Virus record (IMG/VR): IMGVR_UViG_3300050821_004721
Span: 1-43,568 of that record
Strand: one strand, 5' to 3'
DNA: 43,568 nt
DNA from: a virus
Shown here in pieces: positions 1-43,568 of this stretch (its first letter is position 1; each line of letters starts with the position of its first letter). Position numbers and translations under genes: made by a program. The notes beneath the pieces were generated by a model, which was not told where the DNA came from, did not search any database, and saw nothing but the letters and a program-made list of their open reading frames with translations.

Positions 1-98
1 CATCCTCGAAGCGCGGATCGAGCTCGAAGCCACGTGCGCTCCGAACCTGGTACGCACGCTGCCTGTCCTGATTGCTGACAAAAACAGGAAAGAAGATG
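1..98. repeat. Terminal direct repeat, copy 1 (contig closure)
   Basis: Bases 1-98 are identical to 43471-43568. Both lie in the same reading frame of the large terminase gene, and joining them gives one uninterrupted protein. This is what an assembler leaves on a circular or circularly permuted genome, not a biological insertion. The non-redundant length is 43,470 bp. Confidence 0.95.
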
Positions 99-253
99 TG
101 GACACGGACGGCGAAGACCACGCTGCGGACACGTTGCGGTACTTCCTGATGACGCGGCCGGCGCCCACAAAGATTCCGTTCCGGGCGCTGAGCGCGGAGT
201 GGCAAGAAGCCATGAGCCGAGCGCAACAAAGAGAGCGCCAGGAGGCGGCCTAA
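2..253 (+). CDS. terL: Terminase large subunit, C-terminal part (nuclease domain end)
   Basis: This open frame enters from the left edge and ends at TAA 251-253. It is the end of the gene that starts at 42212; across the 98-base overlap the frames match exactly and give a protein of about 503 residues. The visible part ends the RNase H-like nuclease domain that cuts concatemeric DNA during packaging. The stretch DHAADTLRYF is the typical last acidic motif of terminase nucleases (Asp with nearby His, then LRYF). The C-terminus is a charged helix ending QEAA. The split is only an effect of where the contig was opened. Confidence 0.93.
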   Translation: MLEARIELEATCAPNLVRTLPVLIADKNRKEDVDTDGEDHAADTLRYFLMTRPAPTKIPFRALSAEWQEAMSRAQQRERQEAA

Positions 254-257
254 TTTC

Positions 258-641
258 GTGCTTAGACACTGTCTGCAGTGCAATGGGCGATTCGATCGAG
301 CCGTCGCGCCGCACACCACATTGAAAGATGACACGGCGTTCGATCCGAATCTCTATTGCCCAAGCTGCGAAGTGCAGATTGTGAATCAAGCCGCCATCCG
401 AGCCGCAGCTCCCCGGAAGCCGAGCGCCGCCGACATCGAGCGCTGGACTGTGGAATGTTTGCGGAAAGATGCGTTCAACGCTCCCCATGAAGCGCGGCGA
501 GTTGCGAAGCGGATGCGGCGGAACTCGCGCGGCGCGAAGTATCCCGTCAACGTCTACCGTTGCCGGATCGCAATCGATCCTGTGATGTTTCCAGAGAGAG
601 CAAGTCCTCACTGGCACATTGGAGGGTCGAAGACACCGTAA
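258..641 (+). CDS. Small zinc-ribbon protein, function unknown
   Basis: 127 residues from GTG 258, four bases after the terminase stop. A CLQC pair near residue 5 and a CPSC pair near residue 34 form a likely zinc site. The C-terminus reads VYRCRIAI then PHWHIGG, resembling the 'Y.C..C..WH' ending of small phage Zn proteins. The middle is a basic helix (residues 55-95). It is the first gene after the terminase and may be translationally coupled to it. I do not recognise a specific function; a DNA- or RNA-binding or HNH-derived role is possible. The start is supported by adjacency rather than by a strong ribosome site. Confidence 0.72.
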   Translation: MLRHCLQCNGRFDRAVAPHTTLKDDTAFDPNLYCPSCEVQIVNQAAIRAAAPRKPSAADIERWTVECLRKDAFNAPHEARRVAKRMRRNSRGAKYPVNVYRCRIAIDPVMFPERASPHWHIGGSKTP

Positions 642-657
642 CAAGGAGGCAGTTCGT

Positions 658-882
658 ATGCGTGACTGGTTTCTCTTGCTCTTAGGCGGCGTCGTTGGAG
701 GCGTCATCACTTACCTCGTATTCGTGAAACATTTCGCCGCAGCGATTGAGGCTCGCGTCCGCGCTGTGCTGACAGCGGAACGCCAGCGCTTCTCGAATGT
801 GATGGCTATGACCGGCAAAGAAGTAGGGGCTGTCGGCCAGGGTATTTCCCAGAAGATCGCAAGCGAAAGTTCAAAGCTGTAA
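658..882 (+). CDS. Small membrane protein with amphipathic helix
   Basis: 74 residues from ATG 658, chosen because AAGGAGG lies at 643-649. A longer reading from 619 would overlap the previous gene and lacks a ribosome site. Residues 4-22 are one hydrophobic membrane segment (FLLLLGGVVGGVITYLVF), followed by a long charged alpha-helix. This is an N-in or N-out anchored coiled-coil layout seen in phage lysis accessory or unknown membrane proteins. No function can be assigned. A terminator follows at 929. Confidence 0.7.
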   Translation: MRDWFLLLLGGVVGGVITYLVFVKHFAAAIEARVRAVLTAERQRFSNVMAMTGKEVGAVGQGISQKIASESSKL

Positions 883-928
883 ATCCAACAATACGGAGGC
901 GCATTGAATCGCACGCCGTAGGGAACAG

Positions 929-958
929 AAAAGCGGACTGCTGGCGCGGTCCGCTTTT
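929..958 (+). terminator. Intrinsic terminator hairpin
   Basis: A perfect 10-bp stem, AAAAGCGGAC (929-938) with GTCCGCTTTT (949-958), has a 10-base loop. The stem's own T-run serves as the tail. It sits between the 74-residue membrane gene and the next gene at 974, whose ribosome site (TTGGAGGAA) starts just after the hairpin. The self-complementary A/T ends would let it work in both directions. Confidence 0.75.
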
Positions 959-973
959 CACTTGGAGGAACAG

Positions 974-1408
974 ATGAAGAGCCTCGGCAGTTTCGTGCTT
1001 TGCCTTCTTGTCGCGGCTCAATCTTTCGCTTCCTCCCGCATTGAGTTCTCGACCTGCGACCATCTCAACCCTCCGGCCATCACCCTCGAAACCAACTGCG
1101 ACGAAGACGAAATCTCGGTTGATATCTACTGGCAGGGAAACGGCATGATTGTCGCGCGAGATGGCTTCCTGCCCATGACCTTGCGGCGAATGCGCAACAA
1201 CCTCAGCATCCACACATATGCCGAGCAGCCGCTCACACCGCAGTTTCCAGTCAGCGAACTGGATCGGCCGGGACATCATGTCTTCCTTGGGACGTGTGTC
1301 GGCGATGGCTTTCCCGCCGAGCTGACGATCTATCTCGGCGTTGAGCGGATCGACGGGATCGACTGCTACTGGGTGCGGGCTGAAGACCTCAATCGAGTAA
1401 CTCCATGA
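974..1408 (+). CDS. Secreted protein, function unknown (signal peptide)
   Basis: 144 residues from ATG 974, preceded by GGAGG at 964-968. The N-terminus is a clear Sec signal peptide: Lys-3, hydrophobic core SFVLCLLVAAQ, and a probable cut after SFA near residue 20. The mature part is acidic, with Cys at DHL/TNCDED, GTCVGDG and IDCYW that could pair in the periplasm. I recognise no family. It is the first of at least eight exported-looking proteins scattered through the virion region. It lies directly after a terminator, so it may have its own promoter or depend on read-through. The stop overlaps the next start (ATGA). Confidence 0.75.
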   Translation: MKSLGSFVLCLLVAAQSFASSRIEFSTCDHLNPPAITLETNCDEDEISVDIYWQGNGMIVARDGFLPMTLRRMRNNLSIHTYAEQPLTPQFPVSELDRPGHHVFLGTCVGDGFPAELTIYLGVERIDGIDCYWVRAEDLNRVTP

Positions 1409-1713
1409 AACAAGGTTGTCCGCCTCCGCAAACGATTGCCGACGAGCTGATGGCGAAGCTCGGCGTTCTCGCCTTCTACCGCTATATGGGGAAGGTGCAA
1501 CTCTTTCTGGCTTGCTGGTACGACACCCAACTGTCGCACGAAGAAAACTGGCGAGTCGCAATGGCCGCAATTGAATCCGGCTGGACCCCGGAAAAGGAAC
1601 TCAATGGAAAAGAACACCATCCTGGAGACAGCGCCGTCTCTGTGTCAGCAGCCAGACCGAACCTCGCCGGACTTGCCGCACAGCTCCAGCGGCGCTGGCG
1701 GCTCGGGACTTAG
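1405..1713 (+). CDS. Hypothetical small protein
   Basis: 102 residues, starting at ATG 1405 inside the previous stop (ATGA), so probably translationally coupled. Residues 1-65 look like a real soluble helical protein (FYRYMGKVQLFLACWYDTQL). The last 35 residues overlap the next gene and have a less natural composition. No family recognised. The amino-terminal portion is the better supported part. Confidence 0.6.
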   Translation: MKQGCPPPQTIADELMAKLGVLAFYRYMGKVQLFLACWYDTQLSHEENWRVAMAAIESGWTPEKELNGKEHHPGDSAVSVSAARPNLAGLAAQLQRRWRLGT

Positions 1714-1831
1714 ATGGCCATACGGTGACTGTGGCGAGTATTACGCGCTGGAGCTGCCCGAAGTCGGGCCGCTGCCGATTGCGGACATGGGCGATGAGAT
1801 CGCCGCGGCACTGAGGGCGGAGGGCTTCTAG
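1604..1831 (+). CDS. Hypothetical small protein
   Basis: 75 residues from ATG 1604, chosen because AAGGAAC lies just upstream and the in-frame ATG at 1571 has no ribosome site. It overlaps the end of the previous frame by about 110 bases. The C-terminal half (WPYGDCGEYYALELPEVGP, then ADMGDEIAAALRAEGF) looks protein-like and folded. No family recognised. Confidence 0.6.
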   Translation: MEKNTILETAPSLCQQPDRTSPDLPHSSSGAGGSGLRWPYGDCGEYYALELPEVGPLPIADMGDEIAAALRAEGF

Positions 1832-1833
1832 CC

Positions 1834-1995
1834 ATGAATCCGCGCTGGCGGTGGGATCATGCGGCGCAGTGTTGGCGCGTCTTCTACGCCGGACAATTCT
1901 GGTGGATCAAGCCGAGCCCGGACAACTGGAAATACTTCCTTCGGGACATTCGCATGATCGCGATCGTTCCCGCGTTAACCACGAGGCCGCAATGA
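1834..1995 (+). CDS. Short Trp-rich hypothetical protein
   Basis: 53 residues, starting three bases after the previous stop and ending at TGA 1993-1995, which overlaps the next ATG at 1992. The N-terminus is Trp/Tyr rich (MNPRWRWDHAAQCWRVFYAG, then QFWWIKPSPDNWKYFL). The tight packing between two genes and the overlapping stop/start support translation. Function unknown. Confidence 0.55.
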   Translation: MNPRWRWDHAAQCWRVFYAGQFWWIKPSPDNWKYFLRDIRMIAIVPALTTRPQ

Positions 1996-2420
1996 GCTTG
2001 GATACGTTTGCGAGCAATCCCTGGGTCCAGGTCCTCGCCGCGATTGGCGCCCTTGATCTTCTCTTTCACGTAGTTCTGAACTTCTGGAGAAAACTCATGG
2101 CAACTGTGACACAGCAGATCACCATCACCATCGCGCCGGCCGCTCCGCCGCCTCCTCCTCCGTTGTCGATCGATACAACGCAAGTGCCGACGAGCGGACA
2201 GGTGGGCGTTGCCTACCAGGGCGAAGTCAACGTCGAAGGCGGCGTTCCTCCTATCTCGTTGTCCGTGACGGATCCGCAGGATCTTCCTCCCGGCATCTCG
2301 ATGGATGGGAACGGCAACCTGAGCGGCACGCCGACAACCGCGGGCCCGTTCACCTTCACCGTGCAGGCGCAGGATTCCGCGCCGTCCGCTCCGCAGGCGC
2401 AACCCGCGAAGTCGAGCTAA
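1992..2420 (+). CDS. Putative-Ig (He_PIG-like) domain protein with N-terminal membrane segment
   Basis: 142 residues from ATG 1992 (ATGA overlap with the upstream gene). ATG 2097, with GGAG eight bases upstream, is an alternative giving 107 residues. Residues about 10-32 (VQVLAAIGALDLLFHVVL) are hydrophobic. A proline linker (APPPPPP) leads to one putative Ig fold. Its GNLSGTPTTAGPFTFTV stretch matches the hallmark of He_PIG domains (LPxGxxxxxxGxLSGTPT..G.y.FTV), found in many bacterial surface proteins. It could decorate the virion or sit in the inner membrane. Two hairpins follow it. Confidence 0.75.
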   Translation: MSLDTFASNPWVQVLAAIGALDLLFHVVLNFWRKLMATVTQQITITIAPAAPPPPPPLSIDTTQVPTSGQVGVAYQGEVNVEGGVPPISLSVTDPQDLPPGISMDGNGNLSGTPTTAGPFTFTVQAQDSAPSAPQAQPAKSS

Positions 2421-2501
2421 CTCTCTCGTCTCGGTTCCCTGGCGTCTTATGTATCCGGCCTGGCTGCGAAGAAGACGGACTGCTACGCACACCGAGCTGC
2501 G

Positions 2502-2527
2502 AGGGCCTCGTTTCCACGGAGGCCTTT
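2502..2527 (+). terminator. Terminator-like hairpin (first of two)
   Basis: GGCCTC (2504-2509) pairs with GAGGCC (2519-2524), extended by G-T and A-T pairs, and is followed by TTTACTT. It lies in the 181-base gap between 2420 and 2602, in which I see no credible gene. Confidence 0.5.
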
Positions 2528-2543
2528 ACTTACGAGAGACCAT

Positions 2544-2588
2544 CGGGGCCCGTTTGCTCTAACGAAGGGCGCGGGCCCCGGTTCTTTT
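2544..2588 (+). terminator. Strong intrinsic terminator (second of two)
   Basis: A perfect 9-bp stem, CGGGGCCCG (2544-2552) with CGGGCCCCG (2572-2580), is followed by GTTCTTTT. Together with the weaker hairpin at 2502 it makes a tandem terminator ahead of the signal-peptide gene at 2602. Confidence 0.78.
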
Positions 2589-2601
2589 CCGAGGACAAAG
2601 C

Positions 2602-2985
2602 ATGAAGATGCCAATCACACTGCTGGCCGTATTGCTGATGTCTGCAATGCCGGTCTTCGCCAACAATCCCGGCCAGCACAGCATTCTCTTCACGTTTCAA
2701 GATGCGAGCTGTGATGCCAGCGTGACCTGCACCTTCAACATGTACCAGGCCACGGCGAGCGGGGCGTGCGGCGCGGGCAAGACTCCGCTTGTGACCAAGA
2801 TTGCGCCGGTCCCGGGCAACGATCAATACCTCCAGGGTAACGTCGCGGCGGGGACGTATTACACGGCTTTTACGGCCGTGGACCCGACGACTGGAGGTGA
2901 AAGCACCTGCTCGAACGAGGTGCAGACATCGGTGCCGGGTATCACCACGAAATCTCCGAGCAACGCTGCCGGTACGGTGCAGTAG
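2602..2985 (+). CDS. Secreted FN3-like domain protein
   Basis: 127 residues from ATG 2602 with a GAGGA ribosome site. Residues 1-20 form a signal peptide (MKMPITLLAVLLMSAMPVFA, cut before NN). The mature part looks like a single fibronectin-III-like fold. SILFTFQDAS is the first strand, CTFNMYQAT matches the 'YNVYR' region, and GTYYTAFTAVD then ESTCSNEV matches the 'YYYVVTAVD..GESxxSN' end of FN3 domains. Four Cys could form disulfides after export. FN3-type modules are common on phage tails, but a Sec signal on one is unusual. It has its own terminator-bounded position. Confidence 0.72.
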   Translation: MKMPITLLAVLLMSAMPVFANNPGQHSILFTFQDASCDASVTCTFNMYQATASGACGAGKTPLVTKIAPVPGNDQYLQGNVAAGTYYTAFTAVDPTTGGESTCSNEVQTSVPGITTKSPSNAAGTVQ

Positions 2986-2996
2986 CGGGGGGAAGC

Positions 2997-3158
2997 ATGG
3001 ACGCCAAAGACCTTAAAGACCCGCGCGACCGCCAGCGAGCCGAGCGCGACGAACGCCGGCATCGCGTGCGCACCTACAAAGAGAAGCCGTCGTTTCCCGC
3101 GCGGCCGTATTGGTTCGGGGAACGCCGCAAGGCAGCCGAGGACGAGGATGGAGCGTAG
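2997..3158 (+). CDS. Short charged hypothetical protein
   Basis: 53 residues from ATG 2997, preceded by the G-rich ribosome site GGGGGGA. Almost entirely charged (MDAKDLKDPRDRQRAERDER), with a C-terminal PARPYWFGERRKAAEDEDGA. Its end overlaps the next gene's start by 11 bases. No function can be inferred. Confidence 0.55.
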   Translation: MDAKDLKDPRDRQRAERDERRHRVRTYKEKPSFPARPYWFGERRKAAEDEDGA

Positions 3159-3339
3159 GCCACTGACTCCGGAGGAGACAGCCCTCCTCAGGTCGAACCG
3201 GAATTGCTCACCTATGAGCAATGCCGAGAAGCTCGGGATCCCCCTCGATCACGCGATGATCGCGCTCCGCGCTCTCTGGGAAATGGGCATTTTGCCGGAA
3301 CAGTTCAAGGAGTACGTGTGTGGGCTACCGCCTTCCTAA
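3148..3339 (+). CDS. Small hypothetical protein
   Basis: 63 residues from ATG 3148 with GAGGA immediately upstream, overlapping the previous gene. The sequence is mostly helical (LTPEETALLRSN, then LDHAMIALRALWEMGILP), which could be a small helix bundle or HTH-like fold. Its stop lies inside the next gene. Function unknown. Confidence 0.6.
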   Translation: MERRPLTPEETALLRSNRNCSPMSNAEKLGIPLDHAMIALRALWEMGILPEQFKEYVCGLPPS

Positions 3340-3694
3340 TCCGCAGTGGGATGGCGAGCTGCGGAAGTGTGTCGTCTGCGGCGTCCAGGACCGGCCGATC
3401 TATGCCGGCTACGCTTCGACGGATCCCGGCGATTTGGGGCAGCCAGTCTTTGAGCATTCGGTAGTACTGGAGTTTTACTTCTGCAAAGACCTGACGGCGA
3501 AAGACAAGGCGGACGGCTATCTGCCCATCAAACTCGACGGCGGCCGCGCGGCAAAGATCCGGGCCATCTGTCTGACCTGCCAGCGCGATGCCTATGAGCG
3601 CGACGAAGTCTGGCGCGATTTCAAGAAGTCGCAACGCGAATCCGACGAACAATCCCGCGAGCCGAGCTTCTACTTCACGCTTTGCTCAGAGTAA
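3320..3694 (+). CDS. Zinc-ribbon hypothetical protein
   Basis: 124 residues from GTG 3320 (AAGGA upstream), overlapping the previous gene by 20 bases. A CVVC pair near residue 17 and a CLTC pair near residue 84, far apart, suggest a split zinc knuckle. The last quarter is a charged helix. No family recognised. It closes a run of small coupled genes; the next gene has a separate ribosome site. Confidence 0.62.
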   Translation: MGYRLPNPQWDGELRKCVVCGVQDRPIYAGYASTDPGDLGQPVFEHSVVLEFYFCKDLTAKDKADGYLPIKLDGGRAAKIRAICLTCQRDAYERDEVWRDFKKSQRESDEQSREPSFYFTLCSE

Positions 3695-3730
3695 CCCTCT
3701 ACCTCTCGCTGACAAGGAGATGTTCTCACG

Positions 3731-6643
3731 ATGAACTCAACGAGATCCTTTCGCACTGATCTGTTAATCGTGCTCGGCTTCCTGCTGGTGATGTTCGGCA
3801 TTCTCGTGCCCGCGGCGCACTGCCAGGGCGGCACGGTAGTCACTCAGCCGACCATTCTCATCAAGACGAGCGGCTCGACGGTAACGACGATCGTCGATCC
3901 ATCACAGCAGTTCTCGACGACTCACTCGATCGAATACGTCTTCCTTGGAACGCTGCCTTCGACGGCAAGCGTCGTCGTCACGGGCGCGATGCGGGGAGGA
4001 TCGGCTTGTACGATCACTGGCGCTCTGTCTGGAACAGGCACGGCGGCAAGCGGTAATCCGGTCCTTCAGGCAAGCGGCCTCTGCGACAAGCTGTTGGTAA
4101 CGACGAGCTGGACCGGAGGCGATGCCACTACCAAGTTGCAGCTCAATGTTCTGGGCGCGGTCATGGCGCGGCTTCCGACTACGGCGGGACCGTTCTATAC
4201 GCAGCAATTCCCCGGAACGACGTTCGATCAACGCGCAATCAACTGCCTCAATTCTCTCCCTGCGACGGGCGGGATCTGCGACGCCTCGAAAGAAGGCAGC
4301 CAGGTCCCGGCCGCTTCCATCACGACCTCGGTCAACAATGCTGTCCTCCTCATGCCGATCGGCACGACTACCCTACAAACCGGCATCACCATTACCGCAA
4401 GCGGCAATCATTTTCTCTTAGGATGTGGAACACCTTGGGCATGTGTGATCGATGGCTCGAACAATGGGACGCTTCCGATTGCGACAATCAATGGCAATTA
4501 TTCCGGCGTCTCCTGGATCTACGGCATCGGCGGCCGATTGAATTCGCAAGCGGGCAATGAGTTCTACATCGGGACGGCGGGATCGGTTTCAGCAGTTGGC
4601 GACTTCATTGACCATGTGTTGGTGCAAGATTCAGGCGGATCCGCGTTTACCTGGACCGATTGCAATCAATGCTCGATCACGTTCTCGAAAGTCGATCACT
4701 CCGGAAATCCCTGCGTCACAATCAACGGCAATGCGAGCAGCAACGGCGGATATGTCGAGGACAATGACTTCGACGACTGCAACACGGTTTCGACGACGAG
4801 CCAGGGCGACATTAACGTGCTCTCGGCCACATGGGGAGCGACGCGCGGCATTGTCGTCCGGCGCAACCGGATCCGCAATGGCAATCAAGGCTTCGCGCAC
4901 ATGGGAACGGCGAACGGCGGGGCGACTGGCGTCGTCTCGATCACCGTTCTGAGCACGACCGTCACCTACATCGGAGGGATGGGATTTCAATCGACCTGGA
5001 CGAACTCGACCAGTAGCAACTGGCACATGCGGATCGCCGATGTCGATTACAAGATCAGTTCGGCGACGACCGGCGCGGTTTCCGGCACGACGACGCTCAC
5101 GCTGTCGAGTGCGATCGTGGCTTCGCCCGGATGTCCTTCGGGAACGTGCGGAACGGTCTCTTACCTTGTCTATAGCGTTCCCGCGGAGCCTGCCGCGAAA
5201 GGCGCATCCGGAGCTTGCGGATACTTTTCCGGGCAGGGCGCGGCGGGACCGGACTCGGTCACGGTGTCAACGAACACGCTGACGCTCAATTCCGACACGA
5301 ACGGCGTCGGCCCGAATACTTACGGCCTGTTCAAGTGCTCGCTCGGCTGGCTGAATTCGACGAGCGTCTGGAATGGATGGACGTTCCAGTACGGGACTTC
5401 GCTCGGAACGCTTGGGACTGCCGGCAAGACGGCGATCATCTCGTCTTGCACGAGCGCGACCGCCTGCACGTTTACGACGACTCCGACCGCGCTGTCGAAT
5501 GCTTCCTGGTGGGTGGCATTCCCGACGCCGCTCGCGACTGACACCGGAGCCGGCGAAGGAATCCAGGTCTCGGCCAAAGCTGAGGACATAACGCTCGCCG
5601 AAGACGATGTCTCAAATACCGCGGATGAAGGTCTGGTCTGCGGCGAGATGAATTGCATCGTCGAGAACAATACCGTCACGAATCCTGCGCAAGCCTGTAG
5701 CGCCGGAGGATGTGGTTGCATCATCGACAGCGTGCAGAGCACGACGACCGGAGGCGGAATCTCTGGCCTGACTGCGACGGGAAATGTCTGCAAAGCAGAC
5801 TCTTCCTTCGGTTATCCGGCGACAGCGCAAGTCAACATCTCGAATACCACCGGCGCGATCGGGTATGCCTGGTTCCTGAGCGTTGCCTCTCCGGTTTCAA
5901 CCTCGTGTTACATGCGATCGCTCAACATTGCCGGCAATTCTGCCATTCAAGGGCCGGCAACCGGGACAATCACGAACGGCTTCCAGGCGATTAACTCGAC
6001 CGCAAGCGTTCCCTGTGTCCTCGATCCTTTCAGCGTCAACATTGGACCGAATGTCTACGACTCGCGCATTACGAATCCGCTCAACATCGCGCTGACCGGA
6101 GGCGCCTGGCAGGGAGCTTTCGCTGGCGCGGACATTCCAACCGCTTTCACGACGACGACCGGCACAACCTCAACCGTCGCGCTGACGCAGGGTACTTACG
6201 AAGTGTGGGGAGTCTACGTCCAGCAAGCGGCTCCCTGCAACAAGATCCTTGCGAGCGTCAAAACTGCAGACACGAACAACTCCTACGCGATCGGCATCTT
6301 TACCGGGATCAGCGGGCTGACGGCAACGCGCCTCTGCTACACGGCGGCACTGTCGAGTGCCACGCTTGCGGCCGGCGCGATCGATGTTCTCACTCCGACT
6401 GCTACAACGCCTCTGATACCGGCCGGGACGCGCATCTATTTCGTCGTCGCTCCGCCGACGACTTGTACGACGAGCTGCGCTCTTGTCTTCAATGGATCCG
6501 CGATCGGAACCGCTGCCGGGTCGCAATTCGGATTCCTGGTGCCAACGGCGACCGGGGTATCGAGCGGCACGATTCCAGCGACACTTACGATGCCGGCTGA
6601 CAATCCCGGCTATGCCACTTATCCCACGTTCGGTCTGAGGTAA
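3731..6643 (+). CDS. Large secreted parallel beta-helix protein (fibre/tailspike-like)
   Basis: 970 residues from ATG 3731, with AAGGAGA upstream. Residues 1-31 are a signal peptide (core LLIVLGFLLVMFGILVPAA, cut near AHC/Q). Residues about 36-155 form a beta domain with GAMRGG..C and a following W, shared with the gene at 19543. Residues 230-400 look like a right-handed parallel beta-helix (pectate-lyase/NosD type: short Asn/Gly-rich rungs such as GYVEDNDFDDC, RGIVVRRNRIRNGN). A beta insert near 410-470 resembles those of other tail genes here. The C-terminal 170 residues are a separate beta-rich domain. Size and layout fit a receptor-binding or glycan-degrading tailspike. A signal peptide on such a protein is odd and could mean secretion or surface display. 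No catalytic residues identified. Confidence 0.75.
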   Translation: MNSTRSFRTDLLIVLGFLLVMFGILVPAAHCQGGTVVTQPTILIKTSGSTVTTIVDPSQQFSTTHSIEYVFLGTLPSTASVVVTGAMRGGSACTITGALSGTGTAASGNPVLQASGLCDKLLVTTSWTGGDATTKLQLNVLGAVMARLPTTAGPFYTQQFPGTTFDQRAINCLNSLPATGGICDASKEGSQVPAASITTSVNNAVLLMPIGTTTLQTGITITASGNHFLLGCGTPWACVIDGSNNGTLPIATINGNYSGVSWIYGIGGRLNSQAGNEFYIGTAGSVSAVGDFIDHVLVQDSGGSAFTWTDCNQCSITFSKVDHSGNPCVTINGNASSNGGYVEDNDFDDCNTVSTTSQGDINVLSATWGATRGIVVRRNRIRNGNQGFAHMGTANGGATGVVSITVLSTTVTYIGGMGFQSTWTNSTSSNWHMRIADVDYKISSATTGAVSGTTTLTLSSAIVASPGCPSGTCGTVSYLVYSVPAEPAAKGASGACGYFSGQGAAGPDSVTVSTNTLTLNSDTNGVGPNTYGLFKCSLGWLNSTSVWNGWTFQYGTSLGTLGTAGKTAIISSCTSATACTFTTTPTALSNASWWVAFPTPLATDTGAGEGIQVSAKAEDITLAEDDVSNTADEGLVCGEMNCIVENNTVTNPAQACSAGGCGCIIDSVQSTTTGGGISGLTATGNVCKADSSFGYPATAQVNISNTTGAIGYAWFLSVASPVSTSCYMRSLNIAGNSAIQGPATGTITNGFQAINSTASVPCVLDPFSVNIGPNVYDSRITNPLNIALTGGAWQGAFAGADIPTAFTTTTGTTSTVALTQGTYEVWGVYVQQAAPCNKILASVKTADTNNSYAIGIFTGISGLTATRLCYTAALSSATLAAGAIDVLTPTATTPLIPAGTRIYFVVAPPTTCTTSCALVFNGSAIGTAAGSQFGFLVPTATGVSSGTIPATLTMPADNPGYATYPTFGLR

Positions 6644-6655
6644 GGAGTGTCTCCT

Positions 6656-6898
6656 GTGAGTATGACTTGGCAGATCGTGTTGGCGCTGTTCACCATTCTT
6701 ATCCAAGTCGCAACCGCCGCCTATGTGTATGGACGGCTGACGGAGCGAGTGAGAACGCTTGGCGATCGCACTGTTGACCACGGCCGCCGAATCACGAACC
6801 TCGAAACGGTGACGAGTGGCGTTGGCGGTCATGGCGAACGGATCACCGCGATCGAGGCCTGGCGTCTCGAACATCTGCGTAAGGGCCCGAACACCTGA
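6656..6898 (+). CDS. Membrane-anchored coiled-coil protein, candidate holin or lysis accessory
   Basis: 80 residues from GTG 6656, eight bases after AAGGAG (6642-6647). ATG 6662 is an alternative. Residues 4-24 are one membrane segment (WQIVLALFTILIQVATAAYV), followed by a heptad-like helix (RLTERVRTLGDRTVDHGRR, then RITAIEAWRLEHL). It lies directly upstream of the L,D-transpeptidase-fold enzyme, so a role as holin or spanin partner is likely from position. It has only one TM helix, so it would be a class III holin or an inner-membrane lysis accessory. The family is not certain. Confidence 0.65.
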   Translation: MSMTWQIVLALFTILIQVATAAYVYGRLTERVRTLGDRTVDHGRRITNLETVTSGVGGHGERITAIEAWRLEHLRKGPNT

Positions 6899-6908
6899 CG
6901 GAGAGACT

Positions 6909-7328
6909 ATGCCGCACATCTACGAGCAGAAAACGGGGAAGTGGACGCACGACACCGGCGCGGCGCAATTCACCTGGACGGGCTATTCCGGACACGGCGA
7001 GGGGAAAAACAATCCCGCCATGCAGGCGGTCCACGACGTAGGGCCGATCCCGTGCGGCAAATATCTGATCGGAACGTTCTTTGATCACCCCGAGAAAGGC
7101 CCTGTTGTCGCTCGTCTGACGCCATTGCCCGAAACCAACACTTTCGGTCGCACGGCTCTGGAGCTGCATGGGGACAGTATCCAGGCTCCTGGCACGGCCA
7201 GCCTTGGCTGCATCATCCAGTCCCGGCCCGCTCGGGAACACATCCGCGACAGTCACGATTACAACCTGGAGGTCATCAGTGGCGAAGAACCAGCAGTCAC
7301 TCAATCAGGGACAGACGCCGTTCGCTGA
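6909..7328 (+). CDS. L,D-transpeptidase-fold / Tlde1-like (DUF2778) peptidoglycan enzyme, candidate endolysin
   Basis: 139 residues from ATG 6909 (GGAGAG upstream); a longer reading from 6816 would overlap the previous gene and lacks a ribosome site. The order of motifs matches the DUF2778/Tlde1 family: YSGHGEGKNNP near residue 26, GPIPCGKY near 45, then LHGDS (His-87) and ASLGCI (Ser-98, Cys-101). His and Cys are the catalytic pair of L,D-transpeptidase folds; Tlde1 enzymes cut or exchange D-amino acids on peptide stems. There is no signal peptide, as expected for a holin-dependent lysin. No other muralytic gene is visible, so this is the best endolysin candidate. The assignment to lysis is inference from context. 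Confidence 0.75.
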   Translation: MPHIYEQKTGKWTHDTGAAQFTWTGYSGHGEGKNNPAMQAVHDVGPIPCGKYLIGTFFDHPEKGPVVARLTPLPETNTFGRTALELHGDSIQAPGTASLGCIIQSRPAREHIRDSHDYNLEVISGEEPAVTQSGTDAVR

Positions 7329-7626
7329 GGACGGCAAAGGCAAGCCGAAAAAACAAGTCGGCAATGCCAAGCAAGCGAAGTCTGTCACATTCACCAAGAC
7401 GCGGCGTCCTGGCGTCTATACCACGCGGACCGAGTACGACAACAGCGGCGACAGCCCGTACAAGCCGTCCGATGAAGATGTCCATCTTGCCGACGAGGAT
7501 CCCAAGGACCGGCTCGCGAAAGAATTCGGCGAGATCGATGCGGACAGCTCGCTCGATGCCGGCGAGAAGCGCCGCAAGAAGGCGAAAGCCTCGCTCGGTT
7601 CGTCCGTCGCGCAAGAAGTCGAGTAA
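7279..7626 (+). CDS. Hydrophilic hypothetical protein
   Basis: 115 residues from GTG 7279, preceded by GGAGG at 7268-7272. It begins inside the last 50 bases of the lysin gene. Rich in Lys, Asp, Glu and Ser (GKGKPKKQVGNAKQAKS near residue 20), with a likely disordered character and one short beta-like patch (TFTKTRRPGVYTTRTEY). No family recognised. The phage uses such hydrophilic proteins in several places (10388, 15483); a virion-associated role is possible but not shown. Confidence 0.62.
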   Translation: MAKNQQSLNQGQTPFAEDGKGKPKKQVGNAKQAKSVTFTKTRRPGVYTTRTEYDNSGDSPYKPSDEDVHLADEDPKDRLAKEFGEIDADSSLDAGEKRRKKAKASLGSSVAQEVE

Positions 7627-7668
7627 GGAACACGCGCAAGCGTGACTTCAATTCAGGAGACACACACT

Positions 7669-8292
7669 GTGACAAAGCGATTCTCTGCAATCAGTATCCT
7701 GAGCGTCATCCTGGCGCTTGCGATGTTCGTTCCCGCGCTGGCTCACGGCCAGGCGCAAGTTCCCGGCCAGGGCGGGACGGGCGGCAATGCTTTTACCTGC
7801 GGCGGCTCCTACTGCTACACGCCGGATGCCGGCTGGAATCCGCTTGACTCGAATGCGGCGTTGCAGACGACGGGCGCGATGCTGGTCCGCGCGCTCAATG
7901 GCTCAAAACTGTTCTTCGGCACGGTCTCGCAGGATGTGACGCTTTCGACCGGAGGCACGACCACCGTGACCTCGACGCCGACGATGCTGCCGGCCGGCTC
8001 GATCATCCTGGCCGTCAATGGAACGGTGACGACCACGATCACCGGCTCGTGTACGGGATGGGAATTCGGCGACGGCACGACTGCGGCCCGCTTTACCTCG
8101 AATAACACCACGCTGACGGCGGGATCGAATTCCATCGGCATCAATCAATGGAACCAGATCTCGACCGCCTCGGCGCAGCCTGGCCAGCCTGCCGCAGGGA
8201 ATATCACGGTTACCTGCGCGGGCGGCGCTCCGACCGCAGGGAAGATCCGCATCACGACCTTCTATTTGCAGCCGATTGGACCTTCTCAATAA
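7669..8292 (+). CDS. Signal-peptide tail-fibre-like beta protein
   Basis: 207 residues from GTG 7669, chosen because CAGGAGA lies at 7654-7660 with normal spacing. A signal peptide spans about residues 1-27 (core ISILSVILALAMFVPALA). The body is beta-rich, with LSTGGTTTVTSTPTMLPAG, then a GDGTTAARF segment and an SIGINQWNQ segment. The same order (sTGGTTT, LLPA, sWxxGDxTTAARF, AGTTSxGxxxW) occurs in C-terminal domains of many phage tail proteins, so a virion fibre role is likely. Export before virion use would be unusual. Confidence 0.72.
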   Translation: MTKRFSAISILSVILALAMFVPALAHGQAQVPGQGGTGGNAFTCGGSYCYTPDAGWNPLDSNAALQTTGAMLVRALNGSKLFFGTVSQDVTLSTGGTTTVTSTPTMLPAGSIILAVNGTVTTTITGSCTGWEFGDGTTAARFTSNNTTLTAGSNSIGINQWNQISTASAQPGQPAAGNITVTCAGGAPTAGKIRITTFYLQPIGPSQ

Positions 8293-8377
8293 GCTCTCAC
8301 GTTCGCGAGAGTATCGGCGAATGCTTTGCCTCGACTTCGATTACAGGGAGGTCGCGGAGAATCGCCAGAGCATCATG

Positions 8378-8406
8378 GGCTCCCTTAGCGGGGAGCCTTT
8401 GATTTT
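8378..8406 (+). terminator. Intrinsic terminator or leader hairpin before the HNH gene
   Basis: GGCTCCC (8378-8384) pairs with GGGAGCC (8391-8397) across a 6-base loop, followed by TTTGATTTT. It lies between the fibre-like gene and the HNH homing endonuclease at 8414. The only Shine-Dalgarno-like bases before that gene (GGGGAG) lie in this stem, so folding could also hide its ribosome site. Confidence 0.65.
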
Positions 8407-8413
8407 GAACGCC

Positions 8414-8848
8414 ATGAAAATACCACTTAGCCAAGGACAATTCGCGATCCTCGATGACGCCGATTTCTCGCTTATCGCGCAGTTCAAGTGGTACGCACAG
8501 CGTCATCGTCACACGTTCTACGCCATTTCTAGCGTGAGGATCGCAGGCAAGAAGACGACGATCAAAATGCATCGTGTCCTCCTTGGTGCAATGCCGGGTC
8601 AAGAAGTCGATCACGATGATGGAGATGGGCTTAACAATCGACGACACAACATCAAGATCGCTACTCGTGCCGCGAATCAGCAGAATCAGCATGCGATCCG
8701 CTCTGTGACCGGGGCAATGGGAGTCTATCCCACTCGTAGCGGCAAGTTCCAAGCTCAATTGAAGCGCAACGGTAGAAGTATCGGTCTAGGGACATTTGCC
8801 AGCATTGCTGGTGCATCTGCTGTGCGGGATGAAATGGCGGCGATCTAA
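8414..8848 (+). CDS. HNH homing endonuclease with AP2-type DNA-binding domain
   Basis: 144 residues from ATG 8414. Residues 1-35 (IPLSQGQFAILDDADFSLI, then KWYA) match the N-terminal segment common to phage HNH-AP2 proteins. The HNH core is MHRVLLG, EVDHDDGDGLNNRRHNI and NQQNQH (His about 52, His about 69, Asn about 76). A C-terminal AP2-like domain follows (GVYPTRSGKFQAQLKRNGR, SIGLGTF). Such free-standing genes nick target sites and spread by homing. It sits between two virion-region genes and the next gene lacks a ribosome site, which fits a later insertion. The start is not backed by a good ribosome site. Confidence 0.85.
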   Translation: MKIPLSQGQFAILDDADFSLIAQFKWYAQRHRHTFYAISSVRIAGKKTTIKMHRVLLGAMPGQEVDHDDGDGLNNRRHNIKIATRAANQQNQHAIRSVTGAMGVYPTRSGKFQAQLKRNGRSIGLGTFASIAGASAVRDEMAAI

Positions 8849-9079
8849 ATGTCGATCCACATCAAGCCATCCCATGAAGGCCGGTTGCATCGTGCGACCG
8901 GGACGAAGGCCGGCAAGAAGGTCTCGCTCTCAGACGAAGAAGATCTGAAAGAGCATGGCACGCCGGCCGAGAAGAAAGAAGCCAACTTCGCCATCAACGC
9001 CCGCAAGTGGCATCACGGCTCTCCGGACGATCAGCGCGAAGCGCGGCGCAAGATGGCCAAACACTTCCTACGAGGTTGA
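8849..9079 (+). CDS. Small basic hypothetical protein
   Basis: 76 residues from ATG 8849, immediately after the HNH stop. Charged and helical: HIKPSHEGRLHRATGTKAG, then KKEANFAINARKW and a final REARRKMAKHFLRG. The SHEGRLHR...TGTKAGKK pattern resembles small proteins found in many phages, of unknown function. There is no clear ribosome site, so translation probably depends on coupling to the HNH gene, or its original leader was displaced by that insertion. Confidence 0.62.
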   Translation: MSIHIKPSHEGRLHRATGTKAGKKVSLSDEEDLKEHGTPAEKKEANFAINARKWHHGSPDDQREARRKMAKHFLRG

Positions 9080-9082
9080 GCA

Positions 9083-9742
9083 ATGACAACCGAGCACAAA
9101 CTGATCCTGGTCTTCCTCGCGCTGTTCGCGGTGGGAGGAAGTCTGGGCACGTATCTCGTCATGTCCGAACGCGCGGCGACGCGCGAGGCGCAGCTCAAAG
9201 CGGAGGCGGCGCAGAAAAGCGCTGACGATGCAAAGGCCGACATGGCGAAGCGGGATGCAGAAGCCGCGGCCGCGCTCAAAGCGTTCCAGACTCAGCTCTC
9301 ACAGATCAAGACGAATCAGGACGTGGCGACCACCCTCGCCCGGCCTTCGTCGAAGCTGCCAGCTCTGGCCTTCAATCCCTTCGAGGTTGAGCCGTCGCCG
9401 ACGCCGGGAGATCCGAACGCGGTCTCCGTGAATGTTCCGCAAAAGAACATTGTCCCGCTGTTCAAGTCCCTCGAAACCTGCGCCGAGCAGCACGACGAGC
9501 TCGGCCACTGCCTCGCGGATGTCGCGGACACCGAGAAGGAACGCGATGCCGCGCTCGCGCAAGCCAAGATCTGGGAAAAGGCGGCGAAGCCGGGCGTCGC
9601 GTCGCGTTCCTGGTTCGCAACGCGCGTCGCCGGCTGCGGAGGCCTCGGGGCTGCCGCGGGCGTGGCCACCGGACGCAAGAACGCGCCGATCTGGGGCTCG
9701 ATTGCCGGCGTCGGATTCTGCGCCCTGGCGCTGCGCTGGTAG
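9083..9742 (+). CDS. Membrane-anchored coiled-coil protein, possible spanin-like
   Basis: 219 residues from ATG 9083. Residues 6-27 are a membrane helix (LILVFLALFAVGGSLGTYLV). Residues 30-85 are an Ala/Lys/Glu-rich coiled coil. A proline-rich stretch near 110 leads to a second helical part with Cys-containing ETCAEQHDELGHCLADVA. The C-terminus has two more hydrophobic, Gly/Ala-rich segments (RVAGCGGLGAAAGVATG and IWGSIAGVGFCALAL). N-anchor plus coiled coil recalls inner-membrane spanins, but a C-terminal hairpin is not typical of Rz. It lies close to other small membrane genes, so a lysis role is possible. Confidence 0.65.
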   Translation: MTTEHKLILVFLALFAVGGSLGTYLVMSERAATREAQLKAEAAQKSADDAKADMAKRDAEAAAALKAFQTQLSQIKTNQDVATTLARPSSKLPALAFNPFEVEPSPTPGDPNAVSVNVPQKNIVPLFKSLETCAEQHDELGHCLADVADTEKERDAALAQAKIWEKAAKPGVASRSWFATRVAGCGGLGAAAGVATGRKNAPIWGSIAGVGFCALALRW

Positions 9743-9770
9743 TGCAGATGTCTGCAAAGGAGAACGCCTC

Positions 9771-10076
9771 ATGCACGCTGCGGTTGTTGTTGTAACCGGC
9801 CTGGTCGCGCTGATCGTCGGATGGATCGCCGGCGCCTGCTTCCGGGCGAGCGTCCAGGCGGACATGCTGACGCGGGCGAGCGCCCTTTACAAAGGCATGA
9901 TGATCGAGCGCAACGCGGCGATCGGCGTCCTGTCGCGGGTGAAGGAAGAACTCGCGCAGCTCCAGGGCGACGGACGGAAGCGCGTCGTGCTGGCCGAAGA
10001 CCTCAGCTCGGTCCGCAAGCTGGCCTCGATGCCCGAGAACGTGCGGACAGAAGAGAAAAAGATCGTCGGAGGGTAG
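9771..10076 (+). CDS. Small single-pass membrane protein
   Basis: 101 residues from ATG 9771 with AAGGAG at 9757-9762. Residues 2-24 are a membrane helix (AAVVVVTGLVALIVGWIAGA), followed by a charged helix with EELAQLQGDGRKR. Single N-terminal helix plus a cytoplasmic or periplasmic coiled region, as in several neighbours. Function unknown; it lies in the probable lysis/membrane cluster between 9083 and 10369. Confidence 0.68.
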   Translation: MHAAVVVVTGLVALIVGWIAGACFRASVQADMLTRASALYKGMMIERNAAIGVLSRVKEELAQLQGDGRKRVVLAEDLSSVRKLASMPENVRTEEKKIVGG

Positions 10077-10078
10077 CG

Positions 10079-10369
10079 ATGGACGCAAGAGGCTTTCTCG
10101 GATTCATGCGCTCGGCGCACAGCGAAAGCGACGGCTCGGCGAGCTGGTCGCGCCTTGCGGGGAGCGCCCTGGTCCTCGGCATTATCGTCTGGATCTCGGT
10201 CATGCTCTGGCGTGACCATGTCCATCCGGACATTTCAAGTCTCGTCGTCCTCATGTCCGCGCCTTACGGCCTGAATCTCACGCACAAAGGCGTGACTGCG
10301 ATCTTCGGGAAAACCAACGGTACCAGCAATGCGAATGGAAGCGGAACGGGTACGCCTGGCGCTTCCTAA
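10079..10369 (+). CDS. Holin-like two-helix membrane protein
   Basis: 96 residues from ATG 10079 with GGAGGG just upstream. Residues 10-25 are polar (SAHSESDGSASWSRL), then two hydrophobic segments follow (GSALVLGIIVWISVMLW and ISSLVVLMSAPYGLNL). A Gly/Ser/Asn-rich tail ends the protein. Phage proteins of this layout ('S.sR......llp..li.l...p.G.n...k') are commonly annotated as holins. It is one of two holin candidates, the other being 6656. Confidence 0.65.
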   Translation: MDARGFLGFMRSAHSESDGSASWSRLAGSALVLGIIVWISVMLWRDHVHPDISSLVVLMSAPYGLNLTHKGVTAIFGKTNGTSNANGSGTGTPGAS

Positions 10370-10387
10370 TTCTCAAGGAGGAACTCA

Positions 10388-10771
10388 GTGGCAATTCAGA
10401 CGGAGAAACAGCCGCTCGACAAAAGTGGCGTCATCGAAACCCTCGCCGAAGCCATCGGCGAACAGGTCGAAACCAAGCGCAAGGCGAGCGAGAAGGTCCC
10501 GGAAGTCTATTCGAGCGGGATGCGCGGCCGGGAGAAACCTCCACATCTGCGGGAGAAGCCGGCGAAGAAGAAAGACGAGAACGCGCCGGAAGAGCGCTAC
10601 GACGAAAACGGCAGGCGCATCGTCACCTTCAAGGCAAAGCCCCGCATCAGCGGAGCGCAGCAGCTTGAGGCCATGCAGAAACAGATTGACGACCTCAAGA
10701 AGCAGCTTGCGGGCAAGAAGCCGGCCGCGGCGAAGCCTGCGGCGCGAAAGGTGAAGGTCAAGATTTCCTGA
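10388..10771 (+). CDS. Lys-rich hypothetical protein
   Basis: 127 residues from GTG 10388, preceded by the strong AAGGAGGAA. The sequence is strongly basic, with a disordered middle (REKPAKKKDENAPEERYDEN) and a C-terminal Ala/Lys tail (AAAKPAARKVKVKIS) after a short coiled coil (QLEAMQKQIDDLKKQLAG). This could bind DNA or be a minor virion component. Its last base overlaps the next start (TGATG). Confidence 0.65.
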   Translation: MAIQTEKQPLDKSGVIETLAEAIGEQVETKRKASEKVPEVYSSGMRGREKPPHLREKPAKKKDENAPEERYDENGRRIVTFKAKPRISGAQQLEAMQKQIDDLKKQLAGKKPAAAKPAARKVKVKIS

Positions 10772-11154
10772 TGCTCGAAAACAATACAGACCGCAAGCGC
10801 GTGCCGCTGCGCCAGTTTGCTAAGGCGCAGTTCGATCCCAGAACGACGGCTTCCGGCCGCGCTCGCTGTCTCAACCGCAAATGTCTGCGGCTGTTTGAAG
10901 GCAAGACCGGCGACCTGTTCTGCTGCGAAGGTTGCCGGCAGCAACATATCCGGGAGGCGGGCTCAGACGCCGTCTCCACGAAAGGCTTACACGATGCAAT
11001 CGAATCCCACGAGCGTACACGACCGGCTGACCGAGAGCCTTCGGGATGCACATGCGGAGGAACTGAGGAAGGCGATCGACCGGATCAGGAACCTGGAAGC
11101 ATTGCACGCAGCAGAGAAGAAGCTGCTGGCGGAGCGGCTGAGCGCAGCGCTTGA
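10771..11154 (+). CDS. Zinc-ribbon hypothetical protein
   Basis: 127 residues from ATG 10771, overlapping the previous stop. The first 70 residues carry a credible zinc site: RCLNRKCLRLFEG (CxxxxC) and LFCCEGCRQQHI (CCxxC). The remainder lies under the start of the next gene and has the Arg/Glu/Gly-rich look of an out-of-frame reading. The true protein may effectively be the N-terminal half with an unselected tail. I do not recognise a family. Confidence 0.55.
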   Translation: MLENNTDRKRVPLRQFAKAQFDPRTTASGRARCLNRKCLRLFEGKTGDLFCCEGCRQQHIREAGSDAVSTKGLHDAIESHERTRPADREPSGCTCGGTEEGDRPDQEPGSIARSREEAAGGAAERSA

Positions 11155-11569
11155 AAAAGTGGAATGGTTGCGCAAGCTCGCCGGCGACGCGATTGCCGAC
11201 AGGAAGTCGCTGGTCGCGACGGTCGAGTCGCAGCAGAAGGCGCTGAGCGCGGCGATGGCGGACCTGGTCATCCTCAAAGGAGGCCGCGGCCGCCCGGCTA
11301 TTGTCCAGGAAGAGCATTCGGCGGTCCGGCTTCAGCCGGATGTAGAAGCGGTGGACGAAGCTCCCGCGGCAGAGATCGTCAAATCGCGGCAACAATTGCT
11401 TCGCGACGCCGAGGATGAATATCAGCGGGTCATTCAGGGACTCGATGCAGCCAAAGCCACACCCGAGGCGCGAGCCGCGGCAATGCCGGCAACGGTGGAG
11501 GAGTGGAATGAAGAACACGCGCAACCGGCTGATGAGCCTCTTAGCGCTGTCCCTGCTGAGCTGCGTTAG
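10994..11569 (+). CDS. Coiled-coil hypothetical protein
   Basis: 191 residues from ATG 10994. Residues 10-95 are a long alpha-helical coiled coil (LRDAHAEELRKAIDRIRNLE, then KLLAERLSAALEKVEWL). Residues 140-170 form a second helix (SRQQLLRDAEDEYQRVIQGL), with a Pro/Ala-rich C-terminus. An open frame continues upstream to 10817 but lies under the zinc-ribbon gene. The ribosome site is weak. Its end overlaps the next gene's start at 11508. A structural or scaffold-like role is possible; unproven. Confidence 0.65.
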   Translation: MQSNPTSVHDRLTESLRDAHAEELRKAIDRIRNLEALHAAEKKLLAERLSAALEKVEWLRKLAGDAIADRKSLVATVESQQKALSAAMADLVILKGGRGRPAIVQEEHSAVRLQPDVEAVDEAPAAEIVKSRQQLLRDAEDEYQRVIQGLDAAKATPEARAAAMPATVEEWNEEHAQPADEPLSAVPAELR

Positions 11570-12269
11570 TGCCGCTCAGAACACGACAACGCTGACAGGC
11601 ACGGTCCGGGACCTCGGAAACAACCCGGTCACGAGCGGCAAGTTTGTCTTCACGCTTAAGCCTTCGGTGGATTCGACCATTTCCGGAGCTTCGCGGTTCG
11701 TTCCTGGACCTCCGGTAACGTGCGGGATCAATTCGAGCGGACAGATCGTCAACTTCGTTGGCGGCCTGCCCGGAACCGGATCCTGCGTCGTGATTCAGAA
11801 TACGGCGCTCACTCCGGGAGGGACGTACTACCAGGTTGACGAGTGCCCCTACTACACCTGCCAAGTCCGATTTGCCTTCTACGCGACTGTCGCGAGCCTA
11901 GACATCTCAAATATCATTCCGACGCCGGGAACTTCTCCGGTTTATGGCGCATTGCAGAACGGCGGCTTTTCATATGCCGTCGTCGCCTATAGTGCCACAC
12001 CGACATTCTCGCCGGCCGGCTCGCTGATGCTTTGGAAGATGACGCTCACCGGAAACGTGACGGCGCCGACGCTGATTGCCGGAAGCATTCCGAGCATCTT
12101 CATTTTTGAACTGTCGCAGGATGCGACGGGCGGCCGAACCTTCACATGGCCGAGCAACGTCATTGGAGGAGCGACCATCGGCTCCGCGGCCAATCAGCTT
12201 ACCGTCCAGGAATTCCTGTGGGACGGCAGTAACGCGATCGCGCTTGGTCCGGCGACGCTCAACCCGTAA
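11508..12269 (+). CDS. Signal-peptide (possible lipoprotein) tail-fibre-like protein
   Basis: 253 residues from ATG 11508 with GGAGGAG upstream. The N-terminus is a Sec signal (RNRLMSLLALSLLSCVSAAQ) with either a lipobox-like LLSC (Cys-19) or a signal peptidase I site after SAA. Residues 25-150 look like a beta-sandwich with acidobacterial-style TLTGTVRDLGNNPVTSGKF. The C-terminal 100 residues (IFELSQDATGGRTFTWPSNV, then an LTVQEFLWDGSNAIALG segment) match the 'QDxTGGRTxxWP...Q.f.wdG' domain common at the ends of phage tail fibres. So it is a fibre-type protein that looks exported. It starts inside the previous gene. Confidence 0.75.
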   Translation: MKNTRNRLMSLLALSLLSCVSAAQNTTTLTGTVRDLGNNPVTSGKFVFTLKPSVDSTISGASRFVPGPPVTCGINSSGQIVNFVGGLPGTGSCVVIQNTALTPGGTYYQVDECPYYTCQVRFAFYATVASLDISNIIPTPGTSPVYGALQNGGFSYAVVAYSATPTFSPAGSLMLWKMTLTGNVTAPTLIAGSIPSIFIFELSQDATGGRTFTWPSNVIGGATIGSAANQLTVQEFLWDGSNAIALGPATLNP

Positions 12270-12281
12270 AGAAGAGGCTCC

Positions 12282-13064
12282 ATGAAAAAGAACGTCATTC
12301 TCGCGTCACTCGTGTTGCTGCTGGTCGCCTCCTGCGTAGCCGTGGGCCCGCACGTCGTCGTGAATATCGTCGATGTCCTGACGGAGATCTCGATCGGCGG
12401 CGGGTCGTATCTCACGTCGAGCAATCAGTCCGGCAATGGCGGATACATCGTCATGACCAACGCCTCCGCGCCGAGCGTCGGCGACTGCCTCGTCGGCAAC
12501 GGTACCACCTGGCAAGCGCTGACATGTCCGGGAGGATCCAGCATTTCAGGAACGCTGCAAGCGGATTACGCGATCCAGTCGTTCAACGCGAATACGAGTT
12601 CGATCCAGCAGATGAAAGGGATCTCGCTCTCTGCGGGGAACGTTGGCTCCGGGAACGATGCCTGGGTCTATCGCAATACCATGCAGGTCATTGCGCTCAA
12701 TAGCTCCGAGGCCGTCAATGTTTGCTGGCAGCTTGCCTCCAGCTCGACGCCGAGCTGTTCCAACTTCCAGCTTGCGCTGAACGATGGCACGCACACGAGC
12801 TGGTTTGTCACGATCAAGGTCGAATGCGGAACACAGGGCAGCGGAGTCGATGCTGGCGATGCGAACTGCGACATCCTCTACGACGTGCTCGCCGGCGGAG
12901 TTACGACACATGGTTTCGTTTCGACCTGCACTCCTTCGGGGACGGCCTGCAGCGGGCCGAATGTCAGCGGCGGGGCGTTTGAGGCGGTGGATGTGCAATT
13001 CGGCACCGCATCCGCGACCAACACCGCCTACGACACTTCCCAAGTCGTCATCAAAGAGAATTAA
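12282..13064 (+). CDS. Predicted lipoprotein, beta-rich fibre-like
   Basis: 260 residues from ATG 12282. The N-terminus has Lys-2/3, a hydrophobic core and a good lipobox VASC (Cys-18: MKKNVILASLVLLLVASC), so lipid attachment is likely if it is exported. The mature part is Gly/Ser/Thr-rich beta structure with GNGTTWQALTCPGG and several Cys pairs (VNVCWQ, CSNFQL, KVECGT, NCDI, TCTPSGTACSG). These resemble fibre or receptor-type domains rather than an outer-membrane spanin, which would be far shorter. It lies directly before the portal gene. Surface display or superinfection exclusion are alternatives to a virion role. Confidence 0.7.
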   Translation: MKKNVILASLVLLLVASCVAVGPHVVVNIVDVLTEISIGGGSYLTSSNQSGNGGYIVMTNASAPSVGDCLVGNGTTWQALTCPGGSSISGTLQADYAIQSFNANTSSIQQMKGISLSAGNVGSGNDAWVYRNTMQVIALNSSEAVNVCWQLASSSTPSCSNFQLALNDGTHTSWFVTIKVECGTQGSGVDAGDANCDILYDVLAGGVTTHGFVSTCTPSGTACSGPNVSGGAFEAVDVQFGTASATNTAYDTSQVVIKEN

Positions 13065-13079
13065 CCCGCGAGGAGCCGC

Positions 13080-15473
13080 ATGGACGCAAAAGGTAGCAGC
13101 CGCAATGCGAACGCGGCAACGGCCGGGACCGGCGCGGGAGCGGCGAATGTCGAGTCGGCTCTCATTGCGTGGGGAGAGCTGAAATTCCGCGAAGACGCTC
13201 TCGGCCGCGATGCCGAAGAGCGCGAGTGGCAGGAGGAAGGTCTCTTCTACCAGCGCCGGCAGTGGCTGGAGTGGAAAGAAGGCGAACGGCGCTATACACA
13301 GCTCAAGCCCGACAAGCGCAAGCCGCGGCCGATGCCGGTCTCGAATTACTTTGCAAAGACCGTCAACGCCAACGCAAACCAGCTCGGAGCGCAAGTCGTC
13401 AAAGTCACAGCCACGCCGCGCACTGATGACGCGCAGACGCGGAGAGCCGCCGACTATGCGGAGATGGCGAAGGACGCTCTCGACATCGAGACGAACCTCA
13501 TCTTCCTGAATCCGTTACTGGCAAAGCATACCGCGCTCTGGGGCATCGGCGTCCTCAAGGATACAATCGACACCTCCGCGGATCCGCAGGCGCTCGACGA
13601 GCAAGAGACGGAAGACACGAACGTCGTCGGGTGCCTCGATTGTGGCGGCGTCAACGAGCTGGAGCCCGGCCAGATGGATTCCGGCGACTTCGGCCAGCAG
13701 ACCATTCCTTGCCCGGATTGCGGATCAGACCAGACCGCGAACTGGACACGGCAGCGGCCGATTGCCGTCTCGCAGTATGTAAGCGGCAAAGGCTATGTTC
13801 GCACCGAAGTGCGGCCGATCTTTGAAGTCTATCTTCCGCGGGATGTCCAGAATCCAAACCTGACCTACCGTGTGGTTCATCGCTATCGCCGCACCTTGAG
13901 CGAATTGCGGCGGAAGTACGACGACAAGGCCGAAAAGATCACATCGGACGATCCCGCAACCAACACGAGCGAGACCCGCTACGATGTCTTGCGGACACTC
14001 AGCTCCTACACCTTTGCCGAGCGCGTCAACGCCGAGACCGCCGTCATTACCGAGATCTGGTCCGAGTGGGACAAGCTCCCCAAACGTCTGCAGGAAGCGA
14101 TTGCCGACGAGTTTGCCGGCAATGAAGATGGGGACGAAGAAGCGCAAGAGACCGCCGAGCTATCACAGCGGCCGCAACTGCGCCCCGGCAATCCGGCGCC
14201 GGCGCAGCCTGGCGACGAGGACGAACTCGCGCGCATCAAGCAGCATGGGATCTTCTTCATCTACTCGCAAGGCACGATGCTGGAGTGGGGATCGAACCCC
14301 AATGTCGATCCCGACAGCGATGAGAATTACTTTCCTTTCACGTTCTTCGTATGGGATGCGGATCCGGCGAGCGTCTACCCGAAAGGGATTGGCGCGGACC
14401 TGGTCCCGCTGCAGAAGCGGTTGAACCGCCTCGATTCCCTGATCGAACTTGGAATGCTGTCGAATGCGGCCGGGAAGTGGATCTGGCCGACAACGCAGTC
14501 AAACATGAAGCCGCCGAACGGAGATCCTTCGGATGTCATCATGTACGACCCGATCGGCGATGGAAAGGCGGCGCCGGAGTTCGTCCAGCCTCAGCCCTTT
14601 ACCGGCCAGGTCTGGCAGTATCGCGCCGCCATTTTGTCGGACTTCCAGCAGCTCGGACTGACGCTCGGAGTGCAGACGGGCGATGCGGGAGGGCAGTCGT
14701 CGTTCCGGGGGATCGCGTACCTCGGGGCTAAAGCCAGCGAGCAGCTCAACACACAGCGTTACCTGTGGGAGTCGGCGCATTGTCTGCATTACAAGAAGCT
14801 CCTGCTTCTCGCGAAACTGGTCTGGGATGAAGAGCGCCAGGTGAAAGTATCCGGGCCGAACGGCCGTTATTTGTTTGAATCCTTCACTGGCGAAGATCTG
14901 CTCGGGTCGTATGAGGTCAATTACGTTCCGAATTCCTCCATCCCGAAGACGCAGGACGAGAAGCTCGAAATGCTGCAGACGCTGGTCGAGGGCGGCCTCG
15001 TCGATCTGACGGATCCCGGCAACCGGCAGTATGTCTATGAGCTCATCAACCTCGAAGGCGTCAACCTGGTCAACGAGCTCCAGATGCGGAAAGCGGAGCG
15101 AGACCTTGAAGCCGTCAAGCGCGGCGAGATGCCGCACGAATCGCCCTTCCAGGACTGGAACATCGAACTCAAGGCCGTCGCGAACTACACGCTGACGGAG
15201 GAATTCGAGAGGCTCGATCCGCAGTTGCAGACTTATGTCCTCGCGTTCGGCGAATACTGCAATCAGAAAGTGCAGTTCGCCGCGCAGCAGCAAATGATGA
15301 CGCAGCTTGCGATGCAGCAGCCGCCGAGCCTCGGAAAGAGAAAGCCGTCCGGCTCCGCGGATCCTAACAATCAAACGCTGGCGAAAGTGCCGGGCGTGAC
15401 CTCTGGACCGGGCGCGACACAGGACGCCGCGCTCAGCCAGGGAGACCAATTCGCTCACCAGATGGGAGCGTAA
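13080..15473 (+). CDS. Portal protein (P22-type, large) with inserted zinc ribbon
   Basis: 797 residues from ATG 13080 with GAGGAG upstream. Length and order (portal, then scaffold and coat) fit podovirus portals, the dodecameric ring through which DNA enters and leaves the head. Supporting features: the N-terminal RQWLEWKEGERRY and MPVSNYFAKTVNANAN segments, LPRDVQNPNLTYRVVHRYR in the middle, and PLQKRLNRLDSLIELGML, typical of the stem/clip region. Residues 185-214 carry CLDC and CPDC, an inserted zinc ribbon not usual in portals. Residues 355-385 are an acidic, Pro-rich loop. The C-terminus (from about 730) is Gln-rich and probably disordered. Confidence 0.87.
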   Translation: MDAKGSSRNANAATAGTGAGAANVESALIAWGELKFREDALGRDAEEREWQEEGLFYQRRQWLEWKEGERRYTQLKPDKRKPRPMPVSNYFAKTVNANANQLGAQVVKVTATPRTDDAQTRRAADYAEMAKDALDIETNLIFLNPLLAKHTALWGIGVLKDTIDTSADPQALDEQETEDTNVVGCLDCGGVNELEPGQMDSGDFGQQTIPCPDCGSDQTANWTRQRPIAVSQYVSGKGYVRTEVRPIFEVYLPRDVQNPNLTYRVVHRYRRTLSELRRKYDDKAEKITSDDPATNTSETRYDVLRTLSSYTFAERVNAETAVITEIWSEWDKLPKRLQEAIADEFAGNEDGDEEAQETAELSQRPQLRPGNPAPAQPGDEDELARIKQHGIFFIYSQGTMLEWGSNPNVDPDSDENYFPFTFFVWDADPASVYPKGIGADLVPLQKRLNRLDSLIELGMLSNAAGKWIWPTTQSNMKPPNGDPSDVIMYDPIGDGKAAPEFVQPQPFTGQVWQYRAAILSDFQQLGLTLGVQTGDAGGQSSFRGIAYLGAKASEQLNTQRYLWESAHCLHYKKLLLLAKLVWDEERQVKVSGPNGRYLFESFTGEDLLGSYEVNYVPNSSIPKTQDEKLEMLQTLVEGGLVDLTDPGNRQYVYELINLEGVNLVNELQMRKAERDLEAVKRGEMPHESPFQDWNIELKAVANYTLTEEFERLDPQLQTYVLAFGEYCNQKVQFAAQQQMMTQLAMQQPPSLGKRKPSGSADPNNQTLAKVPGVTSGPGATQDAALSQGDQFAHQMGA

Positions 15474-15482
15474 GGAGCAACG

Positions 15483-15884
15483 ATGGCAATCAAGAACAAT
15501 GTTCCAACCGCGCCGGCAGAAGTTGTTTCCACCAATCTAGCGCCAGTCGCGGAGCCCACGGCGAACTCGCCGGCGCAGGCGTCGCTCGCGAAAGCGAACA
15601 AGGCAGTTTCAACCAACGCGAGCCCGTCTACAAAGACGGACACGGTGGACAGTGTCGGCAAACCGAAAGAAGCGGGCAAGCCGGCGCCGATGGGCCCGCG
15701 CGGAGTCAACAAGCCGCGCGATGTTGTTCCCGCACCGCAGATGCGCAAGGCCGATCAAACCAAGAACACAGTGACCGACAAGGTGGACAGCGCCGGTAAT
15801 GAGAAAGTGGGCGCCGAGGTCGATCATCACATCGGGATCCGCGGGACGCATACCTCGCGCGATACCTACAAGCTGGACAAGTAA
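15483..15884 (+). CDS. Low-complexity hydrophilic protein
   Basis: 133 residues from ATG 15483 (GGAG upstream), nine bases after the portal stop. Rich in Ala, Lys, Val, Thr and Pro, with no hydrophobic core, so probably disordered (residues 1-110). The C-terminal HHIGIRGTHTSRDTYKLDK is more structured. Position between portal and scaffold suggests a minor head or scaffold-associated protein. I recognise no family. Confidence 0.65.
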   Translation: MAIKNNVPTAPAEVVSTNLAPVAEPTANSPAQASLAKANKAVSTNASPSTKTDTVDSVGKPKEAGKPAPMGPRGVNKPRDVVPAPQMRKADQTKNTVTDKVDSAGNEKVGAEVDHHIGIRGTHTSRDTYKLDK

Positions 15885-15885
15885 T

Positions 15886-15900
15886 CCGCGCCTGGCGCGG
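15886..15900 (+). terminator. Short GC hairpin, weak terminator candidate
   Basis: CCGCGC (15886-15891) pairs with GCGCGG (15895-15900) across a CTG loop. No T-run follows, so it may act as an mRNA-processing or stability element instead of a true terminator. Confidence 0.35.
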
Positions 15901-15925
15901 CATCTCACTTAGGAGGACTGATTAC

Positions 15926-16321
15926 GTGGGGCGCATGATGAAAGCTGTAATTCGCTGGTTTCTTTTGGCGGGGACGATGTTCGCGAATCCCTTTACGGGT
16001 CCCACCGTCTTCCCGCAATCGTTCGATCCATCCAGCAAAGAGAAGATCCATGATCTGGGCGGCCGCGACGTAAAAATGATTTCGGCCCTCGGGCCGGTGT
16101 CGTACTCGAACCCCGCTGGCATTCCGGTGACCGCGTCGCTCTTTGGTTGGCGGGCTCTCGAATGGTGGTTTCCGGTCGCCTCCAACAATGTGGCTTATGA
16201 TTTGTCGATGGACGCGACTGGCAATATTCACGTTTCGACCTCAAGCGCCGGAACGGAAGTGGCGAACGCGACCAACCTGTCCGGCACGACGTTCTTCATC
16301 TTGGCTGCTGGAATCCGGTAA
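15926..16321 (+). CDS. Signal-peptide protein, function unknown
   Basis: 131 residues from GTG 15926, nine bases after AGGAGG; ATG 15935 and 15938 are alternatives. A signal peptide covers about residues 1-21 (MMKAVIRWFLLAGTMFA, cut before NP). The mature part is short and beta-rich (DLSMDATGNIHVSTSSAGTE, TFFILAAG) and resembles a small fibre or decoration domain. It sits between portal and scaffold, bounded by hairpins at 15886 and 16348, so it may be regulated separately from the head genes. Confidence 0.68.
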   Translation: MGRMMKAVIRWFLLAGTMFANPFTGPTVFPQSFDPSSKEKIHDLGGRDVKMISALGPVSYSNPAGIPVTASLFGWRALEWWFPVASNNVAYDLSMDATGNIHVSTSSAGTEVANATNLSGTTFFILAAGIR

Positions 16322-16347
16322 CAAGACTTACTAAGTGAGATTGCGAG

Positions 16348-16378
16348 AGGGCCGGCCTTCGGGTCGGCCTTTATCTTT
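16348..16378 (+). terminator. Intrinsic terminator with TTCG tetraloop
   Basis: GCCGGCC (16351-16357) pairs with GGTCGGC (16362-16368) through one G-T pair, around a TTCG loop. The stem extends outward to 16348/16371 and is followed by CTTTATCTTT. It lies 18 bases before the scaffold gene start, so transcription of scaffold and coat must read through it or start locally. Confidence 0.75.
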
Positions 16379-16395
16379 GCGAGGAGAAAACGGTC

Positions 16396-17592
16396 ATGGC
16401 AATTATCGAGAACGATGCAGCGGGACGGCGCGAGCAGTTGCGGGAGTCAATGCGCTCCGTCAGCGCAGAACAGGTCGCTGAGCAGACGCCGACTGAGGGC
16501 GAAGAAGTTGAGACGCTGGACGAGATCTTCAATACTCCGCGCCCCGCGGCTGAAGTCGAGGAACCCGCCGAAGAGATCGTCGAAGAAGCGGAAGAGGTTG
16601 AGGAAGCCGAAGAAGCCGAACTCGAAGAGGAAGAGGTTGAAGAGACCGACGAGGAACGGGAAGAGCGCGAAGCGGCCGAAGCTGAGGAACGCGAAGGCGA
16701 GACCGACGAAGAACGCGAGGCGCGGGAAGCTGCAGAAGCGGCCGGCGAAGTGCCGGAAGAGATCACCGCCGAAGAATTGCAGGTCCTCAATCACCGAAGC
16801 GAGACCTTCGATGCGCTGCTCGAAGCGCTCGACGAGACCGATTACCCGATTCCTCAGCTTGGCGGCCAGACCGAAGAAGAAATCGCGGAAGGCGTCCAGG
16901 AACTCTCGGCTCGGCTCGCGGATTCCCATGCCCTCTACGACATCATGCAGGGCAAAGGTGCAGACGGGATCTTCGAGCGGGTCAAGAAGTTCCAGGGACA
17001 AGAGGCTCACGATTACGCACTGCGGGCCGTCCTCGCGTATGCGGAAAAGGTTGGCCTGATCGAATCCACCGGCGCCCCAGCCGGCAAGAAGCCAGCTGCG
17101 GGGGTAGCGGATCCCGCCGAGACGCCGAAAGAGAAAGCGCTGCGCGAGGAAAACGAAAAACTGCGCCGCGAAGCCGGCCAGCGCCGTACGAACGATGACG
17201 AGAAAAAGCTGGGGGAGCGGCGGACCGCCGTCGCGCTCGCCGCAGTCACCGCGGCCGAGAACTACGCGAAAGAACTCCAGATGTCCGACGAGGACTTCAA
17301 AGAGTTCGTCATGCCGCAGATGAAAGGCCTCGGGCATAACAAGGCGATATTCAATCGCTGTTCGCGCAATAACTTTGTCGATCTGATCCAGATCGTCGAT
17401 CGGGTCCAGGCTCGCTTGACCGGCAAGCGCGTGAGTGCCGGCAATGAGCGAGTGCAACGACGCAAGATTCGGGACACTTCATTCCCGAAACGGGTTGCTG
17501 GAGTGGAAATACGCCGGCCGGCCGAACGGTCTCACGATCTCTCGACTTCCGAGGGACGGCGAGCCGCGGCGAAGGCAGCGCTTCGCGGATAG
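16396..17592 (+). CDS. Acidic coiled-coil protein, probable scaffolding protein
   Basis: 398 residues from ATG 16396 with GAGGAGA upstream. Residues 40-125 are extremely Glu-rich, residues 130-230 are a helical domain, and residues 240-300 are a charged coiled coil (KALREENEKLRREAGQRR). The C-terminal 50 residues are basic (VQRRKIRDTSFPKR). Helical and acidic with a basic tail, immediately upstream of the coat gene, is the pattern of podovirus scaffolding proteins, which use a basic C-terminal helix to bind coat. No protease motif is seen. Confidence 0.72.
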   Translation: MAIIENDAAGRREQLRESMRSVSAEQVAEQTPTEGEEVETLDEIFNTPRPAAEVEEPAEEIVEEAEEVEEAEEAELEEEEVEETDEEREEREAAEAEEREGETDEEREAREAAEAAGEVPEEITAEELQVLNHRSETFDALLEALDETDYPIPQLGGQTEEEIAEGVQELSARLADSHALYDIMQGKGADGIFERVKKFQGQEAHDYALRAVLAYAEKVGLIESTGAPAGKKPAAGVADPAETPKEKALREENEKLRREAGQRRTNDDEKKLGERRTAVALAAVTAAENYAKELQMSDEDFKEFVMPQMKGLGHNKAIFNRCSRNNFVDLIQIVDRVQARLTGKRVSAGNERVQRRKIRDTSFPKRVAGVEIRRPAERSHDLSTSEGRRAAAKAALRG

Positions 17593-17629
17593 GCAGCTCA
17601 CCAACAACGTCTCATTGAGGAGAAAAAAC

Positions 17630-18925
17630 GTGGCTGATATGGAACAAGGTGGACGCATCGAGAAGGCGTTGCGCGGAGGCTTCCAGCGCTCTTTGGTCTG
17701 CAATGCAGACGTGGAGACGGTGGGACGCATCGGCGCAATGCTCAAGAACGTGTACGACGATGGCGTCGTCCAGCTACAGAATCAGGCGACTGTGATTCGC
17801 AAGAAGTTCACCAAAGCGAAGGCAGTCCGAGTCAGCGGCGATCATTACGAGATGGATGTTCGAGTCTCCGGCAACCGCGGAGGCGTGGGCGCTCGCTTGT
17901 CTGACGATCCGATGCCTGTCGCAAAGCGGCAGCGGCATCAAAAAGCAATGGTCTATGACCGTTCCGTGTTTGGAACGATCAAGCTGTACGACAAGGACAT
18001 CCAGGACGCGGAAGAGTCCGAGGACGCCTTCATCAACCATCTCGACGATGAAATGGAAAACATTGTGCTTGATTTCATGAAGCACATGAACATCATCACC
18101 TACGGAGATGGCACGGGCATCCTGGCGACGGTCAACGCCAACACGAACAACTCCAATCAGTTCGTCGGCAAGACGGGCTCGACTTGGGGCTCGTTCGGCT
18201 CGACCTACCTGATGACCGACGACCAGCTCGATATCTGGGATTCGACGCTGACCATCCGGCGCTGTCCTCCGGGCGGAGCGGCGATCGTTTCGGTTGAGCC
18301 CACCACGCAGACCGTGACGCTCGATCAGAACCTGACGCTGACGGCCGGCGATATCGTGACCCGCTACAACTCCGCCAACAAGGAGTACATCGGGCTGCAG
18401 ATTGCCTTCGATAACAGCTCCTCGGTTGTGTTTCAGAACGTCAACCGGGCGACGACTCCGCGCTATCGCGGCAACGTCATCGACGCGGGCGGCCAGATGC
18501 TTTCGGAAGTCTTCCTGCAGCAACTCTTCTCGCTGATCGAGATTGCAACCGGCCAGGAGCCGAACACGATCGTTACGCATAATGCCCAGTGGGACCATTA
18601 CGCGGCGATCGGGACTTCGCTCAAGCGGTTCGTCTCAACCAAGATCGACATGGGCTTTGCGACCCTCGATTATTTGGGAGTGGGCTTCATGAAGGACGTG
18701 GACTGCCCGAAATTCAATATCCATGTCTTCAAAAACGACGGCGTGCAGAACGGCGTCGTGAAGCCGCTCGGCTGGCTCGATCGCGACGGCAAAGTGCTCA
18801 AGTGGGTTTCCGGCTATGCCGCATGGACCGGGATCCTGGCTGAGTACGGCAATTACGTTTATCCGAACCCGCAGCTCGGGGGACGGGTGCAGAATCTCTT
18901 CGTCGATACTGTGTACTTGAGCTAA
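17630..18925 (+). CDS. Major capsid (coat) protein
   Basis: 431 residues from GTG 17630, preceded by GAGGAG at 17617-17622; an upstream extension in the same frame lies under the scaffold gene and has no ribosome site. Position after portal and scaffold and before adaptor/nozzle, the length, and the mixed alpha/beta sequence fit an HK97-fold coat. Supporting stretches: the N-terminal arm, KAVRVSGDHYEMDVRVSGNR, a central TVTLDQNLTLTAGDIVTRY insert, NTIVTHNAQWDHYAAIG and the C-terminal YGNYVYPNPQLGGRVQNL. A strong terminator follows, as is usual for a highly expressed coat gene. Confidence 0.85.
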   Translation: MADMEQGGRIEKALRGGFQRSLVCNADVETVGRIGAMLKNVYDDGVVQLQNQATVIRKKFTKAKAVRVSGDHYEMDVRVSGNRGGVGARLSDDPMPVAKRQRHQKAMVYDRSVFGTIKLYDKDIQDAEESEDAFINHLDDEMENIVLDFMKHMNIITYGDGTGILATVNANTNNSNQFVGKTGSTWGSFGSTYLMTDDQLDIWDSTLTIRRCPPGGAAIVSVEPTTQTVTLDQNLTLTAGDIVTRYNSANKEYIGLQIAFDNSSSVVFQNVNRATTPRYRGNVIDAGGQMLSEVFLQQLFSLIEIATGQEPNTIVTHNAQWDHYAAIGTSLKRFVSTKIDMGFATLDYLGVGFMKDVDCPKFNIHVFKNDGVQNGVVKPLGWLDRDGKVLKWVSGYAAWTGILAEYGNYVYPNPQLGGRVQNLFVDTVYLS

Positions 18926-18951
18926 TCGGCGACGAGTGGCGAGGTCACAAA

Positions 18952-18996
18952 AGGGCCAGCATTTCTACGGGGGGGATGCTGGCCCTCTATCTTTTT
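18952..18996 (+). terminator. Strong intrinsic terminator after the coat gene
   Basis: A perfect 11-bp stem, AGGGCCAGCAT (18952-18962) with ATGCTGGCCCT (18976-18986), is followed by CTATCTTTTT. The loop holds a run of seven G. It lies 27 bases after the coat stop. Confidence 0.85.
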
Positions 18997-19007
18997 CGGA
19001 GGGATTC

Positions 19008-19529
19008 ATGTCACAGCTCGCGATGCACGAAGGCCTCGTCGTTCCAGCGACCTGTGTTGACGAGAACCGGACGCCTCCGAGCTGGTTTCTGCGGAAGATG
19101 CAAGAGACCTTCGCCAAGGACATGCTCATCACCTGGCACAAGAAGAAACAGCGTTGGGTTATCGAGCAGTGCATCGAGCACCATCCCGGAGCGCTCTTCG
19201 TCAACGGAGTTCAGGAGCATTCCCATCTCTGCCGGCGAATCTACGTGTGGCTCGTGCGCCACGAGAACAACGGCGACGCTTACATGCCGCTCAGCGAGCG
19301 TGTGATTGAGCGGCTGCACGAGATGGAAACTTACCGGAAGTACGGCACTGGACCGAATGCGCTCGCGAAATTCCGCGCTGAATCTGCGGCTTTCGATCGC
19401 GAGCAGGAAAAGAAGAAACGCGAGAACGCGCATGAAATCTTCCGATATCTCAAGCGGCATCATCGCGTCGTCCGCAACAAACTCAAGCTCCTGATGGAGC
19501 GCCACGACTGGCTCAGACCGAACAAATAG
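19008..19529 (+). CDS. Hypothetical protein downstream of coat
   Basis: 173 residues from ATG 19008 with GGAGGG upstream; the longer reading from 18936 would cross the terminator. Aromatic and charged: FLRKMQETFAKDMLITWHKK, then KKQRWVIEQC and EHSHLCRRIYVWLVRHE. The last 60 residues are strongly basic and helical. It has no signal peptide or membrane segment. It may bind nucleic acid. Similar proteins occur near coat genes of related phages in my impression, but I cannot name the family. Confidence 0.68.
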   Translation: MSQLAMHEGLVVPATCVDENRTPPSWFLRKMQETFAKDMLITWHKKKQRWVIEQCIEHHPGALFVNGVQEHSHLCRRIYVWLVRHENNGDAYMPLSERVIERLHEMETYRKYGTGPNALAKFRAESAAFDREQEKKKRENAHEIFRYLKRHHRVVRNKLKLLMERHDWLRPNK

Positions 19530-19542
19530 GGAGAATGACACG

Positions 19543-20286
19543 ATGCGTCGCGCCCTTCTGTTTTGCTTTTTACTGATTACTGCATCGCTGGGTGGTCAAA
19601 CGGAACAGGTCATATTGGGCTCGCAGACGTACACGACAGCGAGCAGCACTGGCGTCATCTTCGACGATCAAGGGCGTGGCACATTTACGAACACTTGGGA
19701 ATTCTTGATCCAGGGCGGAACTCCCTCGAACTGGCAGGCGAACATTTCCGGCTGCATGCGTGGCTTAACTTGTTCGATGCTCGGATCGGCCACTTATGAT
19801 GGCAGCCACAATCCGCAGAGCATCACGCAAGGCGGTCCTTACGATTTCTATGTGGTGACATGGTCCAGTTCCGCATGGACGAATCCGAAACTTACCATCA
19901 ATCGCACCGGCTCACGCTATGCGCGTTCTCCATTGATTGGCGGGAATGCGACGAGCGCCACGGTGGGTTATGCGGAAGCGACAGTTTCCTTCAATGATGG
20001 CGGTCAGACCTACCGTCTTGAGATCGAGATGGCGCAAGGCCCAAACCTTCCGCTTTCGATTGGCAGTTGTCAGTCGTTTCAAGTAATTAACGAAGTTGCC
20101 GCGCCGGGCGTGACGGGTGTTACCACGGGGGGGGGTTCTCTCAAGGAACAACCGGAGGAGCGAATTTTGTCACTTCGGCCGGATGCGCTTATGGCATCTA
20201 CACGGTCCCTGCGCAAGCCTCTTCGACGCAGATGGACGGTTGGATTGATTGTAATGCTGGCGGCGCTTACGAGTGCCAAGTCTTGA
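19543..20286 (+). CDS. Signal-peptide fibre-like protein, frameshifted at a G9 run
   Basis: As written the frame gives 247 residues from ATG 19543 (GGGAG upstream). Residues 1-18 are a signal peptide (MRRALLFCFLLITASLGG). Residues 30-130 repeat the beta domain seen at the start of the 3731 gene: a WEFLIQGGTPSNWQA part, SGCMRGLTC, then VVTW and RYARSP. Up to VTTGGG (nine G at 20127-20135) it reads as a real protein; after that the same frame becomes Arg/Leu-rich and unlike protein. The natural continuation lies one base back (see 20136-20444). The whole would be about 300 residues. Confidence 0.72.
   Translation: MRRALLFCFLLITASLGGQTEQVILGSQTYTTASSTGVIFDDQGRGTFTNTWEFLIQGGTPSNWQANISGCMRGLTCSMLGSATYDGSHNPQSITQGGPYDFYVVTWSSSAWTNPKLTINRTGSRYARSPLIGGNATSATVGYAEATVSFNDGGQTYRLEIEMAQGPNLPLSIGSCQSFQVINEVAAPGVTGVTTGGGSLKEQPEERILSLRPDALMASTRSLRKPLRRRWTVGLIVMLAALTSAKS
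20127..20135. repeat. G9 homopolymer at the frameshift point
   Basis: Nine consecutive G lie inside the fibre-like gene, exactly where coding potential moves to the -1 frame. Ten or seven G would restore one open frame. Such tracts cause slipped-strand phase variation or ribosomal -1 slippage, and they are also common sequencing-error sites. Confidence 0.85.
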
Positions 20287-20444
20287 TGTGGGACGCGAAC
20301 AGTAACCCATTATTTTCTGTCGGTTTTCACGGCATCGGAATGCAGCACTTCGGGATTCATGAAGTGCTCGGCAATATCCCTGCTGGCGGGTCTGTGGGAA
20401 TGGCGATCTACATCTTCCCGTGCCAGTGTCCTGGCAACAATTAA
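20136..20444 (+). CDS. Downstream part of the frameshifted fibre-like protein
   Basis: Reading from TTC 20136 gives FSQGTTGGANFVTSAGCAYG, then YTVPAQASS and a MDGWIDCNAGGAYECQV stretch, and ends PCQCPGNN at 20444. This is about 100 residues of fibre-like, Gly/Ser/Cys-containing sequence with no internal stop, continuing the style of the upstream part. There is no ribosome site at the junction, and the first internal ATG (20232) has none, so it is probably expressed only as a fusion. That could occur through -1 slippage on the G run, or in genomes with another G count. Counting 20136-20444 separately is for description only. Confidence 0.62.
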   Translation, partial: FSQGTTGGANFVTSAGCAYGIYTVPAQASSTQMDGWIDCNAGGAYECQVLMWDANSNPLFSVGFHGIGMQHFGIHEVLGNIPAGGSVGMAIYIFPCQCPGNN

Positions 20445-20511
20445 ACGTGACAAATAAACGCGAGGGGAACGGCTTTCGAGCCGATCTGACTTCGCGGGAA
20501 AAGAGACACTG

Positions 20512-21312
20512 ATGGAAAGCAAGAACCTGCCAACGTTCAAGACGAACAAAGGCTACCTTTTCTACAATCCGGGAGATCGCGTCCTCGAAAACATCGCATT
20601 CTCGATCCCTGGACAGGGCGACATTCACGCCATTGCGAACTGGACGCTGGACGCGCAGCCGGAATCGTTCTTCCGTGTGCCGACAGAGCTCCGCTTCACC
20701 AACGGCGATCGCATCAACGTAGACTTCCCGGCGACGGTGCTGCTGCGGTTCAAGGACCGCGGCGTCATCCTGGTCGATGACGAGTGGGAAGTTCCGGAAG
20801 ACGAAGAACTCGCCGAACGGCTGCCGATGGCGAAGACCGAGGAGGAAGCCAAGGCCAAAGGCGAGCGCCACTGGCTCAAATACATCGAAAAAGTCGTGCG
20901 CACGCATATCGAGAACTGCGATCGCGCCCGCGCCGTGGGAGGGTTCCCGCGGGAAGCGCAGGGCTTCACCAAGCGCGCTTTCAAGCTGCTCAACATGGTC
21001 GATCCGGCCGAGAAGGGCTTTGAGAGCTATAAGGCGGCGCAAGCCGCGCCGGTAACCGCGGCTTCAGCCGAACTGCAGAGCGTGGAAGCGCAAACCATCC
21101 GAAAGGAACTCGACGCGACCAAGGAAATGCTCGCCAAGGTCCTCCGGCTGCTCGCGGCCCGGGAAGACACGGCACTCGACGAGCAGATTGAGTCACAGGT
21201 TGCAACCGGGGCGGCGCCGGCCATTGAACCGCTCGCTCCGAAACCCGCGGCAAAGCCGGCCGCGAAACCCGCTCCGAAAGCAGCTCCGAAAACGGCCGCG
21301 AGGCCGGCGTAA
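20512..21312 (+). CDS. Hypothetical structural-region protein with Ala/Pro/Lys tail
   Basis: 266 residues from ATG 20512. Residues 1-95 look like a beta-rich domain (GYLFYNPGDRVLENIAFSIP, TLDAQPESFFRVPTELRF). Residues 105-165 are helical, with HWLKYIEKVVRTHIENC. A short coiled coil at 190-215 (QTIRKELDATKEMLAKVLRL) precedes a tail of repeated KPAAKPAAKPAPKAAPK. It lies between coat and adaptor, where head-completion or internal proteins occur. I do not recognise the family. The gap 20445-20511 contains only a small TTCG-loop hairpin. Confidence 0.7.
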   Translation: MESKNLPTFKTNKGYLFYNPGDRVLENIAFSIPGQGDIHAIANWTLDAQPESFFRVPTELRFTNGDRINVDFPATVLLRFKDRGVILVDDEWEVPEDEELAERLPMAKTEEEAKAKGERHWLKYIEKVVRTHIENCDRARAVGGFPREAQGFTKRAFKLLNMVDPAEKGFESYKAAQAAPVTAASAELQSVEAQTIRKELDATKEMLAKVLRLLAAREDTALDEQIESQVATGAAPAIEPLAPKPAAKPAAKPAPKAAPKTAARPA

Positions 21313-21327
21313 GACACGAGAGGCGCG

Positions 21328-22275
21328 ATGAACCTGACTCAAATGATCGACTCGGTAGCGCGGAAATCATATTTCAGCCGCAAGCGCCAGGAGGTCATCG
21401 AGGCGATCAACGATGCTGCTCAGGAGATCTTTCACTGGATCGTCAAAGAGCAGAGCGGGTACTTCCTGAAGTGGGATTACTCGCAGGTCTTCACGCCTCC
21501 CGTTACCATCCTCGATGCCAATATCACGCAAGGACAGAATGTGCTGACATCTGCAAGCGCGAAGTTTGTCGCCGCGGATGTTGGAACGGGAATCAGCGTC
21601 GCCGGCGCCGGGCCCGATGGCGATGCCCTGAATTGCAATATCCAGAGCCTTACGAACGGGACGACGGTGGTTCTCTCGCAGCCGGCGCAAGCTACGATCG
21701 CACTCGGGCAGGCAACCTTCCGCGGCTTCGAGTACAAGCTGCAGCCCGATGTCGAGCGCATCGTGCGGATCCGCGAGCAGGATTCAACGTTTGGCACCTG
21801 GCGCATCATGCACAACACGGACTTCATGGCGATGTCGCGCCTCCAGGCCATGTTTCCGCAGATGTTTGCGGGCGGCGCAAGCGGATCTTCGACCGACTCT
21901 CCGTTTCAGTGGTACGGGCCGTACGAGAAGGACGACGGCAGCTTCTACATCCAGATCGAGCCTCCGGCCGACGAGAACCGGCTGCTGGAGATCGTCTACA
22001 ACGCGCAATACGTCGAGATCCAGAGCGAAGGCGACTACTTCATGCTTCCGCCCGAGTTCCGGCCGGCGTGCAAGAATCTGGCAATCGCCGACTGTCTCGA
22101 TCCGAACAATGACGACCTCGCGGACAAGTACACAACCAAAGCCTTCCGGCAGATGAACTCCGCGCTCGTCATCCTGCGGCAGAAGCAGATCTCCGATCCT
22201 CCGAAAGTGGGTCAATACCTCGCTGATGAGGATGCCGGCGACGATGACAACTTCTACATTCCCGGCTCGCCGTAA
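21328..22275 (+). CDS. Head-to-tail adaptor (gp4/tail tubular A-like)
   Basis: 315 residues from ATG 21328. Helical N- and C-terminal parts (MIDSVARKSYFSRKRQEVIE, then YTTKAFRQMNSALVILRQKQ) flank a beta insert at residues about 65-130 (QNVLTSASAKFVAADVGTGI, then NGTTVVLSQPAQAT). Length, and position after coat and directly before the 718-residue nozzle candidate, fit podovirus adaptors such as P22 gp4 or T7 gp11, which ring the portal. The same type of insert occurs in the next gene. Confidence 0.72.
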   Translation: MNLTQMIDSVARKSYFSRKRQEVIEAINDAAQEIFHWIVKEQSGYFLKWDYSQVFTPPVTILDANITQGQNVLTSASAKFVAADVGTGISVAGAGPDGDALNCNIQSLTNGTTVVLSQPAQATIALGQATFRGFEYKLQPDVERIVRIREQDSTFGTWRIMHNTDFMAMSRLQAMFPQMFAGGASGSSTDSPFQWYGPYEKDDGSFYIQIEPPADENRLLEIVYNAQYVEIQSEGDYFMLPPEFRPACKNLAIADCLDPNNDDLADKYTTKAFRQMNSALVILRQKQISDPPKVGQYLADEDAGDDDNFYIPGSP

Positions 22276-22283
22276 GGAGCGTG

Positions 22284-24437
22284 ATGATCCAAGGTCTCGA
22301 AAAGATCGTCCTGGCCGACTGGAGCATGGGCAGGCACACATCCGACAACCAAGCTACGCTCCCGCGGAACTCGCTGCTTGTGGCGCGAAACGTTATCCGG
22401 CAATCGGGCGCCTTGAAGCCCATGCCTGGCTATCAGGAAATCCTCGATACCACCCTGGCGCAAGTCCAGGCGCTTTTCTCCTTCGAGCGCCAGACCGATC
22501 AGATGCAATTTCTGATCGCAACGGGCGGGACCGGGATTGTCCGATCGGCCATTGACGGCTCCAGCCCTCCGGTCGAGCTGAGCAACACGGAGACGAGCGG
22601 AGATTTCGGTTTCATCGAGAACGCCTTCGCCTGTTACATGAACAACGGCGCGGCCGCGAAGAAGATGATTAACATCGCGGGCGTCGAGACCCTGGAGCCG
22701 TGGGGTTTGCAGCCGGCGAGCTCGCCGCCCTCGATTGCAATCGGTGGGGCAGGCCTCTATCTGACTTACGGCACGCGCTACGTCTATGCCGAAGTGTTTC
22801 GCTGGACGGATTCTTTAGGCACGCAGCGGTATCATATCGGCGTTCCGTCCGACCTGAGCGCCCACACCGGCCCGCTCGGCCTACAAGTCACAGACGGCGT
22901 CATGAACGCCGGCAGCCATACGCTGACCTCCGCAACGGCAGGCTTCGTCGCCGGCGATGTTGGTTTGCAGATCACGGTGAACGGCGCGGCCCCGAATGGC
23001 GGCCCGCTCGTCACCACGATCAGCGCCTTTACCAACGCGACGACGGTCACACTGACGGCCGCGGCTTCGACGACAGTGGCCGGCGCGACTGTGCAATTCA
23101 GGACAAAGGCGGTCACGCTCAGCGCCTTCGTGGCGATCAATCCAAACACGACGCATTTCTGGATCTTCCGCGTCCAGGACTCGCCGATCAATGCCTCGGG
23201 AACATATTACTTCGTCGCCGAGATCCCGGTGGCCACCGCAAGCTATGTAGACAGTTCTCCGGACATCGATCTGGACACGACCCGGCAGGCGCCGTTTGAC
23301 AACTATCCGCCTCCGCTGACGAATATCCTTATCGAATACAGCGGCCGCTGCGTCGCGCTCGAAGGTGATACGGTCTCAATGTCGGCGCTCAACGAGACGC
23401 CGCTCGGCGTGGCCTACGAGAGCTTTCCGTTCTATCTGCAATTCATCGTTCCGGGAGGGATCAAGAACCTCGTGGCGGGGCTCGTCTTTCAACAGGCGCT
23501 CCTGCTCGCAACCCAAGATTACTGGTTCGAGATCAGCGGCCAGGACATTACGACCTTCCAGATGCTCGACCAGGTGGTTAAACCTGGCTGCGCCGGCCGC
23601 AAGCTCGCGCTCGTCGTGCATGGACGCCTGGTCTGGCTCGGGACCGATAAGAAGCTCTGGAGCTGGAATGGCGTCGTCGGCAACGATCCTTACCCGATGA
23701 GCGTGGCGCTGCACGGCAAAAGCGCCGATCAGCTCAATATGGACAGCCTGTCACCGGCGTTCCTCAGCCAGTGCGAGCTGCGCTGGTTCTCGAACGGGAC
23801 TTACGACTGGATCGTGCTGTGTGGCCATGTCAATTCCGGGACGGCAATGGACTGGATCCAGATCTGGGATCTCTCTCCAATTACCGGGGTACTGACGATT
23901 CAGGGTCCGATCCCGATGCCGGCCGAGAGTGACTTTTTTCCGTATGACAACTTCCAGACTTCGCTGACGGCCCGCGATGCCGGCACGGATTACATGTACT
24001 TCGGCTCTTCGACGAGCGGGCTTGTCTATCGCTTCCCGCAAGGAACGGATTTCAACGGCGAAGATATTGCAGACGCGGTAATCGGCACACCGTGGGTCCG
24101 GCTCTCGAATGATCCTGCGGCCGGCATGAGCGGACGGGCGCGGACGTTCTTCGCGAAGATCCTCACCAATATCGAGAACGCTTATCAATCGTTCCGCATG
24201 GCCGCGGTTGCCTCGAAAGGTGTCGATCCGAGTTTAACGGGACAGGATCTCGATCTCGAACTGGATCAGGATGGGAATGCGGTCGATTACACGGTCGCGC
24301 GCGCGAACCTCAATCACTACGAGCAGACGGCGTTTGGGGCATGGATCAAGCTCTTTGTCTCCTTCCCGCCTGATCTCGATGAGGACATGGCGCTCTCGGC
24401 GATCGAGGTCTCTTTCAAAGAACTGCCGGAGGTCTAA
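22284..24437 (+). CDS. Tail nozzle protein (P22 gp10 / T7 gp12-like)
   Basis: 718 residues if begun at GTG 22281, 717 from ATG 22284, which I prefer for spacing from AAGGAG (22274-22279). The N-terminus has ADWSMGRHTSDNQATLPRNS and LLVARNVIRQSGALKPMPGY, typical of phage proteins that begin 'NpD.....~P.na~.~N~~~~~g.~~~RpG'. Most of the rest is beta-rich, with WFEISGQDITTFQML, LVVHGRLVWLGTDKKLWSWN and MDWIQIWDLS, consistent with a beta-propeller-like nozzle. Residues about 210-275 carry the same Ser/Ala-Thr beta insert as the adaptor. It overlaps the next start by one base. Confidence 0.75.
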   Translation: MIQGLEKIVLADWSMGRHTSDNQATLPRNSLLVARNVIRQSGALKPMPGYQEILDTTLAQVQALFSFERQTDQMQFLIATGGTGIVRSAIDGSSPPVELSNTETSGDFGFIENAFACYMNNGAAAKKMINIAGVETLEPWGLQPASSPPSIAIGGAGLYLTYGTRYVYAEVFRWTDSLGTQRYHIGVPSDLSAHTGPLGLQVTDGVMNAGSHTLTSATAGFVAGDVGLQITVNGAAPNGGPLVTTISAFTNATTVTLTAAASTTVAGATVQFRTKAVTLSAFVAINPNTTHFWIFRVQDSPINASGTYYFVAEIPVATASYVDSSPDIDLDTTRQAPFDNYPPPLTNILIEYSGRCVALEGDTVSMSALNETPLGVAYESFPFYLQFIVPGGIKNLVAGLVFQQALLLATQDYWFEISGQDITTFQMLDQVVKPGCAGRKLALVVHGRLVWLGTDKKLWSWNGVVGNDPYPMSVALHGKSADQLNMDSLSPAFLSQCELRWFSNGTYDWIVLCGHVNSGTAMDWIQIWDLSPITGVLTIQGPIPMPAESDFFPYDNFQTSLTARDAGTDYMYFGSSTSGLVYRFPQGTDFNGEDIADAVIGTPWVRLSNDPAAGMSGRARTFFAKILTNIENAYQSFRMAAVASKGVDPSLTGQDLDLELDQDGNAVDYTVARANLNHYEQTAFGAWIKLFVSFPPDLDEDMALSAIEVSFKELPEV

Positions 24438-24814
24438 TGTCAACTCCTCCAGCTTCGCCAGTCGGACAGCCGGCGCGGAACCAGATCGCGAACCTCAAAG
24501 TGACACCGAGCGCGACATTCCTCGGGGTCACGGTGAGTTTTCGCATCAACACGCTGTATCAGGTTGCGAGCATTTCCCTGATTCGCAGCTTCACCAAGCC
24601 CGATCTCAGCTCGACCGGATCCGGCGTGGCCGCGATCGCGGCCGGAACGTTTCTCGCGGACGTGCCATTGCAGACCGGCGTCTATAGCTACATTGACGGG
24701 GATCCGGCGATTCTCGGAAAGACTGTTTACTATTGGGTCCAGGTTGTCTTGGAAATTCCGCAAGCAATCGGGTCCTTCTCTTCACCGCCGCCGTGGAATC
24801 CGGCAACCGCATGA
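24437..24814 (+). CDS. FN3-like small tail protein
   Basis: 125 residues from ATG 24437, sharing its A with the previous stop (TAATG). A single beta-sandwich is likely: NQIANLKVTPSATFLGVTVS, VASISLIRSFTKP and TVYYWVQVVLEIPQAIGSFS. The pattern resembles FN3 domains (strand, 'V.Y.V.R', 'T.YYW.V'). The next gene overlaps its stop (ATGA). Probably a tail appendage or nozzle-associated part. Confidence 0.68.
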   Translation: MSTPPASPVGQPARNQIANLKVTPSATFLGVTVSFRINTLYQVASISLIRSFTKPDLSSTGSGVAAIAAGTFLADVPLQTGVYSYIDGDPAILGKTVYYWVQVVLEIPQAIGSFSSPPPWNPATA

Positions 24815-25512
24815 GACCTCCACAATTAGGGACGATCTCATTCCCGGTCTATATCTTTTACGGTCCGGTGAGCACGACGCCGGCGACTGCGCTTCCCTTT
24901 CCGGCCACGCCGATCGTGTGGCTCTCAGCCTCGGAAGAGCCTGGCATCGAAGCCGGGACGTGCATTGTCCACTTGTCATGTTTGCCGGCCGTGGATACCG
25001 ATTACAGTCATGGCATCCTGGTCTTGATTGCCGGTTACGACGGCAATGGGGCCGATGTCGAAATTTACCAGGACACAAACGTTGTCCTTACCTTCACGCT
25101 CAAGCGAACCGGCGAGACGCCGTCGTTCTCCGTGTGTGCAGTGAATGCCGCGGGAGCGATTTCGAGCGCGAGCGCAGCCGTCGCCCTCACGCTCAATGGG
25201 ACGGCAACGATTCCCACAAAGCTCGCGAGCGTCGTCGCGACCGAAGGCCACGGCTTGACGGAAGTCAGCTTCCAGGCCGCGCCGGAATCGAATGTCACCG
25301 AGTACCGGCTTTACCGCGGGGCCTATGGCGGAACGTTCTCCGGCGCAACGCTGGTCGAAACTATCCAGCAAACCGAGGAAGCCAACTATTCGATGGCAGA
25401 TCCCGGGCACGTCAATGGCGGCGTGAACACGTACCAGTGGTATGTAACGTCTGTAAATCCTACCGGCGAGAGCACTCCTTCGGATCCTGTCTTGCCGTTC
25501 GTGAAATGGTGA
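24811..25512 (+). CDS. FN3-domain tail protein
   Basis: 233 residues from ATG 24811 (ATGA overlap with the previous stop). The C-terminal part carries a fairly clear FN3 domain: VSFQAAPESNVTEYRLYRGA, TFSGATLVETIQQTEEANYS and NTYQWYVTSVNPTGESTPS. The N-terminal part (IVWLSASEEPGIEAGTC, VFTLKRTGETPSFSVCAVN-like region) looks like a second beta-sandwich. It lacks a signal peptide, unlike the 2602 FN3 protein. Expected on the tail surface, perhaps for weak sugar binding. Confidence 0.7.
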   Translation: MRPPQLGTISFPVYIFYGPVSTTPATALPFPATPIVWLSASEEPGIEAGTCIVHLSCLPAVDTDYSHGILVLIAGYDGNGADVEIYQDTNVVLTFTLKRTGETPSFSVCAVNAAGAISSASAAVALTLNGTATIPTKLASVVATEGHGLTEVSFQAAPESNVTEYRLYRGAYGGTFSGATLVETIQQTEEANYSMADPGHVNGGVNTYQWYVTSVNPTGESTPSDPVLPFVKW

Positions 25513-25516
25513 GTGA

Positions 25517-25951
25517 ATGCCCTGGCGACGATCACCGTGGGATGTGCGTCCCGCGACGAAGGAAGAACTCGCTTTGCTGCAGGCGGACCTGGCGAAGGAT
25601 CCGGCAAAGTGGGAACAGGTGGATCTCTCGAAGGGAATTGTCTGCGTAACCACCTACGAAGGCAAGATTGTGATGTACGGCAACGCCCGGCTGATCTGGC
25701 AGATTGAGCCGATCAAATGGATTGAAGGCGCCCGGAAGCAATTTGCTCCGTTCGAGCGTAAGAAAGCAACTTATCTCACTATCCGTTGGCTTCGCGATTG
25801 GCTTGCTGACATGCGGCACAACCCGCTGATCCGGGGTTATTTCTGCCTCATCTCGAACGTCAATCAGGCGATGCAAAAGAATGCCGTGTCATTCGGAATG
25901 CACCGAGTGTACATGGGCGTGAAGTTCTTCGCAGAAAACTTCAAGGAGTGA
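25517..25951 (+). CDS. Small tail/internal protein, possibly GNAT-like (T7 gp13 position)
   Basis: 144 residues from ATG 25517. Features: DVRPATKEELALLQADLAKD near the N-terminus, IVCVTTYEGKIVMYGNARLI, WLRDWLADMRHNPLIRG and GMHRVYMGVKFFAENFKE at the end. The order, with an R-P-A-T start and a final short 'GFxxxGxxFxxN..E'-like strand, recalls GNAT acyltransferase folds. T7 gp13 and relatives of similar size occupy this position between nozzle and ejection proteins. I see no clear acetyl-CoA loop (Q/RxxGxG/A), so it is probably a structural relic of the fold. The call rests mostly on position and shape. Confidence 0.55.
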   Translation: MPWRRSPWDVRPATKEELALLQADLAKDPAKWEQVDLSKGIVCVTTYEGKIVMYGNARLIWQIEPIKWIEGARKQFAPFERKKATYLTIRWLRDWLADMRHNPLIRGYFCLISNVNQAMQKNAVSFGMHRVYMGVKFFAENFKE

Positions 25952-25954
25952 GAT

Positions 25955-27010
25955 ATGGGCGGAGGACAAGCGAACGCAGGCCAGGCGTCGCAAGCGGCCA
26001 GTAACGCCAACACGGCGGTACAGGGGAACATCTCAACGGCGAACGCCGCAAGCGGCCGCGCGAATTCTCTTTACAATCTGCTCTTCGGTTCGGGCGGCTC
26101 AGGATCCAGCGGAACGCTCTCCGGGTTCATGAATCCGGCGTCGATGAACGTGACGACGCCCACCGGCGCCTACAAAACGAATTACGAGCAGACCATCCAG
26201 CAGATCCAGAATCAAGGCAACAATGCGCAGAAGGGCATCATCCAGCAGGCCGCGAATAACGGCCTTGGACTGTCGAGCCCTGCGATCGCAGCGATGGCAC
26301 GGGATACGGGTTTGCAGACGGCGAACCTCACGGGACAGGCATTCAACAATGCTGTGACGAACCAGCAGCAGCAAGCGATCAACAATTTCTGGAATGCGAC
26401 CGGGACGGCGGCAACTGCAGCCGGAGCGAACAACCAAACGGCCGTGGCTGGCAACACGGGAGCTGGATCGACTTCTTCCGGGATCTATGGAACTGCCGGC
26501 GCTTATCATCCTCCGGCATGGACCTCGGCTCTCGGGTCTGGTCTTGCTGCTGGAGGCGCTATCGGATCCGCGGCCCTGATGCCGACGCCTCCGACGCCCG
26601 CGGGCGCAACTCCGGGGTGCGCCGTGGCAGGCTCGAAGATCCTCACGCCGCGCGGCGAGTTGGAGATCGAGCGCTTGCGTGCCGGCGATGAGATCTGCCA
26701 GAAAGGCGATCGCGTCGCGAAGCTGAAATGCGCTCCGATTCCTTATGCTCTGGCGAATATCTATCGCGTTGAGAGCTTCGACGAAAAAGTTGTGCTGGTC
26801 GCCTCCGAGCACGCTTTCATCAATCCCAAGGGCGGATACACCGAGGCTGAAGATCTTGCAGTCGGCTTCGATCTCGACATGCTCGGCAACGATCGCGGCC
26901 GCGTAAAGAGCGTCAGCCGCGTCGGCACAGATACGGTCTACAAGATCGTGACCTGCGACGACAACACCAACCGCACGTACTGTGTCGAGGGATTCTGGAG
27001 CTTGGAATAG
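25955..27010 (+). CDS. Ejection/internal virion protein with C-terminal Hint domain
   Basis: 351 residues from ATG 25955. Residues 1-220 are Ala/Gly/Asn/Gln-rich helical sequence with EQTIQQIQNQGNNAQKGIIQ and QQQQAINNFWNATGTAATAA, like small podovirus ejection proteins. Residues 222-351 form a Hint domain. Cys-222 is the predicted nucleophile (GCAVAGSKILTPRGELEIER, then LRAGDEI), followed by the His block SEHAF (His-286), GGYTEAEDLAVGF and a final TVYKIVTCDD, TYCVEGFW. The protein ends just after, with no C-extein and without the usual terminal His-Asn, so splicing is unlikely. Hedgehog-type self-cleavage before Cys-222, or transfer to a nucleophile, is the inferred chemistry. It precedes two more ejection-type genes. 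Confidence 0.75.
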   Translation: MGGGQANAGQASQAASNANTAVQGNISTANAASGRANSLYNLLFGSGGSGSSGTLSGFMNPASMNVTTPTGAYKTNYEQTIQQIQNQGNNAQKGIIQQAANNGLGLSSPAIAAMARDTGLQTANLTGQAFNNAVTNQQQQAINNFWNATGTAATAAGANNQTAVAGNTGAGSTSSGIYGTAGAYHPPAWTSALGSGLAAGGAIGSAALMPTPPTPAGATPGCAVAGSKILTPRGELEIERLRAGDEICQKGDRVAKLKCAPIPYALANIYRVESFDEKVVLVASEHAFINPKGGYTEAEDLAVGFDLDMLGNDRGRVKSVSRVGTDTVYKIVTCDDNTNRTYCVEGFWSLE

Positions 27011-27013
27011 CCT

Positions 27014-28702
27014 ATGTCATTAGCGAATCTAACATCGCCGTTTGGAACGCCAGGGCAGGATCCCAACGCGCCGGTCGTCGGCTTCGATCCGACGAAGATT
27101 GCGCAACAGGCGCAGACCGATCCCTCAGTGCGCATGATGTTCGCGCAAATGTTCGCGGATCCGGCGTCGCGTCACTTCGTCCAGGACTCTGGGAACGTTG
27201 TTGATGCGATGGCGCGGCCGGATAATCCCTGGAGTCCAGGGACTTCGATCGTTGCGCAGCCTCCCGCAGCAACCGAACCGGGCGCACCTGGCGCCGGAGC
27301 TGGCTCCTCTTCGCAGATCGGGCCGCCGTATTCCTCAGCCAGTTTCGGCACTGGCACGCCTTCCCCCGCTGGAACCTCGCCTTATGCGGACGCGCATCAG
27401 TATGCGATGGACAATCCGTCTGCAGCGGCCATTCCCGGCCGGCCCGTAGATCCAATGGCGAATGTCCACGGCGCGAGGAAGGCGTTGCTGATGGCCTTCC
27501 TCGGTCTCAACAAGTTCGGCGCTGGCCTCGCGCATCAGCAAGGCTCGTTTGCTGATGAGTTTCTCGGCAATGAAATGCAGGCGCAAGGCGAGCAACGGCG
27601 ATATGACGCAAACCTTCCACTCCTCAAGACGCAAGCCGAGAACGCAGCCTATAACACTTACCTCGGACAGACCGCACAAGAAGCCGGGATCGAGCACACC
27701 GCGGCCGAGACGCGCAACCTGCAGGCGAATGTTCCCATGCTGCAGCGTCAGCAGGCCTTCATCGACAAAGCCCGGACACTGAAAGAGTCCGGGAAATACG
27801 CGACCGATCAGGACCTCTTGAACGCACTGCTGCCTGAGGCTCGCACCATTCCCGGCATGTCGATGCAGATGCTCAATGACGCCGTGGACAGCACCAAAGT
27901 GCTTGGCTCGAAATACACGCTCTCGCGGGATCCGCAAACCGAGCAACCGATCGAGCTCACCGATCGCCAGGGGGATAAGTATTCAGCATCGAATCTGCCG
28001 AATGATCCCGAAGCTCGGCAAATGTGGAACGATGCGCTTACAGCCGCGTCCTCGAAGGAAACGACCGAAGAGAACAAAGAAAAGCGCGTTGCCGGCTACG
28101 CGGCCGATCGCCAGGCGCAGGCCTTCGAGAATGCGCAGAAGACCGAAGGACAGAAGCAGGCAACGACGCACCTGGCTGACATTCGCGATGCCGCAAACCA
28201 GCAACAGCTCATGCAGGATCTACTGAGTGGCAAAAAGGATCCCGCGGGGCAGACGGCTGCAATGTTCAAAATGATTGGCCTAGAACAGCCGACCGGAACA
28301 CATCGCATCATGCCGGCAGAAATTGAAGGCGTCGAGCATCTGGGCGGATTGTCGGATAAATTGAAACAAACCTTGCTCGGCTGGAAGCAGGGCGACAAAT
28401 TCTCTCCGGATCTCGTCCCCGATGTCATCGCAACCGCAAAGACGTTGACCGACAACAAAATTAAACAGGCCAACGATAACCTCGAAGACGTGCATCGGAC
28501 GTACGGTTACAAAGTCACCGGCTCGGACGCAAACGGCCGGCTCGATGGACGGCCGTCGCTCTACGGGGTTGGCGCACAGCCTGCAGCGGCCGCTGGAGGC
28601 GGAGGCGGCGAGGTCACGGTCACAGATCCATCCGGAGGCGTTCATACCTTTCCAAACCAGGCGGCCGCCGACGCTTTCAAGAAACTTGCGGGGATCCAGT
28701 AA
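27014..28702 (+). CDS. Probable ejection/internal virion protein
   Basis: 562 residues from ATG 27014. The N-terminal 170 residues are Pro/Gly/Ala-rich and disordered. A hydrophobic patch follows near 155-175 (KALLMAFLGLNKFGAGLA), then a long helical region with Gln/Ala-rich coiled coil (QAENAAYNTYLGQTAQEAGI, QAFENAQKTEGQKQATTHLA). It ends in a small VTVTDPSGGVHTFPN, AADAFKKLAG motif. Large, helical, low in Cys, and placed between the Hint protein and the 507-residue protein at the end of the tail operon, as for proteins ejected into the host by podoviruses. No enzyme domain is recognised. Confidence 0.68.
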   Translation: MSLANLTSPFGTPGQDPNAPVVGFDPTKIAQQAQTDPSVRMMFAQMFADPASRHFVQDSGNVVDAMARPDNPWSPGTSIVAQPPAATEPGAPGAGAGSSSQIGPPYSSASFGTGTPSPAGTSPYADAHQYAMDNPSAAAIPGRPVDPMANVHGARKALLMAFLGLNKFGAGLAHQQGSFADEFLGNEMQAQGEQRRYDANLPLLKTQAENAAYNTYLGQTAQEAGIEHTAAETRNLQANVPMLQRQQAFIDKARTLKESGKYATDQDLLNALLPEARTIPGMSMQMLNDAVDSTKVLGSKYTLSRDPQTEQPIELTDRQGDKYSASNLPNDPEARQMWNDALTAASSKETTEENKEKRVAGYAADRQAQAFENAQKTEGQKQATTHLADIRDAANQQQLMQDLLSGKKDPAGQTAAMFKMIGLEQPTGTHRIMPAEIEGVEHLGGLSDKLKQTLLGWKQGDKFSPDLVPDVIATAKTLTDNKIKQANDNLEDVHRTYGYKVTGSDANGRLDGRPSLYGVGAQPAAAAGGGGGEVTVTDPSGGVHTFPNQAAADAFKKLAGIQ

Positions 28703-30226
28703 ATGTCACCTCAGCCCGTCGATTACGCCGCGCTCGCTAAGCAAGCGGGCGCGACCTCGTCTGTGCCGCCTCCGGCCGCTGCGCCCGGGCCTACTGCGCC
28801 GTATCGCATGGCAGGCAGCTCGCCAGCGGCCGCACCGATCGACTATGCGGCAATGGCAAAGCAGGCAGGATCCACCGGCTACACCCCTCCTCCTGCAAGC
28901 GAAGAGCCTGGCATGCTGAGCCGCGCATGGCGCTACATCAACACCCCTCTGATTCCCGAAGGTCGAGCGGAAAGCGAAGCGCGTCAGGATGTGAGCGCTC
29001 CGCCGACAATGGAGACCGCCGATCATCCAATCTGGACCGGGATCAAGCGTGGGATCGAAGGCACTTATGCCGACACCCTCAGCACAGCGCGAAGCCTGAT
29101 TTCCTCTCCCGCCTCTCTCGCTCTTGCGGTCGCCGGCGCTCTCGGTCGTGTCCCTGGAGCCGTAGGGAGTATTGCAAAAGCAGTGCAGGGTCTCGGAGCT
29201 GCAGGCTACGCTGCCAAAGGCGCGAGCGACATTGCAGACATCAGCACTCAGCCGGGAAACATGAGCCCGGATGATCTGCAGAAACTGTTCTTCGATGGCG
29301 CGCAAGTCGCAGGAGGCGCGGCCGGAACGGCGGATGCGATTGCGGGATCGTCGCCCAAGACCGGCGTTGCAATGATGAACCGGGTAATTAAACCTGGCCT
29401 CAAGAATTTCGAACGGGGACAGAATCCTGGACAAGCCGTCATCGATGAAGGTTTGACGGGGAACAGCACAGCAGATCTCGCGCAGAACATCAAATCGCGA
29501 TACCGCATGGTTGGACAGCAGATCGGTGATACGCTCACGACTCCAGCCGCAGCCGCACAGAAGCTCGATGTTCATACCGCAGTCACGCAACCGATCGATG
29601 ATGCAATGACGACGGCACAGAATGCTGGCCGTGCTGATCTCTACACCAAACTGCAGACGATCAAGGACCAACTCACTAAGAATTTCGCTCCAGATGCAAA
29701 TGGTGATCTGCAACCGATCGGACCGATCACCAAGAATAAAGCCTTGGTCGATCTGACGCCGGAAGAAGTAACCGACATCAAGCGCCAAGTGGGCGACGTG
29801 ACGAAATGGGAGGGCACTCCTTTTCGGGACGAATTCAATCAAGTAAAGGCGGCGATTTATGGGAACCTGAAAGATGCCGTGGAGCAGGCGGTTCCCGATG
29901 TTGCCCCACTGAATGCGCGTTATCGAATGTTGAAGAACGCTGGAGCGGCGACTGACAGAACGGCCGCTGTCCAAGAACGGCAGAACGCAGTCAGTTTGCC
30001 TGATTACATTTTGACCGCTGGAAGTGTCCCTGCTGGCCTGGCGGTGGGACATCCTATCGAGGGGGCCCTAACGGGAGCTGCGTTGGCAACTGCGAGACAT
30101 GCTCTTTCATCTCCTGCTATTCAAACCAGAGCCGCACAGTTTCTAGCTCACGAAGGGCCGGCAGCTGGAGCAGCGGGCGCTGCACTTTCTACGGCTCAGC
30201 CCGATAGGAAGAAAAAGAAGCGCTAA
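28703..30226 (+). CDS. Probable ejection/internal virion protein with duplicated N-terminal tag
   Basis: 507 residues from ATG 28703, one base after the previous stop. Residues 6-17 (VDYAALAKQAGA) and 46-57 (IDYAAMAKQAGS) are two copies of one short motif, separated by a Pro/Ala linker. I associate such '(P)xDYxAxAxQxG' peptides with phage virion-packaged proteins. Residues about 110-165 include a hydrophobic, Gly-rich segment (SSPASLALAVAGALGRVPGA) that could insert in a membrane. The middle is helical, and the C-terminus ends KKKKR. As the last plus-strand gene of the late operon it fits a DNA-ejection protein. No transglycosylase motif seen. Confidence 0.68.
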   Translation: MSPQPVDYAALAKQAGATSSVPPPAAAPGPTAPYRMAGSSPAAAPIDYAAMAKQAGSTGYTPPPASEEPGMLSRAWRYINTPLIPEGRAESEARQDVSAPPTMETADHPIWTGIKRGIEGTYADTLSTARSLISSPASLALAVAGALGRVPGAVGSIAKAVQGLGAAGYAAKGASDIADISTQPGNMSPDDLQKLFFDGAQVAGGAAGTADAIAGSSPKTGVAMMNRVIKPGLKNFERGQNPGQAVIDEGLTGNSTADLAQNIKSRYRMVGQQIGDTLTTPAAAAQKLDVHTAVTQPIDDAMTTAQNAGRADLYTKLQTIKDQLTKNFAPDANGDLQPIGPITKNKALVDLTPEEVTDIKRQVGDVTKWEGTPFRDEFNQVKAAIYGNLKDAVEQAVPDVAPLNARYRMLKNAGAATDRTAAVQERQNAVSLPDYILTAGSVPAGLAVGHPIEGALTGAALATARHALSSPAIQTRAAQFLAHEGPAAGAAGAALSTAQPDRKKKKR

Positions 30227-30294
30227 CGGGGAATCTTGGCGATCACCCACCAACTTATAACCATGATGAGCATCGCGAGGAACAAGGCCAACAC
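30223..30294 (-). CDS. 23-residue single-helix membrane peptide
   Basis: On the minus strand, GTG 30294-30292 follows AAGGAGG (rc of 30303-30309) at eight bases, an ideal ribosome site. The peptide MLALFLAMLIMVISWWVIAK, then IPR, is one membrane helix with a basic end. It would be the third gene of the minus-strand operon, and its end overlaps the last four bases of the plus-strand ejection gene. Too short for homology-based calls. A regulatory, toxin-like or exclusion role is possible. The strong ribosome site is the main evidence. Confidence 0.55.
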   Translation of the reverse strand: MLALFLAMLIMVISWWVIAKIPR

Positions 30295-30307
30295 TTAGCA
30301 GTCCTCC

Positions 30308-30661
30308 TTAATAAACGCTGCCGAGGCAGACGAGGATGCAATTCGGATCGTCAGCTCGACAGAGCGAGTAATTGTCGCATTTGTAAATGTCAATCTTGGG
30401 AACATCGGTCCGGTATAGTTCATCCAGCGATGGCGCAGTGCAACTCTTGTCATCCTTGTTGCAAGTGAAATCAAAATGCCGAATTGGCTTTCCCTCGCCG
30501 GGAAAGGCGTCCTCGGCGCTGATGCTTCTAACGCCGTGCGCATTTACCATGGTCATGGTCACTCTTACCAGACGACCCCAGTACGGTTTCTTGGGCGAAG
30601 AGTCGGCCGCGACAGCCGGCATGACGAAGAGTGCAATCGCGGCCATGAGTAACTTTCCCAT
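30308..30661 (-). CDS. Secreted Cys-containing protein (moron gene)
   Basis: 117 residues on the minus strand from ATG 30661, with CGGAG upstream. A signal peptide spans residues 1-18 (MGKLLMAAIALFVMPAVA, cut before AD). The mature part has six Cys (FTCNKDDKSC, YKCDNYSLCRADDPNCILVC), which suggests disulfides in the periplasm. It is transcribed against the late operon and next to the integrase, the usual place for lysogenic-conversion genes. No family recognised; export in the lysogen and a host-surface effect are inferences. Confidence 0.7.
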   Translation of the reverse strand: MGKLLMAAIALFVMPAVAADSSPKKPYWGRLVRVTMTMVNAHGVRSISAEDAFPGEGKPIRHFDFTCNKDDKSCTAPSLDELYRTDVPKIDIYKCDNYSLCRADDPNCILVCLGSVY

Positions 30662-30664
30662 ATC

Positions 30665-30850
30665 TCAGCTCCGGCGCAAGCCGTGCCACTCATCAATCTC
30701 AACATGATCCCCGGTCGCCGTTCCAGGGGGAAGCTGATCGCACTCCACTACCAAGGAGTCTTTATCGACATGCGAGACTTGCGCCGTTCCGCGTTGCTTG
30801 CCCTCTTTATCGCGGATCACAATTAGGTCACCTTTGCTTGGCAGGTTCAT
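30665..30850 (-). CDS. Small barrel-like protein (moron gene)
   Basis: 61 residues on the minus strand from ATG 30850. LPSKGDLIVIRDKEGKQRGT, QVSHVDKDSLVVECD and GDHVEIDEWHG alternate like a small SH3-like or KOW-type beta-barrel. It lies upstream of the secreted protein with only three bases between stop and next start, so they form one operon. No ribosome site or promoter is clear on the minus strand; a TTGACA lies at 30874-30879 (rc) but without a matching -10. Confidence 0.6.
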   Translation of the reverse strand: MNLPSKGDLIVIRDKEGKQRGTAQVSHVDKDSLVVECDQLPPGTATGDHVEIDEWHGLRRS

Positions 30851-30894
30851 GTCTCGACTAGCATACTCCCGCTGTCAATCCCCCACCTTGGTGC

Positions 30895-30912
30895 TGTTCG
30901 GAAATCGTAACA
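30895..30912. promoter_or_regulatory. Dyad operator-like site 1
   Basis: TGTTCGGAAATCGTAACA is an imperfect palindrome (TGTT at one end, AACA at the other) and matches the site at 30992 in 16 of 18 bases. It lies 45 bases before the minus-strand operon start, in the divergent region between moron genes and integrase. It could be a repressor or integrase/excisionase binding site. Confidence 0.5.
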
Positions 30913-30991
30913 ACTTTCGGCCTCTGAGCCTTTCGGCCACTTGACCGAACCGCCTGTCAGCCCTAGCATTCAGGCCGTTTCAACTGTTTGA

Positions 30992-31009
30992 TGTTCGGAA
31001 TTTGTAACA
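30992..31009. promoter_or_regulatory. Dyad operator-like site 2
   Basis: TGTTCGGAATTTGTAACA, centred on AATT with TGTT/AACA ends, is the better palindrome of the pair. It lies about 80 bases before the integrase start and overlaps a weak -35-like TTGTAA. The two sites are 97 bases apart, in the same orientation. Confidence 0.5.
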
Positions 31010-31090
31010 GACTGTGATTTCTCTTGAATAAGTTGTCTCGAAAACTCAGAATGCGCGGGCTTTCCCCCGTCACTGCTCCGGTCCGATCTC

Positions 31091-32113
31091 ATGGAGCAAG
31101 CCTGGCCGCGCACCGAGGTCTCAGACCTGGTGAAGACGGCAGCTTTAACGCAACTTCCTTTCAAACAAGCCGCCCTCGGATGGCTGGAGAGCCGCCGTTT
31201 CCACCTGTCCCCGCGAACCTTTGAGGATTACGGAAACTACATCAAGACACTGACCCGGTTCTTCCGCGAGATGCGCTTGCCGGAAATCGATGGCGACCAG
31301 GTCCGAGCGTACCAGCGGGCGCGTCGTCTGCAAGCCGGCGCCGGGCTCATCAACAAAGAGTGCGGCGTGCTGGTGATGATGCGGAAGCGGATCGGGCAGC
31401 CCCTCTCCGATTACCAGCGCCTCCGCGAGCCCAAAGATTACGAGTCGCCAGGGCGCCGGCTGACGGATGAGGAAGAGAAAAAGCTGGAGAAAGTCTTTCG
31501 CGCGGCTGCAGACGTTCCCAAGTGGGCCGTCGCGGGATTGACCTCGATCCTATCCATGAAGTCCGGATGCGGACCGGGCGAGATCCGCTTCCTGCGATTG
31601 AAGGACTGCTCGCTCGATCCTCCGCAGATTGTGATTCCGCCCAAGGGGGCAAAGAACCAGCGGCGACAGCGGCTTATACCGTTGAACGATGCCGGCGCGT
31701 GGGCGCTCGAAGGATTGCTCGAACGCGCCATGAAGAAGTGCGGCGCCGGCGAGCCCGATCACTTCCTGATCCCGTTTCAGAACCGCGACAAGAAGTACGA
31801 TCCGACCAAGCCCTGCAGCGAGGATGGATGGCGCTCGGCATTGAACCAGCTCCTTGGGATGGCCGACGTAAAAGTCCGGCCGTATGACTTCCGTCACCAT
31901 GCTGTGTCGGTAGCGATCTCAAATAAACGAGTCACCCGCGAAGGCGCAAAAGCGTACTTCGGCTGGATCTCGGAGCGGATGTTTCGCCGGTATGGACATC
32001 AGGAATTGGCAGCCTTGAAAGTGGTTGCCGCGGCAATGGACAAGAAGCCGGCGCAATCTGTGGATAACCTGCAAAAGGCCCTCCAGGCAAGGCGAGAGCA
32101 GGCCTCAAAATAG
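31091..32113 (+). CDS. int: Tyrosine recombinase/integrase, atypical active site
   Basis: 340 residues from ATG 31091. The N-terminal core-binding domain (residues 20-115) has YGNYIKTLTRFFREMRLPEI, the usual SAM-like pattern. The catalytic domain has PPKGAKNQRRQRLIPL (Lys about 185-188), PYDFRHHAVS (Tyr-265 for His, Arg-268, His-269), YFGWISERMFRRYGH (Trp-292, nucleophile Tyr-301). The first catalytic Arg is replaced: the usual GxRxxEI reads GCGPGEI (Gly-161). A nearby Arg-166 might compensate, or this is a divergent soil-phage subfamily. Directly upstream of a promoter, a small DNA-binding-like gene and attP, it should integrate the phage at a tRNA-Arg gene. No good ribosome site precedes the start. 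Confidence 0.88.
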   Translation: MEQAWPRTEVSDLVKTAALTQLPFKQAALGWLESRRFHLSPRTFEDYGNYIKTLTRFFREMRLPEIDGDQVRAYQRARRLQAGAGLINKECGVLVMMRKRIGQPLSDYQRLREPKDYESPGRRLTDEEEKKLEKVFRAAADVPKWAVAGLTSILSMKSGCGPGEIRFLRLKDCSLDPPQIVIPPKGAKNQRRQRLIPLNDAGAWALEGLLERAMKKCGAGEPDHFLIPFQNRDKKYDPTKPCSEDGWRSALNQLLGMADVKVRPYDFRHHAVSVAISNKRVTREGAKAYFGWISERMFRRYGHQELAALKVVAAAMDKKPAQSVDNLQKALQARREQASK

Positions 32114-32116
32114 TGC

Positions 32117-32144
32117 TTGACAATTATTTATGACTATTTATACT
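32117..32144 (+). promoter_or_regulatory. Sigma70-type promoter, TTGACA-16-TATACT
   Basis: TTGACA (32117-32122) and TATACT (32139-32144) are separated by 16 bases in an AT-rich stretch just after the integrase stop. This is the best consensus promoter seen in the window. Start of transcription near 32151 would coincide with the GTG start of the next gene. Confidence 0.7.
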
Positions 32145-32150
32145 ACTGGC

Positions 32151-32324
32151 GTGGCTCAGAAGAAAAGAATCAAGCCGGCAGTGAAGACCTGGCAACCGAC
32201 TGCGGAAGATCAACAGTTGATGGATGACCTCCGAGCGAAACTAGGTGTAACCGATCCGGCAATCGTCCGTATGGGCATCCGTAAACTGGCCGAGGCGGAA
32301 GGTATTCTAAAGAGCGCAGCGTAG
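32151..32324 (+). CDS. Small DNA-binding-like protein, possible ribbon-helix-helix/excisionase-like
   Basis: 57 residues from GTG 32151. An earlier ATG at 32130 lies inside the promoter, so it cannot be in the transcript made from it. Translation is probably leaderless, as no ribosome site exists. The N-terminus is basic (MAQKKRIKPAVKTW), then a helix and a turn (AEDQQLMDDLRAKLGVTDPA), then a second helix (IVRMGIRKLAEAEGI). This is the spacing of a ribbon-helix-helix or CopG/Arc-like protein. Location between int and attP suggests a role in integration control or repression. Confidence 0.62.
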   Translation: MAQKKRIKPAVKTWQPTAEDQQLMDDLRAKLGVTDPAIVRMGIRKLAEAEGILKSAA

Positions 32325-32397
32325 TTATTCTTTGGGGTGATTGTGCATTTCTGATGTACGCGGCACACACCTCGGATGAGCGATTTCTCAAGTCGCA

Positions 32398-32442
32398 TTT
32401 CTAATCCGAGGGTTGCAGGTTCAATTCCTGCCGCGCCTACCA
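32398..32442 (+). other. attP: attP: 3' part of a tRNA-Arg(TCT) gene
   Basis: TTTCTAA matches an anticodon loop (anticodon TCT, Arg), followed by TCCGA (3' anticodon arm), GGGTT, a perfect T-arm GCAGG-TTCAATT-CCTGC, acceptor CGCGCCT, discriminator A and CCA (32440-32442). No matching 5' half (AGGCGCG and D-arm) precedes it, and the 5' anticodon arm has a mismatch. So it is a tRNA 3' fragment, as phages carry to rebuild the host tRNA on integration. CCTCGGAT (32370-32377) and ATCCGAGG (32404-32411) form an inverted repeat across the left side. Confidence 0.78.
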
Positions 32443-32454
32443 GATCTGCAGATC
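32443..32454. promoter_or_regulatory. Perfect palindrome next to attP, plus leader dyad
   Basis: GATCTGCAGATC (32443-32454) is a perfect 12-bp palindrome touching the CCA end of attP. TCACC-TGAAAC-GGTGA (32456-32471) follows, five bases before the next start (32476). They may be an operator or an mRNA leader hairpin for the early operon. Confidence 0.4.
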
Positions 32455-32475
32455 ATCACCTGAAACGGTGAAACG

Positions 32476-32754
32476 ATGGCAGATCGCGAACAAGTCGAAG
32501 CTGGCAACCTCGGACCCCAACCTGTAATACCCCTCCCCCAAATTTTCTATCGACCGCGCTTCCTGGTCCTTCCCACTGGCAGAAGTGTTTTCGCCTGGGG
32601 GGTCTGGGACACCGACAAATTCCCTCTCGGCTCGATGGCCCTTTCGATCCCCCGGAATTCTGATTGGGTCTCTCGGCACCGGGACATGGGCTTGGCCTAC
32701 GCCAAAGCTCGCTCCCTCAACAGGCTCTATTCGCAGCAGAAGGCGGCAGCGTGA
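32476..32754 (+). CDS. Hypothetical protein, first gene of early operon
   Basis: 92 residues from ATG 32476. Contains PPQIFYRPRFLVLP-type strand, TGRSVFAWGVWDTDKF and YAKARSLNRLYSQQ at the C-terminus. Begins directly downstream of attP, so in a lysogen this operon would be the end of the prophage next to attL or attR. The ribosome site is weak. The next gene overlaps its stop (GTGA). Function unknown. Confidence 0.65.
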   Translation: MADREQVEAGNLGPQPVIPLPQIFYRPRFLVLPTGRSVFAWGVWDTDKFPLGSMALSIPRNSDWVSRHRDMGLAYAKARSLNRLYSQQKAAA

Positions 32755-32978
32755 AGCGTTCCACCACTGAATTCGTCGTCAAGGGCGTCATCACCCGTCT
32801 GGCATTGTTCTTCCAGGCGCAAGGCGACCAGAAATACACCGGCCGCGAGATCGCCAGAATTCTGCTCTCAGCCTGGTTCAGTTACGAGCAATCGACCTGG
32901 CCGGGATTTATTGCCATTGCAGACGCAACTGGCTATGTGGAAGCGGATGCGCATCTGGGCGCAGTCGAGGGAGTGTGA
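32751..32978 (+). CDS. Small hypothetical protein
   Basis: 75 residues from GTG 32751, overlapping the previous stop, so coupled. Sequence: MKRSTTEFVVKGVITRLALF, KYTGREIARILLSAWFSYE, and an acidic end. It looks like a small folded alpha/beta protein. No family recognised. Confidence 0.62.
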   Translation: MKRSTTEFVVKGVITRLALFFQAQGDQKYTGREIARILLSAWFSYEQSTWPGFIAIADATGYVEADAHLGAVEGV

Positions 32979-33070
32979 GCATCTTGCGCGAGACGGCAAT
33001 TATTGCCGGCATTCTGATCGCGGCGCTGATTGTGGCGCTTGGGATCGGTTTTCTCATGGGGAAAGTATGA
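32975..33070 (+). CDS. 31-residue membrane peptide
   Basis: GTG 32975 overlaps the previous stop (GTGTGA), and GGGAG at 32969-32973 gives some ribosome support. Product: MSILRETAIIAGILIAALIV, then ALGIGFLMGKV, one membrane helix. Its stop overlaps the next ATG at 33067 (ATGA). The unbroken chain of overlaps supports translation. Function unknown. Confidence 0.6.
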   Translation: MSILRETAIIAGILIAALIVALGIGFLMGKV

Positions 33071-33201
33071 ATCAACGGCCTGGCATGTTCGATTCCTGGA
33101 AGGAGCTCGGCGTCTTGGCAATCAACCTCGCCGGCTTAGTGGGGTTGCTGGCGGGAATTATTTACGGTCTGCCCGTTGTCTATGCGCTGGTGAGCCGATG
33201 A
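33067..33201 (+). CDS. 44-residue membrane peptide
   Basis: ATG 33067, preceded by GGGGAAAG, overlaps the previous stop. MNQRPGMFDSWKELGVLAIN leads into LAGLVGLLAGIIYGLPVVYA, a single membrane helix. The stop overlaps the next ATG (33198). Together with the 31-residue peptide it makes a pair of adjacent small membrane proteins in the early operon. Candidates are exclusion or regulatory peptides; no direct evidence. Confidence 0.62.
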   Translation: MNQRPGMFDSWKELGVLAINLAGLVGLLAGIIYGLPVVYALVSR

Positions 33202-33383
33202 TCGGAATTTTTCTCGATATCGACGCCATCAACAAACGCTGCGGCAACTGTGACTGGTATTTCAATCTGCAGCCAGACGGGATGCTCGTGATCCTAATCC
33301 GCAAACGCAACGTCTGCGAAACCGAGAACGCAGCCAAATATTTAAAAGCTGGCGGAGATATTCAGATCGAGGGCCGTCCGTAG
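33198..33383 (+). CDS. Small hypothetical protein
   Basis: 61 residues from ATG 33198, overlapping the previous stop. MIGIFLDIDAINKRCGNCDW has a CGNC pair; then a strand-rich GMLVILIRKRNVCETE and a helix ENAAKYLKAGGD. Possibly a small alpha/beta DNA- or metal-binding protein. Function unknown. Confidence 0.62.
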   Translation: MIGIFLDIDAINKRCGNCDWYFNLQPDGMLVILIRKRNVCETENAAKYLKAGGDIQIEGRP

Positions 33384-33446
33384 TCAGAGGTAAAGAGATT
33401 AGCAGAGACCGAGAAACGATAAATCGTATCGGAGGAGAAAAACAAC

Positions 33447-34721
33447 ATGGCAACCGCAGTGAACCATCAACCACCCATTCTCGATGCGCGGCAGGGTAAA
33501 GGGCCGCAAGTCGTGAATCCAACTACAGCGCAAAAACAAATCATCCCGATCAAAGTCGGTATTTTCGGAGGCCAGGGATCCGGCAAAACGACTTCTGCCG
33601 CGATGCTTGCGCTCGGTCTATCGATCGAGCTTCACAATCGAGCGCCCGTATGGGTTACAGACACCGAACCAGGCTGGCAGTTCATGAAGCCGCTCTTTGC
33701 GGCGGAAAAAGTTGAACTCGTCCAGCGCACCGTTCCGACGTTCAAGGCCATGCTCGGTGATATCCGCGACGCGCAACGAGGCGGAGCGTGTGTGTGGGCT
33801 GGCGATTCTCTCACGATCATCTGGCAAGAGCTGATGCAGTCGTTCAAAGCGAAGAACGGCGGACGCATCCCGATCAACGTGTGGGGAGACATTAAAGCGC
33901 TGTGGGGGCAGTACACATCCAGCTTCCTCAATTCCCCGATGCACTGCTTTGCGCTTGGGCGGCTCGGTAACGTCATGGAGGAAATTCAGGACGACGAGTC
34001 GAAGACGGGCGGCACGAAGCTGGTCAAAACCGGGACTACCTTCAAGGCTGGCGGCTCGGAGTCGTTCGGCTATGAGCCTCACTTGTTGCTCGAATTGAGT
34101 CTGGAGCGGAAAGCCAAGCGCAAAGCCGGCTCGACTCTCGAAGGCGAAGGCCGGATGGTTCACCGCGTCGATGTCCTCAAGGACCGCACCTGGGCGCTCA
34201 ACGGCAAAGTGATTCGCTGGTCTGACAAGGCAGCTTACAAGCCGGGCGGTTACCGCGATGTATGGACTTCAATCAAACCGCACTTTGACCTGGTCCAGCA
34301 GACGATGGGCTTCGTGACACTCGATACCACACAAGACAGCTCGGACATGATCGACAGCAACGGGAATTCCGAGTTCTACAAGAACCGGGAACGGCGTAAC
34401 CATTGCGCTGGCGAAATCACGGAACTGCTCGATCACCTGTTTGGTGGAACCGGCAAAGAAGACAAGCACATCCGCCGCGAAGTCACACGCTCGATTTTCA
34501 ATGTGCTCTCGAAGGAAGCGGCTGCAGATATGTCGCTCGAAAAGGTCGAACGTGGCCTGCGCATCCTGCAAGCCTTTGAACGGCGCATCAAGCGCGAGAA
34601 GGCTGGCGATCCGCCGAACGACATCCTCGCCAAGGGTGAACTAGAAATCTTGGCTCAGCTCGATATCGACATCCGCGAATTCGACGAAGGCACTGCGGAA
34701 GAAAGCGAGTTGCCATTCTAA
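33447..34721 (+). CDS. RecA-fold P-loop ATPase (Sak4-like recombination protein candidate)
   Basis: 424 residues from ATG 33447, with a strong GGAGGAG upstream. Walker A is GGQGSGKT (residues 41-48) after a strand IKVGIF; TDTEPGW (71-77) gives an acidic catalytic site, and CVWAGDSLTIIW (Asp-120) is the Walker B-like strand. This order (GKTT, DxE, D-S-L) matches AAA_24/Sak4 phage proteins that help single-strand annealing during recombination and replication. It is longer than a minimal Sak4, with an added C-terminal helical part from about 300 (LRILQAFERRIKREKAG). The gene at 34721 overlaps its stop. Confidence 0.72.
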   Translation: MATAVNHQPPILDARQGKGPQVVNPTTAQKQIIPIKVGIFGGQGSGKTTSAAMLALGLSIELHNRAPVWVTDTEPGWQFMKPLFAAEKVELVQRTVPTFKAMLGDIRDAQRGGACVWAGDSLTIIWQELMQSFKAKNGGRIPINVWGDIKALWGQYTSSFLNSPMHCFALGRLGNVMEEIQDDESKTGGTKLVKTGTTFKAGGSESFGYEPHLLLELSLERKAKRKAGSTLEGEGRMVHRVDVLKDRTWALNGKVIRWSDKAAYKPGGYRDVWTSIKPHFDLVQQTMGFVTLDTTQDSSDMIDSNGNSEFYKNRERRNHCAGEITELLDHLFGGTGKEDKHIRREVTRSIFNVLSKEAAADMSLEKVERGLRILQAFERRIKREKAGDPPNDILAKGELEILAQLDIDIREFDEGTAEESELPF

Positions 34722-34993
34722 TGCGCTGCCACTACGAAACGACTGAATCTCGCCCCGGAGCCGCAGACGGAGGGTTTGAGTGTCCCAAACCAGCCGTCTA
34801 CGAATGCGCCGGCTGTGGTCAGAGCTTTTGCAACTCTCACCTTCGAGTCTGTCGGGATTGCGGACAGCAATTCTGCCACGCTCCGATGGAAGGCCATTGC
34901 TACTCAGCCCATCAATGTCCGGCTGAGAAGAAACCGAACGCCGGCCAGGTCATTCAACAGACGGCGAAGTTGGTGCAACAAGTTTATCGGTGA
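34721..34993 (+). CDS. Cys/His-rich zinc-finger protein
   Basis: 90 residues from ATG 34721 (TAATG overlap). FECPKP, YECAGCGQSFCNSHLRVC and RDCGQQFCHAPMEGHCYSAH, then QC: many Cys/His pairs in the spacing of a double zinc finger (AN1/B-box-like). Coupled to the ATPase gene, so possibly a partner in recombination. A terminator-like hairpin follows. Confidence 0.68.
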   Translation: MRCHYETTESRPGAADGGFECPKPAVYECAGCGQSFCNSHLRVCRDCGQQFCHAPMEGHCYSAHQCPAEKKPNAGQVIQQTAKLVQQVYR

Positions 34994-35015
34994 GGAAGGG
35001 AGATCGCGCGAGGGG

Positions 35016-35049
35016 ACGCCCCGGCTCTCCTGAAAACACGCCGGGGCGT
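35016..35049 (+). terminator. Terminator-like hairpin before the repeat protein
   Basis: ACGCCCCGG (35016-35024) and CCGGGGCGT (35041-35049) form a perfect 9-bp stem with a 16-base loop, followed by TTTAGC. The short T-run makes it moderately convincing. Confidence 0.55.
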
Positions 35050-35110
35050 TTAGCTGGCTCCATCGTCGAGACAGTGGCGCCAGTTAAGCGAACAAGAGGA
35101 AGGCTATTTC

Positions 35111-36004
35111 ATGAAAATTACTTTCGCCATGTTGCGCGAGAAGCACGCGTGTGAAGATGGCTTCCGCTGGGTCAAGAAAAACATCGATGACGGCATCGAA
35201 TACGGCGAGTTTGTTCGTCAGCTCGAAAAGGCCGGACACAATGAATGGGCCGATTGGTTGATCCATCAATTCGGCGCAGACATTCTCGCTGAAAACTGGC
35301 GGATCAAAGAAATCCTGGACGCCACCAGTGGCAAAAACGACTCAGGGGACTCCGCGCAGATCGGCTCCTCAGGGGACTCCGCGCAGATCGGCTCCTCAGG
35401 GTACTCCGCGAAGATCGGCTCCTCAGGGAACTCCGCGAAGATCGGCTCCTCAGGGGACTCCGCGCAGATCGGCTCCTCAGGGAACTATGCGCAGATCGGC
35501 TCCTCAGGGAACTATGCGCAGATCGGCTCCTCAGGGAACTATGCGCAGATCGGCTCCTCAGGGGACTCCGCGCAGATCGGCTCCTCAGGGGACTCCGCGC
35601 AGATCGGCTCCTCAGGGGACTCCGCGCAGATCGGCTCCTCAGGGAACTATGCGAAGATCGGCTCCTCAGGGGACTCCGCGCAGATCGGCTCCTCAGGGTA
35701 CTCCGCGAAGATCGGCTCCTCAGGGTACTCCGCGAAGATCGGCTCCTCAGGGAACTATGCGAAGATCGGCTCCTCAGGGTACTCCGCGCAGATCGATGCC
35801 ACCGGCAAGAAGTCCATTATCGCTGCGGTTGGACTCGGCTCAAAGGCCAAGGCTGGCGAGGATGGCTGCATTGTGCTCGCTTGGTGGGATGAAAATAAGT
35901 CGCGCCCGCGAGTGACCGTGGCCTATGTGGGCGAAGACGGCATTAAAGCCGACACCTGGTACGCCCTCGATGCCAAGGGAAAGATTGTCGAGGTCAAAGA
36001 GTAG
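35111..36004 (+). CDS. Nonapeptide-repeat beta-solenoid protein
   Basis: 297 residues from ATG 35111 with GAGGAAGG upstream. Residues 1-75 are a helical cap (FVRQLEKAGHNEWADWLIHQ). Then come 17 copies of a nine-residue unit GSSG(D/N/Y)(S/Y)A(Q/K)I, and a C-terminal beta domain (GKKSIIAAVGLGSKAKAGED, GIKADTWYALDAKGKIVEV). Only three codons differ between copies. I have the impression that such caps with short repeats and an 'IKxDTWYxLxxGK' end occur in other phages and prophages, function unknown. Regular nine-residue turns suggest a beta-solenoid. Confidence 0.72.
   Translation: MKITFAMLREKHACEDGFRWVKKNIDDGIEYGEFVRQLEKAGHNEWADWLIHQFGADILAENWRIKEILDATSGKNDSGDSAQIGSSGDSAQIGSSGYSAKIGSSGNSAKIGSSGDSAQIGSSGNYAQIGSSGNYAQIGSSGNYAQIGSSGDSAQIGSSGDSAQIGSSGDSAQIGSSGNYAKIGSSGDSAQIGSSGYSAKIGSSGYSAKIGSSGNYAKIGSSGYSAQIDATGKKSIIAAVGLGSKAKAGEDGCIVLAWWDENKSRPRVTVAYVGEDGIKADTWYALDAKGKIVEVKE
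35342..35800 (+). repeat. 17 x 27-bp in-frame tandem repeat
   Basis: The unit TCAGGG(GAC/TAC/AAC) (TCC/TAT)GCG(CAG/AAG)ATCGGCTCC repeats 17 times from 35342 to 35800, encoding GSSGDSAQI-type nonapeptides. Outside three codon positions the copies are identical at base level, which points to recent expansion by recombination or slippage. Confidence 0.92.
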
Positions 36005-36010
36005 CGGGAC

Positions 36011-36271
36011 ATGATGGAACTATTTTGCATCGTCTGCAAAGGCGCGATCCCGGAGAGACGGATCGAGAGAGCAGGCGTAAAGACTTGCTCCTTGAAGTGC
36101 GGCGCAGAGTTCGCTCGGATGCTCCGGGAAACTTGGCGTGAGCAGATGGCCGGCAATACCTGCCCGACATGCCTTCGTTATGTGCCGCTGAATTCGACAG
36201 AAGCAGCCCTCATTGAGTCACTGAGATTGCCAATGGCACATGGACACGCAAACGCGGCGAGGTTCGTCTAA
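36011..36271 (+). CDS. Small zinc-finger protein
   Basis: 86 residues from ATG 36011. FCIVCKGAIPERRI and VKTCSLKCGAEFARML form a CxxC..CxxxC zinc finger, a pattern seen in many phage proteins ('C..C...IP..R.....TCS..C'). A second CPTC is near residue 52. The stop overlaps the next ATG at 36271. Function unknown; possibly a nucleic acid-binding accessory. Confidence 0.68.
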   Translation: MMELFCIVCKGAIPERRIERAGVKTCSLKCGAEFARMLRETWREQMAGNTCPTCLRYVPLNSTEAALIESLRLPMAHGHANAARFV

Positions 36272-36528
36272 TGGCAACCTACGCGAGTTCTCATGAACTG
36301 CCGGTCGAGCACGGAGTTCCCATGCCGCCACGCGGCGACTTCAAACGCCGCTATCCGTTCAAGAAATTGCATGTCGGCGACAGCTTTTTCGTGCCCTGTG
36401 AACCGTTTGAGATGGAGGACCGCTGGAATTCTCTGACAAGCTGCATCCGCAACGCAACCCACAGGACCGGACATAAGTTTGCCTGGCGTCAGGTAGACGG
36501 CGGTTTGAGAGTTTGGAGGATTCGATGA
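36271..36528 (+). CDS. Small hypothetical protein
   Basis: 85 residues from ATG 36271. YPFKKLHVGDSFFVPCEPF is a strand-rich patch commonly seen in small phage proteins ('YPFxxLxVGDSFFVP'). The rest has SCIRNATHRTGHKFAWRQVD, with a GGLRVWRI end. It looks like a small barrel or DUF-type domain. Coupled on both sides by overlaps. Confidence 0.66.
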   Translation: MATYASSHELPVEHGVPMPPRGDFKRRYPFKKLHVGDSFFVPCEPFEMEDRWNSLTSCIRNATHRTGHKFAWRQVDGGLRVWRIR

Positions 36529-36743
36529 AGCTCGAACACCATGCGCACGAAGCATTGGAAGACTTGGCGAAATGCAACACCGGACGCCAGGGCCAGGGCT
36601 TTATCAAGTCCGCGAAGATCGCGATGGAACTCTTCCAGATCGGCTATGCCCGGCCCGTGAAGAACGGCGACCGCAATCTCTGCGCCGTAACTCTTGAAGG
36701 CTTTCGATTCCTGCAATCGAAGCGGAATGGGGCGAAGGCATGA
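36525..36743 (+). CDS. Small hypothetical protein
   Basis: 72 residues from ATG 36525, overlapping the previous stop (ATGA), with TTGGAGGA upstream. Helical: HAHEALEDLAKCNTGRQGQ, then FIKSAKIAMELFQIGYARP and a short strand. No family recognised. Confidence 0.62.
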   Translation: MKLEHHAHEALEDLAKCNTGRQGQGFIKSAKIAMELFQIGYARPVKNGDRNLCAVTLEGFRFLQSKRNGAKA

Positions 36744-36943
36744 GAGAACGCCTCTATCAGTGGCATCTGCGACTCGCTCGCGCCTCCCTGGTGCTGACTC
36801 CGGAAGAAAGCAGTCTGCTCGATCGCTGGCAGGGTCGGTTCCCCCAAGCCGGCGCCGACGAGTGGCCCGGATGGACCGCGATCATCGGCGAACGTCCTAC
36901 GCCAAAGCCGACGCTGGCCTTTCGGCGCGAGAGGTCTGCATGA
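36740..36943 (+). CDS. Small hypothetical protein
   Basis: 67 residues from ATG 36740 (ATGA overlap). Contains LYQWHLRLARASLVLTPEES and LLDRWQGRFPQAGADEW, with a basic C-terminus. It is coupled to the initiator gene through an ATGA overlap at 36940. Function unknown. Confidence 0.6.
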   Translation: MRERLYQWHLRLARASLVLTPEESSLLDRWQGRFPQAGADEWPGWTAIIGERPTPKPTLAFRRERSA

Positions 36944-37743
36944 GCAGAGCTGCCCAGGAATACGTGCTCTCGCTCGACGGCAGCCGCGTGAATCGCCATC
37001 AGCATCACCTGCTGCTGGTACTGGCTTTCTATCATCAGGCCTCGCGCGAAACTTACTGGCCTTCCCATAAGACGCTCGCTGAAAAGTGTCATGTGAACGA
37101 TGGCCTCGGAACAAAGTCTGACCAGCGCCAGGTCCGGCGCATGGTGCAGGAACTGGAAAACCTCGGCATTCTCCGGTTCACCGCTGGAATTGGCCGTGGT
37201 AATCAAGGCGCCTATGTGTTCGTAGAACTAGAAAACAGGACTGGGCAGTCCTCTTTTGATGAAATAAAACAGGACACAAAAGAGGACAATCCGCGACCCG
37301 TAAGAAGTATTGAAGTAAACCTTACAAGACCCATACAAGATCAAAATCTGACCGATGATGCTGAAAGTAATTCAACATCATCAGAGTTTGACTTAGTAAA
37401 CCGGACTCCCCAGTCCTCTTTTGTGGAGCGCGTGATTCGGGCGTTCGAACAAAGCCCGGTCACTAGCGGAAAAGCAAAGCGCTCCGACGTCGACGCCGCG
37501 CGGGCCCTCCTGCAGGCATTCAGTCCCGAGCAGATCGAGTACGGCATTCTTCTCGCCAGCGCCCGCAGGCTCAGTAGCGGCCTCAACGAACTGGCGGCAG
37601 ACAAAGTCCACACGCTGGCCTACTTCCGCGGGGCGATTGAGGAAGGCCTGGCCGACGAACCGCACGCCGCGACTTACGTGGAATATCTGCGCCGCGTGGT
37701 AAGGCGCTATCCCAAAAAGCAGCCGCAGAGTGAGATCGCATGA
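36940..37743 (+). CDS. Winged-helix replication initiation protein
   Basis: 267 residues from ATG 36940, overlapping the previous stop. Residues 1-95 form a winged helix-turn-helix: helix HHLLLVLAFYHQASRETYWP, then SHKTLAEKCHV, QVRRMVQELENLGILRF and GNQGAYVFVEL wing. This is the HTH_36-type domain of phage initiators. Residues 98-165 are a polar linker whose DNA contains iteron-like repeats and an AT-rich stretch (a probable origin). The C-terminal part (SDVDAARALLQAFSPEQIEY, YLRRVVRRYPKK) resembles the loader-interacting half of such proteins. No helicase or polymerase is encoded nearby, so it likely recruits host replication proteins. Confidence 0.78.
   Translation: MSRAAQEYVLSLDGSRVNRHQHHLLLVLAFYHQASRETYWPSHKTLAEKCHVNDGLGTKSDQRQVRRMVQELENLGILRFTAGIGRGNQGAYVFVELENRTGQSSFDEIKQDTKEDNPRPVRSIEVNLTRPIQDQNLTDDAESNSTSSEFDLVNRTPQSSFVERVIRAFEQSPVTSGKAKRSDVDAARALLQAFSPEQIEYGILLASARRLSSGLNELAADKVHTLAYFRGAIEEGLADEPHAATYVEYLRRVVRRYPKKQPQSEIA
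37238..37423. other. Candidate replication origin inside the initiator gene
   Basis: Two near-identical 21-base direct repeats, GGACT-(GGGC/CCCC)-AGTCC-TCTTTTG, lie at 37238-37258 and 37403-37423; each holds a GGACT/AGTCC hairpin. A third copy of the GTCCTCTTTTG part lies inverted at 37277-37287. Between the outer repeats the DNA is clearly AT-richer than its surroundings (37288-37400). Iterons and AT-rich DNA inside the initiator gene are the arrangement of the lambda O/ori region. The repeats also encode NRTGQSSF and NRTPQSSF (residues 99-106 and 154-161). Confidence 0.6.
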
Positions 37744-37922
37744 CTGAAGACTGCAAACTCTCGCCATATTTCAGACTACCTGGCATGGAACAGCTTCGCC
37801 GCGAAATGCGCACCGAAGACGCTCAAGCCGTGCTCGACAATGACCGCAAACGGGCCGCGGAGCGCAATCGCAAAAGCAGCCAACGCGCTGCACTGACCCG
37901 GTTGCAGGAAAAGAGCGCATGA
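37740..37922 (+). CDS. Small charged hypothetical protein
   Basis: 60 residues from ATG 37740 (ATGA overlap). Begins TEDCKLSPYFRLPGMEQLRR and continues as a Lys/Arg/Glu/Gln-rich helix, so perhaps a short coiled coil. No family recognised. Overlaps the next gene at 37919. Confidence 0.58.
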   Translation: MTEDCKLSPYFRLPGMEQLRREMRTEDAQAVLDNDRKRAAERNRKSSQRAALTRLQEKSA

Positions 37923-38170
37923 GCTACGGCCTTGGAACTCGGAGCTATAACCGCTCGACGGAGAAACGGCAATTAGACCGTGAGCGCAAAGAAATCACGG
38001 CCAAATTTGAAGCCTCGCCGCGCCGCGAGATTCCCGTCCTGCTCTGCCATTGCCGGAGCTTTCGGACTTCCCATCGCCCGGACGAGCACAGGAAACTGCT
38101 GAGCGATTACGACTGGCGACTCCCGGAGGAGCGTCGCGGCATGGATGTATGGGAGCCGTGGGTTGCATGA
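37919..38170 (+). CDS. Small hypothetical protein
   Basis: 83 residues from ATG 37919 (ATGA overlap). A basic helical start is followed by LLCHCRSFRTSHRPDEHRKL, then SDYDWRLPEERRG. The 'CxCx...PHxxxxHkxLxxDYDWR' pattern is common in small phage proteins of unknown role. Possible zinc site with Cys/His. Overlaps the next start at 38167. Confidence 0.62.
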   Translation: MSYGLGTRSYNRSTEKRQLDRERKEITAKFEASPRREIPVLLCHCRSFRTSHRPDEHRKLLSDYDWRLPEERRGMDVWEPWVA

Positions 38171-38352
38171 AGGGCGCGTTCAATTTTCCGGGCACGATTG
38201 TTCTGCGCAATGGGATACCAAAGATTGTTGGCAGTGCCGAGCGATGGAAGCGAGCACTTGAGGGACACAAAGAATCGGCACACGCCGGCGAGCTCGACAA
38301 GAAGTGTCAGGCGTGCCGGGAATTACAGCAACGACTGAAAGGCGCAGCGTGA
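38167..38352 (+). CDS. Small hypothetical protein
   Basis: 61 residues from ATG 38167 (ATGA overlap). GAFNFPGTIVLRNGIPKIVG is strand-rich; HAGELDKKCQACRELQQRL has a CQAC pair. Coupled to the HNH nuclease gene by a GTGA overlap. Function unknown. Confidence 0.6.
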   Translation: MKGAFNFPGTIVLRNGIPKIVGSAERWKRALEGHKESAHAGELDKKCQACRELQQRLKGAA

Positions 38353-38747
38353 AACTCCAGCGCAACGAATTCTGCCCCGTCCATCGCCGCACCGACTGCT
38401 GCGGACGTGGGCAGATGAAGAAAATGCCGCGGCGGAAGTATTTGCAGACCGAGCCGGGCGTCTCGATTATTCCGGACGACCACGTTCCCCGAGGGTTTCG
38501 AGAACGACGATCGCCCTCAGCCATGAAGCGCCTATTGAAAGAGAAAATCCGCCTACAAAACGGACTCTGCGGGATCTGCGACAAGCCGATGGAAGATGCG
38601 CGAGACATCGTGCCAGACCACAAAGAACCGCGCGGGATGAATGGCGGACGACGGGACGATTCTCCGGACAACATCCAGGCCGCGCACTCGCTGTGCAATT
38701 TAGAAAAAGGCAGCAAACGAATTCAACCGGAGGCGATAACTTCATGA
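38349..38747 (+). CDS. HNH endonuclease
   Basis: 132 residues from GTG 38349, overlapping the previous stop. The N-terminal half is a basic extension with an HRRTDCCGRG segment. The HNH domain spans residues about 65-130: LLKEKIRLQNGLCGICDKPM (CxxC zinc site), then VPDHKEPR (the catalytic DH), DSPDNIQAAHSLCNLEKGSK (Asn, His, Cys-Asn). Unlike the gene at 8414 it lacks an AP2 domain and belongs to the ordered early operon, so it may act in DNA metabolism or host DNA attack rather than homing. Next gene overlaps by four bases. Confidence 0.82.
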   Translation: MKLQRNEFCPVHRRTDCCGRGQMKKMPRRKYLQTEPGVSIIPDDHVPRGFRERRSPSAMKRLLKEKIRLQNGLCGICDKPMEDARDIVPDHKEPRGMNGGRRDDSPDNIQAAHSLCNLEKGSKRIQPEAITS

Positions 38748-40603
38748 GCTCACCCGCAGTCGAGAAGTCAACCGGCTTGCAGACCATTCCCCTGTCAGCC
38801 GTCTTCCGTAACGTCAACAATCCCCGCAAGCACTTCGACCCGGCCTCGCTGAAAGAACTCGCCAAGTCGATTGAGTCGCATGGGATCCTGCAGCCGTTAG
38901 TCGTGCGCCCGGATCCGATGGGCGGCAAGAAGTACGAGCTCGTTGCCGGCGAGCGAAGATGGCGCGCGGCGAAGATTGCCGGCAAAGCCGATGTCCCCGT
39001 GATCGTCAGCACGCTCAGCGACCGCGAAGCTCTCGAAATCATGGTGATTGAGAACTTGCAGCGGGAAGACGTGCAACCGCTCGAAGAAGCCCGCGGCTAT
39101 CAATCGCTGATGAACTGCGACAAAGACGTCACGGTCGAATCGATTGCGGCGAAAGTGGGGATGAGTGTCGGCTACGTTTATGCCAGGCTGAAACTGATCG
39201 CTTTGATTCCAGCCGCGGCGGAAGCGCTTGAGAGGAATTTCATTACGCCGGGCCATGCGGTCCTGATGGCGCGTCTGCAACCTGGCGACCAAGTCCAGGC
39301 GCTCTATGCCTGTTTCTCGGTGGCCTTTGACAAGAAAACATCATTCGAGCCACAGGGCGGCAAATTTGCAGATATCATTCGGGACGATGACGGGCGTGAA
39401 TCGCCCCTCTACCTTTCGGAAAAAGGCTTGCGCGAGTGGATCCAGGACAATGTCAACCTGAAATTAAAAGGCGTCCCGTGGGATCTCGATGATGTGAATC
39501 TCGTGCCACAGGCCGGATCCTGTGTCGCCTGTCCAAAACGTTCCGGCTCCAATCCAGCTTTGTTTGCGGAACTGACCGTCAAGGGCGAAGACACTTGCTT
39601 CGACCCTGTTTGCTTCAAAGAGAAGCGCGAGGCCTTCGTCCAGCTCGAAATCAAGAAGGACAAAGAGGCGGCTAAATCAGAAAACCGCAAGAGGTTTATC
39701 GAGAGCGTAGGTCCTCACGATAAGTCCGGCCAGTACGAAGAGGCCGATGTGCTTCGCCAACTCAGCGAGCAAACCGCATATTCCGAGGCCAAGCCAGATC
39801 AGAAGGTTTTAAAAGCCGGTCAATGGCTGCCGGCGAAGGCAGGATCCTGCAGCTCGGTCGAGAAGGGCATGATCGTGCGCGGGGATAATGCCGGCGAGCG
39901 AAAACTCGTCTGCTGCAATGCGGCATGCAAGGTCCACAGGCACAAGCTCAGCGCTTCCTCGACCGGATCCCGCTCCGCGCCAGTCGATTATGATCTGCAG
40001 CGCTACCAGGAGCACAAGAAGCGGATTCGCGGCAAGAAGAAAGCTGCAGCCCGAGCTCAATTAGCTCGTCAGATCGTCGCGAAAACGGGGACCGCAGTTC
40101 CCGCGGATCTACTACGCCAGGCGGTTGTCTCGATTGCCGAGCGGCGTGACGGCGCGGACCTGCTATGGCTCCTCGGCATGGATCCAAAGGCAGCGCACGC
40201 GGCAGACTTCGGGAAAGTCCTCGGGAAAGCGAAGGGCGTCCAACTCAATCAATTGCTCGTCGCGGCGTTAATGATGGGCTTCCTCAATGAATATTCCGAC
40301 GACAACAAAGATCGCGCCGCGCTGGCCGAGCTTGCGAAAGCACTGAACCTTAAAAATCCGCAGGGACTTCTATCGAGCCAGGACGAGCGGATCAACAAAC
40401 TGCGGACCTGCCGCGGCTGCGGATGCACAGAGGAAGCGGCCTGCGAATATTACGACCAGAAAAAAGGCAAGCATGTTTCGTGTCATTGGGTTGAGGACGA
40501 CTTGTGCTCATTTGAAGACTGCGCAAAATACGCGCCCAAAAAACCTGAGCCGGCGAAAACGCAGACGCCTGCAAAGGCGAAGAAAGGAAAGTCTGCAAAA
40601 TGA
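38744..40603 (+). CDS. Large ParB/Spo0J-family protein with zinc-rich C-terminal half
   Basis: 619 residues from ATG 38744, GGAGG upstream, ATGA overlap with the HNH gene. Residues 10-110 carry the classic ParB N-domain: NPRKHFD (26-32), SIESHGILQPLVVR, GERRWRA (69-75) and ENLQREDVQPLEEARGY (103-119). These are the CTP-binding boxes of DNA-clamp ParB proteins. An HTH follows (TVESIAAKVGMSVGYVYARL). The later part has CPKRSGSNP, CFDPVCF and CCNAACKVH, then near the end CRGCGC, CEYYDQ and CHWVEDDLC, likely zinc sites. No ParA is visible. Roles may be plasmid-like partition, transcription control or nuclease activity. Confidence 0.85.
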   Translation: MSSPAVEKSTGLQTIPLSAVFRNVNNPRKHFDPASLKELAKSIESHGILQPLVVRPDPMGGKKYELVAGERRWRAAKIAGKADVPVIVSTLSDREALEIMVIENLQREDVQPLEEARGYQSLMNCDKDVTVESIAAKVGMSVGYVYARLKLIALIPAAAEALERNFITPGHAVLMARLQPGDQVQALYACFSVAFDKKTSFEPQGGKFADIIRDDDGRESPLYLSEKGLREWIQDNVNLKLKGVPWDLDDVNLVPQAGSCVACPKRSGSNPALFAELTVKGEDTCFDPVCFKEKREAFVQLEIKKDKEAAKSENRKRFIESVGPHDKSGQYEEADVLRQLSEQTAYSEAKPDQKVLKAGQWLPAKAGSCSSVEKGMIVRGDNAGERKLVCCNAACKVHRHKLSASSTGSRSAPVDYDLQRYQEHKKRIRGKKKAAARAQLARQIVAKTGTAVPADLLRQAVVSIAERRDGADLLWLLGMDPKAAHAADFGKVLGKAKGVQLNQLLVAALMMGFLNEYSDDNKDRAALAELAKALNLKNPQGLLSSQDERINKLRTCRGCGCTEEAACEYYDQKKGKHVSCHWVEDDLCSFEDCAKYAPKKPEPAKTQTPAKAKKGKSAK

Positions 40604-40797
40604 GTGCCTGGCGACAAACGGCAAACGGGAAAGAGCCTACAGATCCGCGGATGCAGCAGATTGTCTTCCAGATTAAGGCGGGCAGGCCGTTCAAAGCTAT
40701 TGCGGAACAGTTCGGTATCACTGTGGCTCGTGTGTCAGCGATTCGCCGCGCCGCAGGTGAAAAGCGTCGGGTTGAGCCAGCTACCCAGTCGAAGTAG
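40600..40797 (+). CDS. Small HTH protein
   Basis: 65 residues from ATG 40600 (ATGA overlap with the ParB-like gene). QIVFQIKAGRPFKAIAEQFG and ITVARVSAIRRAAGEKRR form a helix-turn-helix of the resolvase/sigma-region type ('GxxxxxIAxxFGIxxxxVxxIxR'). The coupling suggests it acts with the ParB-like protein, for example as a DNA-binding partner or local repressor. Confidence 0.72.
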   Translation: MSAWRQTANGKEPTDPRMQQIVFQIKAGRPFKAIAEQFGITVARVSAIRRAAGEKRRVEPATQSK

Positions 40798-40808
40798 GAG
40801 TTACAATT

Positions 40809-41099
40809 ATGTCCATGACCATTGAGCATCGAACATACATCGAGCCGAAAGACATCTTAGCTTTCGAGATTCGCTGCAAACTCTGTCAAGCGCAGGCGAC
40901 GTACAAGATCGAGAAGATGCAGCTCGATCGCTTGGCCGTGCGGATGATCTGCCCAAACTGCGGCACTGACGTATTGCTCTCCGCAGAGGATAGCCCGGAA
41001 TTGAATCGTGTACGAGAGTTTGTCCAATCCCTGCGGCGATTGATCCAAACAGAGAGTCGTGCGCTCATCAGGCTAGAAATCACCAACGAACCCAAATAG
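40809..41099 (+). CDS. Zinc-ribbon protein
   Basis: 96 residues from ATG 40809 with GGAG upstream. FEIRCKLCQAQATYKIEKM and VRMICPNCGTDVLL make a CxxC..CxxC zinc ribbon, followed by a helix (FVQSLRRLIQTESRALIRL). Such small ribbons are often transcription or replication accessory proteins. It is the last gene of the early operon; an intergenic control region follows. Confidence 0.68.
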   Translation: MSMTIEHRTYIEPKDILAFEIRCKLCQAQATYKIEKMQLDRLAVRMICPNCGTDVLLSAEDSPELNRVREFVQSLRRLIQTESRALIRLEITNEPK

Positions 41100-41129
41100 G
41101 CAACGATTTCCTCATCGCAAGGCCACATA

Positions 41130-41146
41130 GCTATTAAGTTAATAGC
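41130..41146. promoter_or_regulatory. Perfect palindrome GCTATTAA-G-TTAATAGC
   Basis: A 17-base perfect palindrome (8-bp arms, one-base centre) lies in the 187-base gene-free gap before 41287. It sits ten bases upstream of a -35-like TTTACA. Size and symmetry fit an operator for a dimeric regulator. No terminator T-run follows. Confidence 0.55.
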
Positions 41147-41155
41147 ACTTCGCCA

Positions 41156-41184
41156 TTTACAAAAATCTCGACTTATCCGATAGT
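41156..41184 (+). promoter_or_regulatory. Candidate promoter TTTACA-17-GATAGT
   Basis: TTTACA (41156-41161) and GATAGT (41179-41184) with 17-base spacing lie just after the palindrome, and would drive the 41287 gene and TerS/TerL. A stem GCTACG/CGTAGC (41250-41266), close to the ribosome site region of the 41287 gene, may fold in the leader. Confidence 0.45.
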
Positions 41185-41286
41185 GGCATTCGTAGTTCAG
41201 ATTTACCGAGCTACCGTGCCCTAAGAAGGCCATCCCACGCGGAGCGGGGGCTACGGACAGCGTAGCTCTCTCCAGAGATAAATCTC

Positions 41287-41694
41287 ATGCGAAATTCACG
41301 AAAGATGGTCAAAGTGCGTTCGTGCCAGGGTTTCGCGATCTGCCAAGTCTCGCCGAGCGAGGCTCGCGCGCTCGAAGCCAGCGATCCAAGCATCATCAAG
41401 ATGGACGATGGCTCTCTGCAATTCCAGTCCTATCAAAACGCCCGCGACAACTCTCCCACCTCGCTTACGCTTTCTGACATCCGGCTGAATGCCGGGGAAT
41501 GTGGCGCACCCAAGCCCTTGTACTTGCGGCGCGATGGGGAGATCGATCCGGTTGAAGCGGCGAAGGACAAAGTCAAATTCTGGCCGCGGGTGGGCGATGT
41601 AAAGCGCGAAGTGCTGATCGGGGACTTCTGTCCGATTCTTTTCATGCGTCACAAGACCGCGCATGGCGAAGTGATTCTCTCTCACGTTCCGTAA
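41287..41694 (+). CDS. Hypothetical protein before terminase
   Basis: 135 residues from ATG 41287. Begins basic (MRNSRKMVKVRSCQGFAICQ), then acidic and polar; ends GDFCPILFMRHKTAHGEVIL. No membrane segment or signal. First gene after the candidate late promoter. No family recognised, and the ribosome site is weak. It might be a regulator or a packaging accessory, but nothing direct supports either. Confidence 0.62.
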   Translation: MRNSRKMVKVRSCQGFAICQVSPSEARALEASDPSIIKMDDGSLQFQSYQNARDNSPTSLTLSDIRLNAGECGAPKPLYLRRDGEIDPVEAAKDKVKFWPRVGDVKREVLIGDFCPILFMRHKTAHGEVILSHVP

Positions 41695-41783
41695 TTTCAA
41701 CGTTGTACAGCTTCCCATTAGCAAGCTCTCTGCGATTCCGATCTCGGTTGGAATTGAGCGGCGAACCTGCGTCCAGAGGCGAT

Positions 41784-42212
41784 ATGAAGGCGAAGAAAGA
41801 AGCGAAAAAGAAAACCGCGAAAAACCGCGTATCGCTCAAGCCTCGCCAGGCGAAGTTAGTCGAAGGCATTGCGGACGGCAAATCAGTACGCCGCGCAGCT
41901 CTCGACGCGGGCTATTCGCCGAATACCGCGCAGCATCCTGCGGACCTATTGCAGACGAAATCGGTACGCGCCGCCATGCGGGCCTTGATCGCCCCGATCG
42001 AGAAGATCGCGCAGCGGATCAATGAAGGCCTGGATGCGGAGAAGACGGAATTCGCAAAGTTTGAAGGCCAGATCAGCGATAGTCGCAACTGTATCGACTT
42101 CGGCGAGCGTCGCCAGTATGCGGAGCTGGCCTGCAAGCTGCGAGAGCTGATGCCCAGTGGCGACGATAAGGGCACGCCGGACAATCCCATGATCGTTCGG
42201 ATCGATTGCTAG
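41784..42212 (+). CDS. terS: Terminase small subunit
   Basis: 142 residues from ATG 41784 (AGAGGCGAT upstream); a longer reading from 41703 lacks a ribosome site. Residues 1-20 are basic (MKAKKEAKKKTAKNRVSLKP). An HTH follows (PRQAKLVEGIADGKSVRRAA, LDAGYSPNTAQHPADLLQ), which is the usual DNA-recognition domain of TerS. A helical oligomerisation part (IEKIAQRINEGLDAEKTEF) comes next. It directly precedes TerL, whose GTG start shares its stop (TAGTG), so the two are translationally coupled. It marks the packaging site on concatemers. Confidence 0.82.
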   Translation: MKAKKEAKKKTAKNRVSLKPRQAKLVEGIADGKSVRRAALDAGYSPNTAQHPADLLQTKSVRAAMRALIAPIEKIAQRINEGLDAEKTEFAKFEGQISDSRNCIDFGERRQYAELACKLRELMPSGDDKGTPDNPMIVRIDC

Positions 42213-43568
42213 TGGCGAAGGCTGGCGAGTGGTCGCTCCGCGAGTGGATCAACGCCCAAGAGCGTCAGCAAATCTGGCTCGACTACTTCGCCCCGCGCGA
42301 TTACACCAAAGCCAAGAAGTTCCCGTTCTATGGCGGCGCGGCTGGTGGGGGCAAGAGTTACATCGGGCGCAAGGGCGCAGCCAAGTTCTGTATCCAGGCG
42401 TTTACGCAGTTCGGCGTGCGCGAATGCCGCGTCGGACTGTTCTGTGAAGACTATCCTTCGCTCAAGGATCGTCAGATCTCGAAGATCCGGCAAGAATTTC
42501 CCCGCTGGATGGGGGAGCTCAAGGATCATCACGATCTCGGCGAAGTCTTCCTGTTCAATGAGCAGTTTGGCAATAACTTCATCGCGCTTCGCAACCTGGA
42601 CAAGCCCGAGAAGTATGACTCGACGGAATTCGCGGCGATCTATGTAGACGAGCTCACCAAGAACCAGGCGCACGTCTTCGACGATCTCCGCAAACGCTTG
42701 CGCTGGCCGATCAAGGTAGAGCGCGGCGGGACGTTCCCGTCCACCAAGAACGGCGACAAGATCGACTTCAAGCACCCGTTCGGCGCCGGCGCGAATCCCG
42801 GAGGACCGGGACACGGATTCTGCAAGCAATTCTGGATCGATCGCGACTTTCCGAGCTACCTGAAGAAGTACGCGAATGAATTTGTGTTCGTGCCGGCGAA
42901 AGCCCACGACAACATCTACAACCCAAGCTCGTACTTCGATGACCTGATGAGCTTGCCGGAAGATCTCCGGCAGGCCTACGCCGAAGGCAATTGGGAAATC
43001 TTCGCAGGCCAGTATTTCCGGGAATGGCGACGCGCGTATCACGTCTGCCCGTGGTTTGAGATCCCGAAGTACTGGAAGCGCGGCATCGCAATGGATTGGG
43101 GCTGGTCGTCGCCCTGCTGCATCTTGTTTTTCGCGATCTCGCCCGATGGCGATGTCTACATCTATCGCGAGCTGTACGGCACCGAGCGGCTCCCGGTTTG
43201 GTGGGCGGCACGGATCCTGGAGCAAGTCGAAGAGGATGGCGTCTCGCTTGCCGATTACGTCAAGGTCATCGATCCGGCGACACAGCAAAAAGATCCACGC
43301 TTCGGCAAGCCTGTCGTCGAGATGTTGCGCGACGCCGGTGTGGACTTCCAGTATGCAAACAACGATCGCCTGAGCGGTTGGGTCCAGGTACGCAATTACC
43401 TGGCATGGGAACGCGATCCCGAAGACGACACGCTGGAGCTCAAGAACCTGCTCAAGCGTCCGAAGCTCTACATCCTCGAAGCGCGGATCGAGCTCGAAGC
43501 CACGTGCGCTCCGAACCTGGTACGCACGCTGCCTGTCCTGATTGCTGACAAAAACAGGAAAGAAGATG
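42212..43568 (+). CDS. terL: Terminase large subunit, N-terminal part (ATPase and nuclease start)
   Basis: From GTG 42212 the frame runs off the right edge and continues at base 99 (end at 253), for about 503 residues. Walker A is GGAAGGGKS (residues 41-49); Walker B is AIYVDEL (142-148, Asp-146 Glu-147), the translocation ATPase that drives DNA into the head. The nuclease domain begins with RGIAMDWGWSSPCCILFF, whose Asp is the first acidic metal ligand; YVKVIDPATQ and the later DHAADTLRYF supply the rest. It overlaps the TerS stop by one base. Complete once the contig is closed. Confidence 0.93.
   Translation, partial: MAKAGEWSLREWINAQERQQIWLDYFAPRDYTKAKKFPFYGGAAGGGKSYIGRKGAAKFCIQAFTQFGVRECRVGLFCEDYPSLKDRQISKIRQEFPRWMGELKDHHDLGEVFLFNEQFGNNFIALRNLDKPEKYDSTEFAAIYVDELTKNQAHVFDDLRKRLRWPIKVERGGTFPSTKNGDKIDFKHPFGAGANPGGPGHGFCKQFWIDRDFPSYLKKYANEFVFVPAKAHDNIYNPSSYFDDLMSLPEDLRQAYAEGNWEIFAGQYFREWRRAYHVCPWFEIPKYWKRGIAMDWGWSSPCCILFFAISPDGDVYIYRELYGTERLPVWWAARILEQVEEDGVSLADYVKVIDPATQQKDPRFGKPVVEMLRDAGVDFQYANNDRLSGWVQVRNYLAWERDPEDDTLELKNLLKRPKLYILEARIELEATCAPNLVRTLPVLIADKNRKED
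43471..43568. repeat. Terminal direct repeat, copy 2 (contig closure)
   Basis: Identical to bases 1-98. Both copies sit in the same terL reading frame, and fusing them restores the full terminase gene. Confidence 0.95.

Follow-up and report, generated by a model that had tools for sequence, protein, structure and literature searches.

The virion region of IMGVR_UViG_3300050821_004721, which is a soil-type virus of bacteria, encodes a cassette of fibre-like proteins bearing Sec signal peptides (SPs). We propose that some tailed phages of Acidobacteriota are built in two compartments: the head and tail stub would form in the cytoplasm, and fibres trimmed and disulfide-bonded in the periplasm would be joined to them at burst. 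We put the probability of this reading as a whole at roughly 0.45. Its first part, export of the fibres with cleavage and disulfide bonding in the periplasm, is very probable on sequence grounds; its second, that the exported fibres join virions at lysis, is about an even bet.

A signal-peptide cassette among virion genes

We analysed positions 1–43,568 of the record as one window. SP genes share one strand with the portal, capsid and lysis genes interspersed among them. This main cassette runs co-directionally with virion and lysis genes and is closely packed among TerL, lysis and portal genes; 30308–30661 is the exception among the SP genes. The features are as follows.

974–1408, plus strand: predicted exported protein of 144 aa, SP MKSLGSFVLCLLVAAQSFA, 4 mature Cys, no recognised fibre domain
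1992–2420, plus strand: He_PIG Ig-like domain protein (Pfam PF05345, E=1.4e-7), N-terminus hydrophobic, SP not called
2602–2985, plus strand: FN3-like SP protein of 127 aa, with SP-bearing homologues G001_11444 (37% identity) and G008_3110 (32%)
3320–3694, plus strand: CxxC protein without SP, conserved 5' of the SP fibre cassette in G001, G002, G003, G004 and G006
3731–6643, plus strand: SP protein of 970 aa, with the SP followed by a 'GAMRGG' N-domain and a long probable beta-helix
6647–7328, plus strand: inside the SP cassette, a small membrane protein (6647/6662) and a candidate endolysin with a Tlde1 domain (6816/6909; PF10908, E=7.5e-12)
7669–8292, plus strand: SP protein of 207 aa with a 'GDxTTAARF' fibre-tip domain; its homologue G002_16612 (47% across the tip) also has an SP
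9083–10369, plus strand: lysis-type membrane-anchored proteins 9083, 9771 and 10079, interspersed with the SP cassette
11508–12269, plus strand: SP fibre protein of 253 aa, with a transthyretin-like N-domain and a C-terminal QDxTGGRT tail-fibre domain (phrog_4549, E=5.5e-8)
12282–13064, plus strand: SP protein of 260 aa, lipobox-like VASC, 8 mature Cys, portal gene 15 nt downstream
13080–15473, plus strand: portal protein (phrog_156, E=4e-17)
15926–16321, plus strand: decoration-like protein with a weakly SP-like N-terminus
16396–17592, plus strand: scaffold-like protein, by position and composition, with homologues in G001, G002 and G004
17630–18925, plus strand: major capsid protein (phrog_14242, E=4e-38)
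19543–20444, plus strand: SP protein with a 'GCMRG' N-terminal domain, split at a G9 run
30308–30661, minus strand: ninth SP protein, 117 aa, 6 mature Cys, near the integrase

A rule-based Sec test, requiring a positively charged n-region, a hydrophobic h-region and an AxA-type site, called SPs in 974, 2602, 3731, 7669, 11508, 12282 and 19543 with scores of 12.7–16.2. All seven of these ORFs have a Shine-Dalgarno match at their start. Shuffled N-termini passed the rule at 0.6–1.6%, its false-positive rate, and we rejected chance hydrophobic N-termini on this ground. The sequence-only reading had listed eight proteins with clear SPs. All eight ORFs are present at the starts it gave and seven carry a canonical Sec SP, but 15926 (MGRMMKAVIRWFLLAGTMFA, then NP) is doubtful: its h-region is too short to pass the rule, and of its three homologues G005_19864 and G009_5593 lack an SP, while the N-terminus of G002_29965 is hydrophobic. 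Of the two possible lipoproteins it named, 12282 has a lipobox match (VASC) and 11508 has none. Its end coordinate of 20444 fits a −1 frame continuation of 19543 (20232–20444) beyond the G9 run at 20127–20135 that interrupts the ORF. A second, SP-less start yielding a cytoplasmic form was also rejected, as internal starts without an SP are rarer in SP genes (2/37) than in control genes (30/180).

Signatures of export and cleavage

Cysteine parity matches the cleaved rather than the full-length proteins. After predicted cleavage, 41 of 42 SP proteins have an even Cys count, against 28 of the same 42 when left uncleaved and 76 of 154 proteins without an SP, and the even-Cys bias peaks at the predicted cleavage site. 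The largest protein, 3731, has 28 mature Cys with cleavage between AAHC and Q, and a new locus, L121, added two more SP proteins whose mature counts are both even (26 and 6). An even Cys number is typical of oxidised exported proteins, a principle taken from PMC7678975. The residue exposed by cleavage is distinctive too: Gln occupies +1 in 20/34 phage SPs and, similarly, in 13/20 SPs from Granulicella plasmids, and its frequency in phage SPs is far above the 4% background.

Cys parity and the Gln exposed after cleavage, read from sequence, indicate that export is real. With the canonical SPs, they give the proteins the look of exported ones that the sequence-only reading had given them. It is hardly credible that the hydrophobic N-termini are instead membrane- or tail-inserted helices or products of chance, given the low pass rate of shuffles, a parity that fits the cleaved form and the excess of Gln at +1.

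Conservation in related phages

The SP cassette is a property of a phage family. Six relatives, G001–G006, have portals 43–50% identical, and comparison with them, which the sequence-only reading had suggested, finds that they keep SP proteins of their own in the same module though the mature parts diverge. SP homologues of 11508 sit directly 5' of the portal in G001, G002 and G003 and a short distance 5' of it in G004, and G005 has a minus-strand SP protein (32556) at a position matching 30308–30661. Of the 253 family proteins with a length of 100 aa or more, 33 (13%) carry an SP, compared with 10 of 625 (1.6%) in distantly related phage loci (Fisher p = 3e-11).

Relatives were detected in viral contigs with two alignments, one of capsids and one of two portal sequences; single-sequence scans of these contigs with portal, capsid and TerL found no relative. 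Portal and capsid alignments scanned against bacterial genomes found no prophage, so the host, probably an Acidobacteriota bacterium, is assigned from SP style and from the parallel with the Tunturi phages described below. The integrase had no match among plasmids, and tblastn searches of isolated phages with 11508, 3731, 7669, one G005 fibre and one G002 fibre returned no match.

Fibre modules and folds

Fibre-type modules recur in the cassette, as had been claimed for several of its proteins, but 974 and 2602 are small and lack a fibre-tip domain. Family searches identified the C-terminal domain of 11508 as a tail-fibre domain and gave no convincing match for the other SP proteins. Across relatives the N-terminus is conserved and the C-terminus variable (alignments A6 and A7 and full sequences), and the 'GAMRGG' N-terminal domain of 3731 is common to 19543 and relatives. 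A model of 11508 (overall pLDDT 59) gave eight viral matches at E<=1e-3 with low TM-scores; the N-domain matched predicted viral fibre-type proteins among them, at E down to 1e-4. PDB folds proposed for this domain (transthyretin-like, pilin, neck fibre) were rejected as too weak. The model of the 'GCMRG' domain gave unspecific viral matches only. There is thus no confident structural match to a virion-attachment domain (best PDB E=0.02).

The exported proteins might never become virion parts. As secreted adhesins or enzymes degrading polysaccharide, they could loosen the exopolysaccharide or matrix of the host and aid the dispersal of progeny when the cell lyses. The beta-helix-like appearance of 3731, G001_12909 and Tunturi ORF14/17 suits this idea, as do the annotation of Tunturi_2 ORF14 as a pectin lyase and a pectate lyase among the viral fold matches; expression together with lysis genes would favour release. 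We nevertheless judge it unlikely: many of the set are small modules of fibre-tip or Ig-like type that show no catalytic sign, receptor-binding proteins usually combine a conserved N-domain with a variable tip, and few other receptor-binding candidates are left in these genomes. Elsewhere in the genome, 24437/24793 is a candidate fibre gene without an SP, and an ordinary receptor-binding protein may therefore exist beside the exported fibres.

Parallels in cultured phages

Two cultured short-tailed phages of Acidobacteriota, Tunturi_1 and Tunturi_2 (PP887698, PP885685), show the same arrangement, with SPs on late proteins ORF12, 13, 14, 16 and 17 beside tail genes. These genes are annotated as tail fibre, tail spike/pectin lyase and virion structural protein. 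Four of five Tunturi_1 SP proteins have an even mature Cys count, and the +1 residue is often Q in both phages. They differ from the phage studied here in their size (63 kb), in having no reported integrase, and in a portal and capsid not detectably related to its own. The paper describing them leaves SPs unmentioned (PMC11924767). Fibres of Tunturi_3 (same host strain) and Tunturi_5 (same host genus) lack SPs, so the host does not require export.

Lack of an export signal is usual, though not strictly defining, for tail fibres and tailspikes, and the cassette departs from this with an SP on 7 of 8 proteins. crAss001 gp22–26 and P22 gp9 are likewise large fibre or beta-helix proteins of modular build whose genes lie close to those for portal and lysis, and the lysis region of crAss001 also contains a gene for an L,D-carboxypeptidase/transpeptidase. 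By the same rule-based test, however, crAss001 gp22–26 have no SP, and the P22 gp9 tailspike differs in being synthesised in the cytoplasm. Such a set is known to us from no textbook podovirus, and open-licence papers yielded no report of a tail-fibre cassette bearing SPs. The sequence-only reading's view of the set as non-standard holds to that extent, but the set is not unique, as it is family-wide and recurs in Tunturi_1 and Tunturi_2.

Lambda lom and bor are exported proteins whose genes lie within or close to virion gene regions, and the cassette could similarly be lysogenic conversion cargo, supplying a temperate phage's host with surface proteins. The phage has an integrase, and the minus-strand gene 30308–30661 near it fits this role well. 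For the main cassette the explanation is very improbable: it lies on the virion strand with TerL, lysis and portal genes closely around it, and it also occurs in the apparently lytic Tunturi_1 and Tunturi_2. Lom and bor, moreover, are expressed in lysogens and are not made of tail-fibre modules.

Porphyromonas phages of the proposed Nixviridae carry proteins with host-type SPs that obey the Q-rule (PMC10367356). Their function is unknown, modification of the host surface or outer membrane has been proposed, and, unlike ours, they are not described as a fibre cassette (PMC10367356). By analogy, exported proteins might coat the infected cell and bind its receptors, which fibre-type domains could occupy, blocking superinfection or re-adsorption of progeny to debris. 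We regard this as improbable, since the genes belong to the late module, with lysis genes around them, which is late for exclusion, and most of these phages have at least three different SP proteins, beyond what exclusion would need. Among the Tunturi phages, annotation gives an integrase or recombinase gene to Tunturi_3, Tunturi_4 and Tunturi_5 alone; Tunturi_1 therefore probably forms no lysogen that would need protection.

Discussion

Among a surface layer, decoration of virions at lysis and exclusion, the three roles first raised for the cassette, decoration at lysis fits best. Late in infection, the tail-fibre and spike-type proteins would cross the host Sec translocon, signal peptidase would cut the N-terminus, often leaving Gln, and the proteins would fold with disulfide bonds in the periplasm. 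Heads and the short tail would be assembled in the cytoplasm as usual. Once holin and endolysin open the cell, finished fibres would bind virions through their conserved N-terminal domains, completing the receptor-binding apparatus outside the cytoplasm. Export need not remove proteins from assembly, as had been objected: fibres can attach after lysis, as when tailspikes are added to P22 in vitro.

The cultured Tunturi_1 and Tunturi_2 make the question testable, and the Cys-parity test is a simple screen of other phage genomes for exported structural proteins. The textbook view holds that tailed-phage assembly is cytoplasmic. If decoration at lysis is correct, part of the virion matures in another compartment, exported disulfide-bonded fibres could explain stability in soil, and host secretion and oxidative folding become part of phage infectivity. 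If the exported proteins are not virion parts, whole phage lineages devote much of their late coding capacity to secreted fibre-like proteins, which would be equally unexpected.

Results

An exact terminal repeat of 98 bases makes it probable that the window (an IMG/VR virus record of 43,568 bases) represents a complete circular map in which the terminase gene spans the junction. It encodes a tyrosine integrase, portal, scaffold-like protein, capsid, adaptor-like protein and another internal virion-type protein. We found no close cultured phage, the sole portal match being a Manatee Spring podovirus at 26% identity.

Most of the predicted Sec signal peptides (SPs) of the late module held up. 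The sequence-only reading had assigned them to eight proteins; all but 15926 passed a rule-based Sec test that also passes 0.6–1.6% of shuffled N-termini. The hydrophobic start of 15926 is absent in two of three homologues; 15926-16321 belongs to a decoration-like family, some members of which have an SP-like start and others not. Of the two suggested lipoproteins, 12282 has a lipobox-like VASC, while 11508 lacks a lipobox. The reading frame of SP fibre gene 19543 breaks off at a nine-G run (20127-20135) and is taken up again in the -1 frame by ORF 20232-20444, ending at 20444; the run may reflect phase variation or an assembly error. One further protein was found:

30308-30661, minus strand: ninth SP protein

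A relative, G005, has a minus-strand SP protein at the matching position (32556-32936), and both are possible lysogenic conversion genes. Lysogenic conversion may account for 30308-30661, but it fits the main cassette poorly; the cassette genes are late, co-directional and beside lysis genes.

Other genes of the window have features of their own. The main fibre candidate without an SP, 24437-25512, comprises overlapping ORFs (24437-24814 and 24733-25512) that are apparently a single gene in relatives G001 and G006, making a frameshift possible. A probable internal virion protein (25955-27010) has a weak C-terminal Hint-domain match (PF13403, E=1.6e-4, under the curated cut-off). The candidate endolysin (6816-7328) has a Tlde1 domain (PF10908), known among type VI secretion effectors; crAss001 has an L,D-carboxypeptidase/transpeptidase gene within its lysis region. 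A CxxC-containing protein (3320-3694), conserved in five relatives, lies upstream of the SP fibre cassette. Upstream of portal, 10388-10771 and small proteins of relatives share a short SGMRGxEKP motif, at times two per genome. A 27-base tandem repeat, listed in 17 overlapping copies, makes up protein 35111-36004, which has a 44% homologue in G002.

Proteins with predicted export signals are a conserved trait of this phage family. Relatives recruited by capsid and then portal alignment have portals about 43–50% and capsids 54–60% identical to the window's. Every contig covering the TerL-to-portal module (G001–G006) encodes one or more large SP proteins within it, with much of the mature sequence unrelated from phage to phage. 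SPs occur on 33 of 253 family proteins (13%), compared with 10 of 625 (1.6%) in loci whose capsids are distantly related (p = 3e-11) and 0 of 42 where two actinophage loci were examined; none was seen in G009, a 6-kb fragment. An SP protein with an 'RDL' domain closely precedes portal in the window (12282 intervening) and G001–G004, and contig fragment G008 has a homologue. Proteins 19543 and 3731 share a second SP N-domain, GCMRGGTC, with G001, G002, G004 and G005. Alternative SP-less starts are few (2/37 versus 30/180 in control genes).

Some of the mature proteins resemble fibres. The 11508 C-terminus matches a tail fibre family, and its N-domain model, of moderate local confidence (pLDDT 72–89 across much of residues 20–130), has eight viral matches at E<=1e-3, including collagen-like and pectate-lyase fibre-type proteins; annotated tail fibres fall slightly short of that threshold. 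Across SP fibres, N-domains are conserved and C-termini change, the usual pattern for receptor-binding proteins. In phage loci L125 and L126, a segment of the SP fibres recurs in SP-less proteins with one cysteine apiece.

Cysteine parity points to cleavage and disulfide bonding. Disulfide pairing tends to make the cysteine number of exported proteins even (PMC7678975). After predicted cleavage, 41 of 42 SP proteins have an even number (cutting 3731 between AAHC and Q; otherwise 40/42), versus 28/42 with the SP retained, counts that shared domains make not fully independent. Fifteen SPs have an odd cysteine number, and the mature count is even in 14 of these, so it is specifically the cleaved form that the parity matches; the bias is weaker when these proteins are cut at other fixed positions. 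Among non-SP proteins on these contigs, 76 of 154 are even. Cysteine content is 2.4% in SP proteins versus 1.0% in the remainder, and two SP proteins of locus L121, from a later, separate scan, are even.

Cleavage sites hint at the host. Predicted cleavage exposes glutamine in 20 of 34 phage proteins and, following good sites, in 13 of 20 predicted exported proteins of a Granulicella tundricola plasmid (L116–L119) in which glutamine makes up 4% of residues. These sites resemble the Bacteroidetes Q-rule (PMC5837995), the plasmid's lying outside Bacteroidetes, and suggest that the phage SPs are adapted to a host of the Acidobacteriota type.

Two cultured Acidobacteriota podoviruses share the trait. 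Tunturi_1 and Tunturi_2, which infect Tunturiibacter psychrotolerans X5P2, likewise have SPs at the start of ORF12, 13, 14, 16 and 17, some of them annotated as tail fibre, virion structural protein or tail spike/pectin lyase. Between the two phages, ORF17 diverges most among the late proteins compared (94–98%; 90-residue length difference). By contrast, fibres lack SPs in Tunturi_3, from the same strain, and in Tunturi_5, from another strain of the species; none was found on crAss001 or B40-8 fibres. The terms signal peptide and mass spectrometry are absent from the Tunturi paper (PMC11924767).

Discussion

Neither tail fibres nor phage proteins with SPs are new in themselves; SP-bearing proteins with no function assigned have been described from Porphyromonas phages (PMC10367356). 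Our search of open-licence papers found no report of fibre proteins of an exported, disulfide type encoded in a conserved cassette.

From sequence, we infer with a probability of about 0.9 that the SP proteins are exported, cleaved and disulfide-bonded. Their role beyond the membrane divides the readings. As secreted depolymerases or adhesins they would act apart from the particle, which we consider rather unlikely; a coating for exclusion or against re-adsorption is more doubtful still. Late attachment to virions, to which we give even odds, has a precedent in P22, whose tailspike can be added in vitro. Fibre-type proteins would pass through Sec, lose their signals and form disulfides, then attach to virions as the cell opens.
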